Shown: positions 1 through 64,000 of the stretch, piece by piece | How positions within the stretch are numbered: the stretch's first letter is position 1 | Layout of the letters: every line of letters starts with the position of its first letter | Origin: Roseateles sp. | Lineage (GTDB): Bacteria > Pseudomonadota > Gammaproteobacteria > Burkholderiales > Burkholderiaceae_C | Length of the DNA stretch: 64,000 nucleotides | NCBI RefSeq assembly: GCF_019237615.1 | Contig: NZ_JAFAGT010000048.1 | Location: 62,001 to 126,000 of the forward strand | Direction: 5' to 3' | Program-made: the position numbers and the translations under genes | The notes under the pieces: model-generated | Told to the model about the DNA's origin: nothing | The model's input: the letters and a program-made list of their open reading frames with translations, nothing else | Databases searched by the model: none

Positions 1-945
1 GCAGACGGCATCGCGCAGGCGGTCGGCGGCCTGGCGGCACCAGCGGTGCAGCGCCGTGTCGCCGGGCTGCTGCAGGCGCTGTGCGAGGTCGACGGTCCAG
101 ACCTCGTGGTCGCTCACACCGATGGCCTCGGCCAGCGAATGCATGGACAGGTAGCGCTCAAGGCAGCCGCGGTTGCCGCAGTAGCAGGGCGTGCCGCCCG
201 GCATGACCGGCACATGGCCGATCTCGGTCGCGTTGCCGTCGGCGCCCGGGTATGCCGAGCGGCCGATGACCAGGGCGCCGCCCAGGCCCAGGCCCAGGTG
301 GAGGTAGAAGAAGTCGTCCAGGTGCCTGGCGACGCCGAACAGCGTCTCGCCCAGGGCGCCCGCAACGCTGTCGACGCGGTAGAAGAGGGGCAGGCCGGTG
401 GCTTCGTGGAGTTCGTCGAGGACGGACAGGTCGTGCCAGCCCTCCAGGGCCGTCGGACCGACGAAGCTGATCTCGGTATGGCCGAGCGGGCCGGGCAGGG
501 CCACGCCTATGCCCCACAGCCGCTCGTTCGACTCGCGCCGCAGCCGGGCCACCAACTGCAGCATGGCGGCCAGCATCTGCTGGCGATCGCCGGTGTCCAT
601 CTCCACCTCGCAGCGGTGGCGGATCTCGCCGACGAGGTTGACGAGCGCGGCCGACGCGCGACCGGGCTCCAGGCTGATGCCGATGGCGTTGCCGGCCTGG
701 GGATTGAGCTCGAAGGCGATGGGCGGCTGGCCCCGGGATTTGTCGACCTTCTGGCGCCTTGACACGATGAGGCCGATGGACTCCAGGTCGTTGGTGATGT
801 TGGCCACCGTCTGCGGGCTCAGCGACACCATGTCGGCGATGTCCTTGCGCGAGGCGGCGCCCTGCTGGCGGATGAAGTCCAGCACCACGCGGCGGTTGTA
901 GGGGGCGCTGGACTGTTGGGTGGCTCCTCGGCCGGTGGTTCTCAT
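1..945 (-). CDS. ROK-family transcriptional regulator (NagC/Mlc-like), truncated by the window edge
   Basis: The gene reads leftwards from an ATG at 945 and runs off the window; 315 codons are visible. Residues 15-65 form a winged helix-turn-helix of the MarR-like type that heads ROK repressors (ASRKDIADMVSLSPQTVANI). A sugar-kinase-fold body follows, with the ROK zinc motif CYCGNRGCLE at residues 254-263 preceded by EIGHV. ROK regulators sense sugars or sugar phosphates such as GlcNAc. The gene is divergent from a secreted chitosanase and a GH9 enzyme, so control of chitosan or glucosamine use is a reasonable inference. The usual ND residues of the kinase site read VDS here, consistent with a regulator rather than a kinase. 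The C-terminus is not in the window. Confidence 0.9.
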   Translation of the reverse strand, partial: MRTTGRGATQQSSAPYNRRVVLDFIRQQGAASRKDIADMVSLSPQTVANITNDLESIGLIVSRRQKVDKSRGQPPIAFELNPQAGNAIGISLEPGRASAALVNLVGEIRHRCEVEMDTGDRQQMLAAMLQLVARLRRESNERLWGIGVALPGPLGHTEISFVGPTALEGWHDLSVLDELHEATGLPLFYRVDSVAGALGETLFGVARHLDDFFYLHLGLGLGGALVIGRSAYPGADGNATEIGHVPVMPGGTPCYCGNRGCLERYLSMHSLAEAIGVSDHEVWTVDLAQRLQQPGDTALHRWCRQAADRLRDAVC

Positions 946-1061
946 GCGTGCGGATGGCGCCCTGGATGGCGCCATGATGATAGTGGGCAGGCTGCTGCCG
1001 GGTCGGTGGCCGCGCGTGGACGGCCGATGCCGGCATTGTGTCCGAGCCGCATGTCAGGGCT

Positions 1062-1126
1062 TTGAAATAAATATATATAGCCACTGGATTTAAGTATTGA
1101 CGACGCCGGGTGAGCCCTCCTACAGT
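1062..1126 (+). promoter_or_regulatory. AT-rich control region and candidate sigma-70 promoter of the chitosanase gene
   Basis: In the 242-bp gap between the divergent ROK regulator and the chitosanase gene, bases 1062-1099 are an unusually AT-rich tract (AAATAAATATATATAG and ATTTAAGTATTG) inside very GC-rich DNA. It ends in TTGACG (1097-1102), followed after 18 bp by TACAGT (1121-1126), a fair sigma-70 promoter for the plus strand. ROK repressors of the NagC type bind AT-rich sites, so the tract is a candidate operator. This is motif reading only. Confidence 0.45.
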
Positions 1127-1187
1127 CGCGCCGCTCGTGGGCACGACCCTCCCGTGGCGCCAGCCACTGACTTCTGTCGAGGCGAAC

Positions 1188-2312
1188 ATGCAATCTCCCC
1201 GTCTTTCCCGGATCGGCTCCTGCACGCTGCTGGCGTTGCTGGGCGCTTCATCGATGGCCCTGGCGGACGGCAGTGCCCGCCACGCGGAGAAGGCCACGGC
1301 CTTCGTGCGCGACGGCTGGCTGTACACGAACACAGAGACCGCCAGTGGCCAGGCCCTGGTGACGGCTGTCCAGCCGGCGGTCGCCAGCGGTGTCATCCCG
1401 GTGGGCGATGCGCGCGTCTACGGCAAGGTCTTCGACAAGAACCGCAAGCTGACGGTGGCGCAGTGGCAGGCGGTGCTCAGCATGGACGCCTACCCCGAGA
1501 ACGGCACCACCAACTATCAGGACGTCGGGCCCTGGCGCTACTGCGAGGTGGACTACGAGGCCAGTGTCGGCATCTCCGACTACCGCGGCAACACCTTCGG
1601 GCCGGTCGGCGTGACGACGGTCGGCGACTTCCCCGCCTACTTCAAGAACGCCTTCGCGCCCTATGTACTGGGCAAGATCGGCGCGACCAACGCGGACATG
1701 AAGAACTGGGGCGTGCAGGTCACCGGCGTGTCGGCCGGCAATTTCAAGGCCGACGACACGGCGCTGGACCCCTATCCGAATCTGAGCCGTGGCAACGCGA
1801 CCAAGCGCGCGGCCCTGACCAAGATCTGCAAGGCTCTGCAGTCGACCTTCGACACCCAGCAGGACCAGTATGTGATGAGCCACTACGCGCACATCAACAA
1901 CGACAAGCTGCTGCCGGTGCTCGACGCGCTCAAGGGCCTGGGCTTCACGGCTTTCGACAAATACAACCTCGTCGGGCTGGCCTTCCAGGTCCAGGTCAAC
2001 ACCGGCTCGATCGCCAGCGTCTCGTCGTTCGGCGCGGTCCGGTCGGCAGGCAACTGCGGCAGCCTGAGCGCGGAGACCTGCCTGGCCACCTATCTGACAG
2101 ACCAGTACATCCGCTGGCTCAAGTCCGCGAGCCTGGGCGACGATGCGGGCAACTGTTGGCGCGCCAGCATGGCCCTGGACATCTACAAGAAGAATCCGGC
2201 CATGGACAGCGTCGGCGTGGTCAATCAGGTCATCAACAGCAGCTACCCGAACAACAGCGGCAAATGCCCGACGTCGGGGATCAAGTGGTCCAGGAACATG
2301 GCATGGCAATGA
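1188..2312 (+). CDS. secreted chitosanase, GH46/GH80 type
   Basis: Endo-acting hydrolase of chitosan, 374 aa, with a signal peptide of about 26 residues ending MALA-DGS. I chose ATG 1188 because the signal peptide begins there; the upstream in-frame codons look non-coding. The protein contains the pattern shared by GH46/GH80 chitosanases: E104-N, 17 residues, Y123, 7 residues, D131-Y-R-G-N-T136, three residues, V140-G, five residues, D147. E104 and E124 are 20 residues apart, the same spacing as the essential Glu121/Glu141 of the GH80 chitosanase ChoA of Mitsuaria, which favours GH80. It overlaps the next gene by several bases and is divergent from a ROK regulator, suggesting an inducible chitosan-degradation operon. 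Confidence 0.88.
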   Translation: MQSPRLSRIGSCTLLALLGASSMALADGSARHAEKATAFVRDGWLYTNTETASGQALVTAVQPAVASGVIPVGDARVYGKVFDKNRKLTVAQWQAVLSMDAYPENGTTNYQDVGPWRYCEVDYEASVGISDYRGNTFGPVGVTTVGDFPAYFKNAFAPYVLGKIGATNADMKNWGVQVTGVSAGNFKADDTALDPYPNLSRGNATKRAALTKICKALQSTFDTQQDQYVMSHYAHINNDKLLPVLDALKGLGFTAFDKYNLVGLAFQVQVNTGSIASVSSFGAVRSAGNCGSLSAETCLATYLTDQYIRWLKSASLGDDAGNCWRASMALDIYKKNPAMDSVGVVNQVINSSYPNNSGKCPTSGIKWSRNMAWQ

Positions 2313-4132
2313 AGCGACATCCCATCAACAGGCGGCAGGCCGTCGGCCTGGGCGCGGCGCTGCTCTCGAGCGCCCTGCAGGCCCAGGCGCCCACGCCGGT
2401 GACGACGGTCTCGGTGCAGCTGCCGACGCAGCCGCTGCTGGTGCAGATGAACCAGGTGGCGTTGGAGCGTGCCGGCCCCAAGCGCGCCATCGTCGAGTAC
2501 ACGGGCCCGGCCCAGGCCGGGCGCTACCGCGTGCTGGCCGGCGGCCGGGTCGTCGCGCAGGGCGAGCTCAGCGCCTTGCCGGAGTTCTCTGCCTGGGGAG
2601 GCGGCAGGCGCTACTTCGAGGTGGACTTCTCCGCCTTGCAGCAGGCGGGCGTCTACCGCGTCGAGGCCACGCTGGGCGGCGCCCGCGTGCTGTCCGCGCC
2701 GGTGCGCGTGCAGGACCAGGCGCTGTTCACCACGATCGCCGACAAGACGCTGGACTACTTCCGCCGCAGCCGTCACACCGGTGCCGGCGACAAGCGCATC
2801 CGCGTCTTCGAGACCGATCGCTTCGTCAACGTCTGGGGCGGCTGGAAAGACGCCGGCGGCGACGCCGGCAAATACCTGTCCCACCTCGGCTATGCCAACT
2901 TCTTCAACCCGCAGCAGACCTCGATGGCGGCCTGGGTGCTGGCCTATACGGCGCAGACCTCCGGCGATCTCTACCGGCGCGCCGGTCTGCTCGGACGGGT
3001 CCAGGACGAGGCCTTCTGGGGTGCGGACTATCTGCACCGCATCCTCGACGCCGACGGCTATTTCTACACGACGGTGTTCGACAAATGGGGCGACGAGAAG
3101 GCCGAGCGCATGGTCGTCGGCTACGAGGGCGAGGAGGGCACCTACACCCGGCTCTACCGCTCGGCCTACCGCGCCGGCGCCGGCATGGCCATAGCATCGC
3201 TGGCCCGGGCCTCAATGCTGGCGAAGCAGTCGGGCCGGCAGGGCGAGTTCGGCGGCGCCACCTATCTGGCCGACGCGGTGCGTGCCTTCGAGCACCTGGA
3301 GCAGGTCAATGCGCAGTACACCGCCGACGGCGTCGAGAACATCATCGACGACTACACGGCGCTGATGGCCGCCGTCGAGCTGTTCCACGCCAGCGGCGAG
3401 CCGCGTTTTCTCGAGGCCTCGCGGCTGCGCGCCGGCCGCCTGATGGGCCGGCAGGGAGCCGACGGCGGCTTCATCAGCGATGGCGGCAAGCGCCCCTACT
3501 ACCATGCCGTCGAGGCTGGCCTGCCGGCGCTGAGCCTGGCCCATTACCTCGCTGTCGAGCCTCAGCAGGAGCGCCGCGACCGCGTGGCCACCGTGCTCGC
3601 CGCGGCCCTGAAGCATGAGCTGGACATCACCGGGCGCGTAGCCAACCCGTATGGCTATGCGCGCCAGGCCTTCCAGCTCGCCGGCAAGGACGGCCGCGCC
3701 GAGGGCGAGGTGATGGAGGGCTTCTTCATCCCGCACCGCAATGAGACCGGCTACTGGTGGCAGGGCGAGAGCGCCCGCTTGGCTTCTCTGAGCGCGGCCA
3801 TGGTCGTCGCCAGCCGCCAGCTGGGTGCGGCCATGCCGGTCGGCTGGGCCGGCTATGCACAGAGCCAGCTCGACTGGACCCTGGGCCGCAACCCCTATGG
3901 CATCTCCATGCTCTACGGCTTCGGCAAGCGCAACCCCCCGGCCGTGCCGTCCAGCGCTGGCGACATGTTCGCCGGCGGCATCTCCAACGGCATCACCGGC
4001 GCGGCGGACAGCGACACCGGCGCCGGGATCGCTTTCGGGCCGGGGCCGGACGACGCCCAATGGCGCTGGGTGGAGCAGTGGCTGCCGCATTCGTCCTGGA
4101 TGCTGCTGGCGGCGGTGGTGACGGCGCGCTGA
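2303..4132 (+). CDS. GH9 glycoside hydrolase with N-terminal Ig-like domain; possible exo-glucosaminidase
   Basis: About 609 aa. A twin-arginine-like leader (NRRQAVGLGAALL, residues 9-21) ends near QAQA. An Ig-like CelD_N-type domain follows at about 33-135, then a GH9 (alpha/alpha)6 domain. The catalytic aspartate motif WGGWKDAGGDAGKY lies at residues 178-191 and the C-terminal acid in EQWLPHSSW near residue 593. GH9 is mostly cellulases, but CAZy also lists exo-beta-glucosaminidases in it. Coupling to a chitosanase and a ROK regulator makes cleavage of chitosan oligomers the likelier role here; that is inference. The start is ATG 2303, seven bases after AGGA; ATG 2309 would give an ATGA overlap with the chitosanase stop. 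The active-site motif has one extra glycine compared with the usual DAGD. Confidence 0.85.
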   Translation: MAMKRHPINRRQAVGLGAALLSSALQAQAPTPVTTVSVQLPTQPLLVQMNQVALERAGPKRAIVEYTGPAQAGRYRVLAGGRVVAQGELSALPEFSAWGGGRRYFEVDFSALQQAGVYRVEATLGGARVLSAPVRVQDQALFTTIADKTLDYFRRSRHTGAGDKRIRVFETDRFVNVWGGWKDAGGDAGKYLSHLGYANFFNPQQTSMAAWVLAYTAQTSGDLYRRAGLLGRVQDEAFWGADYLHRILDADGYFYTTVFDKWGDEKAERMVVGYEGEEGTYTRLYRSAYRAGAGMAIASLARASMLAKQSGRQGEFGGATYLADAVRAFEHLEQVNAQYTADGVENIIDDYTALMAAVELFHASGEPRFLEASRLRAGRLMGRQGADGGFISDGGKRPYYHAVEAGLPALSLAHYLAVEPQQERRDRVATVLAAALKHELDITGRVANPYGYARQAFQLAGKDGRAEGEVMEGFFIPHRNETGYWWQGESARLASLSAAMVVASRQLGAAMPVGWAGYAQSQLDWTLGRNPYGISMLYGFGKRNPPAVPSSAGDMFAGGISNGITGAADSDTGAGIAFGPGPDDAQWRWVEQWLPHSSWMLLAAVVTAR

Positions 4133-4159
4133 TGTCACAAACGCGCGAGCCGTTGCGTC
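4133..4159 (+). promoter_or_regulatory. ECF41-type promoter of the sigma-factor gene
   Basis: TGTCACA (4133-4139), a 16-nt spacer and CGTC (4156-4159) match the promoter published for ECF41 sigma factors. The element starts at the base after the stop codon of the GH9 gene and lies 30 bp before the sigma-factor ATG, implying autoregulation. The same element with the same spacer precedes the next gene. Confidence 0.75.
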
Positions 4160-4189
4160 TGGCTGAGGATGCCACCCGAAACTCCCGCC

Positions 4190-5140
4190 ATGACCGACGA
4201 CCTCTCGCCCGCGGCCCGCGCCCGCCGCTTCGACTCGGACCATGCCCGCCGGCTGCGGGCGCTGGCCTACCGCATGCTCGGCTCGCGCGCCGAGGCCGAG
4301 GACATCGTGCAGGAGGCCTGGCTGCGCTGGGCCGAGGTGGACGAGGTCACGGTCGGGCAGGCGGGCGCCTTCCTTTCGCGGCTGGTGACCCACCTCTGCC
4401 TGGACCGACTGCGCTCCGCCGCCGCGCGGCGCGAGCAGTACGTGGGCGTCTGGCTGCCAGAGCCGCTGCTCGAGGACGAGTCGCTGTTTGGCTGGGCGCC
4501 CGATCCCGAGCAGCAGGCCGAGTTTGCGCAGGACCTGTCCATCGCCTTCCTGCTGGCGCTGGAGCGGCTGTCGCCGCTGGAGCGCGCGGCCTTCCTGCTG
4601 CATGACGTCTTCGACCTGGATTACGGCGAGATCGCCCGCCACCTGGACCGCGGCGAAGCCGCCTGCCGCCAGCTCGTCAGCCGTGCGCGCAAGAACGTCA
4701 AGGCCGACTACGCGCGGCGCGAGGTGGCGCGGGAGGAGGGCGAGCGTCTCGCCGAGGCCTTCATGCAGGCAGTGCGCAGCCGGGACGTGACGGGCTTGGC
4801 GCGCCTGCTGGCCGCGGACGCCGTCATGCTGGCCGACGGCGGCGGCAAGGTCAGCGCCGTGCCGCGCCCCTTGCAGGGCGGCGCGCTGATCGCGCGGACT
4901 TTCATCGGCTTTGCGCAACTGCCCACCAGCCGCGGCTGGCGCCTGCTGCCGGCCACGGTCAACGGCCTGCCGGGCCTGCTGGTCGTCGACGCCGCCGCTG
5001 GCGGCCGCCTGGTGCAGACCATTGCGCTGGCGCCAGGCAGGCAGCCGGGTCAGGTCGCTGCCGTCTACATCCAGCGCAATCCCGACAAGCTGGCCGCGCT
5101 CGAGGGCCGTGTCACAACCGGTGCGGCCGATTCGTCTTGA
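4190..5140 (+). CDS. ECF41-family RNA polymerase sigma factor with SnoaL-like C-terminal extension
   Basis: Sigma factor of about 316 aa. Sigma region 2 (LAYRMLGSRAEAEDIVQEAW) and region 4 (LSPLERAAFLLHDVFDLDYGEIA) are followed by a SnoaL/NTF2-like domain of about 110 residues that replaces the anti-sigma factor. Three motifs are diagnostic for ECF41: WLPEP in the interdomain linker, DGGGK in the SnoaL domain and NPDKL near the C-terminus. In characterised ECF41 proteins the extension modulates sigma activity. The downstream gene is a carboxymuconolactone-decarboxylase protein, one of the classical ECF41 partners. ATG 4190 is chosen because ATG 4169 would lie almost at the predicted transcription start; either is possible. 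Confidence 0.92.
   Translation: MTDDLSPAARARRFDSDHARRLRALAYRMLGSRAEAEDIVQEAWLRWAEVDEVTVGQAGAFLSRLVTHLCLDRLRSAAARREQYVGVWLPEPLLEDESLFGWAPDPEQQAEFAQDLSIAFLLALERLSPLERAAFLLHDVFDLDYGEIARHLDRGEAACRQLVSRARKNVKADYARREVAREEGERLAEAFMQAVRSRDVTGLARLLAADAVMLADGGGKVSAVPRPLQGGALIARTFIGFAQLPTSRGWRLLPATVNGLPGLLVVDAAAGGRLVQTIALAPGRQPGQVAAVYIQRNPDKLAALEGRVTTGAADSS
5110..5136 (+). promoter_or_regulatory. ECF41-type promoter of the carboxymuconolactone-decarboxylase gene
   Basis: TGTCACA (5110-5116), a 16-nt spacer and CGTC (5133-5136) lie inside the last codons of the sigma-factor gene and 50 bp before the next ATG. It is identical in hexamers and spacer length to the element at 4133-4159, so both are probably read by this sigma factor. 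Confidence 0.78.
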
Positions 5141-5185
5141 GGGTGAGGCCGGCGTTTCCGCCGGCCCGCAACTCCAAGGATCGCC

Positions 5186-5665
5186 ATGAGCACCCACCCC
5201 TCCCGCCTCGACTACTCCCGCCAGTCGCCCGAGCTCTTCAAGAAGTACCTCGACTTCGGCATGGCCTTCAAGATGGACGAGGCCCTCGCGCTGCTGGTGG
5301 ACATCCGCGCCTCGCAGCTCAACGGCTGCGCCTTCTGCCTGGACATGCACGTCAAGCAGGCCCGGATCCATGGCGAGCGCGAGTTGCGCCTGCACCATGT
5401 GGCCATCTGGCGCGAGTCCCCGCTGTTCACGCCTCGCGAGCGCGCGGCCCTGGCCTGGACCGAGGCACTGACGCGCGTCGCGCCCGAGGGCGTGTCCGAC
5501 GCGCTCTACGCCGAGGCGCGCGAGCAGTTCTCCGAGGAGGATCTGTCCACGCTGACCTGGCGCGTCGCCGCGATCAATGGCTGGAATCGCATGAACGTGG
5601 CCTTTCGCAATCCGCCTGGTTCCAAGGACAAGATGTTCGGCCTCGACAAGGCGGGGCTGACCTGA
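5186..5665 (+). CDS. carboxymuconolactone-decarboxylase / AhpD-like protein
   Basis: Small alpha-helical protein of 159 aa with the AhpD-type redox motif C-A-F-C followed by DMH (NGCAFCLDMH, residues 47-56), which in AhpD relatives acts as a thiol peroxidase or reductase centre. A clear ribosome site (AAGGA) precedes ATG 5186. It is the predicted target of the upstream ECF41 sigma factor: the CMD family is one of the three gene families (the COE genes) typically controlled by ECF41, and an ECF41 promoter lies directly upstream. The real substrate is unknown; detoxification of peroxides or electrophiles is the usual guess. Confidence 0.9.
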   Translation: MSTHPSRLDYSRQSPELFKKYLDFGMAFKMDEALALLVDIRASQLNGCAFCLDMHVKQARIHGERELRLHHVAIWRESPLFTPRERAALAWTEALTRVAPEGVSDALYAEAREQFSEEDLSTLTWRVAAINGWNRMNVAFRNPPGSKDKMFGLDKAGLT

Positions 5666-5700
5666 GGCGGTGGGCGGGGTGGCTGGCCTATGCTGGTGCC

Positions 5701-6933
5701 ATGAGACCCACCATCTTCTCCCTGCTGCTTGCCGCCCTCTTCGCCGCGCCGGTTGCTGCCCAGGACGCCGACCCCGTCGCCACCCTCGTCGACCACCTGG
5801 AGCTCGAGAGGTACAAGGCCACCATCAAGGGTCTGACGCAGTTCGGCGACCGACGCCAGGGCACGGCGCGCAACCGCGCGGCGCTGGACTGGATCGAGGC
5901 GCAGCTGAAGAGCTACGGCTGCAGTAACACCGAGCGCCTGCGCTATGACTTCACCGAGCCGGCCAAGCGCGGCCCGGTGCAGTTGCAGCCGCGGCGCGCC
6001 GGCGGCCCTGCGGCCCAGGGCGGCGGCACGCTGTTCGGCCGGCGTGCGCCCACGGGCGTCAACACCGACCCCATGGCCCAGCCCGACGAGAGGCTGCGCG
6101 CACTGAACGCGGAGCCCACGCCGCTGGGCACGTCGCCGCGCGAGAGCCTCTACTGCACCAAGGTCGGCGCCACCCGGCCCGACGAGATGTACATCGTCTC
6201 CGCCCACATGGACGGCATAGGCTTCGGCGAGGCGGCCAACGACGATGGCTCGGGCACGGCCCTGGTCATGGAGTTGGCGCGCATCTTCAGTGGCCCCGGC
6301 GTGACGACCGAGCGCTCCATCCGCTTCATCCTCTGGAACAACGAGGAGACCGGCCTGAACGGCGCCTATGCCTACGTGGCCCAGCGCCAGGACCTGCAGG
6401 GCATCGAATCGCCCAAGGGCTCGGGCCGCTACCCCGAGCCCAGATGGCTGGGCATGATCCAGCATGACATGCTGCTGTTCGACCATGGCATGCCCGTGCC
6501 CAAGCTGGACGAGGCCGGCAGGCCCGTGCTGGATGCTCGCGGCCAGCCGGTCTATACGGCGCCCAAGGAGCAGCGCGCCGAGGCCGACGTCAACATCGAG
6601 TTCCAGGCCAATGCCAAGCAGGCCGATGGCGCGGCCAAGCTGGCCTGGGCCCTGCGCGCCGCCAATGAGAAGTACGCGACCGACTACCCGGCCGCGGTGG
6701 GCAATCGCATGACCAACACCGACTCGACGCCCTTCATGGACCTCGTGCCGGCCATCTCCGTGCGCGAAAACGAGCGCGGCATGCAGATCGGCGCCGGCTG
6801 GAACCCGCACTGGCACCAACCCACCGACCTGTACTCGAGCTATTCGGACAAGGATTTCCTGCTGGGCCTCAACGCCGCGCAGACGACGCTGGCGGCTGTC
6901 GCGCAACTTGCGGGTGCGCGCATAAAACCTTGA
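5701..6933 (+). CDS. secreted zinc aminopeptidase, peptidase family M28
   Basis: 410 aa, signal peptide MRPTIFSLLLAALFAAPVAA followed by QDA. Zinc ligands typical of M28 are visible: His in SAHMDGIG, Asp in NDDGSGTA, Glu-Glu in NNEETGLNG and a late His in NPHWHQPTD. The protein therefore probably removes N-terminal residues from peptides in the periplasm or outside the cell. About 80 residues between HMDG and the upstream MRP region are proline- and arginine-rich (PVQLQPRRAGGPAAQGG) and may be a linker. It stands alone, 35 bp after the CMD gene, with no ECF41 motif of its own that I could find. Confidence 0.88.
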   Translation: MRPTIFSLLLAALFAAPVAAQDADPVATLVDHLELERYKATIKGLTQFGDRRQGTARNRAALDWIEAQLKSYGCSNTERLRYDFTEPAKRGPVQLQPRRAGGPAAQGGGTLFGRRAPTGVNTDPMAQPDERLRALNAEPTPLGTSPRESLYCTKVGATRPDEMYIVSAHMDGIGFGEAANDDGSGTALVMELARIFSGPGVTTERSIRFILWNNEETGLNGAYAYVAQRQDLQGIESPKGSGRYPEPRWLGMIQHDMLLFDHGMPVPKLDEAGRPVLDARGQPVYTAPKEQRAEADVNIEFQANAKQADGAAKLAWALRAANEKYATDYPAAVGNRMTNTDSTPFMDLVPAISVRENERGMQIGAGWNPHWHQPTDLYSSYSDKDFLLGLNAAQTTLAAVAQLAGARIKP

Positions 6934-7229
6934 GTTCGTGACGTATTTCCGCCCGCATCTGCGGGGATGCATTTCTGTTTCAACTAGATACAGTTATGTC
7001 CATCGCGTAGTTGCCAACGGCATTTCTGCGCGGACATAGATGTCGCCGAACAGGTCAAGTTCGAAGCGCACGCAGGAGGAGCATGGCTGGTGGATCTCAA
7101 TCCGTCGGCCAATAGAGGGCCCATCACCGTCGGTGGGCTCATTCAGTTTCCCTGCCGTGCGGACATCCGGTGCCGGGCGCTTCAACAGCGCCACGCCTCG
7201 TCCGTTGCGGCGCCTCGCCTGTTCGCAAC
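6934..7229. other. intergenic region before the TPP-enzyme gene
   Basis: 296 bp without a convincing gene. Two things are visible. AACTAGATACAGTT (6983-6996) is an inverted repeat (AACT-6-AGTT) that resembles sites bound by GntR/MocR-type regulators. A strong Shine-Dalgarno-like AGGAGGA (7074-7080) precedes ATG 7083, which opens only ten codons before TAG at 7113 and is in the same reading frame as the TPP-enzyme gene. A weak GC stem CCCGCA/TGCGGG near 6951-6965 has no T run. Confidence 0.3.
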
Positions 7230-9059
7230 GTGGATTCCAAGACTGCCCTCGCTCTCGCCCTTGCCCCGGACCTGACGCCTGAACCGGCCCGTGATGCCGC
7301 CGACCTGCTGGTCGAAGCGCTCGCCGCGCTCGGCGTCGAATATGTCTTCGGCGTGCCCGGCGGCGCCATCGAGCCGCTGTACAACGCGCTGGCACGCAGC
7401 GCCCGGCGGGGCGGCCCACAGGCCGTCGTGGCTCGCAACGAGCAGGGCGCGGCCTACATGGCCGATGGCTATGCCCGCGAGACGGGGCGCCTGGGCGTCT
7501 GCATCGCGACCTCGGGGCCTGGCGCAACCAACCTGATCACCGGCGTGGCCTGCGCCTACGACAACAACGTGCCCATGCTGGTCATCACCGGTCAGCCGCC
7601 GATCAAGAACTTCGGCAAGGGCGCGCTGCAGGAGTCCAGCTGCACGGGCATCAACACGATGGCGATGTTCCGCCCCTGCACGCGCTACAACTCGCTGGTC
7701 TCGCATGCCGAGCAACTGCCCACCAAGCTTTTCAACGCGCTGATGCAGGCCCAGCGCGCGCCCAGCGGCCCCAGCCACCTGTCCATCCCGGTGGACATCC
7801 TGCGCCAGCCGCTGCCCGACGACCTGGAGATGCCCGACTTCGGCGGCCTGCTGCGCCGCGCGCCGGCCCTCGTCGACCTGCCGGCCGCGCGCGAGCTCGC
7901 GCGTCTGCTGTTCTCGGCCCGCCAGCCGGTCTGGCTGATCGGCGACGGCTGCGGCGACGCCGTCAGCGAGCTGATGCAGCTGGTGCAGCGCACCGACGGC
8001 CACTTCATCACGACGCCTGACGGCAAGGGCCTCGTCAACCCGCGCCACCCGCGCTATCGGGGCGTGTTCGGTTTCGGCGGCCATGGCAGTGCGGCGGCCC
8101 TGCTGCGCGACGAACCCGACCTCGTCATCGCGCTGGGCACGGGCTTCGGCGAGTTCAACAGCGGCGGCTGGTCCACGGCGCTGCTGAACAGCCGCCTCGT
8201 CCATGTGGACGACAGCGACGAGAACCTGATGCGTTCGCCGATGGCGCGGCTGCATGTGCGCGGCCACATCAAGTCGGTCTGCGAGCAGCTGATCGCGCTG
8301 TTGGCTCCCGCGCGCCAAGTGCAGGATGCGCAGTTGCTGCCCTTCCTGCACCCGCAGGTAGCCCGCCAGGCCTACGAGGCCATGGTCGACCACCCCCAGG
8401 CCTTGCGCGACAACGGCGCGCCGGTGAAGCCGCAGTGCTTGATGGCGACGCTGGGCGAGCGCTGCCCGCCGCAGACGCGTTTCGTCGCCGACGCCGGCAA
8501 CAGTGCCGCCTGGGCCGTTCACTACCTAGCGCCGCAGGACCGGCGCCGAGCGCCCGCCGGCGACCGGCCGGCGGCCGGCCAGGACAGGCGCCAGCGCAAC
8601 GCCAACTGGCTGCGCGTGACGATGGATTTCGCCCCCATGGGCTGGGCCATAGGCTCTGCCGTGGGCATCGCGATGGCGGACAGCCGCTGCCCGGTCGTCT
8701 GCCTGACGGGCGACGGCAGTTACCTGATGAACGGCCAGGAGATCACCGTGGCCGCCGAGCTGGGTCTGCCGGTGCTCTATGTCGTGCTGAACGACGGCGC
8801 GCTGGGCATGGTCAAGCATGGCCAGCGCCTGGCCGGCGCCGAGCCCATCGGCTTCCAGCTGCCAAAGGTCGACTTCGCCGCGATGGCAGCGGCCATGGGC
8901 ATCCCCGGCCATGTCGTGCGTTCGGCGCAGGACCTGGAGGCGCTTGACTTCCCGGCCTTGCTGTCGCGCCGCGGGCCGACGCTGCTGGACGTGCGCATCG
9001 ATGGCGAGGAGGTACCGCCGATGAACCTGCGCATGAAGACGCTGGGGACGGCGCGATGA
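7230..9059 (+). CDS. TPP-dependent acetolactate-synthase-like enzyme
   Basis: Thiamine-diphosphate enzyme of about 609 aa in the acetolactate synthase/pyruvate decarboxylase superfamily. The N-terminal Pyr domain starts ADLLVEALAALGVEYVFGVPGG and has the cofactor-activating Glu in ARNEQGAAYMADGYAR. The central domain includes GDGCGDAV, and the PP domain carries the GDGSYLMNGQEI motif. It lacks a partner small subunit nearby and overlaps the first of two citrate-synthase-like genes by 4 bp, so it probably works with them and not in valine synthesis. The start is uncertain: GTG 7230 fits the domain boundary, GTG 7170 is also in frame, and neither has a strong ribosome site. A short Arg/Pro/Ala-rich insertion lies near residue 440. 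Confidence 0.85.
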   Translation: MDSKTALALALAPDLTPEPARDAADLLVEALAALGVEYVFGVPGGAIEPLYNALARSARRGGPQAVVARNEQGAAYMADGYARETGRLGVCIATSGPGATNLITGVACAYDNNVPMLVITGQPPIKNFGKGALQESSCTGINTMAMFRPCTRYNSLVSHAEQLPTKLFNALMQAQRAPSGPSHLSIPVDILRQPLPDDLEMPDFGGLLRRAPALVDLPAARELARLLFSARQPVWLIGDGCGDAVSELMQLVQRTDGHFITTPDGKGLVNPRHPRYRGVFGFGGHGSAAALLRDEPDLVIALGTGFGEFNSGGWSTALLNSRLVHVDDSDENLMRSPMARLHVRGHIKSVCEQLIALLAPARQVQDAQLLPFLHPQVARQAYEAMVDHPQALRDNGAPVKPQCLMATLGERCPPQTRFVADAGNSAAWAVHYLAPQDRRRAPAGDRPAAGQDRRQRNANWLRVTMDFAPMGWAIGSAVGIAMADSRCPVVCLTGDGSYLMNGQEITVAAELGLPVLYVVLNDGALGMVKHGQRLAGAEPIGFQLPKVDFAAMAAAMGIPGHVVRSAQDLEALDFPALLSRRGPTLLDVRIDGEEVPPMNLRMKTLGTAR

Positions 9060-9859
9060 CGGTGCCCCGCGAGCGCGTGCGAACGCGCATCTGGCGGGAG
9101 GAGGCCGAGCCCGACAACGCCTTCGCCACGCGCAGCGCGCTCTGCCATGGCTACGACGTCTACGGCGAGATGCTGGGCCGGGCGCGCTGGGTGGAAATGC
9201 TGTTCCTGCTGTTCCGCGGCGAGGCGCCAGCGCCGGCAGGGGCTGCGCTGCTGGACGACCTTGCGCTCGCGCTTGCCAATCCGGGGCCGCGCGACCCATC
9301 CGTGCATGCGGCCATGTGCGCCGGTACCGGCGGCTCGACGGCCGCCGCCAGCCTGATGGCCGCACTTGCCGTAGGGGCCGGTCGACAGGGCGGCGCGCGC
9401 GAAGTCTTCCACGCGATGCAGCTCTGGCAGCGCTGCGGGACGGATCTGGCGCTATGGGTCCTGGCCTTGCAGGAGCGCGGCGAGGCCGTCGCCGGTATCT
9501 GGCCGGACGGCGACCATCCGGCGGGCTTCGACGCCCATGCGCAGCGCATGGCGGCGCTGGCGCTGCAGACACTGGTCCACCTGGCCGCCAGTCCCGCGAG
9601 CCGGCGACTGGCCTGGCTGGCTGGCCAGCGGCCCGCGCTGGAGGCCGCTGCCATGGCGCCGCTGGCCATGACGGGTGTCGCCGCCGCCGCGCTGGCCGAC
9701 CTCGGCTTCACACCGGAGCAGGGTGAGATGCTCTACCTGCTGCTGCGCCTGCCCGGCGCCGCCGCGCATGCGCTGGAGCAGCGCGCGCTGGGGCCTAAGC
9801 AGTTCCCGTTCTTCGAGTTGGACCTGCTGAACGATCCGTTGGCCGAGGTGGCCACATGA
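9056..9859 (+). CDS. citrate-synthase-superfamily protein, diverged paralogue 1
   Basis: 267 aa, about the length of a short citryl-CoA lyase type protein, with the fold signature GGSTAAASLMAAL and a C-terminal AAHALEQ like citrate synthase G-x-x-AH-x-x-E. The expected GPxHGGANE motif reads GRQGGARE (Q111 where His is expected). The GxGHP motif survives only as DGDHP (H154). The catalytic Asp position (V-D-G) appears to be T206 (M-T-G). It overlaps the TPP-enzyme gene by 4 bp and is followed by its paralogue, again with a 4-bp overlap. Direct citrate-synthase chemistry looks unlikely; a new acyl-CoA or acyl condensation, or a structural subunit, are alternatives. The alignment was done by eye. 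Confidence 0.75.
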   Translation: MTVPRERVRTRIWREEAEPDNAFATRSALCHGYDVYGEMLGRARWVEMLFLLFRGEAPAPAGAALLDDLALALANPGPRDPSVHAAMCAGTGGSTAAASLMAALAVGAGRQGGAREVFHAMQLWQRCGTDLALWVLALQERGEAVAGIWPDGDHPAGFDAHAQRMAALALQTLVHLAASPASRRLAWLAGQRPALEAAAMAPLAMTGVAAAALADLGFTPEQGEMLYLLLRLPGAAAHALEQRALGPKQFPFFELDLLNDPLAEVAT

Positions 9860-10656
9860 ACGGCCCGCAACGTTTGCGCGATGGCGCCGACTGCCTCGCC
9901 ACTCGCGCCGGCAAGGCCTTCGTCGGCACGCGGGCGGTGTTCCTGGGCCATAACCTGCACGAAGACCTGCGGCATGCGGACTGGGTCGAGCTCTACCTTC
10001 TGTCCATCACGGGCCGCCGCTTCGGCGCGCGCGAGCTGCGCCTGCTGCACGCGATGTGGGTCTGCACCAGCTACCCGGACGCGCGGCTGTGGAACAACCG
10101 CGTCGCGGCGCTTGCCGGCAGCACGCGCAGCACGCCGGGGCTCGGCATGTCGGCGGCGTTGGGCATGTCCGAGGCGGTGGTCTATGGTGGCCATCCCTGC
10201 GTGCGCGCCATTGACTTCCTCAGCGGTGCGCAGCGCCGCGTGACGGCCGGCGAGGCACTGGTGGACATCGTGGCGCAGGAGTTGGCGCAGCGGCGCATCT
10301 ACGGCTACGGCCGCCCCATCCACGCGACCGACGAGCGCCTGCCCTGGCTGCTGGACATCGCGCGCGAGCAGGGGTTGGATGGCGGCCCGCACCTCGCACT
10401 GGCTCATGAGGTAGAGCGCCTGCTGGTGGCGCGCGACGCACGGCTGAAGATGAACTACGCGGCCCTGACGGCCGGGCTGGCGGCGGACCTCGGACTGTCG
10501 GTCACCGAGTTCCACCACTTCCAGTTGCCCATGCTGCTGGCGGGCATGACGCCCTGCTACATCGAGGCCGCGGGGCGCCCGGCCGGCACCTTGTTCCCAC
10601 TGTCCTGCGAGCACATCGCATACGAGGGCGCAGCCAAGCGGCGCTGGGGCGTCTAG
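9856..10656 (+). CDS. citrate-synthase-superfamily protein, diverged paralogue 2
   Basis: 266 aa, clearly in the citryl-CoA lyase / citrate synthase fold: GYGRPIHATDERLPWLL (residues 150-166) corresponds to the G-F-G-H-P-I-H-K-x-x-D-P-R region of the family, and ADLGLSV to its late helix. The first His of GFGHPIH is Arg (R153), while the second (H156) is kept. The GPxHGG motif reads VVYGGHP, and the catalytic Asp position appears to be Ala202. Together with the preceding gene it could form a heteromer. Its TAG stop at 10654-10656 lies within a CTAG that is also the stop codon of the convergent TonB receptor. Confidence 0.75.
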   Translation: MNGPQRLRDGADCLATRAGKAFVGTRAVFLGHNLHEDLRHADWVELYLLSITGRRFGARELRLLHAMWVCTSYPDARLWNNRVAALAGSTRSTPGLGMSAALGMSEAVVYGGHPCVRAIDFLSGAQRRVTAGEALVDIVAQELAQRRIYGYGRPIHATDERLPWLLDIAREQGLDGGPHLALAHEVERLLVARDARLKMNYAALTAGLAADLGLSVTEFHHFQLPMLLAGMTPCYIEAAGRPAGTLFPLSCEHIAYEGAAKRRWGV

Positions 10657-12764
10657 AACTTGTAGCTGGCCTGGGCCGCCAGCGAGCGCCCGGCCATGGG
10701 CAGGTCGCCCGCGATGTTGGTGCTTGGCAGGCTGGGCTCGCGCGCGTCTGCATCGAAGGCGTTCAGCAGCGTGACGGACAGCTCCCAGCCCGTGCGCGCG
10801 AGCAGCGTCCTGAGTGTCAGATCCAGCGTCGTGTAGTCGGGCGTGGGCGGCCGGGTGTCGCCGAAGGCGCGCAGGCGCGAGCGCACGTGGTTGATTCGCC
10901 CGCTGAACTGCGAGGCGTTCGCGAACGCCCAGTCCAGCCGCGCGTTGAGGTGGTGGCGGGGCGCGTAGCCGGCATCGGTATGGTGCAGCTCGTCGATGGA
11001 GCGCTGGTAGGCGTAACTGCCGGCGAGACGCAGATTGCGCCGCGCGTCCCAGACCCATTCGACCTCGCCACCCTGGCCGCGCTGCGAGCCGGCATTGCGG
11101 AACGTGGCGCCGGGCGCGGGTGCTGGGTTGGACGTGGTCTTGATAATGTCTCCCATCGCGTAGCGGAAGACGTTGACGTTGAGCTGCAGTTCCCGCGAGG
11201 CATGCCATTGCAGGGCCGCCTCGACAGTGCGCATGGTCTCGGGCTGGATGGCCGCGTTGCCGCTGGCCACCGGGTTGACGCCGTACTGCTCGTTGAACGA
11301 TGGTGCGCGGAAGGCGCTGCCGTAGAGCAGCTTGACGGTGAGGTCCAGGCTCGCGTCCCACACAAGCGCGACACGCGGGTTGGTCGTACGGCCAAAGTCG
11401 GAGTAGCGGTCCTGGCGTACGCCCGCAGTCAGCGTCCAGTCGCGCGCGAAGCTCCACTCGTCCTGCACATAGGCGTAGTGCACGCGGCGGCGGTGCGGGG
11501 CGAGGAAGGAGTCCGCCACTGGCGCCTCGATCAGTTGGCCGCCAGGTAGAGGGACCGGCAGGCCCGTGAGGGGGCCGGAGGTGATGACGTCGAAGTTCTT
11601 GAACTCGCGCGTGCGGTAGAGGTCGAGATCGTCGCGGCCCAGGCCCACGCGCCACTGGTGCCCGGCCCAGCCGCTGTAGGTGACGGCGGTGGACAGGCGA
11701 AACTGCCGCTCCCAAGTGCTGGGTGAGCCCAGCACGCCGTTCGGGAACGTGCCGCCGAAGGCCCCGCGCGGGAACAACTGGACCGGCACGGACAGCTTCT
11801 GCGTGTAATGCAGCCAACTGCCGCTCATGCTCAGCCGCCAGCCCGGCGCCAGGTCGACGTCACCGACGCCCGTGTCCACTTCCACGCGCTGCGAACCCAT
11901 GCGGCCCACGGGATCGAGGGCGCCGGCGATGCCCGCGCCTGTGCCCATGTCGCTACGCCTCTTCAGGCCGGCATGCAGCCGCCATTTGTCCAAGCCCAGT
12001 TCTAACCCGCCGTCGACGGCGTGGTAGCCGGTGTTGACTGGCCCTGGCGCCAGGCTGGCATGGGTGCCGAACAATGCATCCATGGCGGTCTGTGCGTCCG
12101 AGCCGATGGACTCCCGGAAGCCGTCGCTGCGGCCCGTGCGCAGGAAGGCTGCCATCGCCAGCGGCCCCAGCCTGCCGCCGTGCTGGAGCCACGTGTCTAC
12201 GCTGCCAAAGGAGCCGGCGCGCAGGCCCAGTTCTGTGTCGGGGAGGTCCTGCGGCCCCTTGGTGATGATGTTGATGACGCCCGCGTAGGCGTCGGCCCCG
12301 TAGAGCGCCGAGCCTGGCCCGCGGATGACCTCGATGCGCGCGATGTTCTGCACCGGCAGCCCACCCCAGATGAGGCCACGGTTGCCGACGTACAGCGTCG
12401 TCATCGGCACGCCGTTCTGCAGCATCAGTACCTGGGGGTTGAAGTCGCTTGCGACGCCGCGGATCTGGTAGAGCGGCGAGTAGGCACCGCTGCTGCGGCT
12501 CACGTGCAGACCGGGCACCGTCTCCAGCACTTCGTCCAGGTCGGCCGCGCCCATGGCCGCTATGTCCTGCGCCGTGATGACCGTGGCTACGGCCGGCGCG
12601 CGGCGCAGCGCCTGCGGTGCGCCTGTGGCGATGGAGACGGTCGTCTTGTCGCCATAGACCTGGGCCAGCTCTTCCTCTTCGGTCGGTGGCAGCGCGAAGG
12701 CTGCCGGCTGCATCGTTGCCCAGCAGGCGCCTCCCAGAATCGCCAGGCCGAGGATAGATCTCAT
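10653..12764 (-). CDS. TonB-dependent outer-membrane receptor (BtuB/CirA-like)
   Basis: 703 aa. Signal peptide MRSILGLAILGGACWATMQPAAFA, then a mature N-terminus with EEEELAQVYGDKTTVSIATG, where a TonB box would be. The plug domain has TVITAQDI, VPGLHV, IEVIRGPGSALYGADAYAGVINIITK, and a 22-strand barrel ends in a terminal aromatic (QASYKF). Such receptors import iron chelates, cobalamin, nickel or sugars; the ligand cannot be read from the sequence. It is divergent, across 194 bp, from a periplasmic binding-protein gene and a histidine kinase, so receptor, binder and sensor may form one unit. The last four bases are shared with the stop of the convergent citrate-synthase-like gene. Confidence 0.93.
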   Translation of the reverse strand: MRSILGLAILGGACWATMQPAAFALPPTEEEELAQVYGDKTTVSIATGAPQALRRAPAVATVITAQDIAAMGAADLDEVLETVPGLHVSRSSGAYSPLYQIRGVASDFNPQVLMLQNGVPMTTLYVGNRGLIWGGLPVQNIARIEVIRGPGSALYGADAYAGVINIITKGPQDLPDTELGLRAGSFGSVDTWLQHGGRLGPLAMAAFLRTGRSDGFRESIGSDAQTAMDALFGTHASLAPGPVNTGYHAVDGGLELGLDKWRLHAGLKRRSDMGTGAGIAGALDPVGRMGSQRVEVDTGVGDVDLAPGWRLSMSGSWLHYTQKLSVPVQLFPRGAFGGTFPNGVLGSPSTWERQFRLSTAVTYSGWAGHQWRVGLGRDDLDLYRTREFKNFDVITSGPLTGLPVPLPGGQLIEAPVADSFLAPHRRRVHYAYVQDEWSFARDWTLTAGVRQDRYSDFGRTTNPRVALVWDASLDLTVKLLYGSAFRAPSFNEQYGVNPVASGNAAIQPETMRTVEAALQWHASRELQLNVNVFRYAMGDIIKTTSNPAPAPGATFRNAGSQRGQGGEVEWVWDARRNLRLAGSYAYQRSIDELHHTDAGYAPRHHLNARLDWAFANASQFSGRINHVRSRLRAFGDTRPPTPDYTTLDLTLRTLLARTGWELSVTLLNAFDADAREPSLPSTNIAGDLPMAGRSLAAQASYKF

Positions 12765-12958
12765 GTGCTGCGTCCCCGAGGTGGAGAGTGATGGGCGTGT
12801 ATTGTGCTGTCAGTGGGGCGTCGCCGAGACGTTCGGCGCAGGTGTGCGCCAGGTTCGTGAACTCCGCCCGCGCGACTTTGCGCATGGAACGAGGAAGGGA
12901 GGGGGCGTCTGCATAATGCGCCACTCCGCGCACAGCGTCGCATCGACCCGACACCACT

Positions 12959-13933
12959 TTGATCTCCCACGGCCGAACCCCGCAAGCCACGCGCCGCGCA
13001 CTGCTGCGACAGGCCCTGGGTGGCGTGGCCTCGCTGGCCGGCGGCGACGTGATGGCGGCCGAGTCCGGTCGCGGCGTGGCCGTCGTCTACCCTGACCTCG
13101 GCGAGCCCTTCAAGCAGATCTTCACGGCCATCATCGAAGGCATAGAGGAGAAGCTGCGCGGTAGCGTCGCCAGCGTCGCGGTGAGCAACAGTGCCAAGCC
13201 GGCCGAGGTCGCCGAGGACCTGCGGCGGCGTGACGCGAAGGTGCTCATCGGCCTGGGCCGCGGCGGTATGCGCATCGCGACTGCGCTGGCAGGCGAGCTG
13301 GCGGTGCTGGTCGGCTGCGTGGTGTCGGTGCAGGAGAGCGAGGCGCGGGCTTTTCCCGTCTACACGCTGGCGCCAGATCCGGCGCTCCTGTTGGCGCGTC
13401 TGAAACGGCTGATGCCCGGCGTGCGGCGCGTGCACCTGGTCTACGACCCGCGGCTGAACGGCTGGTTGGTGCGGCTTGCGCGCGAGGCCGCCCGCGCCGA
13501 AGGCCTGGAACTGCTGGCCCAGGAGGCCGGCGACCAGGCCGGTGCGCTGCGCCTATATGCCCAGCTGCTGGCCACGGCCGATCCGGCGCGTGATGCGCTG
13601 TGGCTGCCGCAGGACCCCACGACCGTGGACGACAACATCGTGCTTTCGATGGTGCTGAAGGACGGCTGGAACCGCTCCATCGCCGTGTTCTCCAGCCACC
13701 TGGCCCATGTGAAGCGGGGTGCACTGTTCTCGCTCTACCCCGACAACACCGAACTCGGGCGCAGCCTGGCCGCCGCGGCGCAGCGCCTACTGGGCAACCC
13801 ACGGGCGCTGGCCGCCGGCGTGGCGCCGCTGCGCGACACCCGGGCTGCCATCAATATCCGCACCGCCGCGCATCTGGGGCTGGACGTGGCTGCCGCGCAG
13901 GCCGGATTCGATCTGGTCTACCCTAACGGTTGA
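12959..13933 (+). CDS. periplasmic ABC-type substrate-binding protein (PF04392-like), orphan
   Basis: About 324 aa. A leader with an Arg-Arg pair (TRRALLRQALGGVASLAGG) precedes a two-lobed binding fold typical of the uncharacterised BMP/TrpX-like family: GVAVVYPDLGEPFKQIF, KVLIGLGRGGMRIA, RVHLVYDPRLNG, DALWLPQDPTTVDDNIV and SLYPDNTELGRSLA. No permease or ATPase gene accompanies it; it is followed 6 bp later by a membrane histidine kinase, so it may present ligand to that sensor and not to a transporter. The start is unclear: TTG 12959 is the longest sensible one and has no good ribosome site. Confidence 0.8.
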   Translation: MISHGRTPQATRRALLRQALGGVASLAGGDVMAAESGRGVAVVYPDLGEPFKQIFTAIIEGIEEKLRGSVASVAVSNSAKPAEVAEDLRRRDAKVLIGLGRGGMRIATALAGELAVLVGCVVSVQESEARAFPVYTLAPDPALLLARLKRLMPGVRRVHLVYDPRLNGWLVRLAREAARAEGLELLAQEAGDQAGALRLYAQLLATADPARDALWLPQDPTTVDDNIVLSMVLKDGWNRSIAVFSSHLAHVKRGALFSLYPDNTELGRSLAAAAQRLLGNPRALAAGVAPLRDTRAAINIRTAAHLGLDVAAAQAGFDLVYPNG

Positions 13934-13939
13934 GACGCT

Positions 13940-15575
13940 GTGAACGACTCCCACACGCCACCCCGCAGCCCGACGCCCGCTCTGCCGCCGGACGCGGGCG
14001 CGGGCGCCACGCCGCGGCGCTGGCCCTGGCCGTTGCGGATGTACGCGCGCCATGCCCGCGAGTCCTCGTTCCGCCGCCAGCTGAGCCTAGGCGTCGCGCT
14101 GGGTGCGCTGTGCCTGGCCCTGATGGTGGCCGCGGTCAACGCCTGGCAGGGCGGCCGCGAGGTGCGGGCCATGCTCATGGAGCAGGGCGGCCGTGTCGCC
14201 ACCAATCTCGCATCCAACAGCTCGCTGGCGCTGCTCTATGCCGCGGCCGACAACGCCGAGGAGGCGGTACGCGCATCGCTGGCCTTTCCTGACGTCATGG
14301 CCATCGAGATACGGGACACGCGCGGTCACCTGCTGCTGGCGTTGGGGCCGGAGCGCGATCGCCTGCCCACGGCGGGCGCCCCGCCGGCGCCGGCCGCCAG
14401 CGAGGCCTGGCTGGACCAGGAGACCGAGGAGAGCTGGGCCTTCTCTGCGCCGGTCTGGACCCGCCCCGAGCCCACGCCGTTCGACGTCACGCTGAGCCCG
14501 GCCCAGCTGCTGGGCCATGTGCGCGTGGTCCAGAGCAAGGCCACGCTGCATCGAACCCAGGCCTCGCTGTTCGTCACCAATTTCGGCGTGGCGCTGCTGT
14601 TCTCGTTGATCTTCCTGGTTGCGGTGCGCTATCTGGCACTGCGCCTGACGCGGCCGCTGGCGGCGCTTTCCGACGCGATGGCGCGGGTCGAGCATGGCGA
14701 GAGCGATGCCCGCGCACCCGCCGGCGGGCCGCACGATATTGCGCTGATGGCGCACAGCTTCAACCGCATGATCGCAGCGCTGCAGGAGCGCGAGGCCGAG
14801 CTGGGCGCCCACCGGGACCACCTGGAGGACCTGGTGCGCGAGCGCACGCTGGAGCTCAGCGACGCCAAGGAGCGCGCCGAGATCGCCAGCCGCGCCAAGA
14901 GCCAGTTCCTGGCGCGCATGAGTCACGAGCTGCGCACGCCGCTGAACGCCATCATGGGCTATGCCCAGATCCTGAAGATGGACAGCGGACTGACAGCCAA
15001 GCAGCGCAGCGGCCTGGACATCATCCACAGCAGCGGCCAGCACCTGCTGACACTGATCGTTGACATCCTGGATCTGTCGCGCATCGAGGCCGGGAAGGCC
15101 GAGCTGCGCATCGCGCCCGTGGAGCTGGTGCCGCGCCTGCAGGCCGTCGTCGACATCGTGCGCGTGATGGCCGAGGACAAGCACATCGCGCTGGACCTGG
15201 AGCTCGGCCCGCAGCTGCCGGCCGTCGTGTTGGCTGACGAGAAGCGGCTCAACCAGGTGCTGTTGAACCTGCTGGGCAATGCCGTCAAGTTCACGCATGT
15301 GGGGGGCGTGACGCTGCGCGTGCAGGCCCTGGCCTCAACCGGCGCGGAGGTGGGTCATGCGTTGCTGCGCTTCGAGGTGCAGGACAGCGGCGTCGGCATC
15401 GCCGAGGACCAGGCCGTGCGCCTGTTCGAGCCCTTCGAGCAGGCCGGCAGCGCCGAGCAGCGCGTGGGCGGCACTGGCCTCGGCCTGGCCATCAGCCGTC
15501 AGCTGGTGCGCATGATGGGCGGCGAGGTCCGTCTGGAGAGCCGGCTCGCCCAGGGCAGCAGGTTCTGGTTCGAGA

Positions 15576-15598
<23 letters not shown>
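13940..15598 (+). CDS. membrane sensor histidine kinase with HAMP domain
   Basis: 552 aa, GTG start. A proline-rich cytoplasmic head of about 45 residues, TM1 near residues 50-68, a periplasmic sensing loop of about 150 residues, and TM2 near 215-235 (FGVALLFSLIFLVAVRYLAL). HAMP, a short coiled coil (LGAHRDHLEDLVRERTLEL) and HisKA follow, with phosphoacceptor H329 in MSHELRTPLN. The HATPase_c boxes are NLLGNAVKFT, DSGVGIAED and GGTGLGLAIS. No response regulator gene is adjacent, so it is an orphan kinase. Immediately upstream is a solute-binding protein, and a TonB receptor is divergent, suggesting substrate-responsive control. Its last 23 bp overlap the 3' end of the convergent UvrA-like gene. 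Confidence 0.93.
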
Positions 15599-17942
<2,344 letters not shown>

Positions 17943-17945
17943 CGT

Positions 17946-18356
17946 TCAGCGACGCTCCTGGATGCGGAGCAGGTTGCCAGCGGGGTCGCGCACCGCGCAA
18001 TCGCGCACGCCATAGGGTTGCAGCGTTGGCTCCTCGACGATCTCCGCGTCCCGGGCCTGCAGCCTGGCAAAGGTCTCGTCGAGGTTGAGCGTGGACAGGA
18101 TGAGCATGCCGAAGGTGCCCTTGGCCATCATCTCGCTGATGGTGCGGCGCTCGTCCTCGGTGATGCCGGGCGTGACGGCCGGCGGGTGCAGCACGATGGA
18201 CGTGTCGGGCTGGCCCTTGGGGCCGACGGTGATCCAGCGCAGGCCGTTGTAGCCCACGTCGTTGCGCACCTCGAAGCCCAGGGTGTCTCGGTAGAAGGTG
18301 AGCGACGCCTCGGGATCGGTCTGGGGCAGGAAGCTGGCGTGAATGCAGATGTTCAT
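17946..18356 (-). CDS. VOC-family (glyoxalase/bleomycin-resistance fold) protein
   Basis: 136 aa from ATG 18356 (MNICIHASFLPQTDPEASLTF). One complete VOC module pair: beta-alpha-beta-beta-beta with FYRDTLGFEV and later YGVRDCAVRDPAGNLLRIQE, the classic C-terminal DPxGN motif. Members bind metal and act as dioxygenases, lyases or antibiotic-binding proteins; the substrate is not readable. It lies 3 bp upstream of the UvrA-like gene in the same direction and downstream of an AraC regulator, so co-expression with the UvrA2 is likely. Confidence 0.88.
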   Translation of the reverse strand: MNICIHASFLPQTDPEASLTFYRDTLGFEVRNDVGYNGLRWITVGPKGQPDTSIVLHPPAVTPGITEDERRTISEMMAKGTFGMLILSTLNLDETFARLQARDAEIVEEPTLQPYGVRDCAVRDPAGNLLRIQERR

Positions 18357-18396
18357 GGCGGGGTCTCCGTCGGATCGTTGAGCCATGACGGGCAGT

Positions 18397-18840
18397 CTAT
18401 GTTTCGCTCGATTCAGGCGCTTCTCGATTCCTGATCGGTTTGGTGACCTGGCGCGCGACGCAGGCCGGCATGCCCTGGGTTGCCTGCGCCTGCTCGCGCT
18501 TGTAGACGCTGGGTGACTGGCCCACCAGTTCGCTGAAGCGCGTGCTGAAGCTGCCCAGCGATGAGCAGCCGACCGTGAAGCAGACCTCTGTCACGCTCAG
18601 GTCGCCACGGCGCAGCAAGGCCATCGCGCGCTCGATGCGACGCGTCATCAGATAGCTGTAGACCGACTCGCCATAGGCCAGGCGGAACTGCCGGCTCAGG
18701 TGGCCGCCCGACATGTGCACCCCGCGGGCCAGCGCGTCGACGTCCAGCGCTTGCGCATACTCGCGGTCGATTCGGTCGCGCACGCGACGCAACCGCGCGA
18801 GGTCGCGCAAATGGACGTCGGTGCCCGGCGGGCAGGTCAT
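18397..18840 (-). CDS. AraC-family transcriptional regulator (DNA-binding domain only)
   Basis: 147 aa, consisting essentially of the double helix-turn-helix domain: LDVDALARGVHMSGGHLSRQFRLAYGESVYSYLMTRRIERAM, then LSVTEVCFTVGCSSLGSFSTRFSELVGQSPSVYK. There is no separate ligand-binding domain, as in SoxS/MarA-type regulators. Its ATG overlaps the stop of the upstream acyltransferase (ATGA), and it is followed by the VOC and UvrA-like genes, the likely targets. A C-terminal tail of about 35 residues is unconserved-looking. Confidence 0.9.
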   Translation of the reverse strand: MTCPPGTDVHLRDLARLRRVRDRIDREYAQALDVDALARGVHMSGGHLSRQFRLAYGESVYSYLMTRRIERAMALLRRGDLSVTEVCFTVGCSSLGSFSTRFSELVGQSPSVYKREQAQATQGMPACVARQVTKPIRNREAPESSET

Positions 18841-19952
18841 GCCGGCATGCTCCCGGCCGGGACCGCCCGCGGTGAACGGGCCAGCCGGTCGCGCAGCCGC
18901 AGCCCGGGCTGCTCGACGAGGTGGTGCAGGGCGGCGCCCACCGCAAGGATGGCGGCGGCGTAGACCGGGAACAGCGCAGGCCCTTGCAGCGGCAGCGCGG
19001 GGGCGATCCAGGCGTGGACGGCGTGCATCGCGATCTTGTGGCTCAGGTAGAGGCTGTAGGAGATGCCGGCCAGCCAGCCCGCGCCTGGCAGCGCGCGGCG
19101 GCCCAGCCGACCCCTGGGCGCACAGGCGGACGCCACCAGCAGGCCCAGGCCCAGCGACAGCAGCGGCCAGCCGATGGCGTTGGCGGCCAGGCCGGTGCGG
19201 TCGCGAAACAGCCAGAAGGCGAGGGTGACGGTGGCCAGGCCCGCCAGCATCAGCGGTGTCGGGCGCGCCAGCAGCCTGGCCCAAAGCCCGGGTCGGTAGA
19301 CGCGCAGGGCCGCCAGCATGACGCCCGCCAGCAGGCCGTCCAGGCGCATCCAGGTCGGGTAGTAGATGTCCTCGATGAACCAGTTGCGCGAAGGCTGGAG
19401 GGCGTTGTCGTGCAGCCAGACGCCCGCGCGCAGGGCAATGCCGCCCAGCACCAGCACCACGCACAGCGCGGCCAGGCGTGCAGCCGACGGCCGGCGCGCA
19501 AACCACCACGCCAGCAGCGGGAAGAACAGATAGAAGTGCTCTTCCACGCACAGGGACCAGGCATGCGAGAAGGCCTGGTTGCGGCCGTAGTCGATGAGGA
19601 GATTCAGCGTGAAGCTGGCGAACTGCCACCACGCTTCGAGGCTGGGCGTCTCGCGCAGCACCGGGAAGGCGACGTAGACCGCCAGCACGACGGCGAAGGC
19701 CGGCAGGATGCGCCAGGCACGGCGCCAGTAGAAGTCGCCCAGCCGCAGCGCCTCGCCGCGCCGGAGGGAGCTCAGCAGCTGCGAGCCGATGAGAAAGCCG
19801 CTGAGCACGAAGAAGATGTCCACGCCGGCCCAGCCAAAACGCGAGAGCCACTCGAAGCCCGGCCCCAGGCCGCCGACAAGGAAGGCGTGGAAGAGCATCA
19901 CCCAGACGATGGCGATGCTGCGCAACAGGTCGAGGCCGGGAAGACGGTGCAT
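18837..19952 (-). CDS. acyltransferase family 3 (OafA/YrhL-like) membrane protein
   Basis: 371 aa with about ten predicted membrane segments. The family signature begins at the N-terminus: LPGLDLLRSIAIVWVMLFHAF, then WAGVDIFFVLSGFLIG, and the EEHFYLFFP motif follows (residues near 168-176). These enzymes O-acylate cell-surface or exported glycans. It overlaps the downstream AraC gene by 4 bp, an unusual pairing; the acyltransferase may be an accident of gene packing and not part of the drug-response cassette. Confidence 0.9.
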   Translation of the reverse strand: MHRLPGLDLLRSIAIVWVMLFHAFLVGGLGPGFEWLSRFGWAGVDIFFVLSGFLIGSQLLSSLRRGEALRLGDFYWRRAWRILPAFAVVLAVYVAFPVLRETPSLEAWWQFASFTLNLLIDYGRNQAFSHAWSLCVEEHFYLFFPLLAWWFARRPSAARLAALCVVLVLGGIALRAGVWLHDNALQPSRNWFIEDIYYPTWMRLDGLLAGVMLAALRVYRPGLWARLLARPTPLMLAGLATVTLAFWLFRDRTGLAANAIGWPLLSLGLGLLVASACAPRGRLGRRALPGAGWLAGISYSLYLSHKIAMHAVHAWIAPALPLQGPALFPVYAAAILAVGAALHHLVEQPGLRLRDRLARSPRAVPAGSMPA

Positions 19953-20106
19953 GGGTGCGGCGGGTGGCGTAGCGGCCGCAAGCCTAGCCTGTACGCCGGC
20001 CCGTGCGCATTGGGAATGCGACGGGGCGGCGTAGGTCCAGGCTCAATCGACATTCAAGGGTGACCGGGAAGGGATGGGACGATGCGGGCAGGGGGAGCCT
20101 TTCCGC

Positions 20107-20190
20107 ATGTCACCCCCAGGCCGCTACGAGCTGGCCGACGTCCAATGGCAAGGGCTGAAGGATCCGGTGCTAGGCAAGGCGGGCTTCAGG
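20107..20190 (+). pseudogene. N-terminal remnant of an IS5-family-like transposase (left edge of the island)
   Basis: Starting at ATG 20107, the translation RYELADVQWQGLKDPVLGKA resembles the first residues of IS5-type transposases (pattern R-Y-E-L-x-D-x-Q-W, then a PLLPGK-like stretch). After about 25 residues the similarity stops, and a stop codon follows at 20218. There is no other gene in 19953-20201. The match is short and made from memory of the family, so it is only moderately certain; it gains weight from a similar remnant at 41640-41919 on the other side of the glycosaminoglycan island. Confidence 0.45.
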
Positions 20191-20201
20191 GCCCTGATGG
20201 G

Positions 20202-21470
20202 TCAATACTCGACCTTGTAGTCCTTGTGCAGCGGCTTGCCGGTCCAGGCCTTGCGCGCGGTCCAGTCGGCCGGCGGGTCGGTCCAGAAACGGTTGTCGGC
20301 AGGCAGGCCCAGCGCCAGGAAGCCGAGCGTGGCCATGTACAGGCTTCCCGTCGAGGTGTAGATGTCGGCGACACCGGGCTGATGGCCGCAGAAGCCCAGC
20401 ACCAGCCAGCCCTTGTCGTCGAAGTTGGCGCAGCCGTCGAACATGCGGCGCATCACCGCGGTGAGCGCGCCGCGCACCTGCGCCGGCGCCACGTGGGGCG
20501 GCAGCTTCTCCATCAGGGCCGCATGGGCCAGGGCCTGGAAGGCTCCGGTGCGATAGGTGATCGAGCGCCCGAACGCGGGATAGCTGCCATCCGGCGCGAT
20601 CAACCGCTCGGTGAACTCCGCATACCGGACCAGGCGCTGCACGGCGGCTTGGTGCTCGGCGGGGTCTGCCATATGGTGGGCGACGAGGATGCCGAGGAAG
20701 TCGACCAGCATCGAATGCATGACGTAGCTGTTGTAGTAGTCCATGCTGAACTTCGGACCGTCGCTGTACCAGCCGTCGCCCACATACCACTCGGCCATCT
20801 TCCGCTTGGCGAACTCGATGCGCACCGGATCGGCTTGCTCGCCGATCGACAGCAGGAAGGCCTCGTTGATGCCGGCGAAGAGCAGCCAGTTGTTGTAGGC
20901 CCCGGTCCGGCTGCGTAAGGCCTTGAACTCGTCGATCAGCCGCTGCCGGGTGGTCTTGTCCAGCGGCTCCCACAAGGCTTTCGGTGCCCGGATGAAGGCC
21001 TGCGCCAAGTACGCGGCATCGACGATGGGCTGCTTCTCGGTCCTGAAGTTCAGGTAGTCCGGATGGGCGGGATTCACGCCGTTGGCGATGCCCTTCAGGA
21101 ATGCGCCGCGCAGTTGTTTGCGCAGCTTGCCTTCGGCCGTGTCGTCGTCGGGCAGGGCCAGCCAGGGGGCAACGCCTGCCATCGTGCGGCCGACTGCCTC
21201 CAGGTGGGTGACCTGACGGAAGAACGCGTCGCCTTGGCCGGGCGGTACCTCGACCGGCATGTTGGCCTTCAGGCTACCGCCGGCCAGGTTCAGGATCACC
21301 GGTGCCGCAATCCGGTAGAGCGTCGCAGCCCAGTATTGCCTGTCCTGCGATCCGTCGGCCGCGGTTATGGGTGCCTGCGCTGACGCGTTCGCGTGCAGCG
21401 CGGTGATGATGACGAACGCCAGCAGGCGGTTTGCGATGGATAGTCGACTCGAGGTGATGTGGGCGGCCAT
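20202..21470 (-). CDS. secreted DUF2264 protein; possible GH154 beta-glucuronidase
   Basis: 422 aa from ATG 21470 (a TTG at 21485 would add five residues). Signal peptide LLAFVIITALHANASAQA, then an (alpha/alpha)6-type domain with DUF2264 features: YWAATLYRIAAPVI, MAGVAPWLALP, NNWLLFAGINEAFLL, GDGWYSDGPKFSMDYYNSYV, PDGSYPAFGRSITYRTGAFQAL and DIYTSTGSLYM. I believe this family underlies CAZy GH154, described as beta-glucuronidase, though I could not check that. In a chondroitin/dermatan locus, an exo-uronidase that trims saturated ends left by lyases would make sense. It is transcribed away from the LacI/GH88 side and has an IS-like remnant just past its 3' end. Confidence 0.75.
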   Translation of the reverse strand: MAAHITSSRLSIANRLLAFVIITALHANASAQAPITAADGSQDRQYWAATLYRIAAPVILNLAGGSLKANMPVEVPPGQGDAFFRQVTHLEAVGRTMAGVAPWLALPDDDTAEGKLRKQLRGAFLKGIANGVNPAHPDYLNFRTEKQPIVDAAYLAQAFIRAPKALWEPLDKTTRQRLIDEFKALRSRTGAYNNWLLFAGINEAFLLSIGEQADPVRIEFAKRKMAEWYVGDGWYSDGPKFSMDYYNSYVMHSMLVDFLGILVAHHMADPAEHQAAVQRLVRYAEFTERLIAPDGSYPAFGRSITYRTGAFQALAHAALMEKLPPHVAPAQVRGALTAVMRRMFDGCANFDDKGWLVLGFCGHQPGVADIYTSTGSLYMATLGFLALGLPADNRFWTDPPADWTARKAWTGKPLHKDYKVEY

Positions 21471-21590
21471 GTCGTTGACTTTCAAGGGATGTATTCGAAA
21501 CGGGTGCGGCTGCCGATTCGCTGGATGCGGCGCCTGCGTCTCAAGAGCAGCCGGGAACGCCGTCGCCCGCTGCGTTGGGGAACAGCGTCA

Positions 21591-21968
21591 TCAGCTGGAG
21601 TTGGGCCCGCCGCGGAAGTCGTTGGCACTGCTGCCATCCAACTTGCAGGGCAGGGCGCCACCGTCCACCTGGGGCAACACCGGTTCGCGCCAGCGCATGA
21701 CCGCCGCGCCCATGTCGGAGTCGTTGCGCTGGTCAGCAGCCGCCGGCTGGTCGGACAGTGTTCCCCAGTGGGGGCGGCTGCCTCGGGTGGACTGCACCGA
21801 GTGCTGCTTCATCCACCCGATCCGGTCGATGAAGGACTTGTCGTTCCAGCCGCCTGCGTCCCGCGCCCTGCGGGCTTCCAGCAGGAAAGGCGGCAGGCCG
21901 AAGCCCGTGCGGCGCGGTGCGCCGCAAAGAAGAGGGCGGGGCTCATGTTCAGCGTGAGTCGGATGCAT
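21591..21968 (-). pseudogene. unrecognised short open frame or gene remnant, 125 codons
   Basis: Open from ATG 21968 to TGA 21591 between the MFS gene and the DUF2264 gene. The middle (GGWNDKSFIDRIGWMKQH, then RPHWGTLSDQP) looks protein-like, but the ends are low-complexity Arg/Pro and I recognise no family. There is no clear ribosome site. It may be the fragment of a larger carbohydrate-active gene, given the surroundings and its WND/IDR/WMK residues, or chance coding. 21471-21590 holds nothing I can identify. Confidence 0.3.
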
Positions 21969-22005
21969 TGCTTCTTCAGGAGGGCGCCTGAGAAGCTGCC
22001 GGTCT

Positions 22006-23409
22006 TCAGCCCGGAGCCTGGTAGTTCCTGGTGCCGCCCAGGGCGTTGAAGGGGCGCAGCAACCAGGCGAAGATCAGCGCCGATGCCGCGGCCAGCAAGC
22101 CGCTAGCCAAGAAGGTGTGGCGGTAGTTCTGCCCGGTCAGGTCGAGCCAGGCGCCGACCAGTGGCGGCACCAACGTGTAGCCGAGTGCGGCCAGGATATT
22201 GGCCGCCGACTGGAACTGCGCGAACCGTTCCTGCGGGTACAGGTACTGGCCGATGGCCGCTGTGCCGGTAACGAACAGTCCCGAGAACACCCCGTGCAGC
22301 ACGAACGCGGCCTGGAACTGCGCCGCCGTCTGAACCAGCAGGCCGGCCGGCAGCATGGCGGCCGCGTACAGCAAGATGCAGCCCAGTCCGACGCGCAAGG
22401 GGTGCAGGCGGTCGGCCAGCCAACCGATGGGCAGGGCCAGCAGCAGCGAGCAGGTATAGGTCAGCGCCAGCGCCTTTCCGTAGCCGTCCAGCCCCAGACC
22501 GATCTGCTTCGCATAGAACACACCAAAGCTGTTGACGGGGTTGAAGGAGATCAGCCCCAGCATCATTGCAAGGAAGACGCCGACGTAGAAGCGGTGGCTG
22601 AAGCACTCACGCATGTAGCGGCGGATCTCCGATTCAGAGCCTCCGGCCCGGGGCTCGGGCGTCTGCGGCGGCGGCGGATAGGCGCCTTCGCGCACGAACC
22701 AGCACATCGTCGCGAAGCCGAGGCCGTAGACGAGCGCGATGCCGATGAAGATCTCGGCGTAGTAGCGCTCGGCCTGACCCACGATCTGGTAGGTGAAGAT
22801 GATGCCCGCCATGAGGCTGACCGCGCGGAACATGCCGTAGAAGCGGCCCGTCAACTTGCTGGGCACGACGTCGGCCACCAGCCCGCCGAAGACGGCATTC
22901 GCGATCACCGAGCCGACCTCGAAAGCGATCCACATCAGGCTGAACCAGGCCAGCTTGCAGGTGCGCAGGCCCGGTGAAGCGCTGCCCAGAAGCCCGTGCA
23001 GGAAAGCGCCGCCCTCGGGAGCGAAGGCCATGCCGATCAGGCCCAGCATCAGCAGCGGCGTGGGCGCCAGCAGGAAGGGGATGCGTCGGCCCCAGCGACC
23101 GCGATGACGATCGGAGCGCACCGCGATGAAGGGCGCAAGCACCATGCTCAGGCCCCAGGGCAGCGAGCCGACCACCAGCGCGACGAACAGGTTGCTCGCC
23201 TCCATCTGTTTGAGCAGGACCTGCGCGACGGGAATCGCGGCGCGCTCCTTCACGCTCCAGGCGAAGTCGCCGATCAACAGGAAGACGAAAAGTGCGAGCA
23301 GGCCGCCCGCGGTATAGGTCAGGCTGCCCTGGTGCCAGCGGCGCGCCGACAGCTTTGGACTGTCGGGCTCGGCGGAGTGTGGTGTCGTGGGTACTGCTTG
23401 AGACTGCAT
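22006..23409 (-). CDS. MFS sugar transporter (GPH/SLC45-like) of the glycosaminoglycan island
   Basis: 467 aa from ATG 23409, 12 predicted membrane helices. The cytoplasmic loop after TM2 contains RSDRHRGRWGRRIPFLLAPT, a motif typical of sugar:cation symporters of the GPH and sucrose-transporter type, and the second half has GWLADRLHPLRVG. It is divergent from the LacI regulator, with two LacI-type palindromes between them, so it is very likely in the same regulon. The probable job is inner-membrane uptake of lyase products (unsaturated disaccharides) brought in by the TonB receptor. Specificity is inferred from context. Confidence 0.88.
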   Translation of the reverse strand: MQSQAVPTTPHSAEPDSPKLSARRWHQGSLTYTAGGLLALFVFLLIGDFAWSVKERAAIPVAQVLLKQMEASNLFVALVVGSLPWGLSMVLAPFIAVRSDRHRGRWGRRIPFLLAPTPLLMLGLIGMAFAPEGGAFLHGLLGSASPGLRTCKLAWFSLMWIAFEVGSVIANAVFGGLVADVVPSKLTGRFYGMFRAVSLMAGIIFTYQIVGQAERYYAEIFIGIALVYGLGFATMCWFVREGAYPPPPQTPEPRAGGSESEIRRYMRECFSHRFYVGVFLAMMLGLISFNPVNSFGVFYAKQIGLGLDGYGKALALTYTCSLLLALPIGWLADRLHPLRVGLGCILLYAAAMLPAGLLVQTAAQFQAAFVLHGVFSGLFVTGTAAIGQYLYPQERFAQFQSAANILAALGYTLVPPLVGAWLDLTGQNYRHTFLASGLLAAASALIFAWLLRPFNALGGTRNYQAPG

Positions 23410-23485
23410 CGCTCTTCGGTCCTTGGCGCTTTGCGCCGTGGCGCCAGGCGTTGGCAGCATGCCGCCGTATGGACCTGGTTCGCAT

Positions 23486-23501
23486 AGGGTAACGTTTCCC
23501 T
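23486..23501. promoter_or_regulatory. LacI-type operator 1 (MFS side)
   Basis: AGGGTAACGTTTCCCT, a near-perfect 16-bp palindrome centred on CG, as LacI/GalR-family operators are. It lies 77 bp upstream of the MFS start, in the divergent MFS/lacI intergenic region. Confidence 0.7.
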
Positions 23502-23594
23502 ATTTGTCATCGTTACCGGGATTTCACGGGGGCGTTTCGCTCGCGAAATGCAGCATGCAGTGCTCTATCTTCCCGAATGCAAGGGTAAACACAT

Positions 23595-23610
23595 AGGGAA
23601 ACGTTTCCTG
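23595..23610. promoter_or_regulatory. LacI-type operator 2 (lacI side)
   Basis: Contains the perfect palindrome GGAAACGTTTCC (23597-23608). It is 109 bp from operator 1 and 149 bp upstream of the lacI ATG, so autoregulation and looping between the two boxes are possible. The rest of 23410-23758 holds no gene. Confidence 0.75.
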
Positions 23611-23758
23611 AAATCCGCATATCATTTGGTCAACGAAAGACGCCGGGGGCTGGAGGCTCCAAGACTGGCTCCGGTGTCGCAGCAACTCCAAGGGCGGCGT
23701 GCAGCCGTGCGGGTGGCAACACAATCCCGCCCGTCAGCAAGCCAGCAGAGGAAAGCGA

Positions 23759-24802
23759 ATGTCCAAGAACTCCGTCACCCTGATCGACGTCGCCAAGCAG
23801 GCTGGCGTTGCGCTGGTGACCGCGTCGCGAGCGCTGAACGGCACGGGCTTCGTCTCCGACGAGACGCGCAAGAAGGTGGTCGCGGCGGCGAAGGCGCTGG
23901 GCTATTCACCCAATCTGTCGGCAAAGATCCTCAAGGGTGGGCGCCCCAACTTGCTGGGCCTGGCGGTCAGCAACCTGCAGTCCAGTGTGATCAACGAGAT
24001 CATCAGTGCCGTCAGCCTTGCCGCCAAGCAGGCAGGGCTGGACCTCATCATCTACAACGCCAGCACCGAGCTGGGTGCGCCCAAGCAGCAGGACATCAAC
24101 CGTGTGCTGGGCGGGTTGTGCGAGGGCATTCTGCTGGTGCTGCCCACTGCGCAGGAAGGCCTGCTGGCCGAGTTCGAGTCGAGCAGCGTGCCGGTGGTGC
24201 TCATCAACTACTGGCGCAACGAGACCCGGCTCCCCACCGTGCGCGGCGACAACTACGAAGGCTCGCGCGCCGCAGTCGGGCATCTGATCGGGCTGGGCCA
24301 CAGCCGTATTGCCTTCATCACCGGCTCGAGCTACACCGGCCAGAGCCAGGAGCGCCAGCGCGGCTACCAGGACGCCCTGAAGCAGGCCGGCATCCGGCCC
24401 GTCAAGAGCCTGGTGGTGCAGGGCGACTTCACGCAATCGGGTGGCTTCGAGGCAGCGCAGCAACTGCTGGCCCAGCCCAAGCGCCCGACGGCCATCTTCG
24501 CCGCCAACGACGCCATGGCCATCGGCGCCATGGATGCGCTCAAGGAGAAGGGTCTGCAGATCCCCGGGGACGTCTCGGTCGTCGGCTTCGACGACAGCCC
24601 GGCGTCAAACCATGTCTACCCCCGACTCACGACCGTGCGCCAGCCGTTGTCGGATATCGGCGAGCAGGCCGTGCGGCTGATCCTGCAGCGCATCCGTGGC
24701 CAGTCGCCGGCAGATGGGGTGGACGACGCGCCGATCGAATTGCCCAGCGCGCTCGTCATCCGCGACTCCTGCGGTCCCTCGCCCGAAGCGGTCCTGGGCT
24801 GA
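23759..24802 (+). CDS. LacI-family transcriptional regulator of the glycosaminoglycan island
   Basis: 347 aa. N-terminal LacI helix-turn-helix [23 protein letters not shown] with hinge helix LSAKILKGG, followed by a periplasmic-binding-protein-like sensor: [54 protein letters not shown] and [13 protein letters not shown] 23759 follows AGAGGAAA and the DNA-binding domain starts at once. Four GGAAACGTTTCC-like palindromes (two upstream of this gene, two upstream of GH88) are the likely binding sites. The inducer may be a disaccharide or unsaturated uronic acid from chondroitin; that is inference. Confidence 0.93.
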
Positions 24803-24827
24803 CTCTGCAACGGAAGCAACCGACACC

Positions 24828-25136
24828 ATGGCAGCACAACTCTTTTCACTGGCGGGTCGCACCGCTTTGGTGACCGGCGGCGCCAGCGGCATCGGCCAGG
24901 CGATTGCTGTGGCGCTGGCGCAGGCAGGGGCGCAGGTCGCTATCACCGTAAATCGCCAGCCCGCCGCGCTGCGGGCCGACGAGGTGCGTCACCGCCAGAT
25001 CCTGGAGCGCATCCCCGCCGGCCGTTGGGGGCGGGCGCAGGACCTCGGGGGCGCGGCCGTCTTTCTCGCGTCCGACGCCTCGGCCTATGTGCATGGCCAG
25101 GCGCTCGCCGTGGACGGGGGATGGCTGGCGCGCTGA
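24828..25136 (+). pseudogene. kduD: kduD with internal in-frame deletion (2-dehydro-3-deoxygluconate 5-dehydrogenase remnant)
   Basis: 102 codons instead of about 253. Residues 1-40 are the start of a short-chain dehydrogenase ([20 protein letters not shown], the NAD-binding glycine motif). From about residue 45 to the end it matches the very characteristic KduD C-terminus ([21 protein letters not shown], then [25 protein letters not shown]). About 150 central residues are missing, including the NNAG and Ser/Tyr-x-x-x-Lys catalytic residues, so it cannot be an active dehydrogenase. The frame is intact across the junction (near [10 protein letters not shown]). KduD acts after GH88 and KduI on the unsaturated uronic acid, so this locus cannot complete that branch by itself. 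Confidence 0.85.
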
Positions 25137-25164
25137 CTACGTCACGATTTATTTGGCTCGAAAT

Positions 25165-25177
25165 GGAAACGTTACCC
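25165..25177. promoter_or_regulatory. LacI-type operator 3 (upstream of GH88)
   Basis: GGAAACGTTACCC matches the other boxes with one mismatched arm. It sits 89 bp before the GH88 start, after the kduD remnant. Confidence 0.65.
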
Positions 25178-25239
25178 TGTATTGATAGGAAGTAGGTCTT
25201 CGAACCTCCCGTGCAAGGGAGATTTCTTTGAAAAAGAAT

Positions 25240-25251
25240 GGAAACGTTTCC
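25240..25251. promoter_or_regulatory. LacI-type operator 4 (abutting the GH88 start)
   Basis: Perfect palindrome GGAAACGTTTCC, ending two bases before ATG 25254 and eight before ATG 25260. It lies where the ribosome site should be, and 63 bp separate it from the end of operator 3. Bound repressor there would block elongation, and the sequence itself replaces a good Shine-Dalgarno. Confidence 0.75.
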
Positions 25252-25253
25252 TC

Positions 25254-26426
25254 ATGATCATGCAAACAACCACTGAAACGACCACCGCCGCCAGCTTCGA
25301 TGTGCCCCTGTCGCAAGCCCTGGCGCAGGTGCGCCGCCTTCGCGACGAGTTTCCTGAAGGATTCCCTCACGGCTGGACGCAGGACAACCGCTATCTGGCG
25401 CGCGACCTGTACGGCTTCGCGCCCGGCTCGAACGTCGGCTGGACGACCGGCTTCTGGACGGGCCTGCTGTGGCTTGCCTTCGAGCTCGCCGATGACGCGG
25501 CCTGCAAGGCCTCTGCCGCCGAGCACGTGAGCAGCTTTGCCACCCGTATCAGCAACCGCGTCAACGTCGACCACCACGACATGGGCTTCCTCTACACGCC
25601 CTCCTGCGTGGCCGCGTGGAAGCTGACGGCAGACCCGCTGGCGCGCGACGCTGCACTGGCCGCGGCCGATTGGCTGCTGCAGCGCTATTGGCCGCAGGCC
25701 GGCATCATCCAGGCCTGGGGCGACCTGACCGATCCCGAGCAGCGCGGCCGCATCATCATCGACTGCCTGCTGAACCTGCCCTTGCTCTTCTGGGCAAGCG
25801 CCACCAGTGGCAACGAGGCCTACCGCGAAGCCGCGCGCAGCCACCTTGTGAAGTCGCGCGATTTCCTGGTGCGCGAGGACGCATCGAGCTTCCATACTTA
25901 CCACTTCGACGTCGCCACAGGCGCGCCGCTGCGCGGCAGCACCGCCCAGGGCGCCGCGGACGACTCCTGCTGGGCGCGCGGCCAGGCCTGGGGCATCTAC
26001 GGCTTCGCGCTCAATCACCGTTTCGCGCCTGACCTCGACCTGCTCCCCGTCGCGCGTCGCCAAGCTGACTACTTCCTGGCCCGCCTGCCCGGCAACGGCG
26101 TCGCTTACTGGGACCTCGCCTACGGTGACGGCAGCGGCGAACCCTGGGACAGCTCGGCCTCGGCCATCGCCGCGTGCGGCCTGATCGAACTGGCCTCACA
26201 CCTCCCGGCGAGCGAGGGCGAGCACTACCGCCAGGAGGCGCTGCGCATCCTGGCCGGCCTGGCCCAGCACTGCAACGGCGCCACCGCCGGCTCCAACGCC
26301 CTGCTGCTGCACGGCGTCTACAGCAAGCCGCACGGCAAGGGCATCGACGAAGCCTCTCTGTGGGGCGACTACTTCTATCTCGAAGCGCTCGCCCGGGCGG
26401 CTCGTGACTGGAAGGGGCATTGGTAG
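25254..26426 (+). CDS. GH88 unsaturated glucuronyl hydrolase
   Basis: 390 aa, cytoplasmic (no signal peptide). It removes the 4,5-unsaturated uronic acid from lyase-made disaccharides by vinyl-ether hydration. The GH88 (alpha/alpha)6 barrel is visible: TGFWTGLLWLAFE, HHDMGFLYTPSCVAAWK, IIIDCLLNLPLLFW, DDSCWARGQAWGIYGFALNH, WDLAYGDGSGEPWDSSASAI and SLWGDYFYLEALAR. Catalytic Asp109 and Asp170 are 61 residues apart, exactly as Asp88/Asp149 in the Bacillus GL1 enzyme. Starts at 25254 and 25260 (M-I-M) are equivalent. It is preceded by two LacI operators, and a TonB receptor gene follows in the same direction, so it opens the catabolic run. Confidence 0.93.
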   Translation: MIMQTTTETTTAASFDVPLSQALAQVRRLRDEFPEGFPHGWTQDNRYLARDLYGFAPGSNVGWTTGFWTGLLWLAFELADDAACKASAAEHVSSFATRISNRVNVDHHDMGFLYTPSCVAAWKLTADPLARDAALAAADWLLQRYWPQAGIIQAWGDLTDPEQRGRIIIDCLLNLPLLFWASATSGNEAYREAARSHLVKSRDFLVREDASSFHTYHFDVATGAPLRGSTAQGAADDSCWARGQAWGIYGFALNHRFAPDLDLLPVARRQADYFLARLPGNGVAYWDLAYGDGSGEPWDSSASAIAACGLIELASHLPASEGEHYRQEALRILAGLAQHCNGATAGSNALLLHGVYSKPHGKGIDEASLWGDYFYLEALARAARDWKGHW

Positions 26427-26507
26427 GCACACACCGGCGCGACCAGCTCCCACTCAGATGAACCACCGAACCCAATCGCATTGACCAAACCCTAAGAGGA
26501 GACAAGA

Positions 26508-29480
26508 GTGAAGGTTGTTCAATTTCCGCAACGCCATCGGATGAGTCCATTGGCATACGCCGTCGCCCTGGCCGTTTCGGTCCCGGTCTGCATGGCACAG
26601 GCTCAGTCCGAGGGCGCCTCGTCCGCTGGCGAGGCACAGAAGGCGTCGCTCACGCGCGTCGAGATCACCGGTTCGAAGATCAAGGGCGTCGACGCCGAGT
26701 CCTCGGTCCCGGTCCAGACGATCACGCGTGCGCAGATCGAGGCCACCAGCGCCACCACGCTGGATGAGGTTCTCCAGTCGATGGCAATCTCGGGAGATGC
26801 CCGCAACCGCACGACGGGGGCGGATCAGATCTCCTACGCCAACCTGCGCGGCATCGGTTTCGGCCGCACGCTGGTGCTGGTCAACGGCCATCGCTGGGTC
26901 GGCAGCTCCGACCTCAACGGCACGGCCGACCTCAGCTCCATCCCGCTGGCATCCGTCGAGCGCATTGACGTGCTGAAGGATGGCGGATCGGTCCTCTACG
27001 GCGCGGACGCCATGGTCGGTCTGATCAACATCGTGCTGAAGGACAAGTTCAGCGGCGCCAATCTCCGCGCCTATTACGGTAGCTACTCGGAGGGCAAGGG
27101 CGCCCAGAAGAGCGTCGAGCTGACCGTTGGCCACACGACCGAGAGCTTCTCCGGCCTCCTGTCGTTCCAGTACAACCAGGGCGACGGCGTCCACTTCAGT
27201 GATTACGAGCTGACGCGGCAGCGCGCGCCTTACGGCTCGGGTAGCTTCAACTACACGGACTTCACGCCGGCTGGCAGCTTCAAGCTGTGCAAGGGCGCGG
27301 TTCTGCCCACGGGCGGGTGCGTCGCAAGCACTCTCGCCGACCCTAACGGCGTCAAGACCAACTTCTTCACCTACGACCCCGGCAAGACCGGCACGAGCTG
27401 GCGCGTCTACGATAAGCCGTCCGACAGCTACAACAACGTTGGCGTCAGCAGTCTGATCGTGCCGCTAACTCAAAAGTCGGTGGTGGGTGACATGTCCTAC
27501 CAGATCACCGATCGCATCAAGCTCCGCGTTACAGGGCAATTCATGCAAGCCTCGGCGACGTCTGACGCGCCGCAGGACTTCAACCTGGGTGCCGGCGGTT
27601 CGGTGGGCGGAGCCGGCATCTTCATTTCGCCACAGAGCTACTACAACCCGTTCGGCGTCGCTGTCGGGCGCGTCCAGCGAGCGGCCGTCGAAGCGGGCCC
27701 GCTGCAGCGAGCTGCCGACACCAAGACCCGCGCCATTTCGCCGACGCTGTCGGGCGACTTCGATCTGTGGGGTCGCAGCTTCGACTGGGAAGTCGGCGCC
27801 GTGCATGGCTCGACCCACCAGGTGACCCATCTCAACAACGACTTCAGCATCAGCCGGCTGACGAACGCCTTGGGCCCGTCCTTCAAGGACGCCAACGGCA
27901 ACATCGTCTGCGGCACGCCGGGCAATGTGATTGCAGGCTGCGTGCCCATGAACCTGCTCGGCAGCGGCACGATCACGCCGGAAATGCTGAAGTACGCCCA
28001 GCTGGATCCCAAGGATGTCGGCTGGACGAACAACTTCTACGACCACGACTACTTCGCCCAGATCAGCTCCCCCGACCTGGTCAAGCTGCCGGCTGGCCCG
28101 CTGGGATTCGCGGGGGGCATCGAGCGCCATACCGTGTGGGGTGATACGGGGCGATTCATCGCCTTCGACAACAACGATGCGCTGTCGCGAACGCGTGGCA
28201 TCACCGGTGGCGGCTATGGCTCGACCGACGTCTTCGGCGAGTTCTACGTGCCACTGCTGAAGGGGCTGCCTGGCGTCCAGAAGCTGGATCTCAGCGTGGC
28301 CGGCCGTCAATCGTCTTACGGCGGCGGCATCAACGTCAACAACAAGAAGTTCGGTCTGAAGTGGAAGGTCATCGACGACCTGGCGTTGCGCGGCAGCTTC
28401 AGCACGGGTTATCGCCTGGACCTCTCCGGCATCATCCAGAACACCGTGACCTCCACGGTCGTCGTGACCGACCCCTGTTCGTTCACCACCAACACCAACG
28501 GCACCATTGCCTCCAACCGCTACGCACAGCTCACACCCGAGCAACAGGCGCAGTGCCGCGCCGCCGGCGTTCCCGCAGGTGGCTATGACACGCGACTCGC
28601 GGCTCCGACGACGCAATTGAACACGGCCAACCCGCAACTGGGCCCCGAGCGAGACATCTTCCGCACCATCGGCTTCGTGTACAGCCCCCACTACGTGCCT
28701 GGGTTGGAGTTCACCCTCGACTACTGGGATGTCGTCTTCCGCGACAGCATCGTCAAGCCGAACATGAACCAGATGGCGCTCAACTGCCTGTCCAACCCCG
28801 GAGACCCTCGGATGTGCCCGGACGGCTGGATGCAGCGTGACGCCGGTGGTGCGATCACCTTCGTCCGCGTCGGTGCGCTCAACGGCCCGGGCGGCGAGCG
28901 CTTCAAGGGCTTCGATCTCAACTGGCGCTACGCCCCGAAGGCCACGAGCTTCGGCAAGTTCAGCTTCGATATGACCAACGCCATCCTCACGAAGGTCATC
29001 GATACCCCGACAACGCCTGTCAACAAGGTCGGCGTTCTGACCAGCGGCACCCTGTCCTCCGGCGCGCACTATCGCCTGCGGTCCAACCTCAACCTGAACT
29101 GGAGCCGCGGGGCCTGGGGTGCCCGCTGGGGTGCGCGCTACTTCTCGAGTCAGACCGAGAACTGCAAGCTGACCGGCACGAGCGTCGTGGGTCTGTGCAA
29201 TGACCTTGGCCCGGTGCAGTCCCAGACGGATCCGAACAACCCCGCCACCGCCAAGTACCTGCCCTTCCTGGCGGGCGGCAGCGCCAACCGCATTCCGGCG
29301 TACACGCTTCACGACCTCAGCGTCTTCTACCAGCCGACGTCGCAGAGCCGGGTCAAGCTTGGCGTCAACAACGTCTTCAACAAGCAGCCGCCATTCGTCG
29401 TCAACTCGGACCGCAGCTTCAACCCCGCCTTCGGTGTCCCCGATCGGTACGGCTACATCGAGTACACGCAGAAGTTCTGA
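26508..29480 (+). CDS. TonB-dependent receptor of the glycosaminoglycan island
   Basis: 990 aa, GTG start after a strong AGAGGAG ribosome site. Signal peptide ends VCMAQAQS, then the plug: LTRVEITGSKIKGVDAESSV, TTLDEVLQSM, ANLRGIGFGRTLVLVNGHRW, IDVLKDGGSVLYGADAMVGLINIVLK. A large barrel with the C-terminal signature DRYGYIEYTQKF follows. This is the Caulobacter/Xanthomonas type of large receptor used for plant or animal oligosaccharides. Position between GH88 and GalNAc catabolic genes indicates import of chondroitin or hyaluronan oligosaccharides across the outer membrane. No SusD-like lipoprotein accompanies it, as expected outside Bacteroidetes. Confidence 0.93.
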   Translation: MKVVQFPQRHRMSPLAYAVALAVSVPVCMAQAQSEGASSAGEAQKASLTRVEITGSKIKGVDAESSVPVQTITRAQIEATSATTLDEVLQSMAISGDARNRTTGADQISYANLRGIGFGRTLVLVNGHRWVGSSDLNGTADLSSIPLASVERIDVLKDGGSVLYGADAMVGLINIVLKDKFSGANLRAYYGSYSEGKGAQKSVELTVGHTTESFSGLLSFQYNQGDGVHFSDYELTRQRAPYGSGSFNYTDFTPAGSFKLCKGAVLPTGGCVASTLADPNGVKTNFFTYDPGKTGTSWRVYDKPSDSYNNVGVSSLIVPLTQKSVVGDMSYQITDRIKLRVTGQFMQASATSDAPQDFNLGAGGSVGGAGIFISPQSYYNPFGVAVGRVQRAAVEAGPLQRAADTKTRAISPTLSGDFDLWGRSFDWEVGAVHGSTHQVTHLNNDFSISRLTNALGPSFKDANGNIVCGTPGNVIAGCVPMNLLGSGTITPEMLKYAQLDPKDVGWTNNFYDHDYFAQISSPDLVKLPAGPLGFAGGIERHTVWGDTGRFIAFDNNDALSRTRGITGGGYGSTDVFGEFYVPLLKGLPGVQKLDLSVAGRQSSYGGGINVNNKKFGLKWKVIDDLALRGSFSTGYRLDLSGIIQNTVTSTVVVTDPCSFTTNTNGTIASNRYAQLTPEQQAQCRAAGVPAGGYDTRLAAPTTQLNTANPQLGPERDIFRTIGFVYSPHYVPGLEFTLDYWDVVFRDSIVKPNMNQMALNCLSNPGDPRMCPDGWMQRDAGGAITFVRVGALNGPGGERFKGFDLNWRYAPKATSFGKFSFDMTNAILTKVIDTPTTPVNKVGVLTSGTLSSGAHYRLRSNLNLNWSRGAWGARWGARYFSSQTENCKLTGTSVVGLCNDLGPVQSQTDPNNPATAKYLPFLAGGSANRIPAYTLHDLSVFYQPTSQSRVKLGVNNVFNKQPPFVVNSDRSFNPAFGVPDRYGYIEYTQKF

Positions 29481-29629
29481 AGCTGGGCTGGCCTCGGGTG
29501 TTGGCGGCCTTTCGGGGGCTGCTGGCAGCCACTGATTGGGATCCCGTCCACGCCCGCGGCCAGCGATCCACCTTTTCCGACCGGGCTTCTCATGCCCGAC
29601 AGGCGCTCTCCCTTCCTCACGTTGACTTC

Positions 29630-30922
29630 ATGAAAGCCTTGCTCGATTTCGTCAATCGCCACCGTCGCGGCGCCACTGTTGGCATCGTTTCGGTGTGCTC
29701 GGCTCACCCGGACGTGCTGCGCGCCGCGATGACGCATGCCCAGACGGGCACCCAGCCGCTGTTGATCGAATCCACATCAAACCAGGTGAACCAGTTCGGC
29801 GGCTACACCGGCATGCGGCCCGCAGACTTCCGCGACTTCGTGTATCGCCTGTCCGACGAGGTGGGCCTGCCCCGCGAGCGGCTCATCCTCGGCGGCGATC
29901 ACCTGGGTCCCAACTGCTGGCAGGCTGAAACGCCGGACGAGGCCATGGCCCGCTCGGAAGTGCTGATCGCCCAGTACGTCGAAGCCGGTTTCCGGAAGAT
30001 CCACCTGGACTGCTCCATGCCCTGCGCCGGAGACCCGGCCGTGCTGAGCGATGAGGTGGTGGCCGCGCGCGCGGCGCGGCTGGCCCACGTGGCCGAAACG
30101 GCCTGGGCTCGCGTCGGTGGCGAGGCGCCGGTCTATGTGGTGGGTACCGAAGTTCCCGTTCCCGGCGGCGCCCACGAAGAACTCGACAGCCTCGCCGTGA
30201 CCCGACCGGCGGCTGCGCAGCGCACGCTGGCCGTGCACCAGGAGGCTTTCGCCGCAGCCGGCGCGGGCGCAGCCTGGGCACGAGTGATCGGCCTGGTGGT
30301 GCAGCCTGGCGTGGAGTTCGATCATGACAAGGTGATCGACTACCGCCCCGATCTGGCGCGCGAGCTGAGCGCCGCCATCGCGGACCATCCGGGACTGGTG
30401 TACGAGGCGCACTCGACCGATTACCAGACCCCCGGCGCGCTCTCGGCCCTCGTCCGCGACCACTTTGCGATCCTGAAGGTCGGCCCCGGCCTGACCTTCG
30501 CGCTGCGCGAGGCGCTCTGGTCTCTCGTCGACATCGAGCGGGAGTGGCTGGGGCCTGACGAATTTCCCGACCTGAGGCAGACGGTGCTCTCGGTGATGCA
30601 GGAGCAGCCCGTCCACTGGAAGAAGTACTACCAGGCAACTGACCGCCTCCGGCTGGACCTGCAGTACAGCCTCAGCGACCGCATTCGGTACTACTGGAGT
30701 CACCCGCGTGTGGTCGAAGCCGCCCGTCGCCTGCTGGACAGGCTGGAACGCGCCTCGCCCTCGGGCATCCCCATGACCTTGATCAGCCAGTGCATGCCCT
30801 GGCAATACGAGCAGATCCGTGCAGGACGACTGAAGAACAGCGCGGCGGCCTTGCTCGATTCGAGCGTGCATCGCGTGCTTCAGCAGTACGCCCTCGCATG
30901 CAACCCCATGAACCTGAATTGA
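29630..30922 (+). CDS. agaZ: tagatose-phosphate pathway protein AgaZ/GatZ/KbaZ family
   Basis: 430 aa; ATG 29630 is chosen because the family homology starts there (MKALLDFVNRHRRG). Typical segments are VGIVSVCSAHPDVLRAAM, LIESTSNQVNQFGGYTGM, LILGGDHLGPNCWQ, IHLDCSMPC and ILKVGPGLTFALREAL. In E. coli GatZ/KbaZ stabilise the tagatose-1,6-bisphosphate aldolase; in the Shewanella GalNAc pathway, AgaZ was reported to be tagatose-6-phosphate kinase. Either role places it in galactosamine use. The catalytic aldolase partner (AgaY/KbaY) is not in the window. 11 bp separate it from agaS. The 149-bp gap before it contains no gene and a GC stem without T run near 29516-29530. Confidence 0.9.
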   Translation: MKALLDFVNRHRRGATVGIVSVCSAHPDVLRAAMTHAQTGTQPLLIESTSNQVNQFGGYTGMRPADFRDFVYRLSDEVGLPRERLILGGDHLGPNCWQAETPDEAMARSEVLIAQYVEAGFRKIHLDCSMPCAGDPAVLSDEVVAARAARLAHVAETAWARVGGEAPVYVVGTEVPVPGGAHEELDSLAVTRPAAAQRTLAVHQEAFAAAGAGAAWARVIGLVVQPGVEFDHDKVIDYRPDLARELSAAIADHPGLVYEAHSTDYQTPGALSALVRDHFAILKVGPGLTFALREALWSLVDIEREWLGPDEFPDLRQTVLSVMQEQPVHWKKYYQATDRLRLDLQYSLSDRIRYYWSHPRVVEAARRLLDRLERASPSGIPMTLISQCMPWQYEQIRAGRLKNSAAALLDSSVHRVLQQYALACNPMNLN

Positions 30923-30933
30923 GGGAGCAGACC

Positions 30934-32079
30934 ATGCCGCTTCTTGACATGACCGATGCCGAGCTCGAACAGCGCGGCGCCCGTTGGACCGTGCGCGAGA
31001 TCATGCAGCAGCCGGCCGTGTGGGCCGAGGCGTTGCAGGCGCTGGGCGACAACGTCGGCATGCGCCGCTTCATCGAAGCCCAACTCGCCACGCCCAATCT
31101 GCGCATCGTCCTGACCGGCGCAGGCACGTCCGCCTTCATTGGCGAATGCCTGGCGCCGGCCATCGGTGCCGCCACCGGCTTGCGCGTCGAGGCCATCGCC
31201 ACCACCGACATCGTCAGCGGCCCCGGACTGTGCCTGGCCGAGGACGTGCCGACGCTGCTCGTATCCTTCGCCCGCTCCGGTAACAGCCCGGAGAGCGTGG
31301 CTGCCGTGCAGCTTGCCGACCGCTTCGTCAAGGACTGCCGGCAACTGGTCATCACCTGCAACGCCGATGGTGAGCTGGCGCGCGAGATGGCCCGGCGCGA
31401 CGAGGCCACGTGCCGCGCCGTGGTGCTGCCCGATGCCACCCACGACCGCAGCTTCGCCATGACCTCCAGCTTCACCACCATGTTGCTGGTGGCGGCTTGG
31501 TGCTTCGGCGTCGCGGAGCGTGCCGACGTGCTGGTGGCTGCCGCGCGTCGCCTGATGCCGCAGGTGCCGCAGCAATGCGCGCAGTGGGTTGGCCACTTCG
31601 ACCGTGTCGTCTATCTCGGTTCCAACGAACTCAAGGGCCTGGCACGCGAAGCTGCGCTCAAGCTGCTGGAGCTGAGCGACGGCCGCATCGTCAGCCTCTT
31701 CGACTCGCCGCTGGGCTTCCGCCACGGTCCCAAGACCATCATCAATGGCTCGACGCTGGTCGTCATCTTCCTGTCGTCCGATACCTACACCCGCAAGTAC
31801 GACCTCGACCTGCTGCGCGAGCTGCGCGCCGACGGCCGCGCCGGCAAAGTGCTGGCCATCGGCATGCTGGGCGATGACCTGAAGGCGGACGGCGATACCC
31901 TGGACCTGGCCGACGCACAAGGCCTGACGGACGTCGAGCTGGCGCCGCTGTACATCCTGTTCGCGCAATGGTTCGCGCTGCAGCAGTCGCTGGCGCTGGG
32001 CCTCAAGCCCGACAGCCCCAGCGTCTCCGGCACGGTCAACCGCGTCGTCCAGGGCGTCATCATCCACCCCGTCCACTGA
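30934..32079 (+). CDS. agaS: AgaS, SIS-domain galactosamine-6-phosphate deaminase/isomerase
   Basis: 381 aa, ribosome site GAGGGAG just upstream. Two SIS sugar-isomerase domains: IVLTGAGTSAFIGECLAPAI and VSFARSGNSPESVAAVQLAD in the first, VYLGSNELKGLAREAALKLLELSDG and SPLGFRHGPKTIINGSTLVV in the second. AgaS converts galactosamine-6-phosphate to tagatose-6-phosphate with ammonia release. It fits between the deacetylase (NagA-like, downstream) and AgaZ (upstream), and its presence argues for GalNAc, hence chondroitin or dermatan, as the amino sugar and not only GlcNAc from hyaluronan. The next gene starts 12 bp later. Confidence 0.93.
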   Translation: MPLLDMTDAELEQRGARWTVREIMQQPAVWAEALQALGDNVGMRRFIEAQLATPNLRIVLTGAGTSAFIGECLAPAIGAATGLRVEAIATTDIVSGPGLCLAEDVPTLLVSFARSGNSPESVAAVQLADRFVKDCRQLVITCNADGELAREMARRDEATCRAVVLPDATHDRSFAMTSSFTTMLLVAAWCFGVAERADVLVAAARRLMPQVPQQCAQWVGHFDRVVYLGSNELKGLAREAALKLLELSDGRIVSLFDSPLGFRHGPKTIINGSTLVVIFLSSDTYTRKYDLDLLRELRADGRAGKVLAIGMLGDDLKADGDTLDLADAQGLTDVELAPLYILFAQWFALQQSLALGLKPDSPSVSGTVNRVVQGVIIHPVH

Positions 32080-32091
32080 CGGCTACCGAGC

Positions 32092-33033
32092 ATGACCCGG
32101 ATCATTCACGGCATCGACGTTGGCGGCACGAAGATCGAGCTTGTCAGCTATGACGAGGCTCTGCAGCCACTGCATCGGCGCCGCATCGACACGCCGACCC
32201 AAGGCATCCTGGCGTTCATCGAGGCCGTTGCCGGCCTGGTCGAGGAGGCAGATGATCGGCTGGGGGCAGCAATGGCGGTCGGGGTCGGCATTCCGGGCTT
32301 CGTCGATCCGAAGACCGGCTGCCATGTCAGCGCCAACATCCCGGCGCTCCGCGGGCAACGGGTTCCCAGCATGCTTGAGGCGAGCCTGAAGCGGCCCGTC
32401 AACGTTGCGAACGACTGCCACTGCTTCGCGCTGTCCGAGGCGCATGGCGGCGCGGCGGCGCGTTTCGACTCCATGTTCGGGTTGGTCATCGGCACGGGTG
32501 CCGCGGGCGGCTACTGCGTGAACGGCCGGCTGCTGAAGGGCCGCAATGGCGCGCTGGGCGAAACCGGGCACACGCCCATCTCCGCCGCCGTCCTGGAGCG
32601 GCATCGCCTGCCCATCTTCGACTGTGCTTGCGGGCTGCGTGGCTGCCTGGAACGCTATGTGTCGGGCTCAGGGCTGCAAGCGATCCACACGCATCTGAGC
32701 GGCGAGCAGTTGGACGGGCGGGGCATCATGGCTCGAGCCTCTGCCGGCGATGCGACGGCGCGGCAGGCGCTGGTGGTGCATCTGGACGTCCTGGCGAGCA
32801 GCCTGGCCAGCCTGGTGCTGCACCTGGATCCCGACGCTATCGTGCTCGGCGGGGGGCTGTCGAAGTTGAGCCATCTGTATGAGGAATTGCCAGGCCAGGT
32901 GACGCGCCACCTGGTGCGCGGCATGGATTCGCCGCCCATTCTGCCGCCGGTCTTCGGCGACGCCGGCGGCACCCGCGGCGCGGCCGTGCTGGCCCTGAGC
33001 CTGCTTCAGTCAGAGGACACCCGCGCATGTTGA
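32092..33033 (+). CDS. agaK: ROK-family N-acetylhexosamine kinase (AgaK/NagK-like)
   Basis: 313 aa without a helix-turn-helix. ATP and sugar-site motifs: GIDVGGTKIEL (residues 7-17), GVGIPGFVD, NVANDCHCFALSEA with the catalytic Asp, GLVIGTGAAGGYCVNG, GETGHT, zinc motif CACGLRGCLE, and IVLGGGLSKL. In this operon it most likely phosphorylates GalNAc released by GH88, as AgaK does in Shewanella; GlcNAc kinase activity is equally possible from sequence alone. Its last 7 bp overlap the start of the deacetylase gene, so the two are translationally coupled. Confidence 0.88.
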   Translation: MTRIIHGIDVGGTKIELVSYDEALQPLHRRRIDTPTQGILAFIEAVAGLVEEADDRLGAAMAVGVGIPGFVDPKTGCHVSANIPALRGQRVPSMLEASLKRPVNVANDCHCFALSEAHGGAAARFDSMFGLVIGTGAAGGYCVNGRLLKGRNGALGETGHTPISAAVLERHRLPIFDCACGLRGCLERYVSGSGLQAIHTHLSGEQLDGRGIMARASAGDATARQALVVHLDVLASSLASLVLHLDPDAIVLGGGLSKLSHLYEELPGQVTRHLVRGMDSPPILPPVFGDAGGTRGAAVLALSLLQSEDTRAC

Positions 33034-34190
33034 ACAGGGTGCGAGGACGCGTGCTGACGGCTGAGGGCTGGCGGCTTGCCGAGGTGAGCATGGCGCAGCG
33101 CATCGAGTCGATCCGCGAGCTGTCGGATTCCGAGCTGGCGGGCTTCGATCCGGCCGAACTGCCCCTCGTGCTGCCAGGCTTCATCGACCTGCACGTGCAT
33201 GGCGCCGTGGGGCGGGATGTGATGCAGGGCGGCGATGCGGCGCTCGAGGTTGCCCGCTTCCATGCCCGGCACGGCACCACCACCATGCTCGCCACCACCA
33301 TGACGGCCTGCGAGGCCGACATCGAGCGCGCACTGCGCGGCGTGCGTCGCGGCATGGACGCCCTTGCGCCGGATGGCGCCCGGATCCTGGGCGTGCACCT
33401 GGAAGGCCCGTTCATCAGCGAGCAACGCCTGGGTGCCCAGCCGCCGCAGGTCATGCGCGGCGATATGGAGCGCATCCGGCGGTGGCAAGCGATAGCGCCA
33501 ATCCTCGCGCTGACGCTTGCGCCCGAGATTGAAGGCCACCTGGCGCTCATCCCGGAGCTGGTCGCCCTGGGAATGCGCGTGCAGCTCGGTCACACGGCCG
33601 GCAGCTACGATGACGGCGTGAAGGCCTTGCAGGCAGGTGCGACGAGCTTCACCCACTTGTTCAACGGCATGACCGAGATGTCGCATCGTCAGCCCGGCAT
33701 TGCCTGTGCCGCACTGGCTCATGCCGAGTTCGCTGAAATCATCCCGGATCTGCAGCACGTGCAGCCGGGCGCCATCCTGGCTGCTCTGCGTGCCATCCCC
33801 AAGGCTTACGGCATCACCGACGCCACGCCAGCCACGGGCATGCCCGATGGCGAATACACGCTGGGCACCCAGCGCGTGTTCAAGTGCATGGGTTGCGTTC
33901 GCCTCGTACTCGGCGACTCGTTGGCGGGAAGTGCGCTGACCATGGACCAGGCGCTGAGGAACTTCGTCTCCCTGGGGTTGGACCTGGCCGACGCGTCCAA
34001 CCGCTTGTCACGGTTTCCCGCTGAATACCTTGGCCTCGCGGATCGAGGCCGCATAGAGGTTGGCGCCTGGTCCGACGTGGTCTCGCTCGATGCTGAGCTC
34101 AACGTTCAGAGCGTGTGGGTGGAGGGGCGGAAGATCCTGCAGATGTCGTGTCCGACCCAACCTGAGATCACCGCGAGGGCGCCTGCATGA
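33027..34190 (+). CDS. agaA: N-acetylgalactosamine/glucosamine-6-phosphate deacetylase (NagA/AgaA family)
   Basis: 387 aa amidohydrolase. Metal-site residues are visible: H56-V-H58 in GFIDLHVHG, HLEGPFIS, MRVQLGHTAG, SFTHLFNGMTEM and the catalytic Asp in YGITDATPATGMPDG. It deacetylates amino-sugar 6-phosphates. The operon places it between a ROK kinase (overlap 7 bp) and a PL8 lyase (overlap 4 bp, ATGA), feeding AgaS. Whether it prefers GalNAc-6-P (AgaA) or GlcNAc-6-P (NagA) cannot be read from sequence; AgaS and AgaZ nearby favour the former. Confidence 0.9.
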   Translation: MLNRVRGRVLTAEGWRLAEVSMAQRIESIRELSDSELAGFDPAELPLVLPGFIDLHVHGAVGRDVMQGGDAALEVARFHARHGTTTMLATTMTACEADIERALRGVRRGMDALAPDGARILGVHLEGPFISEQRLGAQPPQVMRGDMERIRRWQAIAPILALTLAPEIEGHLALIPELVALGMRVQLGHTAGSYDDGVKALQAGATSFTHLFNGMTEMSHRQPGIACAALAHAEFAEIIPDLQHVQPGAILAALRAIPKAYGITDATPATGMPDGEYTLGTQRVFKCMGCVRLVLGDSLAGSALTMDQALRNFVSLGLDLADASNRLSRFPAEYLGLADRGRIEVGAWSDVVSLDAELNVQSVWVEGRKILQMSCPTQPEITARAPA

Positions 34191-36649
34191 AAGCCATCTC
34201 ATCCCTCGCGGCGAGCCGTGCTTTGCTGGCATTGCTCGCCGCGCTGACCGCGGCATGTCCGGCCGCGCAACTGACGACGGCCGAGGCTTCGACGACGCAG
34301 GTGGCCGCCAGGGCAGCAACCGCCGAGGCATTCAATGCGCTGCGCCAGCGCTGGCTGCAGAAGCTGGTTGGCCCGGCATCGCTGGACCGCCGGGAGCCTC
34401 AGGTGGCGAGCCGACTGCGCAGCCAGTCCGACGCGGCGCTGCGAGCATTGCAGCAGATGCACCGTGAGCCCGGCGCCAAGGCGCTGTGGGACGACATCGG
34501 CGACTTCAAGAACCCCGACACGCTGGCAGCGTCGGCATTGGTGACCAGCAATGCCGTGCGCCTGCTGGCGATGGCGCAGGCCTATGGCACGCCCGGATCG
34601 CCGACCTATCGAGACGTCCGCCTGGCCGCGGGCATCTCTGCCGGCCTGGACTGGCTGGTACGTGAGCAATACACCGCCGGCCGTCGCGAGTGGGGCAACT
34701 GGTGGCACTGGCAGATCGGCACGCCCTTGCACCTGCTCGATCTCCTGACACTGGCGGGAGACGCCGTGCCTGCGGATCTGCGCCAACGCTGCCTGGACGC
34801 CATCAACTGGTATGTCCCGGATCCTCGGACAAAGACTCGTGCAGACGGGACGCTTGTCCATGAGACCGGTGCCAACTTGCTCGACAAGTCGCTGGTGGCC
34901 ATCCTCAGCGGCATGCTGGGCCAGGACGGCGCTCGTATCGCGTCCGGCCGCGACGCCATCAGTGGTTCGCTGGACTACGTGACCACGGACGACGGCTTCT
35001 ACCGCGACGGCTCGTTCATCCAGCACCACTATTTCGCCTATGCCGGCAGTTACGGTGTGGTGGCCCTTGAGGACTATGCGCGGCTGCTGTACCTGTTGCA
35101 CGGCTCCTTCTGGCCCGTCACCGATCCGCGCGTTGCCAATGTCTACGCGTTTGCGCGGGAGAGCTTCGCGCCGCTGCTGATCGATGCCGCCATGCCTGAC
35201 GCATTTCGCGGCCGCAAGCTCAGCCAGCCGAGCCATACCGACCGCAGCGCTGGTCGCGCCGTCATCGGCGCGTTGGCTTCGCTGGCCGAGCAGGCGCCGC
35301 CTGCAGACGCAGCCGCGCTGCGCAGCGCCATCAAGGGATGGATGGCGCAGGATCGCAACCTTGTGGCCTCACTGTCAGGTGAGGGCGGTGGCGCCAACGT
35401 GCCTTTGCATGAGCTGAGCCTGCTCAAGGCCATTGCCGCCGACTCGAGCGTCCAGCCCGTCATGGAAGCTCCGGGTGCACGGATCTACCCCGCCATGGAC
35501 CGCGCCGTGCTGCGAGGGAGCGGCTTTGCCGCCGTGCTCAGCCTGACGTCGCCGCGCACGGGTGCCTTTGAAATGGGCAACGGCGAGAACCTCAAAGGCT
35601 GGTGGACCGGCATGGGCAGGCTGGCGCTTTACGACGCCGACGTGGCGCAGTTCGCTGACAGCTACTGGCCCACAGTGGACATCCTGCGCCTGCCCGGCAC
35701 CACCACTGACCGGTCGGGTGCAGGTCGGCCCGAAGCCTGGAGGCAATATGCCAATCCCGAAGCCTGGGTTGGCGGTGTCGCGCTGGGGAGGTGGGCGGCT
35801 CTGGGAATGGCCTTCTCGATGCGCGAGGTGACCGGCTCGCCCCTGAGGGGGCGCAAGGCCTGGTTCCTGCTCGGTGACCGCATCCTCGCGCTGGGCTCAG
35901 GCATCGCGCCGGGGGCGGTTGCGGCCGAGACTATCGTCGAGAACCGCCGGCTGTCCGATGCGTCCGGCGCCCGATTGCTGGTCGACGGCCAGGATCTGCC
36001 CAACGGCAGGCGCAGCGATGTGCACTGGGCCCATCTGCAGGACGACAAGGCTGGCAGCAGCATCGGCTATGTCTTCCCGCTGGGCACCGACCTCGTGACC
36101 GAGCGGAGCGAACGCCACGGCACTTGGCACGATCTGCATGCCTACGCCAGCAAGCAAGACCTGAAAGGCAGCTACCAAGTGCTGGCCATCCCGCATGGCA
36201 GCCCGGCGTACGCCTACCTGCTGCTGCCCAGGGCCGGTGAGGCCGAAACGCGAGCTGCAGCCGCCGAGCCCGGGCTGCGCATCGAAGCCAATGATGAACA
36301 GGCTGCGGTGGTTCAGGTGCCGAGCGCGGGTGTCTATGCGGCCAATCTTTGGACGGCGGGCAGTGCGGCCAAGGATGGCAAGCCCTATGTGTCGAGTTCG
36401 AAGCCGGTGGCGCTGCTTATCCAGCGCAGCGGTGATCGGATGAAAGTGGTCGTGGCCGAGCCGACGCAAAGAGAGGCTGCCCTGGAGTTGACGCTCGAGC
36501 AGCCGGTGATATCGGTCGGGCAGATGGACGCCGGAGTGACGGTCCTGGCAACCGCGCCGAAGCTGCGTCTGCGCGTGAATACCGCCGGAGCGGCCGGTGC
36601 GAGCTTCGCGGCCGAGTTCATCCTTCCCGCGGCAATGTCCAAGCCCTGA
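34187..36649 (+). CDS. PL8 lyase, chondroitinase AC / hyaluronate lyase type
   Basis: 820 aa, exported (leader ALLALLAALTAACPAAQ; C24 could make it a lipoprotein, though the lipobox LTAAC is weak). An N-terminal (alpha/alpha) toroid and C-terminal beta-sandwich domains form a typical PL8. The catalytic triad is recognisable: N230 in ETGANLLDKS, H280 in SFIQHHYF and Y289 in YAGSYG. The spacings of 50 and 9 equal Asn349/His399/Tyr408 of pneumococcal hyaluronate lyase and Asn175/His225/Tyr234 of Flavobacterium chondroitinase AC. MGNGENLKGWW is the conserved substrate-binding Glu/Asn segment. It eliminates at hexosaminyl-uronic acid bonds, giving the disaccharides used by GH88. ATGA overlap with the deacetylase gene. 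Confidence 0.93.
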   Translation: MKAISSLAASRALLALLAALTAACPAAQLTTAEASTTQVAARAATAEAFNALRQRWLQKLVGPASLDRREPQVASRLRSQSDAALRALQQMHREPGAKALWDDIGDFKNPDTLAASALVTSNAVRLLAMAQAYGTPGSPTYRDVRLAAGISAGLDWLVREQYTAGRREWGNWWHWQIGTPLHLLDLLTLAGDAVPADLRQRCLDAINWYVPDPRTKTRADGTLVHETGANLLDKSLVAILSGMLGQDGARIASGRDAISGSLDYVTTDDGFYRDGSFIQHHYFAYAGSYGVVALEDYARLLYLLHGSFWPVTDPRVANVYAFARESFAPLLIDAAMPDAFRGRKLSQPSHTDRSAGRAVIGALASLAEQAPPADAAALRSAIKGWMAQDRNLVASLSGEGGGANVPLHELSLLKAIAADSSVQPVMEAPGARIYPAMDRAVLRGSGFAAVLSLTSPRTGAFEMGNGENLKGWWTGMGRLALYDADVAQFADSYWPTVDILRLPGTTTDRSGAGRPEAWRQYANPEAWVGGVALGRWAALGMAFSMREVTGSPLRGRKAWFLLGDRILALGSGIAPGAVAAETIVENRRLSDASGARLLVDGQDLPNGRRSDVHWAHLQDDKAGSSIGYVFPLGTDLVTERSERHGTWHDLHAYASKQDLKGSYQVLAIPHGSPAYAYLLLPRAGEAETRAAAAEPGLRIEANDEQAAVVQVPSAGVYAANLWTAGSAAKDGKPYVSSSKPVALLIQRSGDRMKVVVAEPTQREAALELTLEQPVISVGQMDAGVTVLATAPKLRLRVNTAGAAGASFAAEFILPAAMSKP

Positions 36650-36683
36650 GCGCTGCGCTTGCGCCCTATTCTTCGGAGAATCC

Positions 36684-38246
36684 ATGTCCAGTTCTCGTCG
36701 CAACTTCGTCAAGCAGGTGGCTACCGGCGGCGGCCTGCTGTTGTCCGGCAAGGCGTCCCAGGCCGCGGCCGCGGCGTCCTGCTCGACAGCAGGGCCTGCC
36801 GCCAAGCCGCTGAATCTGCTGCTGGTGTTCCCGGACGAGATGCGTGCCCAGGCCCAGGGTTTCATGCGCGCGGATCCGGTGCTGACGCCCCGTGTCGACC
36901 TGTTCGCCCGGGAGTCGCGCGTGATGACGCAGGCCGTCTCCAACTACCCGCTCTGCACGCCGGCACGCGGCATGATCATGACTGGCCAGTACCCGATACG
37001 GAACGGGATGACCGGCAACTGCCATGACTACGGGGCACTGGTCGGCATTGACCTTTCCCGGCATGCGATCTGCTGGTCGGATGTGCTGAAGGCCCAGGGC
37101 TATGCCCTCGGCTACGTCGGCAAGTGGCATCTGGACGCGCCGCACGAGCCCTACGTTCCCAGCTACAACAACCCCGTCAACGGTACGAAGTGGAACGAAT
37201 GGACGCCGCCGGAGCGCCGGCATGGCTTCGATTTCTGGCATGCCTACGGAACCTACGACCTGCACCTGACGCCCATGTACTGGACGAACAGCGGTGACCG
37301 CGACCATCCCATCCATGTCAGGCAATGGGGGCCTGAGCACGAGGCCGACGTCGCCATCCAGTACCTGCGCAACGAGGGCGGCAAGCTGCGCGACCCCGCC
37401 AAGCCCTTTGCGCTGGTGGTGTCGATGAACCCGCCCCACTCGCCCTACGACCAGGTGCCGAAGAAGTACCTGGCCCGGTACGAGGGCATGAGCAGCCGCG
37501 ACCTCAATCGGCGCGAGACCGTCGACTGGGCCAAGAAGTACGAGGAGGGCTACGGCCCGGAGCACGCCAAGTCCTACTTCGCCATGGTCAGCGGTGTAGA
37601 CGAGCAGTTCGGGCGCATCCTCGATGCCCTCGACGAATGTGGCCTGCGCGACGACACCTTGGTGGTGTTCTTCTCCGATCACGGTTGCTGCCTGGGCGCC
37701 CACGGCGAGCCCACCAAGAACAATCCCTTCGAAGAATCCATGCGGATTCCGATGATGTTCCGCCTCCCCGGCCGGATCGTTGCCGGCACGGATGCGTCGC
37801 TGATGTCGCTGCCCGACCTGTATCCCACCGTGCTGGGGCTGCTCGGCCTGGCCGACAAGATTCCGGCAACGGTGGAAGGTTCCGACTGGTCAGCCAGGGT
37901 GCAGACGGGGAATGGCGCTGCCGCCAGCTCGCAGCTCTATCTCTCCGTCCCCTACGGCGCCCAGTCGTTCGGCAAGCGAGGGGTCAGAACGGAAAGCCAC
38001 ACGCTTGTGATCCAGCGAGCCGACAGGCAGGCCCTGCGCTACACACTCTTCGACAACGTCGCTGATCCGCTGCAGAAGCGCGACGTTGCGGCACAGCATC
38101 CGGCCCTCGTGAAGGAACTGATCGAGCGGGAACTGCTGCCCTGGCTGGAAAAGACCGGCGATCCCTGGCGGCCGGCCGAGTTCGATACGACTTCGCGGTC
38201 GGTCAGAGCGTTCCGGATGAACGCCGCGCAGGGCCCGGAGCGCTGA
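36684..38246 (+). CDS. exported sulfatase, S1 family, Cys-type active site
   Basis: 520 aa; ATG 36684 follows GGAGAA. The twin-arginine leader SSRRNFVKQVATGGGLLLSG suggests Tat export, meaning the enzyme folds in the cytoplasm. The sulfatase signature is L-C91-T-P-A-R-G-M-I-M-T-G, in which Cys91 becomes formylglycine; GYVGKWHLD and FFSDHGCCLGAHGE are the conserved lysine and metal segments. It should remove 4-O- or 6-O-sulfate from GalNAc of chondroitin oligosaccharides (position not deducible). No formylglycine-generating enzyme or anSME maturase is encoded in the window, so it must be elsewhere. It lies 34 bp after the PL8 gene, with a terminator after it. Confidence 0.92.
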   Translation: MSSSRRNFVKQVATGGGLLLSGKASQAAAAASCSTAGPAAKPLNLLLVFPDEMRAQAQGFMRADPVLTPRVDLFARESRVMTQAVSNYPLCTPARGMIMTGQYPIRNGMTGNCHDYGALVGIDLSRHAICWSDVLKAQGYALGYVGKWHLDAPHEPYVPSYNNPVNGTKWNEWTPPERRHGFDFWHAYGTYDLHLTPMYWTNSGDRDHPIHVRQWGPEHEADVAIQYLRNEGGKLRDPAKPFALVVSMNPPHSPYDQVPKKYLARYEGMSSRDLNRRETVDWAKKYEEGYGPEHAKSYFAMVSGVDEQFGRILDALDECGLRDDTLVVFFSDHGCCLGAHGEPTKNNPFEESMRIPMMFRLPGRIVAGTDASLMSLPDLYPTVLGLLGLADKIPATVEGSDWSARVQTGNGAAASSQLYLSVPYGAQSFGKRGVRTESHTLVIQRADRQALRYTLFDNVADPLQKRDVAAQHPALVKELIERELLPWLEKTGDPWRPAEFDTTSRSVRAFRMNAAQGPER

Positions 38247-38335
38247 TTCGGCGCCCAGCCAATCGCAGTCGGTAAATAGTCTCCTGGTCCGGCCCTGGTC
38301 AGTGCACCTTGAAGGCACGATTGGGCAGACCTTGC

Positions 38336-38367
38336 GGCCCCTGATTTTCCAACAGGGGCCCTTTTTG
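38336..38367 (+). terminator. rho-independent terminator after the sulfatase gene
   Basis: Stem GGCCCCTG (38336-38343), 9-nt loop, CAGGGGCC (38353-38360), then CTTTTTG. It ends the lacI-to-sulfatase transcription run and separates it from the second lyase. The rest of 38247-38515 shows no gene and no clear LacI-type box. Confidence 0.8.
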
Positions 38368-38515
38368 TACCGACCGCCGGCCGAGGGGTTGCGTCCGGCC
38401 CGTTCCAGGCACCGACTTGTGCCAAGGCCCGCGCCTTGCGGCATTCGTCACCGATGCAGACCCAGGGGTCTCCCGGACGGTCGCCACTCCCACCCAAGGC
38501 TCTCCCAGACACACG

Positions 38516-41500
38516 ATGACAAATACCACCGGTGATTTCGTGTCAAGAATTTCGTTGCTGCTGGCAGCAATGCTGCTGAGCGAACCTCTGCTGGCGGCCA
38601 ATCCGACGGCCCACGCCGACGACCGCACTCCAGCACGGCTGGAGCGTTTCGAAGACGGCGTTCCGGCAGGGTTCTCGACGCTGAAAGGGCAGCTCAGCGT
38701 GTCCGGCGAGCACGTCAAGGACGGCAGCCACTCGCTGAAGTGGGACTGGCGTGAGGGCGACAGCCTCGTCATCCGGCACCCGTTCGCATTTCGTCCCTTC
38801 GTTGCCAACGGCGCCGATCAGCGGCGTGATGGCATCACGGTGTGGATCTACAGCTCGAGGCCTTTCGAAGGGCAATATCGCTTCCAGTTCCACAAGGGTG
38901 AGCAGGCGGCTTCGTCGTTCGTGATGAACGCGAACTTCACGGGCTGGCGCGCTGCGGTCGTTTCGTTCGAGATGGACATGGAAGGCCAGCCGCTGGTGGG
39001 CATGGACCGCTTGACGATCACGCCCCCGGTCGGCGCGGCAAGCGGCACCGCCTGGATTGACCAGCTCGGGCTGGACATGCGGATCGACATGCGTCATCCG
39101 GCCGCCGACTATCAGCTTCCGTACCTGAACAAGACCGCGCTCAGCTCAGCCAACCGGCACTGGACTGCGTTGATCCACTTCGATCGTTGGCTGCAGGAGG
39201 CGCAGGCTCGCCGCGTAGCGGTTGCAGCACCGGAGCCTGTGGCGACTGAACCCATCAGCGCGCTGATCGACGGCGAGCTGCTTGAAGGCAAGCTCGGTTC
39301 GGGTGATGCGCTGGAGATCGCCAGGCGTCAGGTGCTGATGCCGAACGGGGCGATCAAGGCGCTGGCAGAAACCGCCCATCAGTGGGAGATGTACACCACC
39401 AGCGGCGTCGACAAGAACTCGATGGCTGCATTGCGCGCCAGCACTGCCACCTGGAAGGAATTCGGCGCCGCGATGCGGGTGCTTGCCGTGGCCTACCGCC
39501 GTGGCAAGGACGGCGCCACGCGCGACAAGCTGCGTGACCTGTTCCTGCAGCTGAACTCGAACCTGGCCGACCAGGGCCTCGTGCGCGGCAGCGGCCAGGG
39601 GCTGATGCATCACCAGGGCTACATCTTGCGCGACTGGGCAGATGCGGTGTTCCTGATGCGTGACGAACTGGGCGAGCAGCGTGCCCAGACCATGCAGGCG
39701 CTGGCCTACTACGCGGGCCTGGGCCGCGTCTATGAGCCGACTTCCGAGATCGTCGAGTTCAACGTCGATGTGATGAACACGATGATCCAGCCTGCGCTGT
39801 ACGCGATCCTGATGGATACCGATGCTGCGCGACGCGACGCCTTGCTGGGCGACCTCTCGGCATGGATGTCGGCCTCGACGTTGAAGTCGCAGGGGCTGGC
39901 CGGCGGGATCAAGCCTGACGGAAGCGTCTTCCATCACGGCCAGCACTACGTGGCCTACGGCAACGGCGGGTTGACGGGCGTGACAGCGGTCGTTCGCTAC
40001 CTGGAGGCGAGCCGATTCCCCATCACCGAGCAGGCCTATGCGCGCATTCGTGACGCGGTGTTGCGCACCCGCGTTTACTCCAGCGACGGGTTGATTCCAA
40101 TGAGCCTGACCGGCCGACACCCGGACGGCTTCCAGTCGATCGCGATCGCGCCGTTTCGCTCATTGGCGCAGGCAAGGGGGGCCGCAGACCCGGAACTTGC
40201 TTCGGCCTATCTGCGGCTGGTGCGTGATGATTGGGCGGGAAAGAAGGCTTCGGGCCCGACCGAAGTCGACCAAAAGTTGGCGCGCGAACTGGCTGCCAAG
40301 GGTGTCAAGCCCGAGGCCGACCCGCAGGGCAGCTGGACGATGAACTACTCGTCGATGGCGCTGCACCGGCGCGATGGCTGGCTGGCGGCCGCGCGCGGCT
40401 ACAGCCGCTACCTGGCGGGCAACGAGTCGTACTACAAGAAGAACCTTTACGGGCGCACCATCAACTATGGTGCTCTTGAAATCATGCCCGCCGATGGGGC
40501 CAAGCGCGGATTTGCTGCGGACGGTTGGAACTGGAATCGGTGGCCTGGCACCACCGCGATCCAGCAGCCGCTGGCCCGTCTCGAAGCCAAGGTGCTGAAC
40601 GTTGAGCCGTCGGCCGGCGTCGAGGAGATGCTCCTGTCGGAAGAAAGCTATTCCGGCGGGCTCGATTTCCGCGGCTGGCAAGGAATGTTTGCGATGAAGC
40701 TGCAAGGTCACCCGAAATACGGTGACGACCTGGTTGCGCGCAAGTCGGTCTTCATGTTCGACGGGCGCATCGTCGCCCTGGGTTCAGGCATCAGCGCCAG
40801 CGATCGGCAGTCTCCGGTGCAGACAACTCTGTTCCAGGACCGGCTGCTGCCGGGCGAAGAAAGCGCAGGCATGGACGGCGTTGGCGCGCCTTGGAGCGCC
40901 AACGAGACGCGTTTGCGCCTGGATGGCTCGCGCTTTGCTCGCGACGAGCGTGGCAACGGCTGGTGCCTGGCGCCGGGCCAGACGGTGGCATTCAAGCGCG
41001 GCACACAGGCATCGGTGGACGAGACGGGCAGCACTGCCACGCGCGGAGATTTCGCCAGCCTGGTGATCGACCACGGCGTTGCACCTGCCAACGCCGGCTA
41101 CGAGTACGCAACATTCGTCGGCATGCCCGGCGACACCGGCCGCAAGATGTGCAGCGAGTTGGGCACGGCCAAGGCTGCGTATGCCGTCATTGCCCGCTCG
41201 CGTCGCGCGCACATCGTTCATGACCGCGCCACGGGGCTCATCGCCTATGCCTTGTTCGAGCCGGGGGCCGTGGAGAGCGGGGGGCTGTTGCAGGCGGTGT
41301 CCAGCCCCGCGATGCTGATGCTGCGCGGGGAAAAGGACAAGCTGTCGGGATCGTTCGTGAACCCCGACCTGAACCTCTATCAGGGCAGGGATCCGGAGCA
41401 GTACGACGCCTCGGGCGCGCGCCGCGAACGAATCGTCTACGGCCTGTCCTGGATGGAACAGCCGTCTCGGCCGATAGACACGGTGGTGACATTGCGAGGG

Positions 41501-41620
41501 CGCTGGAAACTCGCCAGCCCGGTTGATGGCCTGGCGATCCGTGTCAACGGACGGACCAGCGAACTGATGTTCCGGACCAGGCACGCGACACCAGTGCAGT
41601 TCGACCTGGTCAGGGACTGA
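38516..41620 (+). CDS. PL8 lyase, chondroitin sulfate ABC endolyase type
   Basis: 1034 aa from ATG 38516, close to the 1021 aa of Proteus chondroitinase ABC I. Signal peptide LLLAAMLLSEPLLAANP. Residues 40-190 form a lyase N-terminal carbohydrate-binding-like beta-sandwich (RLERFEDGVPAGFSTL, then DGSHSLKWDW). The catalytic toroid contains H474 and Y481 (HHGQHYVAYGNGG, 7 apart as His501/Tyr508 in ABC I), R534 in SLTGRHPDG and E637 in NESYYKKNLYGR, matching Arg560/Glu653. Such enzymes also cut dermatan sulfate. It has its own transcription unit after a terminator; no good ribosome site is visible. An IS-like remnant follows its stop codon. Confidence 0.9.
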   Translation: MTNTTGDFVSRISLLLAAMLLSEPLLAANPTAHADDRTPARLERFEDGVPAGFSTLKGQLSVSGEHVKDGSHSLKWDWREGDSLVIRHPFAFRPFVANGADQRRDGITVWIYSSRPFEGQYRFQFHKGEQAASSFVMNANFTGWRAAVVSFEMDMEGQPLVGMDRLTITPPVGAASGTAWIDQLGLDMRIDMRHPAADYQLPYLNKTALSSANRHWTALIHFDRWLQEAQARRVAVAAPEPVATEPISALIDGELLEGKLGSGDALEIARRQVLMPNGAIKALAETAHQWEMYTTSGVDKNSMAALRASTATWKEFGAAMRVLAVAYRRGKDGATRDKLRDLFLQLNSNLADQGLVRGSGQGLMHHQGYILRDWADAVFLMRDELGEQRAQTMQALAYYAGLGRVYEPTSEIVEFNVDVMNTMIQPALYAILMDTDAARRDALLGDLSAWMSASTLKSQGLAGGIKPDGSVFHHGQHYVAYGNGGLTGVTAVVRYLEASRFPITEQAYARIRDAVLRTRVYSSDGLIPMSLTGRHPDGFQSIAIAPFRSLAQARGAADPELASAYLRLVRDDWAGKKASGPTEVDQKLARELAAKGVKPEADPQGSWTMNYSSMALHRRDGWLAAARGYSRYLAGNESYYKKNLYGRTINYGALEIMPADGAKRGFAADGWNWNRWPGTTAIQQPLARLEAKVLNVEPSAGVEEMLLSEESYSGGLDFRGWQGMFAMKLQGHPKYGDDLVARKSVFMFDGRIVALGSGISASDRQSPVQTTLFQDRLLPGEESAGMDGVGAPWSANETRLRLDGSRFARDERGNGWCLAPGQTVAFKRGTQASVDETGSTATRGDFASLVIDHGVAPANAGYEYATFVGMPGDTGRKMCSELGTAKAAYAVIARSRRAHIVHDRATGLIAYALFEPGAVESGGLLQAVSSPAMLMLRGEKDKLSGSFVNPDLNLYQGRDPEQYDASGARRERIVYGLSWMEQPSRPIDTVVTLRGRWKLASPVDGLAIRVNGRTSELMFRTRHATPVQFDLVRD

Positions 41621-41639
41621 GCAATGCTCGAGAAGCGCC

Positions 41640-41919
41640 GGTAGTGGTTGCCCCGATCATTGACCGGCATTGCAAGCGCCCTGCCCAGACCCCAGGCGCA
41701 GCCCAGCGGGTAAAGCGCTTGTGCGCGACCTTGTACTTGCCGAAGCGCTCAGGCAGGCCGCTGCGGCGCACCCGAGCGCAACACCCCTGGCACTGGGCTG
41801 ACGAAGCTGCGACCGTCACTGCCGCCACGCCCCGGGATCGCCCGCCTCCTTGCCGGGCAGCGAGCCCTCCAGGCTTGCCATTGGGCGTCAGTCAGCTCGT
41901 CACGGCTTGGACATGACAT
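41640..41919 (-). pseudogene. degraded IS5-family transposase N-terminus (right edge of the island)
   Basis: Read leftwards from ATG 41919: SRDELTDAQWQAW, then GGSDGRSFVSPVPGVLRSGAP in one frame; after a shift near 41750 the reading continues GLPERFGKYKVAHKRFTRWAAPGVW in another. Both halves are the well-known N-terminal stretch of IS5-type transposases (D-L-T-D-x-Q-W, RSGAP, LPERFGKYKTVHKRFxRW). The rest of the element, including the DDE residues and a recognisable terminal repeat, is missing. It fills most of the 356-bp gap 41621-41976 and marks the end of the glycosaminoglycan island. Confidence 0.82.
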
Positions 41920-41976
41920 GCGGGCTGACTTGCACCGCCTCATCCCTTCCTGGTCGCCCTGGAATGTCGATTCAGC

Positions 41977-42639
41977 CTAGGCCGTCCGGCGGGCGTCGAG
42001 CTGGGCGCGCAGTTCCGCCACTTCTGCGGCCAGGTTGTCGCGGGCCGTGGTGGCGCCCACCAACTCCATCTCGGCGGCCAGACGCGCGTCGGACTCGGCC
42101 GCCGACGTCGCGACATGTCGCTCCAGCTGCTGGCGCAGCTCGGCCAGCTGGGCGTCCTTGCCCTCGATGGCCAGGTGGTCCTTGGCCTTGCCGACCAGCG
42201 CGTTGGACGCGATGTCGCGTGCGTGGCGCAGCTCCACCGTCAGCCGCGCCAGCGCCTGCTCGTGCTCGGCGGTGAGCCGGGCCAGCCGGGCATCGAGCTC
42301 GTCGCGCTGGGCCTCGGCCTGCCCGTTGGCCTGCAGCAGCGCCGCCAGGTCGGTCTCCGTCTGTGCCAGGCGCTGCTGCACGCGGCCGGCCGCTTCCTCG
42401 GCCAGCTGCCGCGCCCAGCTGCCCAGCGCTGCCGTGACGGCCGCCGGCGGCGTCGTGTCCAGCGCCGGGTCCGGCTGGGCCTGGGCGTCGCGCCAGGCCG
42501 CCAGATGCTGGTGGAGAGCCTGCGCGGGGGCCGCGCCCAGCGCGCCGCGCAGGCCGTCCATCGTCACCGGCTTGCCCTCGTTCGCCAGGCCCTGGGCCGC
42601 GGCGGCTACTTCGTCGAAAGTGATGTCTTGACCTGCCAT
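41977..42639 (-). CDS. KfrA-like DNA-binding coiled-coil protein
   Basis: 220 aa. Residues 1-75 match the KfrA N-terminal DNA-binding domain of plasmids (DITFDEVAAAAQGLANEGKPVTMDGLRGALG). The rest is a long alpha-helical coiled coil rich in Ala, Glu, Gln and Arg (AQRDELDARLARLTAEHEQA and similar). Plasmid KfrA proteins bind their own promoter and help partition; chromosomal homologues are of unknown function. It is next to the IS remnant but also next to acnA, so it could belong either to the acquired segment or to the core. I chose ATG 42639, where the domain begins. Confidence 0.85.
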   Translation of the reverse strand: MAGQDITFDEVAAAAQGLANEGKPVTMDGLRGALGAAPAQALHQHLAAWRDAQAQPDPALDTTPPAAVTAALGSWARQLAEEAAGRVQQRLAQTETDLAALLQANGQAEAQRDELDARLARLTAEHEQALARLTVELRHARDIASNALVGKAKDHLAIEGKDAQLAELRQQLERHVATSAAESDARLAAEMELVGATTARDNLAAEVAELRAQLDARRTA

Positions 42640-42812
42640 GTTGTTTTCCAATTCGGGCGTGGGCGGCCTGTGCCGCGAACCTCCCGAGGGGAGGGCGACC
42701 GCCCCGGGAAGTTCCTTAAATGCCGCCTGCGGGTCAGGTCGCCCGCAGCCGGAGCAGCTCCTCGACGTGCGGTCGCGCGGCAATCAACATGGCAGCAGGC
42801 TTGCCTGCGTGC

Positions 42813-45533
<2,721 letters not shown>

Positions 45534-45610
45534 GGTTACTCCTTTAGGATGCCCGCGCATTCTGGCGAGCTTGTCGTGACTTGTGTGAATCCCGGCCTCT
45601 GGACCCGGCC

Positions 45611-46960
45611 ATGACGGCCCGGTTGGCTCGCCCGCGCCTCTTTCCGCTGACCTGGCCGCTGCTGCTCGAGCTGCTGCTGGGCATAGGCATAGGCGTCATC
45701 GGCACCGCCCTGGCAGCGCGGCTGTCGGACAACAGCGGCGCGGCCTTCGGCATCGCCAACCAGGTCTTCGCGGCCCTGTTCGTGCTGTTCCGTGTCATCG
45801 GCGCGGGCGTCAGCGTGGCCGTGACTCAGGCTCTCGGCGCAGGCCGGCGCGAACAGGCGGACGCGGTGGCCCGGGCCGTCGTCGGCGCCAGCACCTGGCT
45901 GGGGCTGGCCGGCGCCGGCGTGGCGCTGGCGGCGGCCGGGCCGCTGCTGAGCCTGGTCAACACGCCGGCCGAGGTGGCGCCGCTGGCCCGCACGCTGCTG
46001 CAGGCGCTGGCCCCGGCCCTGCTGCTGGATGCCTTGAATGCCAACATGTCCAGCGTCATGCGCGCCCATCTGCGCAGCCGTGAGGCGCTGCTCGTCGTCG
46101 TCGTCATCCAGGTGGTGACGCTGGCGCTGGCCTTGCTGGTCATGCCCCACCTGGGCCTGGTCGGTTATGCGCTGGCCTGCGTCGTCGGGCGCGGCATGGG
46201 CCTGGGTCTGCACATCACGCTGTGGCGCGCGCGGCTGGGCCTGCGCCTGCGCGCGCCGGACTGGTGGCGCCTGGTGCGCGCGCCCCTGGCCACGGTGTTG
46301 CACATCGGCATCCCCGGTGCGGCCGAGAACATCGCCTGGCGGGCCGCCTTCATGATGAGTCTGGCGGCCGTGGCCCAGCTGGGCGCCAACGCGCTGGCTA
46401 CCCATGCCTACACGATGCAGCTGCTGCACGTGATCCTGATGTTCAGCCTGGCCACGGGTTTCGCCGTCGAGATCCTGGTGGGCCACATGATTGGCGCGGG
46501 GGAGTTGCACGCAGCCCACAGGCTGGTGCGCAAGTCGCTGGCCCTGGGCTTCGCCGTCGCCCTCGTCGTGGCCGGCGGCTTCGCGCTGGCCGGACCCTGG
46601 CTGCTGAGCCGCTTCACGTCCGACCCCGAAATCATCGCGCTGGGCTGCACGCTGCTGTGGTGGACGGTGTTGCTGGAGCCCGGCCGCACCTTCAACCTCG
46701 TCGTCATCAACGCGCTGCGCGCCGCCGGCGACGCGCGCTACCCCGTAGCGGCCGGCGCCGCCTCCATGGCCCTGGTGCTGGCGGGCGGCAGCTGGTTCCT
46801 GGGCCTGCACCTGGGCTGGGGGCTGGTGGGCGTCTGGATTGCCTACGCGGCGGATGAGTGGATTCGAGGCCTGCTGATGTGGCGGCGTTGGGCGACACTG
46901 GGGTGGTTGCCCCATGCCCGCGCCGCACACCGCAAGTTGCGCCAAGCCGGGGTCGGGTGA
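45611..46960 (+). CDS. MATE-family multidrug/Na+ antiporter
   Basis: 449 aa from ATG 45611 (ATG 45581 would add ten residues), with 12 predicted membrane helices in two halves. Family-type segments are [46 protein letters not shown] and, in the second half, [16 protein letters not shown] and [15 protein letters not shown]. Members export cationic compounds or metabolites using Na+ or H+ gradients. The substrate is unknown. It stands alone between acnA and the nucleoside operon. Confidence 0.9.
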
Positions 46961-47038
46961 ATCGGTATTTTCCTAGCCAGTAAAACTTGAGGGATGTTTT
47001 CTACAATGCGCCCCTTTCGCCTTGCCCAACGCCACTCC

Positions 47039-48016
47039 ATGAAGTTTGCTCTGCACAGCCTCTCCCTGGCCCTGTTGCTCGCCTGCGGCGCCGCCCAGGC
47101 GGCCCAGCAGCCCGCGGTGATCTTCGACATGGGCGGCAAGTTCGACAAATCGTTCAACCAGGCCGGCTACCAGGGCGCCGAGCGCTGGAAGAAGGAGTCG
47201 GGCAAGGCCTATCTCGAGTTCGAGATCAGCAACGACACCCAGCGCGTGCAGGCCATCCGCCGCATGGCTGAGCGTGGCGCCAGCCCCATCATCAGCATCG
47301 GTTTTGCCCAGGCCTCTGCGCTGCAGCAGGTGGCCAAGGACTTTCCCAAGACCCAGTTCGCCATCATCGACGCCAAGGTCGACATGCCCAATGTGCAGTC
47401 GGTGCTGTTCAAGGAGCAGGAGGGCAGCTACCTCGTCGGCGCGATGGCGGCCCTGACCAGCAAGACCGGCAAGGTGGGCTTCGTGGGCGGCATGGACATC
47501 CCGCTGATCCGCAAGTTCCAGTGCGGCTACGAGCAGGGCGCCAAGGCGACCCTGCCCAAGATCGAGGTGTTCTCGAACATGACGGGCACCACGTCGTCCG
47601 CCTGGAACGACCCGACCCGCGGCGGTGAGCTGGCCAAGGCCCAGTTTGCCAAGGGCTCGGATGTGGTCTTCGCCGCCGCCGGCGGCACCGGCGTAGGCGT
47701 CTACCAGGCCGCCAAGGACGCCGGCAAGCTCGCCATCGGTGTGGACAGCAACCAGAACCACCTGCAGCCCGGCACCATGCTGACCTCCATGGTCAAGCGC
47801 GTGGACGTGGCCGTCTACAACGTGTTGAAGGAATGGAAGCCGGGCGTGCAGGTGCTGGGTCTGAAGGAGGCCGGCGTGGACTACGCGGCCGACGAGAACA
47901 ACGCCAAGCTGCTGACCCCGGCGCTGAAGGCCAAGGTCGACGCCGTGAAGGCCGACATCATCGCCGGCAAGGTGAAGGTGTCGGACTACATGGCCGGCGA
48001 CGCCTGCAAGTTCTGA
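47039..48016 (+). CDS. BMP/PnrA-family nucleoside-binding protein of an ABC transporter
   Basis: 325 aa. The leader MKFALHSLSLALLLAC has a lipobox-like LLAC at C16, so it may be a membrane-anchored lipoprotein, as PnrA and BmpA are. Family motifs: PAVIFDMGGKFDKSFNQAGYQGAERW, GFAQASALQQVAKDFP, GSYLVGAMAAL, GKVGFVGGMDIPLIRKFQCGYEQGA and IGVDSNQNHLQPGTMLTSMVK. It delivers (deoxy)nucleosides to the ABC genes that follow. TACAAT at 47002-47007 is a possible -10 box. Downstream come an ATPase, two permeases and nucleoside-catabolic genes in one run. Confidence 0.93.
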   Translation: MKFALHSLSLALLLACGAAQAAQQPAVIFDMGGKFDKSFNQAGYQGAERWKKESGKAYLEFEISNDTQRVQAIRRMAERGASPIISIGFAQASALQQVAKDFPKTQFAIIDAKVDMPNVQSVLFKEQEGSYLVGAMAALTSKTGKVGFVGGMDIPLIRKFQCGYEQGAKATLPKIEVFSNMTGTTSSAWNDPTRGGELAKAQFAKGSDVVFAAAGGTGVGVYQAAKDAGKLAIGVDSNQNHLQPGTMLTSMVKRVDVAVYNVLKEWKPGVQVLGLKEAGVDYAADENNAKLLTPALKAKVDAVKADIIAGKVKVSDYMAGDACKF

Positions 48017-48024
48017 GCGGCAGC

Positions 48025-49560
48025 GTGAGCACGCCCGCCGTCCGCCTGCAGGCGATTTCCAAGCGTTTCGGCGCCGTGCAAGCCAACCGCGAGGTGTCGT
48101 TCGACATCGCCGCGGGCAGCGTGCATGGCCTGGTCGGCGAGAACGGCGCCGGCAAGAGCACGCTGATGGCCATCCTGTATGGCTACTACCACGCCGACTC
48201 GGGCTCCATCGAGGTCAACGGCCAGCCCGTCCACATCGCCAACTCGCAGCAGGCCATACAGCTGGGCATAGGCATGGTCCACCAGCACTTCATGCTGGTC
48301 GACACGCTGAGCTGCCTGGAAAACATCATGCTTGGCGCCGAAGGCGGCTTCTTCCTGACGCCGTCCAAGGCCAAGGTGCGCGCCAAGCTGGAAGCGCTGA
48401 TGGCCGAGACCGGCCTGCAGGTGCACCTGGACGCGCTGGTCAGCGACCTGCCGGTGGGCGAGCTGCAGCGGCTGGAGATCCTGAAGGCGCTGTACCGCGG
48501 CGCCAGGATCCTGATCCTGGACGAGCCCACCGCGGTGTTGACGCCGCAGGAAACCGACCAGCTCTTCGTCACGCTGCGCAAGCTGCAGCAACTGGGCACC
48601 ACGCTCATCCTCATCACTCACAAGCTCAGGGAAGTCATGAGCCTGTGCGGTGCCGTCACGGTGATGCGCCAGGGGCAGGTCGTCGAGACGCGGCCCATTG
48701 CGCAATGGAGCGAGGAGGCGCTGGCCGAGTCCATGGTTGGCCGCAAGGTCACGCTGGGCCGGCCCGAGGGCATGGAGGTGCAAGCCGGCGAGGTCCGGCT
48801 GCAGGCCAACGGACTCAACCTCAAGCATGCCAACGGCGTGGCGGCCTTGAAGGATGTCAGCCTGACGCTGAAGGCCGGCGAGATCGTCGGCGTGGCCGGC
48901 GTGTCGGGCAACGGCCAGAGCGAGCTGCTGGAGGTGTTGTCGGGCCTGCGCGCGCCAGAGGGCGGGCAGATGTCGCTGGGCGGCAAGAGCTTCACGCCCG
49001 AGGCCTGGCTGGACACGGTCCAGGCCCGCCCGCTGCGCCTGGCCCATGTGCCCGAGGACCGGCATGCCGTCGGTCTGGTCATGAACTTCCCTGCCTGGGA
49101 GTCCGCCGTGCTGGGCTACCAGGGCCTGCCCAAGTACCGCAAGGGCGCATCCATGAACCACGCCGCAATGCGTGAGGCCACGCGGCAGATGCAGGAGCGT
49201 TTCGACGTGCGCCCGCGCGACGAGAATCTGGGCTCCAGCAAGTTCTCCGGCGGCAACCAGCAGAAGCTCATCCTGGCCCGCGAGATCGGCGAGCAGCCCA
49301 CCGTGCTGCTGGTGGGCCAGCCCACGCGCGGCGTTGACATCGGCGCCATCGAATTCATCCACCACCAGTTGCGCGCGCTGCGCGACGCCGGCTGCGCGGT
49401 GCTGTTGGTCAGCAGCGAACTGGACGAGATCCTGGCGCTGGCGGACCGTGTCGTCGTCATGAACTGCGGCCGCATCACCGGTGAACTCGCCATTGAAGAC
49501 TGCGACGAACGTCGCCTCGGCCTGCTGATGGCCGCGCAAGAAGAACGGGCCGCTGCATGA
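48025..49560 (+). CDS. double-cassette ABC ATPase, nucleoside importer
   Basis: 511 aa, GTG start 8 bp after the binding-protein gene. The first cassette has Walker A GENGAGKST, LPVGELQRLEILKAL as signature region and ILILDEPTAVLTPQE. The second has a degenerate Walker A (GVSGNGQSELLE) and a signature FSGGNQQKLILARE. Two fused cassettes of this kind are typical of ribose/nucleoside importers (RbsA, YufO, NupA). It energises the two permeases encoded next, with the first overlapping its stop by 4 bp. Confidence 0.95.
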   Translation: MSTPAVRLQAISKRFGAVQANREVSFDIAAGSVHGLVGENGAGKSTLMAILYGYYHADSGSIEVNGQPVHIANSQQAIQLGIGMVHQHFMLVDTLSCLENIMLGAEGGFFLTPSKAKVRAKLEALMAETGLQVHLDALVSDLPVGELQRLEILKALYRGARILILDEPTAVLTPQETDQLFVTLRKLQQLGTTLILITHKLREVMSLCGAVTVMRQGQVVETRPIAQWSEEALAESMVGRKVTLGRPEGMEVQAGEVRLQANGLNLKHANGVAALKDVSLTLKAGEIVGVAGVSGNGQSELLEVLSGLRAPEGGQMSLGGKSFTPEAWLDTVQARPLRLAHVPEDRHAVGLVMNFPAWESAVLGYQGLPKYRKGASMNHAAMREATRQMQERFDVRPRDENLGSSKFSGGNQQKLILAREIGEQPTVLLVGQPTRGVDIGAIEFIHHQLRALRDAGCAVLLVSSELDEILALADRVVVMNCGRITGELAIEDCDERRLGLLMAAQEERAAA

Positions 49561-50660
49561 GCCAGCCTTTGCAACTCCCCCGCTGGATCGACATCGGCCT
49601 GCTGCCGCTGTGGAATCTCGCCATCGCGCTGGTCGTGGCCGGCCTCGTCGTCATGGTCATTGGCCACAGCCCCTGGCAGGCACTGACCGTGCTGCTGGAT
49701 GGGGCGCTGGGCAGCGTGCGCGGCCTGGGCTACTCGCTGTACTACGCGACGACCTTCATCTTCACGGGCCTGGCCGTCGCCGTGGCCATCCACGCGGGCC
49801 TGTTCAACATCGGTGGCGAAGGCCAGGCGACGCTGGGCGGCGTGGGCGTGGCGCTGGTCGCGCTGTGGCTGGGTGCCAAGTTGCCGGCCATCATCATGCT
49901 GCCGCTGCTGGTCGTCGCGGCCGCCGGCTTCGGCATGCTGTGGGCGGCGCTGCCGGCCTACCTGCAGGCCTGGCGCGGCAGCCACGTCGTCATCACGACC
50001 ATCATGTTCAACTTCCTCGCCGCCGGCCTGAACGGCTATCTGCTGGTGAACTGGCTGCGCCCGGCCGACAGCATGGCGGTGGAGTCGGCCGAGTTCGCCG
50101 ACAGCGCCCGCATGCCGGCGCTGCACCAGATCGCCGCCGCATTCGGCGTCGAGCTGCCGTCCTCTCCGCTCAACCTCAGCCTCGTCATCGCGCTGGTGGC
50201 CTGCGTCCTGGTCGGCTGGTTCCTGTGGAAGAGCGCCGCCGGCTATGCGGTGCGCGCCGTCGGCAGTGCGCCGCGTGCTGCCCACTACGCCGGCATCCGG
50301 CCGCGTGCCCAGATCATGCTGGCCATGGCCATCTCAGGCGCGCTGGCCGGCATGGTGGGCATCAACGAGATCTCCGGCGTGCAGGGCAAGCTGACGCTCG
50401 ACTTCGTCGCCGGTGCCGGCTTCACCGGCATCGCCGTGTCGCTGATGGGACGCAACCATCCCTTCGGCATCGTGCTGGCCTCACTGCTGTTCGGCGTGCT
50501 CTACCAGGGCGGCGTCGAGGTGTCGTTCGAGTTGCAGGGCTTCTCCCGCGAGATGGTCGTCACGGCGCAGGGCCTGATCGTGCTGTTTTCGGGCGCGATG
50601 GCCACCGTCAGCGCGCCGCTGTTTGCGCGCCTCTACGCTGCCGTGAAGGGAGGCCGCTGA
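49557..50660 (+). CDS. ABC nucleoside importer permease 1 (YufP/NupB-like)
   Basis: 367 aa, about nine to ten membrane helices. The BPD_transp_2 family region is clear: LFNIGGEGQATLGGVGVALVALWLG, GSHVVITTIMFNFLAAGLNGYLLVNWLRP, AVGSAPRAAHYAGIRP and GAGFTGIAVSLMGRNHPFGIVLASLLFG. It overlaps the ATPase gene by 4 bp, and its stop overlaps the start of permease 2 by one base (TGATG). Confidence 0.94.
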   Translation: MSQPLQLPRWIDIGLLPLWNLAIALVVAGLVVMVIGHSPWQALTVLLDGALGSVRGLGYSLYYATTFIFTGLAVAVAIHAGLFNIGGEGQATLGGVGVALVALWLGAKLPAIIMLPLLVVAAAGFGMLWAALPAYLQAWRGSHVVITTIMFNFLAAGLNGYLLVNWLRPADSMAVESAEFADSARMPALHQIAAAFGVELPSSPLNLSLVIALVACVLVGWFLWKSAAGYAVRAVGSAPRAAHYAGIRPRAQIMLAMAISGALAGMVGINEISGVQGKLTLDFVAGAGFTGIAVSLMGRNHPFGIVLASLLFGVLYQGGVEVSFELQGFSREMVVTAQGLIVLFSGAMATVSAPLFARLYAAVKGGR

Positions 50661-51625
50661 TGGATGAGGTACTGATTGCCTCGGTGCTGGCGTCCACGCT
50701 GCGCGTCAGTGCGCCGCTGCTGCTGTGCGCAATGGCGGGTGTGCTGTCCGAGCGCGCCGGCGTCATCGACCTGGGCCTGGAAGGCAAGATGCTGCTGGCC
50801 GCCTTCGCCGCGGCGGCGGTGGCCTCAGTCACGCATTCAGCGGCCTGGGGCCTGCTGGCTGCCGTGGTCGTGGCCAGTTTCGCGTCCATGGTGCATGGCT
50901 TTGCCTGCGTGACGAACCGCGGCGACCAGGTCGTTTCCGGCGTCGCGCTGAACATGATCGCCGCCGGACTGACGGTCGTACTGGGCATCGCCTGGTTCCA
51001 GCAGGGCGGCCAGACGCCGCCCATCGAGCCCGACGTGCGCCTGACGGCCCTCGCCCCGGGCTTCGCGGAGCCGCAGCCGGGCCATTGGTTCTCATCCGTC
51101 TTCGGCCATGGCCTGCTGAGTCACAACGCGCTGGTCTACACGGCCTTCCTGATGGTCGCGGCGGTGTGGTTCTTCCTGGAGCGCACGCGCCCTGGCCTGC
51201 GCCTGCGGGCAGTCGGCGAGAACCCTGCCATGGTGGAGGCGGCCGGCATGTCCGTGCAAGGCCTGCGCTACCAGGCGCTGCTGATGAACGGCGCGCTGTG
51301 CGGCCTGGCCGGCGCCTACCTGACGCTGGCGCAGAACGCCTCTTTCTCGCCCAATATGACGGCCGGCCGCGGCTACATCGCGCTGGCCGCGATGATCTTC
51401 GGCAAGTGGAAGCCGCTGCCCACGCTGGGCGCCTGCCTGCTGTTCGGTTTCCTGGACGCGATGGCCATCCGGCTGCAGGGCGTGCAACTGCCGGGCATCG
51501 GCGAGGTGCCGGTGCAGCTGATCCAGGCGCTGCCCTATATCTTGACTGTGGTCCTCTTGGCTGGCTTCATCGGTTCTGCCATCGCGCCCAAGGCGCTGGG
51601 CCGACCCTACGTGAAGGAACGCTGA
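50660..51625 (+). CDS. ABC nucleoside importer permease 2 (YufQ/NupC-like)
   Basis: 321 aa integral membrane protein of the same family: LSERAGVIDLGLEGKMLLAAFAA at the N-terminus, FACVTNRGDQVVSGVALNMIAAGL, LRAVGENPAMVEAAGMSVQGLRYQ, and AGRGYIALAAMIFGKWKP. It forms the channel with permease 1. One-base stop/start overlaps (TGATG) on both sides mean coupled translation with permease 1 and cytidine deaminase. Confidence 0.94.
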   Translation: MDEVLIASVLASTLRVSAPLLLCAMAGVLSERAGVIDLGLEGKMLLAAFAAAAVASVTHSAAWGLLAAVVVASFASMVHGFACVTNRGDQVVSGVALNMIAAGLTVVLGIAWFQQGGQTPPIEPDVRLTALAPGFAEPQPGHWFSSVFGHGLLSHNALVYTAFLMVAAVWFFLERTRPGLRLRAVGENPAMVEAAGMSVQGLRYQALLMNGALCGLAGAYLTLAQNASFSPNMTAGRGYIALAAMIFGKWKPLPTLGACLLFGFLDAMAIRLQGVQLPGIGEVPVQLIQALPYILTVVLLAGFIGSAIAPKALGRPYVKER

Positions 51626-52041
51626 TGGACCTCTCCCAAGACCTGCTGGACCGCCTGCTGGCCGAGTCGCTGCGCGCCCGCGAGTTCTCGCATTCGCCGT
51701 ACTCAAGGTACAAGGTTGGCGCAGCCATCCTCGACGAGCAGGGGCGCATCCACATCGGCGCCAACATGGAGAACGCCTCCTACCCTCAGGGGTGGTGCGC
51801 CGAACCGTCCGCGCTGACGGCCATGATCATGGCCGGAGGCAAACAGGCCAAGGCGGTGCTGGTCACGGGCCCGGGGCCGGACATCATCACCCCCTGCGGC
51901 GGTTGCCGCCAGAAGCTCCGCGAGTTCGCCGTGCCCGAGGAGCTCATCGTCATCGCCGGCGACCCGGGCGGCATCCGCCAACGCTGGACCCTGGCCGAAC
52001 TGCTGCCCCACAGCTTTGGGCCCTCCCATCTGAATTTCTGA
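51625..52041 (+). CDS. cdd: cytidine deaminase
   Basis: 138 aa, homotetrameric type. Zinc site motifs CAEPSAL (Cys and catalytic Glu) and PCGGCRQKLREF are intact, and SPYSRYKVGAAIL is the usual N-terminal signature. It deaminates cytidine and deoxycytidine brought in by the transporter encoded just upstream, yielding uridine or deoxyuridine for the phosphorylase encoded downstream. Overlaps permease 2 by one base. Confidence 0.96.
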   Translation: MDLSQDLLDRLLAESLRAREFSHSPYSRYKVGAAILDEQGRIHIGANMENASYPQGWCAEPSALTAMIMAGGKQAKAVLVTGPGPDIITPCGGCRQKLREFAVPEELIVIAGDPGGIRQRWTLAELLPHSFGPSHLNF

Positions 52042-52049
52042 GGATTCCC

Positions 52050-52882
52050 ATGATCGACAACAACAAGCTCGACGTCGCGATCACCGCGAGCGTCGACAAG
52101 CTGCAATCCCTGTTCGGCAACGCACCCGAAGTCGCCGTCGTGCTCGGCTCCGGCTGGGCCGGCGCCGTCAGCCATGTGCAGGACGCGAAGAACCTGCCCT
52201 ACACCGAGCTGCCGGCCTTCCCGCAGCCCAAGGTCGAAGGCCATGTCAATGAGATCGTCGTCGGCCAGATCGGCGGCCAGCGCGTCATCTTCCTGCGCGG
52301 CCGCGCCCACACCTACGAGAGCGGCGACTGCACCGGCATGGCCGGCGCGCTGCGCACGCTCAAGCGCTGGGGTGTCAAGGTGGTGGTGCAGACGAATGCC
52401 TCGGGCTCCCTGCGCAGCCACATGCCGCCCGGCAGCCTGATGCTGATCGCCGACCACATCAACGCCCCGCAGCGCAGCCCGCTCGTCGGCGAGCAGGGCA
52501 GCCACCGCTTCGTCGACATGGTCAACGCCTATGACGCCGACCTGCGCAAGCACGCGCTGGCGCTGGCCAAGCGCGAGAACCTGATGCTGGGCGAGGGCAC
52601 CTATTGCTGGGCGTTGGGCCCGCAGTTCGAGACGGCTGCCGAGATCCGCATGTTCGCGGCCTGGGGCGCCGACGCCGTCGGCATGAGCACAGTGCCCGAG
52701 ACCATCCTGGCCCGCCACGCCGGCCTCAAGGTCATGGGCATCGCTTTGATGACCAACATGGCCGCCGGCCTGTCCGCCGAGGCGCTGACGCATGACCTGA
52801 CGCTGAAGCAGGCACAGATGTCCGGCGAGCGCGCCGCGGCTTTCCTGTCCGCGCTGGTGGCCAGCTTCAAGGACGTGCCGCT

Positions 52883-52886
<4 letters not shown>
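52050..52886 (+). CDS. purine nucleoside phosphorylase (trimeric type)
   Basis: 278 aa. VAVVLGSGWAGAV, LRGRAHTYESGDCTGMAGALRTLKRWGV, QTNASGSLRSHMPPGSLMLIADHIN, GTYCWALGPQFETAAEIRMFAAWGADAVGMSTVPE and LMTNMAAGLSAEALTH are the phosphate-, purine- and ribose-binding segments of the trimeric PunA/XapA class. It splits purine (deoxy)nucleosides into base and (deoxy)ribose-1-phosphate. The AGGA before ATG 52050 is a good ribosome site. deoC starts 4 bp before its end. Confidence 0.93.
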
Positions 52887-53647
<761 letters not shown>

Positions 53648-53650
53648 ACC

Positions 53651-54961
53651 ATGCTCGCTCAAGAAATCATCCGCGCCAAGCGCGACGGCCAGGCGCTCAA
53701 CGAAGCGCAGATCAGCCACTTCGTCCGCGGCCTCGTCGACAACTCCTGGAGCGAAGGCCAGGTGGCCGCGCTCGGCATGGCCGTGTTCCTGAAAGGCATG
53801 GGTCGCGATGAAGCCGTGCTGCTGACCCGCGCGATGATGAACTCCGGCCGCGTCATGCGCTGGCCCGACATGCCTGGCCCGGTGCTGGACAAGCACAGCA
53901 GCGGCGGCGTGGGCGACAAGGTCAGCCTGATGCTGGCGCCCATGGTGGCGGCCTGCGGCGGCTATGTGCCCATGATCGCCGGCCGCGGCCTGGGCCACAC
54001 GGGTGGCACGGTTGACAAGCTCGAAGCCATCCCGGGCTATACGACGACGCCCGAGCCGGCCAGGTTCGACCAGATCGTGCGCTCCCTGGGCTGCGCCATC
54101 ATCGGCCAGACCGCAGACCTCGCGCCCGCCGACAAGCGCTTCTACGCGACGCGCGACGTGACGGCCACCGTCGAGAGCGTGCCGCTGATCACGGCCAGCA
54201 TCCTCTCCAAGAAGTTGGCCGCAGGCCTCGAAGGCCTGGCGATGGACATCAAGTGCGGCAACGGCGCGTTCGCGTCCACGCCCGAGTTCGCGAAGGAACT
54301 GGCGGAGAGCATCGTCGCGGTCGCCGGCGGCGCGGGCCTGAGGACGCGTGCGCTGATCACCGACATGAACCAGATCCTGGGCACCGATGTCGGCAACTCG
54401 CTGGAAGTCATCGAGACCATCCGCTACCTGACCGGTGAACACCGCGAGCCGCGCCTGCACGAAGTCACGCTGGCCCTGTGCGCCGAAATGCTGGTGCTGG
54501 GCAACCTGGCTGCCGACACTGCCGCCGCGCGCTTGAAGCTGCAGGCCGCCCTGGACTCCGGCGCCGCCGCCGAGAAGTTCGCCAGGATGGTCGTCGCGCT
54601 GGGCGGCCCTGCCGACCTGATGGAGCGCCCGGGCGCCTACCTGACCGCCGCACCCGTTGTGAAGCCCGTGGCGGCACCGCGCGGCGGTGTCATCACGACC
54701 ATGTCGACCCGTGAGCTGGGCGTTGCCATCGTCGAGCTGGGTGGTGGCCGCCGCAAGGCGGGCGATGCCATCGACATGCGCGTGGGCTTCTCCGATGTGA
54801 AGCCGTTGGGCACGCGCGTCGCCGCCGGTGAGCCGTTGGCGCTGATCCACGCTGCCGACGACGCAGCAGCCGATCGCGCCATCGCGTCCTACCTGGCCGC
54901 CTGCACGCTGGGCGATGCCGATGTCGCAGCAACCCCCATGGTGATGGCAGAGGTGGGCTGA
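53651..54961 (+). CDS. deoA: thymidine phosphorylase
   Basis: 436 aa, three bases after deoC. Glycosyltransferase-4 type phosphorylase: [18 protein letters not shown] is the family signature, with [28 protein letters not shown] and [17 protein letters not shown]. It releases thymine or uracil and deoxyribose-1-phosphate. Its TGA shares one base with the ATG of trmB, so the catabolic operon is translationally coupled to three housekeeping genes. Confidence 0.96.
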
Positions 54962-55656
54962 TGTCCGAGGAAGACAACCAGCAACAGCCGCCGCGCCGCG
55001 CGATCAAGAGCTTTGTCACGCGCGCCGGCCGCATGGGCACGGGCCAGATCAAGGCCCTGGCCGAGCTGGGTCCGAAGTTCGTCCTGCCCTACAAGCCCGA
55101 ACGCATCGATCCGGAAGCAGTCTTCGGTCGCAAGGCCCCGCTGGTGCTGGAGATCGGCTTCGGCATGGGCGGCGCCACCGCCGAGATCGCGGCCACGCTG
55201 CCCGATCACGACTTCATCGGCTGCGAGGTGCACGAACCCGGCGTCGGCGCGCTGCTGAAACTCATCGACGAGAAGCAGCTCGCCAACATCCGTATCGTCC
55301 AGCACGATGCGGTCGAGGTGCTGCGCGACATGATCGGCCCCGATGCGCTGGCCGGCGTGCACATTTTCTTCCCCGACCCCTGGCACAAGAAGCGCCACAA
55401 CAAGCGCCGGCTGATCCAGCCCGAGTTCGTGGCGAAGCTCGTTCGGCACCTGGCGCCCGGCGGCTATCTGCACTGCGCGACCGACTGGCAGCCCTATGCC
55501 GAGCAGATGCTTGAAGTGCTGTCGGCCGAGCCCCATCTCCTGAACACCGCGGCCGGCTATGCTGACAAGCCCGCCTACCGTCCCCTGACCAAGTTCGAGA
55601 ACCGCGGCATCAAGCTCGGACATGGTGTGTGGGACCTGGTGTTCAGGAAGCGCTGA
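54961..55656 (+). CDS. trmB: tRNA (guanine-N7-)-methyltransferase
   Basis: 231 aa. S-adenosylmethionine site [17 protein letters not shown], then [22 protein letters not shown], the diagnostic TrmB catalytic motif, and a C-terminal [12 protein letters not shown]. It makes m7G46 in tRNA. One-base overlaps with deoA upstream and coaBC downstream (TGATG). Confidence 0.97.
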
Positions 55657-56864
55657 TGACAACGAGCCCCCTCCACGGCAAACACATCCTCCTCGCGATG
55701 ACCGGCGGCATTGCCGGCTACAAGATCGCCGAGCTGACGCGGCTGTTCGTGAAGGGGGGGGCGACCGTACAGGTCATGATGACCGAGGCGGCCGAGCAGT
55801 TCATCACCGCGGTGACCATGCAGGCCCTGTCCGGCCGCCCCGTCTACACCAGCCAGTGGGACGCCAGGCCCGATAACAACATGGCCCACATCAACCTCAG
55901 CCGCGAGGCCGATGTGATGCTGATGGCGCCTGCCAGCGCCGATGCCATCGCGGCCCTGGCGCAAGGAAGGGCGGACGACCTCGTCAGCCTGACCGCACTG
56001 GCCCGCCGCATCCATGAATGCCCGCTGCTGGTCGTGCCGGCCATGAACCGCGAGATGTGGGCGCATCCGGCCACGCAGCGCAACGTCGCGCAGATCAGGG
56101 CCGACGGCGCCACCGTCATCGGCCCCGCCAACGGCGACCAGGCCTGCGGCGAGATCGGCGACGGCCGCATGCTGGAGGCGCAGGAGATCTTCGACGACGT
56201 CGAGGCCTTCCTCGCGCCGAAGCCGCTGCGCGGCAAGACGCTGCTGATCACAGCCGGACCCACCTTCGAACCCATAGACCCGGTGCGCGGCATCACCAAC
56301 CACAGCAGCGGCAAGATGGGCTTCGCCATCGCCCGCGCCGCGGCCGAGGCCGGCGCCGAGGTCACGTTGGTTGCCGGCCCGGTGCACCTGCCCACGCCAC
56401 GCGGCGTGCAGCGCATCGACGTGCAGTCTGCCCGGCAGATGTTCGATGCAGTGCTGCCACTGGCGGCCCATCAGCACGCCTTCATCGCCACGGCCGCCGT
56501 CGCCGACTGGCGCCCCGCGCAGACGCATGAGCACAAGCTGAAGAAGGCTGAAGGCGGCGCAACGGCGCCGATCCTCGCGATGGCGGAGAACCAGGACATC
56601 CTGGCCGCCGTGGCCAGGCTGCCCAAGCCGCCCTACTGCGTCGGTTTTGCCGCCGAGAGCGAGAAGCTCGCCGAGCATGCCGACGCCAAGCGCCGCCGCA
56701 AGGGCATCCCGCTCATCGTCGCCAACCTCGGCCCGGCCACATTCGGCCGCGACGACAACGCTCTGCTGCTCATCGACGAGCAGGGCCGGCGCGAATTGCC
56801 CCGCGCGGACAAGCTCAGCCTCGCGCGCGAGCTGATTGCCGAACTCTCCAAACGACTTTCCTGA
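55656..56864 (+). CDS. coaBC: bifunctional CoaBC (phosphopantothenoylcysteine decarboxylase/synthetase)
   Basis: 402 aa, the normal fused length. The N-terminal flavin CoaC domain has [42 protein letters not shown] and [18 protein letters not shown]; the CoaB domain begins near residue 190 with [20 protein letters not shown] and [15 protein letters not shown]. It makes 4'-phosphopantetheine for coenzyme A. Conserved pairing with dut downstream, one-base overlap. Confidence 0.96.
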
Positions 56865-57313
56865 TGCACCCGATTGACTTGCAAGTGCTCGACGCCCGCA
56901 TGGCCGAGCAGATCCCCGCCTATGCCACGCCCGGTAGCGCCGGCCTGGACCTGCGCGCCTGCCTCGACGAGGCGATCACGTTGGCCCCCGGCCAGACGAC
57001 GCTGATCCCGACGGGCCTGGCCATCCACATCGCCGACCCGGGCCTGGCGGCCATCATCCTGCCGCGCTCCGGCCTGGGCCACAAGCACGGCATCGTGCTG
57101 GGCAACCTCGTCGGGCTGATCGACAGCGACTACCAGGGCCAGCTGATGGTCAGCTGCTGGAACCGCGGCCAGTCGGAGTTCGTCATCCAGCCCTTCGAGC
57201 GCATCGCGCAACTGGTCGTCGTGCCGGTCGTGCAGGCGGCCTTCCGCCGCGTGGACAGCTTCGACGCATCCGCGCGTGGCGCCGGCGGTTTCGGCTCCAC
57301 CGGCAAGGGCTGA
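56864..57313 (+). CDS. dut: deoxyuridine 5'-triphosphate nucleotidohydrolase
   Basis: 149 aa trimeric dUTPase with its five motifs: [49 protein letters not shown] and the C-terminal [11 protein letters not shown] arm. It removes dUTP and supplies dUMP. Last gene of the long plus-strand run; a strong hairpin terminator follows. Confidence 0.97.
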
Positions 57314-57319
57314 AACAGA

Positions 57320-57347
57320 AAGGGCGCCTCACCGGCGCCCTTGGTTT
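57320..57347. terminator. bidirectional terminator between dut and the FKBP gene
   Basis: AAGGGCGCC (57320-57328), loop TCACC, GGCGCCCTT (57334-57342), followed by GGTTTC. A-rich on one side and T-rich on the other, it fits the convergent genes dut (plus) and FKBP isomerase (minus, stop at 57347). Confidence 0.8.
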
Positions 57348-57865
57348 CAATGGATCGGCTCGTCCGGCGGCGCGCCGGTCTGCACCATGAAGATAGGCTC
57401 GCCCACAGAGCCGGCCAGCACCTCCTCCTCGGTCGCCGGGCGCACGTCCATCAGCTTCAGATGCATGCGCAGGCCGATGCCGGCCAGCGGGTGGTTGCCA
57501 TCCAGCACCACATGTTCCGGGTAGACCTCGGTCACCGTGTAGACCGCGTCGGGCATGCCCTCGGTGAGGGCACCTTCCGGCAGGCCTTCGAACTGCATGC
57601 CCGGCTCCACGTCCTGCGGGAACAGGCCGCGCGCCTCGAAGCAGACCAGGTTGGAGTCGTAGTCGCCGAAGGCCTCCTCGGGCTGTAGAGCGAGGTCGGT
57701 CTCGAAGCCGATCTCCTGGCCCTCCAGCGCGGCCTCGACCTTGGCGAACAGGTCATCCCCCCCAAGCAGGAATTCCATGGGCTCGGCCAGCTCGTCGATG
57801 AGCTGGCCCTGGGCATCGTCGAGTCTCCAGCGCAGGGAGACGACACAGGGGCGGGTCACTTGCAT
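57347..57865 (-). CDS. FKBP-type peptidyl-prolyl isomerase (SlyD-like)
   Basis: 172 aa from ATG 57865. An FKBP half with LDDAQGQLIDELAEPMEFLLG, an IF (insert-in-flap) chaperone domain containing PEEAFGDYDSNLV, and GNHPLAGIGLRMHLKLMDV, the SlyD-type NHPLAG motif. It catalyses proline isomerisation in the cytoplasm. The metal-binding His-rich tail of E. coli SlyD is absent. Divergent from the ribosomal oxygenase gene. Confidence 0.92.
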   Translation of the reverse strand: MQVTRPCVVSLRWRLDDAQGQLIDELAEPMEFLLGGDDLFAKVEAALEGQEIGFETDLALQPEEAFGDYDSNLVCFEARGLFPQDVEPGMQFEGLPEGALTEGMPDAVYTVTEVYPEHVVLDGNHPLAGIGLRMHLKLMDVRPATEEEVLAGSVGEPIFMVQTGAPPDEPIH

Positions 57866-57905
57866 GGGCCGGATTTTCGCACGCGGCCCTCGGCACAATG
57901 CTCGC

Positions 57906-59021
57906 ATGCAGATCGATCTCCCGACCCCCCTGCTCGCCGGCCTGAGCCCCGCGCAGTTCATGCGCAAGCATTGGCAGAAGAAGCCTTTGCTGGTGCGCCA
58001 GGCCTTCGCGGACGTGACGCCGCCCGCGTCGCTGAAGGACCTCGCCGCGCTGGCCGCGCGCGACGATGTCGAGAGCCGTCTTGTCACCGCCTTCGATGGT
58101 GACTGGAAGCTCAAGCGTGGCCCCATCGCCCGCCTGCCGGCAATGAGCAAGCCCGGCTGGACGCTGCTCGTGCAGGGCCTCGACCAGCATCTCGACTCGG
58201 CCCGGGCGCTGCTGGACCGCTTCCGCTTCGCGCCCGATTCGCGTCTGGACGACCTGATGCTGTCCGTCGCCAGCGACGGCGGCGGTGTCGGCCCGCATTT
58301 CGACTCCTACGACGTGTTCCTGATCCAGCTCGCCGGCCGGCGCCGCTGGCGCATAGGCGCGCAGCGCGACGCCCAGCTTCGCGACGACGTGCCGCTGAAG
58401 ATCATTGCCAACTTCAAGCCTGAACAGGAGTTCGTGCTGGAGCCCGGCGACATGCTCTACCTGCCGCCCGGCTGGGCGCATGACGGCGTCGCCGTCGGCC
58501 CGGGCTGCGTGACTGGCTCGGTGGGTTTTCGAGCTTCGACCGCAGAAGGCCTGGCCGCCGAGCTGCTGCCGCGCCTGCTCGACGAGGTCGATGGCGCCGG
58601 CAAGCTCTACGCCGACCCGCGACAGGATGCCGCGACTGAGCCGGCCAGGGTGCCGGCGGCGCTGTTGGACTTCGCGCGCCGCGCCGTCGAAGCCGCCGTA
58701 CAGCGTCCACTGGCACTGGAGCGTGCGCTGGGCGAAGCGCTGACCGAGCCCAAGGCCAACGTCTGGTTCGAGCCCGGCGACATGCTGCCGCCGGGGCAGG
58801 GCGCCATGCTCGACCGGCGCAGCCGCATGCTCTACGACGCTGCCCAGGTGTTCCTGAACGGCGAGAGCTTTCGCGCCGGCGGCCGCGACGCGGTGCTGAT
58901 GCGCGGCCTGGCCGACAGGCGCATGCTGACCGCGGCCGAGGTGGCGCGCCTGTCGCCCGAGGCGCGCGAACTGCTGGATCAGTGGACCGAGGACGGCTGG
59001 GTGCAGCCGTTGGCATCATGA
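57906..59021 (+). CDS. roxA: ribosomal protein L16 arginine hydroxylase-like oxygenase (RoxA/YcfD)
   Basis: 371 aa Fe(II)/2-oxoglutarate oxygenase with JmjC-cupin fold. Iron ligands His-x-Asp in GVGPHFDSYDVFLIQLAG and the distal His in YLPPGWAHDGVAVG are intact. N-terminal AQFMRKHWQKKPLLVRQAF and the C-terminal winged helix (RMLTAAEVARLSPEARELLDQW) fit YcfD. It hydroxylates an arginine of ribosomal protein L16 in E. coli. The downstream hypothetical gene overlaps it by 4 bp. Confidence 0.92.
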   Translation: MQIDLPTPLLAGLSPAQFMRKHWQKKPLLVRQAFADVTPPASLKDLAALAARDDVESRLVTAFDGDWKLKRGPIARLPAMSKPGWTLLVQGLDQHLDSARALLDRFRFAPDSRLDDLMLSVASDGGGVGPHFDSYDVFLIQLAGRRRWRIGAQRDAQLRDDVPLKIIANFKPEQEFVLEPGDMLYLPPGWAHDGVAVGPGCVTGSVGFRASTAEGLAAELLPRLLDEVDGAGKLYADPRQDAATEPARVPAALLDFARRAVEAAVQRPLALERALGEALTEPKANVWFEPGDMLPPGQGAMLDRRSRMLYDAAQVFLNGESFRAGGRDAVLMRGLADRRMLTAAEVARLSPEARELLDQWTEDGWVQPLAS

Positions 59022-59512
59022 ACGCACAGAGCTTTGCAGGGCGTGCCGACTTCGAGAACCTGCTCGTCGAGACCCTGGCCTGGGCCTCCGAGCAGGGTTG
59101 CCGCGAGCTGCACGCCTGGGATGCCAGCTTCGTCGATTGGCCGCTGTCCAGCACGCCGGCGCTGGCCGCGCTGACCACCTGGGCCCGGCCCGGCCGCCAG
59201 CTGCATCTGCTGGCCCTGCAATACGACGACGTCTCGCGGCGCCACCCGCGCTTCGTGCGCTGGCGGCGCGACTACGCGCATTGCGTGACCGCGCGGGCGG
59301 TCGAGCCGGAAGTGCGCCTGGAAGCGGCACCTGAAAGCCTGCTGTTGGCCGCTGGCGCCGAGTCTGCAGTGACGCTGCGCCTCTTCGACAGGCATCTCTG
59401 GCGGGGCGAAATCAGCCTTGAGGCCGCGCAGCGGCAGCGCTGCATGGAATGGTTTGATGCCCTGGCACAACGTTCCGGCGATTCATTTGCGCCCACGACG
59501 CTGGGGTTGTGA
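59018..59512 (+). CDS. hypothetical protein coupled to roxA
   Basis: 164 aa, no recognised catalytic motif. ATGA overlap with roxA suggests coupled expression. The core RPGRQLHLLALQYDDVSRRHPRFVRWRRDY resembles small conserved Burkholderiales proteins that I cannot name. No signal peptide or membrane segment; probably cytoplasmic. Length and frame, flanked by true genes on both sides, support it as a real gene. Confidence 0.75.
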   Translation: MNAQSFAGRADFENLLVETLAWASEQGCRELHAWDASFVDWPLSSTPALAALTTWARPGRQLHLLALQYDDVSRRHPRFVRWRRDYAHCVTARAVEPEVRLEAAPESLLLAAGAESAVTLRLFDRHLWRGEISLEAAQRQRCMEWFDALAQRSGDSFAPTTLGL

Positions 59513-59670
59513 GTGTTTGCGACATGCGGACCCCTATAATCATCGGCTAGGCGAGGGAAGCGCTCGAGGTTTTCCGCGTCTTGTACTGCGGGGTCGGCAG
59601 TCGGTGCGAGCACTGGTGCACGGCCCCAAAATTATGGTGTGCACCGTCGTTTAAACGTTTGAGGACAAGT

Positions 59671-59877
59671 ATGAATAAGTCGATCCTGTTGGCTTCCGTG
59701 CTGGCTGCTGTTGCTCTGAGCGCCTGCAGCAAGAAGGAAGAACCCAAGGTTGAGGCCCCCGCTCCGGTCGTGGCCCCCGCCGCTTCGGAAGCCGCCAGCG
59801 CCGTTGACGCTGGTGCCTCGGCAGCCGACGCCGGTGCTTCGGCTGCCGACGCTGGTGCGTCCGCCGCTTCGAAGTAA
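59671..59877 (+). CDS. small repeat-containing lipoprotein
   Basis: 68 aa. Signal peptide MNKSILLASVLAAVALSAC ends in lipobox LSAC (C19), giving a lipidated N-terminus with CSKKEEPKVEAP. The mature part is low-complexity: Ala/Pro/Val, then three repeats of DAGASAA. It resembles small Burkholderiales lipoproteins of unknown function that may be highly expressed. A TATAAT at 59535-59540 is a possible -10 box (no good -35), and a strong terminator follows. The 158-bp region before it has no gene. Confidence 0.85.
   Translation: MNKSILLASVLAAVALSACSKKEEPKVEAPAPVVAPAASEAASAVDAGASAADAGASAADAGASAASK
59806..59868 (+). repeat. three tandem 21-bp repeats inside the lipoprotein gene
   Basis: Units at 59806-59826, 59827-59847 and 59848-59868 encode D-A-G-A-S-A-A three times, with only synonymous differences. 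Copy number could vary between strains. Confidence 0.85.
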
Positions 59878-59896
59878 TCGCTTCGTCCCCATGAAG

Positions 59897-59938
59897 AAAG
59901 CCGGCGCTGCGCAAGCAGCGCCGGCTTTCTTTTTTTTT
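59897..59938 (+). terminator. strong rho-independent terminator after the lipoprotein gene
   Basis: A 14-bp perfect stem AAAGCCGGCGCTGC (59897-59910), tetraloop GCAA, the complementary arm to 59928, then a long run of T to 59938. The quality of this terminator suggests high expression of the lipoprotein. Confidence 0.93.
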
Positions 59939-60005
59939 GCAACGTTGGCGGCCTGATCTGCGCCGCGATTACAAAACTTTGCGCGGCAGGGTTTTGCCGC
60001 CGGGT

Positions 60006-60788
60006 TCAGCTCAGGGCCACCCAATCCAGACCCTGTGTCGGATGGGCGACGCGAATCTCCGGCGCGCTGGCGCCGAGGGCTTCGGTCAGCGCGGCGCGCG
60101 CCAGGTCCGGCGTGTTGTTGTGCTCGCTGAGATGGGCTGCGGCCACCATTTCCAGCCCCGGATGCAGGCAGCGCGCCAATAGGTCGGCCGCGGCGGCATT
60201 CGAAAGGTGGCCGTGGCTGCCGAGGATGCGCTGCTTCAGGGCCGGGTGATAGCGCCCGGCACGCAGCAGCGCCTCGTCGTGATTGCATTCCAGCAGCAGC
60301 GCCCGGCAGCCCGCCAGCGCGGCCGCGACATCGTCGGGCGCGCAGCCGAGGTCGGTCACCAGGCCCAGGCGCCGCGCACCGTCGCTGAGCGTCAGTTGCA
60401 GGGGCTCGTTGGCATCGTGCGGCACGGCGAAGGGCTGCAGCACCATGTCGCCCAGCGGTAAAGCCTCGCCGTCCTTGGCGATGCGCAGCAGGGCGGGGTC
60501 GAAGTCGGTGCTGCCGACGGCCCGCCAGCTGCCCCTGCTCATGATCAGCGGCAGGCGGTAGCGCGCGGCCAGCGCCAGTGCGCAGCCGATGTGGTCGCCA
60601 TGTTCGTGGGTGATGAAGACCGCGTCGATGTCCTCGGGCGCGCAGCCAGCGCGCGTCAGGCGCCTGACGAGCTCGCGCAGACTGAAGCCGGCATCGACGA
60701 GCAGTCGCGTGCTCGTGATGCCCTGGCTGGCCTCCACCAGCGTGGCGTTGCCGCCGCTGCCGCTGCCGAGGCTGCAGAAGCGCATCAT
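60006..60788 (-). CDS. MBL-fold metallo-hydrolase (YycJ/WalJ-like)
   Basis: 260 aa, metallo-beta-lactamase fold: LGSGSGGNATLVEA at the N-terminus, dinuclear metal motif THEHGDHIGC, LVTDLGCAP, LLLECNHDEALL and GSHGHLSNAAAADLLA, with a final HLSEHNNTP. This matches the YycJ/WalJ group (putative 5' exonuclease), common next to bamC-dapA in Burkholderiales. Two ATGs at 60788 and 60785 are equally possible starts. Confidence 0.9.
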   Translation of the reverse strand: MMRFCSLGSGSGGNATLVEASQGITSTRLLVDAGFSLRELVRRLTRAGCAPEDIDAVFITHEHGDHIGCALALAARYRLPLIMSRGSWRAVGSTDFDPALLRIAKDGEALPLGDMVLQPFAVPHDANEPLQLTLSDGARRLGLVTDLGCAPDDVAAALAGCRALLLECNHDEALLRAGRYHPALKQRILGSHGHLSNAAAADLLARCLHPGLEMVAAAHLSEHNNTPDLARAALTEALGASAPEIRVAHPTQGLDWVALS

Positions 60789-60819
60789 GGCGGCCAGCCC
60801 CGGGTCCGGAACGCTCTGA

Positions 60820-61995
60820 TTACTTCAGGTCGTCCATCAGCAGCGACAGGATGCGCTTGGCGTTGTCGTTGGTGATCGGCTGGCCGCGGTCGTCCAGCAC
60901 GCGCACCGTGCTCTTGTCGCCCTCGGACTTGACCGAGACGCGGTAGCGCACCGGCTCGGAGGCCTTGGCGCCGAACAGGCGCTGGAAGAAGTTGGGCTCT
61001 TCCTGGCCGGCCTTCTCGGGGTCGGCGTAGCGCAGGTAGAACAGGCCGGCCGCGCGGTCGCGGTCCTCGATCGTGAAGCCATGGCGGTCCAGCGACAGGC
61101 CGACGCGGCGCCAGGCACGGTCGAAGCCATCGTTGACGTTGAGGCTGTCGGGCACCTCGGACAGGGCGCGGCGCGCGCGCGGTGCTTCGCCGCCGATCTT
61201 GAGCGTGCTGGCCGTGTTGGCCGGTGCCGGCTGGCCGGCCTCGGCGACGACGGCCTTGGCCGCATCTTCCTTGCCGCCCAGCTTGAGCATCAGGCGCGAC
61301 AGCATCTCGGCTTCGAGATAGTGGTCGGCCGGTCGGGGCTGCCAGGCGGTCGAGTCGCGACCCTGCGAGGTGTAGACCTCCTGCATGCCCCGGTGGCTGA
61401 TGAAGATGTCCGTGCCCGAGGCGCCGCGCTCGATGCGGGTACGGTACATGTCGCGCTCGCCGGTCGAGTACAGGCCGTCGAAGACCTTGCCGATGGTGGA
61501 GCGGACGAAGTCCTGCGGCAGCTTGGCGCGGTTCTCGGCCCAGTTGGTCTCCATGACGCCGATCTCGGGCTGCTCCTTGGTGACTTCCAGGCCGCGCTCC
61601 TGCCAGAAGCTACGCAGCTGCGGCCACAGCTGTTCAGGCGTCGCCGAGGTGTGCAGCCAGCGGTCGGTGCCACTGCGCTCCAGGCGCACCTCGCCGGCCA
61701 TGTTGGCCGCGACGCTGCCGGCCACCAGGGACTGCGCGTTGGTGGAGTTCGCCGGCTTGACCGCGGACAGCGCGGAGGCCGTGATGGAGCCGCCCTGGAC
61801 CTGGGCACGGTTGTCCTTGGCGAGCTGGGTCAGGTCGGGCGGGACGTCCAGTCCCTGGGTCTGGCGCGAGGCGGCCTTGTAGTCGACCTTGTCCGACGAG
61901 AACATGCTGTCGAAGGTGCTGCAGCCGGCGAGCGACAGAACGAAGGCCGTGCAGGCCAGGCGGGTCGCCGTGGGGCGAAGCAAGGGAACAGACAT
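60820..61995 (-). CDS. bamC: outer-membrane assembly lipoprotein BamC
   Basis: 391 aa. The lipoprotein signal peptide ends VLSLAGC (C near residue 25); the mature N-terminus STFDSMFSSDKVDYKAA, followed by LDVPPDLTQL, is the hallmark unstructured segment by which BamC binds BamD. Two helix-grip domains follow: WLHTSATPEQLWPQLRSFWQERGLEV and VPDSLNVNDGFDRAWRRVGLSLDRHGFTIEDRDR. It acts in beta-barrel insertion. Directly downstream of dapA, as in most beta- and gammaproteobacteria. Confidence 0.95.
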   Translation of the reverse strand: MSVPLLRPTATRLACTAFVLSLAGCSTFDSMFSSDKVDYKAASRQTQGLDVPPDLTQLAKDNRAQVQGGSITASALSAVKPANSTNAQSLVAGSVAANMAGEVRLERSGTDRWLHTSATPEQLWPQLRSFWQERGLEVTKEQPEIGVMETNWAENRAKLPQDFVRSTIGKVFDGLYSTGERDMYRTRIERGASGTDIFISHRGMQEVYTSQGRDSTAWQPRPADHYLEAEMLSRLMLKLGGKEDAAKAVVAEAGQPAPANTASTLKIGGEAPRARRALSEVPDSLNVNDGFDRAWRRVGLSLDRHGFTIEDRDRAAGLFYLRYADPEKAGQEEPNFFQRLFGAKASEPVRYRVSVKSEGDKSTVRVLDDRGQPITNDNAKRILSLLMDDLK

Positions 61996-62051
61996 CACGC
62001 TGGAAATCTCCGGGGAACTAGGGCGCCGGCTGAAACCGGCGCAGCCGCGCA

Positions 62052-62933
62052 TTAGAGCAGACCCGCCTCGACCATGGCCTGACCGACGCTGGCCTGGCCG
62101 GCGGCCGTCAGCGGCGTGATGGGCAGGCGCAGTGCGGCACCACAGCGGCCCAAGCGCGACAAGGCCCACTTGGCCGGGCCGGGGCTGGGTTCGCAGAACA
62201 GCTGCTTGTGCAGGCCCAGCAGCTTGAGGTGGACCTTGCGGGCCTCGACGGCGTTGCCCGCGATGGCCAGGCGGCACAGCTCGGCCATCTGGCGCGGCGC
62301 GACGTTGGCCGTCACGCTGACGTTGCCATGGCCTCCCAGCAGCATCAGCGCGATCGCGGTGCCGTCGTCGCCGGAATAGATGTGGAAGCCCTCGGGCGCA
62401 TGCTTGATGAGCTGGGCCGCGCGCTCGATGTTGCCGGAGGCCTCCTTGATGCCGAAGACGCCCGGCAGCGTGGCGCAGCGCAGCGCGGTTTCGGGCGCCA
62501 TGTCCGCAACGGTCCGCCCGGGCACGTTGTAGAGCATCATGGGGATGTCCACGGCCTCGGCGATGGCCTTGAAGTGCTGGTAGATGCCTTCTTGAGAGGG
62601 CTTGTTGTAGTAGGGCACGACGGACAGCGTGCAGTCCGCGCCGACCGACTTGGCGTAGCGGCTCAGCTCGATAGCCTCTGCCGTGGAGTTGGCGCCGGTG
62701 CCGGCCAGTACGGGGATGCGGCCCTTGGCATGTTCGACGGCGACGCGGATGATTTCGCGGTTCTCCTCCATGCTGACCGTGGGCGATTCGCCGGTGGTGC
62801 CGACGACGCCGACGCAGGCCGTGCCTTCCTCGACATGCCAGTCGATCAGGCGGCGCAAGGCCGGGTAGTCGATGCTGCCGTCCTCGTTCATGGGCGTGAC
62901 GAGGGCGACGATGCTGCCGAGGATGGGCTTCAT
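62052..62933 (-). CDS. dapA: 4-hydroxy-tetrahydrodipicolinate synthase
   Basis: 293 aa TIM-barrel enzyme. [50 protein letters not shown] and Schiff-base Lys in [11 protein letters not shown] are all present. First committed step to lysine and diaminopimelate from aspartate semialdehyde and pyruvate. Precedes bamC by 56 bp. Confidence 0.97.
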
Positions 62934-62963
62934 GGTGGAAAGGTCTGAGTGAGTCGGGCGATT

Positions 62964-63470
62964 TTAGGCCGCCGGCGGAGGCCGAATCGCCGCAACGCGT
63001 TGCACGAAGCGCGGGTTGACGCCGTCCTCGAACAGGTCTTCGTAAGCCACGACGTGCCAGTCGTGGCAGACACGCAGCAGTTCGCCGCGCCGCAGCAGGA
63101 AGTCCGGCCGTGACGGCCGGCCTATGGTCTGCTGGCCGTCGGCGAAGGTTTCCCAGATCAGCCAGCCACCTGGCTTGACGGCCGCCTTGACGGTGTCGAA
63201 CAGCGGGCGCCACAGGTAGTTGCAGACGACGACGAGGTCGAACTGGCGGGCGGCCAATGGCCAGGCGGCGTTCTCGAGGTCGGCATCGATGATCTCGGCG
63301 TGCTCGCGCAACGGCGCCGTGGCGGCGGCGTCGCGGTCGACGCCCGTCGTACGCCAGCCGGCGCCGGCCAGCCAGACGAGGTTGCGGCCCGAGCCGCAGG
63401 CGAGGTCGAGCGCCGTGCCGGGCGGGGTTGGCGCAAAGCGCCGCAGCCAGGCCGAGGGCGTGCCCGTCAT
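62964..63470 (-). CDS. class I SAM-dependent methyltransferase, TehB-like
   Basis: 168 aa. Motif I ALDLACGSGRNLVWLAGAGW, motif II VDRDAA, and DLVVVCNYLWRPLF with VKPGGWLIWETFA. Substrate unknown; resembles TehB and related small methyltransferases. Starts by ATGA overlap with a 41-residue membrane protein upstream, and lies 30 bp before dapA. Confidence 0.9.
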   Translation of the reverse strand: MTGTPSAWLRRFAPTPPGTALDLACGSGRNLVWLAGAGWRTTGVDRDAAATAPLREHAEIIDADLENAAWPLAARQFDLVVVCNYLWRPLFDTVKAAVKPGGWLIWETFADGQQTIGRPSRPDFLLRRGELLRVCHDWHVVAYEDLFEDGVNPRFVQRVAAIRPPPAA

Positions 63471-63592
63471 CCGAAGCAGGCCCAGATCTGCTCGCTGAGC
63501 TGGATCATGACCGCCGGATGCCGGTAGGCCAGCAGGGTCGCCACCAGGATGGCGACGACCAGGACAGGCAGGATCCAGCGGCGCGGCTTCAT
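63467..63592 (-). CDS. 41-residue single-pass membrane protein
   Basis: MKPRRWILPVLVVAILVATL followed by LAYRHPAVMIQLSEQIWACFG: a basic start, one hydrophobic helix of about 18 residues and a short tail, consistent with a small inner-membrane protein. It overlaps both neighbours by 4 bp (ATGA with the MFS stop, ATGA with the methyltransferase start), which is strong support for a real translated gene despite its size. Function unknown. Confidence 0.7.
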   Translation of the reverse strand: MKPRRWILPVLVVAILVATLLAYRHPAVMIQLSEQIWACFG

Positions 63593-64000
63593 GCCGGCTG
63601 TGCCTGCGCGGAGCGCAGGATGGGCGTCTCGCGGACCGGCAGATTGGCCAGCATGGCCATCAGCCCCAAGGCGACGGCCAGCCACCAGACGACGTCGTAG
63701 CTGCCGGTGGCGTCATAGAGCTTGCCGCCCAGCCAGACACCCAGGAAGCTGCCGATCTGGTGGCTCAGGAACACGAAGCCGCCCAGCATGGACAGGTGTT
63801 GGGCACCGAAGATCTGCACGACGACGGCGTTGGTCGGCGGCACGGTGGACAACCACAGGAAGCCGATGACGGCCGCGAAGAGGTAGACGCTCAGCGGCGT
63901 CAGCGGCACCGAGATGAAGATGACGATGGCCACTGCGCGCAGGCCGTAGATGGCCGACAGCAGGTAGCGCTTGGGGAAGCGCTGACCCAGCAAGCCGGCC
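63589..64000 (-). CDS. MFS transporter, C-terminal part (cut by the window edge)
   Basis: 137 codons of an MFS protein whose start lies beyond 64000. Four C-terminal membrane helices are visible (YLFAAVIGFLWLSTVPPTNAVV; FVFLSHQIGSFLGVWLGGKLYD; VVWWLAVALGLMAMLANLPV). LSMLGGFVFLSHQIGSFLGVWLGG is typical of the CynX/oxalate-formate antiporter-like MFS group. Substrate unknown. Its stop overlaps the 41-residue gene. Confidence 0.88.
   Translation of the reverse strand, partial: AGLLGQRFPKRYLLSAIYGLRAVAIVIFISVPLTPLSVYLFAAVIGFLWLSTVPPTNAVVVQIFGAQHLSMLGGFVFLSHQIGSFLGVWLGGKLYDATGSYDVVWWLAVALGLMAMLANLPVRETPILRSAQAQPA

Follow-up and report, generated by a model that had tools for sequence, protein, structure and literature searches.

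Loci for the degradation of chondroitin sulfate (CS) are known from Bacteroides, Proteus, and Vibrio. The CS PULs of B. thetaiotaomicron (PMC9067506) and B. caccae (PUL25; PMC12269599) contain, in the available portions of these sources, lyases, a 4-O-sulfatase, and GH88, and the former PUL carries a SusC/SusD-like pair and an HTCS regulator (PMC9067506). PUL25 also encodes BcGDH, which was described in 2025 as a chondroitin β-D-glucuronate dehydratase (PMC12269599). In Proteus vulgaris, two CS lyase genes form an operon with genes for a putative sulfatase, an unsaturated glycuronyl hydrolase, and a PTS that serves in uptake, as far as the accessible part of the description goes (PMC9067506). 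The conjugative plasmid pVN20-VB00237 of Vibrio navarrensis has a fuller complement, being annotated with GH88 and a DUF2264 gene, four lyases, a PTS, KduI, KduD, a class II tagatose-bisphosphate aldolase, Eda, and an anaerobic sulfatase maturase. Loci of a hyaluronan type, the substrate being a guess, occur in two genomes (G034 and G013) of the same family as the strain studied here; both encode LacI, MFS, GH88, and a PL8_1 lyase together with an intact KduD, and that of G013 additionally a PF04962 protein and a PfkB kinase. No betaproteobacterial chondroitin locus was found in the literature searched, which comprised titles and abstract openings with few subscription journals, and the text of PMC9067506, so far as available, contains no word beginning "Burkholder."

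We analyzed a 64,000-nucleotide stretch of Roseateles sp. DNA (the window) in which a block of 12 open genes and one broken gene occupies positions 20202–41620 (~21 kb). A preliminary description had placed a complete-looking CS/dermatan sulfate (DS) utilization island at 20107–41919 and listed genes for an MFS transporter, LacI, GH88, a TonB receptor, AgaZ, AgaS, a ROK kinase, a deacetylase, a sulfatase, and two PL8 lyases (PL8a and PL8b). All of these are open, and the list was right as far as it went, but it overlooked a DUF2264 gene (20202–21470) and a truncated kduD (~24831–25136); the island does lie inside the interval, both ends of which fall within IS4/5-like remnants. By alignment, the segment from ~20179 to 41622 is shared with a sister species (G366). 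The comparison of gene order among congeners that had been proposed thus yields a second case, at another chromosomal place: the same 12 genes are collinear in G366, with protein identities of 84–97%, no stops, and dN/dS values of 0.06–0.27, and the grouping is therefore more than chance. The best overall explanation, and in our judgment a very probable one, is a CS/DS catabolic island with a GalNAc branch under LacI repression, derived from an ancestral block that has been relocated. A CS-family lyase with its active-site residues, a CS-specific sulfatase, and GalNAc catabolic genes are all present, whereas the broken island kduD and the PF04962 search leave the uronate branch (KduI or DhuI and KduD or DhuD) apparently incomplete.

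Relatives of AgaZ, AgaS, the deacetylase, the sulfatase, and PL8b are grouped both on the Vibrio plasmid (54%, 48%, 35%, 56%, and 38% identity by tblastn, the last to a ChABC-type PL8) and in a P. mirabilis stretch of the Proteus CS operon, a system with two PL8 lyases (54%, 47%, 35%, and 62% for the first four proteins). Seven of the 12 island proteins, in contrast, are unmatched at 1e-8 in either the Vibrio or the Proteus stretch, namely MFS, LacI, GH88, the TonB receptor, ROK, PL8a, and, in Proteus, the DUF2264 protein. On the plasmid, a TonB receptor, a ROK kinase, and an MFS transporter are not annotated and the island versions find no match; its DUF2264 protein is 27% identical to that of the island over 227 residues, and the island GH88 is unmatched at 1e-8. 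In the 45 kb examined from P. mirabilis, the DUF2264 protein, MFS, the TonB receptor, ROK, GH88, and PL8a are unmatched at the same threshold; KduD-like and maturase-like matches are present there, and E. coli KbaY finds none. The Bacteroides systems differ in another way, as the island has LacI, an MFS transporter, and a TonB receptor without SusD in place of the SusC/SusD-like pair and HTCS. A SusC/SusD pair of the Bacteroidota PUL type is absent from the Pfam scan of open reading frames, which contains no SusD family member, and the receptor scores 29 bits against the SusC/RagA model (cut-off 368), in agreement with the earlier statement that the locus is SusC/D-free and pairs a TonB receptor with MFS. 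The novelty claimed for it has to be narrowed, because Proteus and the Vibrio plasmid already provide proteobacterial CS loci that are SusC/D-free; what is new is a variant, rare in its order, in which a TonB receptor, MFS, and a ROK kinase take the place of a PTS. It adds a CS island to a lineage in which the titles and abstract openings searched showed none, and joins a new dehydratase class to a proteobacterial-type CS locus with a different uptake system.

The gene for PL8b, a chondroitinase ABC-type lyase (38516–41620, + strand; PF09092, PF09093, PF02278, and PF02884), encodes a protein that scores 514 bits against chondroitinase 2q1f and 278 bits against cABC-I (1hn0). Its cleft retains five of six residues of cABC-I; the exception, Arg500, is His as in chain 2q1f. 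As a protein query against genome contigs, PL8b matched four records and no others, three from Photobacterium and one from Psychromonas (38–40% identity). The sulfatase (36684–38246, + strand) was compared with endoVB4SF (6j66), a Vibrio CS/DS 4-O-endosulfatase to which it is identical at 286 of 498 positions (57%); 13 of 14 active-site residues are the same, and the 14th is Cys at the formylglycine position, within a single C-x-P-x-R motif (CTPAR). Because three of the six rim residues of the endosulfatase are changed (F433S, R443K, and K458A), endo action of this predicted CS/DS 4-O-sulfatase is uncertain. The genome encodes two PF03781 proteins (four matched stretches), which were rejected as FGE candidates since NCBIfam identifies them as EgtB and SenA, leaving no FGE-type sulfatase activator among its PF03781 proteins. 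The DUF2264 gene (20202–21470, − strand; PF10022, 1e-119) encodes a predicted β-D-glucuronate dehydratase (GDH; formerly GH154) that shares 250 of 384 residues (65%) with BcGDH (9o4u), including all ten whose alanine mutants are inactive as well as Y175 and Y401. Judged by eye, the N terminus of GDH is signal-peptide-like, that of the sulfatase is twin-arginine-like, PL8b is probably exported, and GH88 shows no signal peptide.

These enzymes suggest a route in which exported PL8b, and PL8a, would cleave the chain by β-elimination, the sulfatase would strip the GalNAc 4-sulfate, and exported GDH would convert saturated glucuronate at nonreducing ends to the unsaturated form. Oligosaccharides would then cross the outer membrane through the TonB-dependent receptor (26508–29480, + strand; PF00593 and PF07715), and disaccharides the inner membrane through the MFS transporter (22006–23460, − strand; PF07690), a putative importer of unsaturated disaccharides that shares 73% and 64% identity with the MFS proteins encoded near GH88 in G034 and G013, respectively. 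In the cytoplasm, GH88 (25254–26426, + strand; PF07470), whose best solved relative is the unsaturated glucuronyl hydrolase 2zzr of the gbs1889 type (362 bits), would split the disaccharide into unsaturated uronate and GalNAc.

Four consecutive + strand genes are candidates for the GalNAc branch, and AgaZ and AgaS in particular point to this sugar. AgaZ (29498–30922, with a likely start near 29630) is GatZ/KbaZ-like and exceeds the TIGR02810 cut-off (614 vs. 569 bits), whereas the other three fall below their NCBIfam cut-offs: the galactosamine-6-phosphate deaminase/isomerase AgaS (30934–32079; TIGR02815, 458 vs. 529 bits), with 182 of 371 residues (49%) identical to E. coli AgaS; the ROK protein proposed as a GalNAc kinase (32092–33033; PF00480), whose best model is GlcNAc kinase; and the amidohydrolase proposed as a GalNAc-6-phosphate deacetylase (33027–34190; nagA model, 209.5 vs. 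225.65 bits). Kinase, deacetylase, and AgaS would together convert GalNAc to tagatose-6-phosphate. A PF01116 profile search found no GatY/KbaY-type aldolase in the genome, and AgaZ may therefore act alone as a tagatose-6-phosphate 4-epimerase that yields fructose-6-phosphate. GatZ and KbaZ have 4-epimerase activity according to the available part of PMC11907403, in which the mechanism proposed for GatZ is itself a model, and all seven metal-site and distinguishing residues of GatZ (PMC11907403) are present in AgaZ. We tentatively propose a self-contained GalNAc pathway that bypasses the tagatose-bisphosphate step, with AgaZ as the physiological 4-epimerase and fructose-6-phosphate entering the Entner–Doudoroff route. 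A less favored possibility, although one to be taken seriously, is that AgaZ belongs to the classical tagatose-1,6-bisphosphate route, served by an unlinked kinase and by a housekeeping class II or a class I LacD-type aldolase. PF08013 has traditionally been named the noncatalytic subunit of the aldolase, and AgaZ has been proposed elsewhere as a tagatose-6-phosphate kinase (PMC12118421, in the part available); the activity reported for GatZ and KbaZ speaks against this route, as does the sole PF01116 protein of the genome, which is a TIGR01521 class II FBA (592 bits, cut-off 496). If AgaZ is the epimerase, the label "noncatalytic aldolase subunit" conceals an enzyme of the pathway, and a locus that has AgaZ without AgaY can be taken to represent a distinct GalNAc pathway. 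The sister pair, with kduD intact in one species and broken in the other, and a genome lacking a GatY/KbaY aldolase offer a natural setting in which to examine the function of GatZ/KbaZ-type proteins.

The uronate branch appears to be damaged. Between lacI and the GH88 gene lies a kduD remnant (~24831–25136, + strand) of ~46 N-terminal and ~56 C-terminal codons in one frame, from which ~150 internal codons are gone, so that the island's KduD would be lost in the window strain. In G366 the gene is intact (full-length match at L057:982–1737), and the KduD homologs of G034 and G013 exceed the KduD cut-off. The KduI family is absent from the window strain and from G366 in a PF04962 profile search that was positive in six of 14 control genomes; KduI of G013, used as a tblastn query, did not pick up the annotated KduI of the Vibrio plasmid, and the absence therefore rests on PF04962. 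Given the kduD deletion and the lack of a KduI family member in either genome, to which the EgtB/SenA identity of both FGE-family proteins and the missing GatY/KbaY partner of AgaZ can be added, "complete-looking" was too strong. The same missing parts, namely kduD, the isomerase (PF04962), and the activator (FGE), and the IS remnants on both sides, would also suit a decaying relic that has ceased to sustain growth on the complete disaccharide. We consider this unlikely, because the 12 remaining genes are open and constrained relative to the sister species (with the dN/dS values above), operator-like palindromes are retained, the GalNAc arm is intact, and the missing activities may be encoded elsewhere.

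The whole catabolic block sits at different chromosomal places in the two sister species. Only ~40 bp separate the two flanks of the window island in G366, which is one of 14 congeners, among 19, whose flanks lie 13–1975 bp from each other. Among the eight of 48 plasmid records listed for the right flank, the best placed are Burkholderia matches (~79% identity over 11% of the query), which agrees weakly with Burkholderiales. An empty site corresponding to the place of the G366 island was not demonstrable in the window strain, where the query L056:2500–4688 has partial matches only and the pieces of the other side lie on two contigs, and the island proteins and AraC have no matches in the pca-type region stretches of three congeners (G238, G412, and G399). 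We suggest that the block was present in the common ancestor of both species and has since changed position in one or both, IS elements possibly being involved. The left IS4/5-like remnant (20040–20182, + strand) bears an outward-facing terminal repeat, GGCTCAATCGACATTC, that is absent from 40 kb around the G366 island, and has by itself no Pfam match; the right one (41623–41977, − strand) is inverted relative to it, with the terminal repeat outermost and a broken transposase frame (72% identity over 144 bp, E 1.3e-17, at 41845–41978). The right remnant gives two weak DUF4096 matches (8e-4 and 1e-5), both below cut-off, and is ~70–80% identical to unannotated DNA in three plasmid records. At only ~143 bp and at most 355 bp, and with edges in which visual inspection showed no direct repeat, the remnants do not make a composite transposon. 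Independent acquisition by transfer in each species would fit the differing places and the absence of PL8 from 17 of 20 genus genomes, but it is improbable in view of the aconitase tree, on which the two species are sisters (support 100/99), and of the DNA identity of long island alignments (85–90%), which is similar to that of the flanks (88–90%).

PL8a (34187–36649, + strand; PF08124, PF02278, and PF02884) is a PL8_1-type lyase of the chondroitin AC/hyaluronate/xanthan group. Among solved relatives it scores 392 bits against xanthan lyase, 352 against 2wco, and 329 against chondroitin AC lyase (1rw9), and its best model match, HylB, is far below cut-off. The Asn, His, Tyr, and Arg of the aligned xanthan lyase, which we take to be catalytic, are all conserved; with the cleft residues of PL8b, this agrees with the earlier claim of two lyases with intact active sites. 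Judged by eye, PL8a is probably exported as well, and its sequence does not settle the choice of substrate, the nearest solved structure being xanthan lyase. That hyaluronan or another uronate polymer (possibly xanthan for PL8a) is the main substrate, with the sulfatase and AgaS/AgaZ acting elsewhere, is very unlikely, because PL8b, the 4-O-sulfatase, GDH, and AgaS/AgaZ all fit CS/DS, even if the PL8a scores and the G034 and G013 loci, in which sulfatase, Aga proteins, and GDH are unmatched within the 20 kb examined, would accord with it. The CS/DS substrate and GalNAc branch of the preliminary description are thus backed by enzyme identities.

The LacI-family regulator (23759–24802, + strand) is 97% identical to its G366 counterpart and 80% to that of G034, and matches LacI/RbsR/PurR models below their cut-offs (best 233 bits). 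Two operator-like palindromes lie at 23486–23610 (AGGGTAACGTTTCCCT at 23486 and AGGGAAACGTTTCCTG at 23595) and two upstream of GH88 at 25163–25253 (ATGGAAACGTTACCCT at 25163 and ATGGAAACGTTTCCTC at 25238), a placement that makes them candidate LacI operators and backs the LacI control claimed earlier; LacI would repress from these four sites until an inducer is set free. A promoter scan detected no sigma-70-like promoter (0, compared with 1.6 in shuffles). The palindrome core, GGNAACGTTNCC, occurs four times in the window, against 0.05 expected, with all four sites in the two gaps next to lacI, and none of 100 shuffled sequences reached four sites. A stricter search with one extra fixed base per side recovered two of the four palindromes, and a looser one with one core mismatch gave five sites against 1.26 expected. 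The core is also present at the corresponding gaps of G366, and in the G034 locus, where the arrangement is partly retained, an identical core is found.

The island runs from the stop codon of the gene for a DUF2264 dehydratase (GDH; 20202) to the stop codon of the second of its lyase genes, PL8b (41620), in the order GDH(-), MFS(-), lacI, kduD remnant, GH88, TonB receptor, agaZ, agaS, ROK kinase, deacetylase, PL8a, sulfatase, and PL8b. Lyases of this kind are rare around it: PL8 (PF02278) was found in 5 of 399 genomes from the family and in 3 of 20 from the genus, counting the island's own genome (G000) in each case. A search of 399 genomes from the order for the ChABC-type domain PF09093 matched a single one, G000 itself; this set is a sample, and its matches do not include the sister species G366, which has a second lyase 85% identical to PL8b.

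G366 encodes the same 12 open genes, which are 84–97% identical to those of G000, have no stops in the aligned parts, and show dN/dS values of 0.06–0.27; their neighbors, named by reading, are pca-type genes on one side and FMN-reductase/kdp-type genes on the other. DNA similarity between the two genomes stops at approximately 20179 and 41622, next to the GDH and PL8b stop codons. At the place that the island occupies in the window, G366 has the left and right flanks about 40 bp apart and also lacks most of the AraC gene that lies to the left of the island. This AraC-type regulator spans 18397–19851, and the left-flank match of G366 ends inside it at 18854. The flanks lie on one contig, 13–1975 bp apart, in 14 of the 19 other genomes of the genus (G366, G030, G403, G400, G404, G407, G401, G156, G405, G306, G408, G410, G412, and G399), and were not found together in the other five (G238, G402, G406, G409, and G411). 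G000 and G366 are sisters in an aconitase tree of 20 rows (support 100/99), and their islands are most simply explained by a single gain in the common ancestor and at least one change of place. Inverted IS4/5-like remnants bracket the island in the window, share an outward terminal repeat, and are 72% identical over 144 bp; the right remnant has weak DUF4096 matches and the left one has none. The terminal repeat was not found in 40 kb around the G366 island, and a longer form of it was found in 3 of 92 compared loci, all from the same G000 stretch. A composite-transposon-like move is possible, although the remnants are short and no target duplication was seen.

Several enzymes point to chondroitin/dermatan sulfate (CS/DS) as the substrate. 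The sulfatase is identical to the CS/DS 4-O-endosulfatase endoVB4SF (6j66) at 286 of 498 aligned residues. PMC6581707 lists 14 active-site residues, and the island's sulfatase matches 13 of them; the remaining position holds the Cys that is converted to formylglycine, shown as A in the PDB chain. At six rim positions, Y301, N357 (counted in both lists), and Y436 are kept and the other three changed. PL8b is classified by its sequence as a chondroitinase of the ABC type, scoring 514 bits against 2q1f, a Bacteroides chondroitinase that we take to be BT3324, and 278 bits against cABC-I, from which it keeps His501, Tyr508, Arg560, His561, and Glu653, with Arg500 replaced by His as in 2q1f. The nearest solved relatives of GH88 are the unsaturated glucuronyl hydrolase 2zzr and the gbs1889 chains, presumably from S. 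agalactiae. PL8a falls in the hyaluronate/chondroitin AC/xanthan lyase group and scores highest to a xanthan lyase, but its sequence does not assign it more finely within that group.

SusC/D-free proteobacterial CS loci are already known from Proteus (PMC9067506, and a P. mirabilis stretch compared here) and from a conjugative Vibrio plasmid. The Vibrio navarrensis plasmid stretch (1053–45805) encodes a nearly full chondroitin sulfate pathway and its own sulfatase maturase. Unlike these loci, the island belongs to a different lineage, has a putative uptake route made up of a TonB receptor, an MFS transporter, and a ROK kinase rather than a PTS, contains a BcGDH-type dehydratase, has AgaZ without GatY/KbaY, and lies at different places in sister species. 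Its DUF2264 protein is identical to BcGDH of B. caccae at 250 of 384 residues (65%). BcGDH is described as converting a saturated terminal glucuronate to an unsaturated end, thereby supplying GH88 (PMC12269599). The island protein keeps all ten residues whose alanine mutants were inactive, as well as Y175 and Y401; the authors of that study warn that the substrate used in their tests was poor. The Vibrio plasmid locus has a DUF2264 protein just 27% identical to that of the island over 227 residues, whereas relatives of the sulfatase, AgaZ, AgaS, deacetylase, and PL8b are grouped in both the Proteus and Vibrio stretches, which makes the island look mosaic.

In G366 a full-length kduD lies between lacI and GH88. 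Compared with this copy, the G000 gene has lost about 150 codons in frame, and the gap includes the SDR active site, as read from its motif in the G366 copy. A profile search found no PF04962 protein in G000 or G366, both about 99% complete. Either DHU is processed by unlinked enzymes or the uronate branch is dead in the G000 strain. DhuI is reported as a non-homologous replacement (PMC12838403).

On the GalNAc side, AgaZ scores above the TIGR02810 cut-off; AgaS, the ROK kinase, and the deacetylase score under their respective NCBIfam cut-offs, and their putative GalNAc role therefore leans on context and on AgaS being 49% identical to its E. coli counterpart. G000, G366, and G034 (a genome of the same family) each encode one PF01116 protein; that of G000, the only one typed further, is a class II fructose-bisphosphate aldolase by TIGR01521. 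An older proposal, described in PMC12118421, makes AgaZ a tagatose-6-P kinase. According to PMC11907403, E. coli GatZ and KbaZ make F6P to T6P conversion possible in vivo, and GatZ is cited for the reverse reaction, T6P to F6P. AgaZ keeps all seven residues that this paper names for GatZ (Cys20, Glu44, Asp87, His88, Glu171, His257, and Lys279); since KbaZ has them too, they do not alone discriminate between an epimerase and a helper role. The Vibrio locus lists a tagatose-bisphosphate aldolase, which E. coli KbaY matches at 61%. In the 45 kb P. mirabilis stretch, where AgaZ and AgaS relatives are encoded, nothing matches KbaY at 1e-8, and P. mirabilis is thus possibly another case of AgaZ without AgaY, as judged from that stretch. 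In G000 an Edd-like protein, which we take to be Edd, adjoins Eda (contig C18), so F6P could exit by the Entner–Doudoroff route.

The window contains exactly four copies of the palindrome core GGNAACGTTNCC, one pair in the MFS-lacI gap and the other upstream of GH88. The expected number is 0.05, and none of 100 shuffles reached four, a figure that is a description and not a blind test because the pattern was picked after inspection of those gaps. With one mismatch allowed there are five occurrences versus 1.26 expected, and a longer palindrome consensus recovers two of the four sites. Among the 92 loci, the core occurs four times in the G366 island stretch, twice in the G034 locus, and once in L009, with none in the remaining 89; the G366 and G034 sites are the independent support for the palindromes, although G366 is a close relative.

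G034 and G013, from the same family, carry shorter loci with LacI, MFS, GH88, PL8, and KduD, that of G013 additionally encoding a PF04962 protein and a PfkB kinase. These loci are perhaps of a hyaluronan type and may be the source of the island's uptake and control part. A lone PL8 lyase of 947 aa in G399 (contig C63, 9582–12425) shares its stretch with a UDP-glucose dehydrogenase-family gene and with glycosyltransferase and acyltransferase genes, as if it trimmed a self-made uronate-containing exopolysaccharide. Elsewhere in G000, the selenoneine synthase SenA (contig C18, 6094–7329) and EgtB (contig C57, 4897–6039) score above cut-off, and the strain may make selenoneine and ergothioneine.
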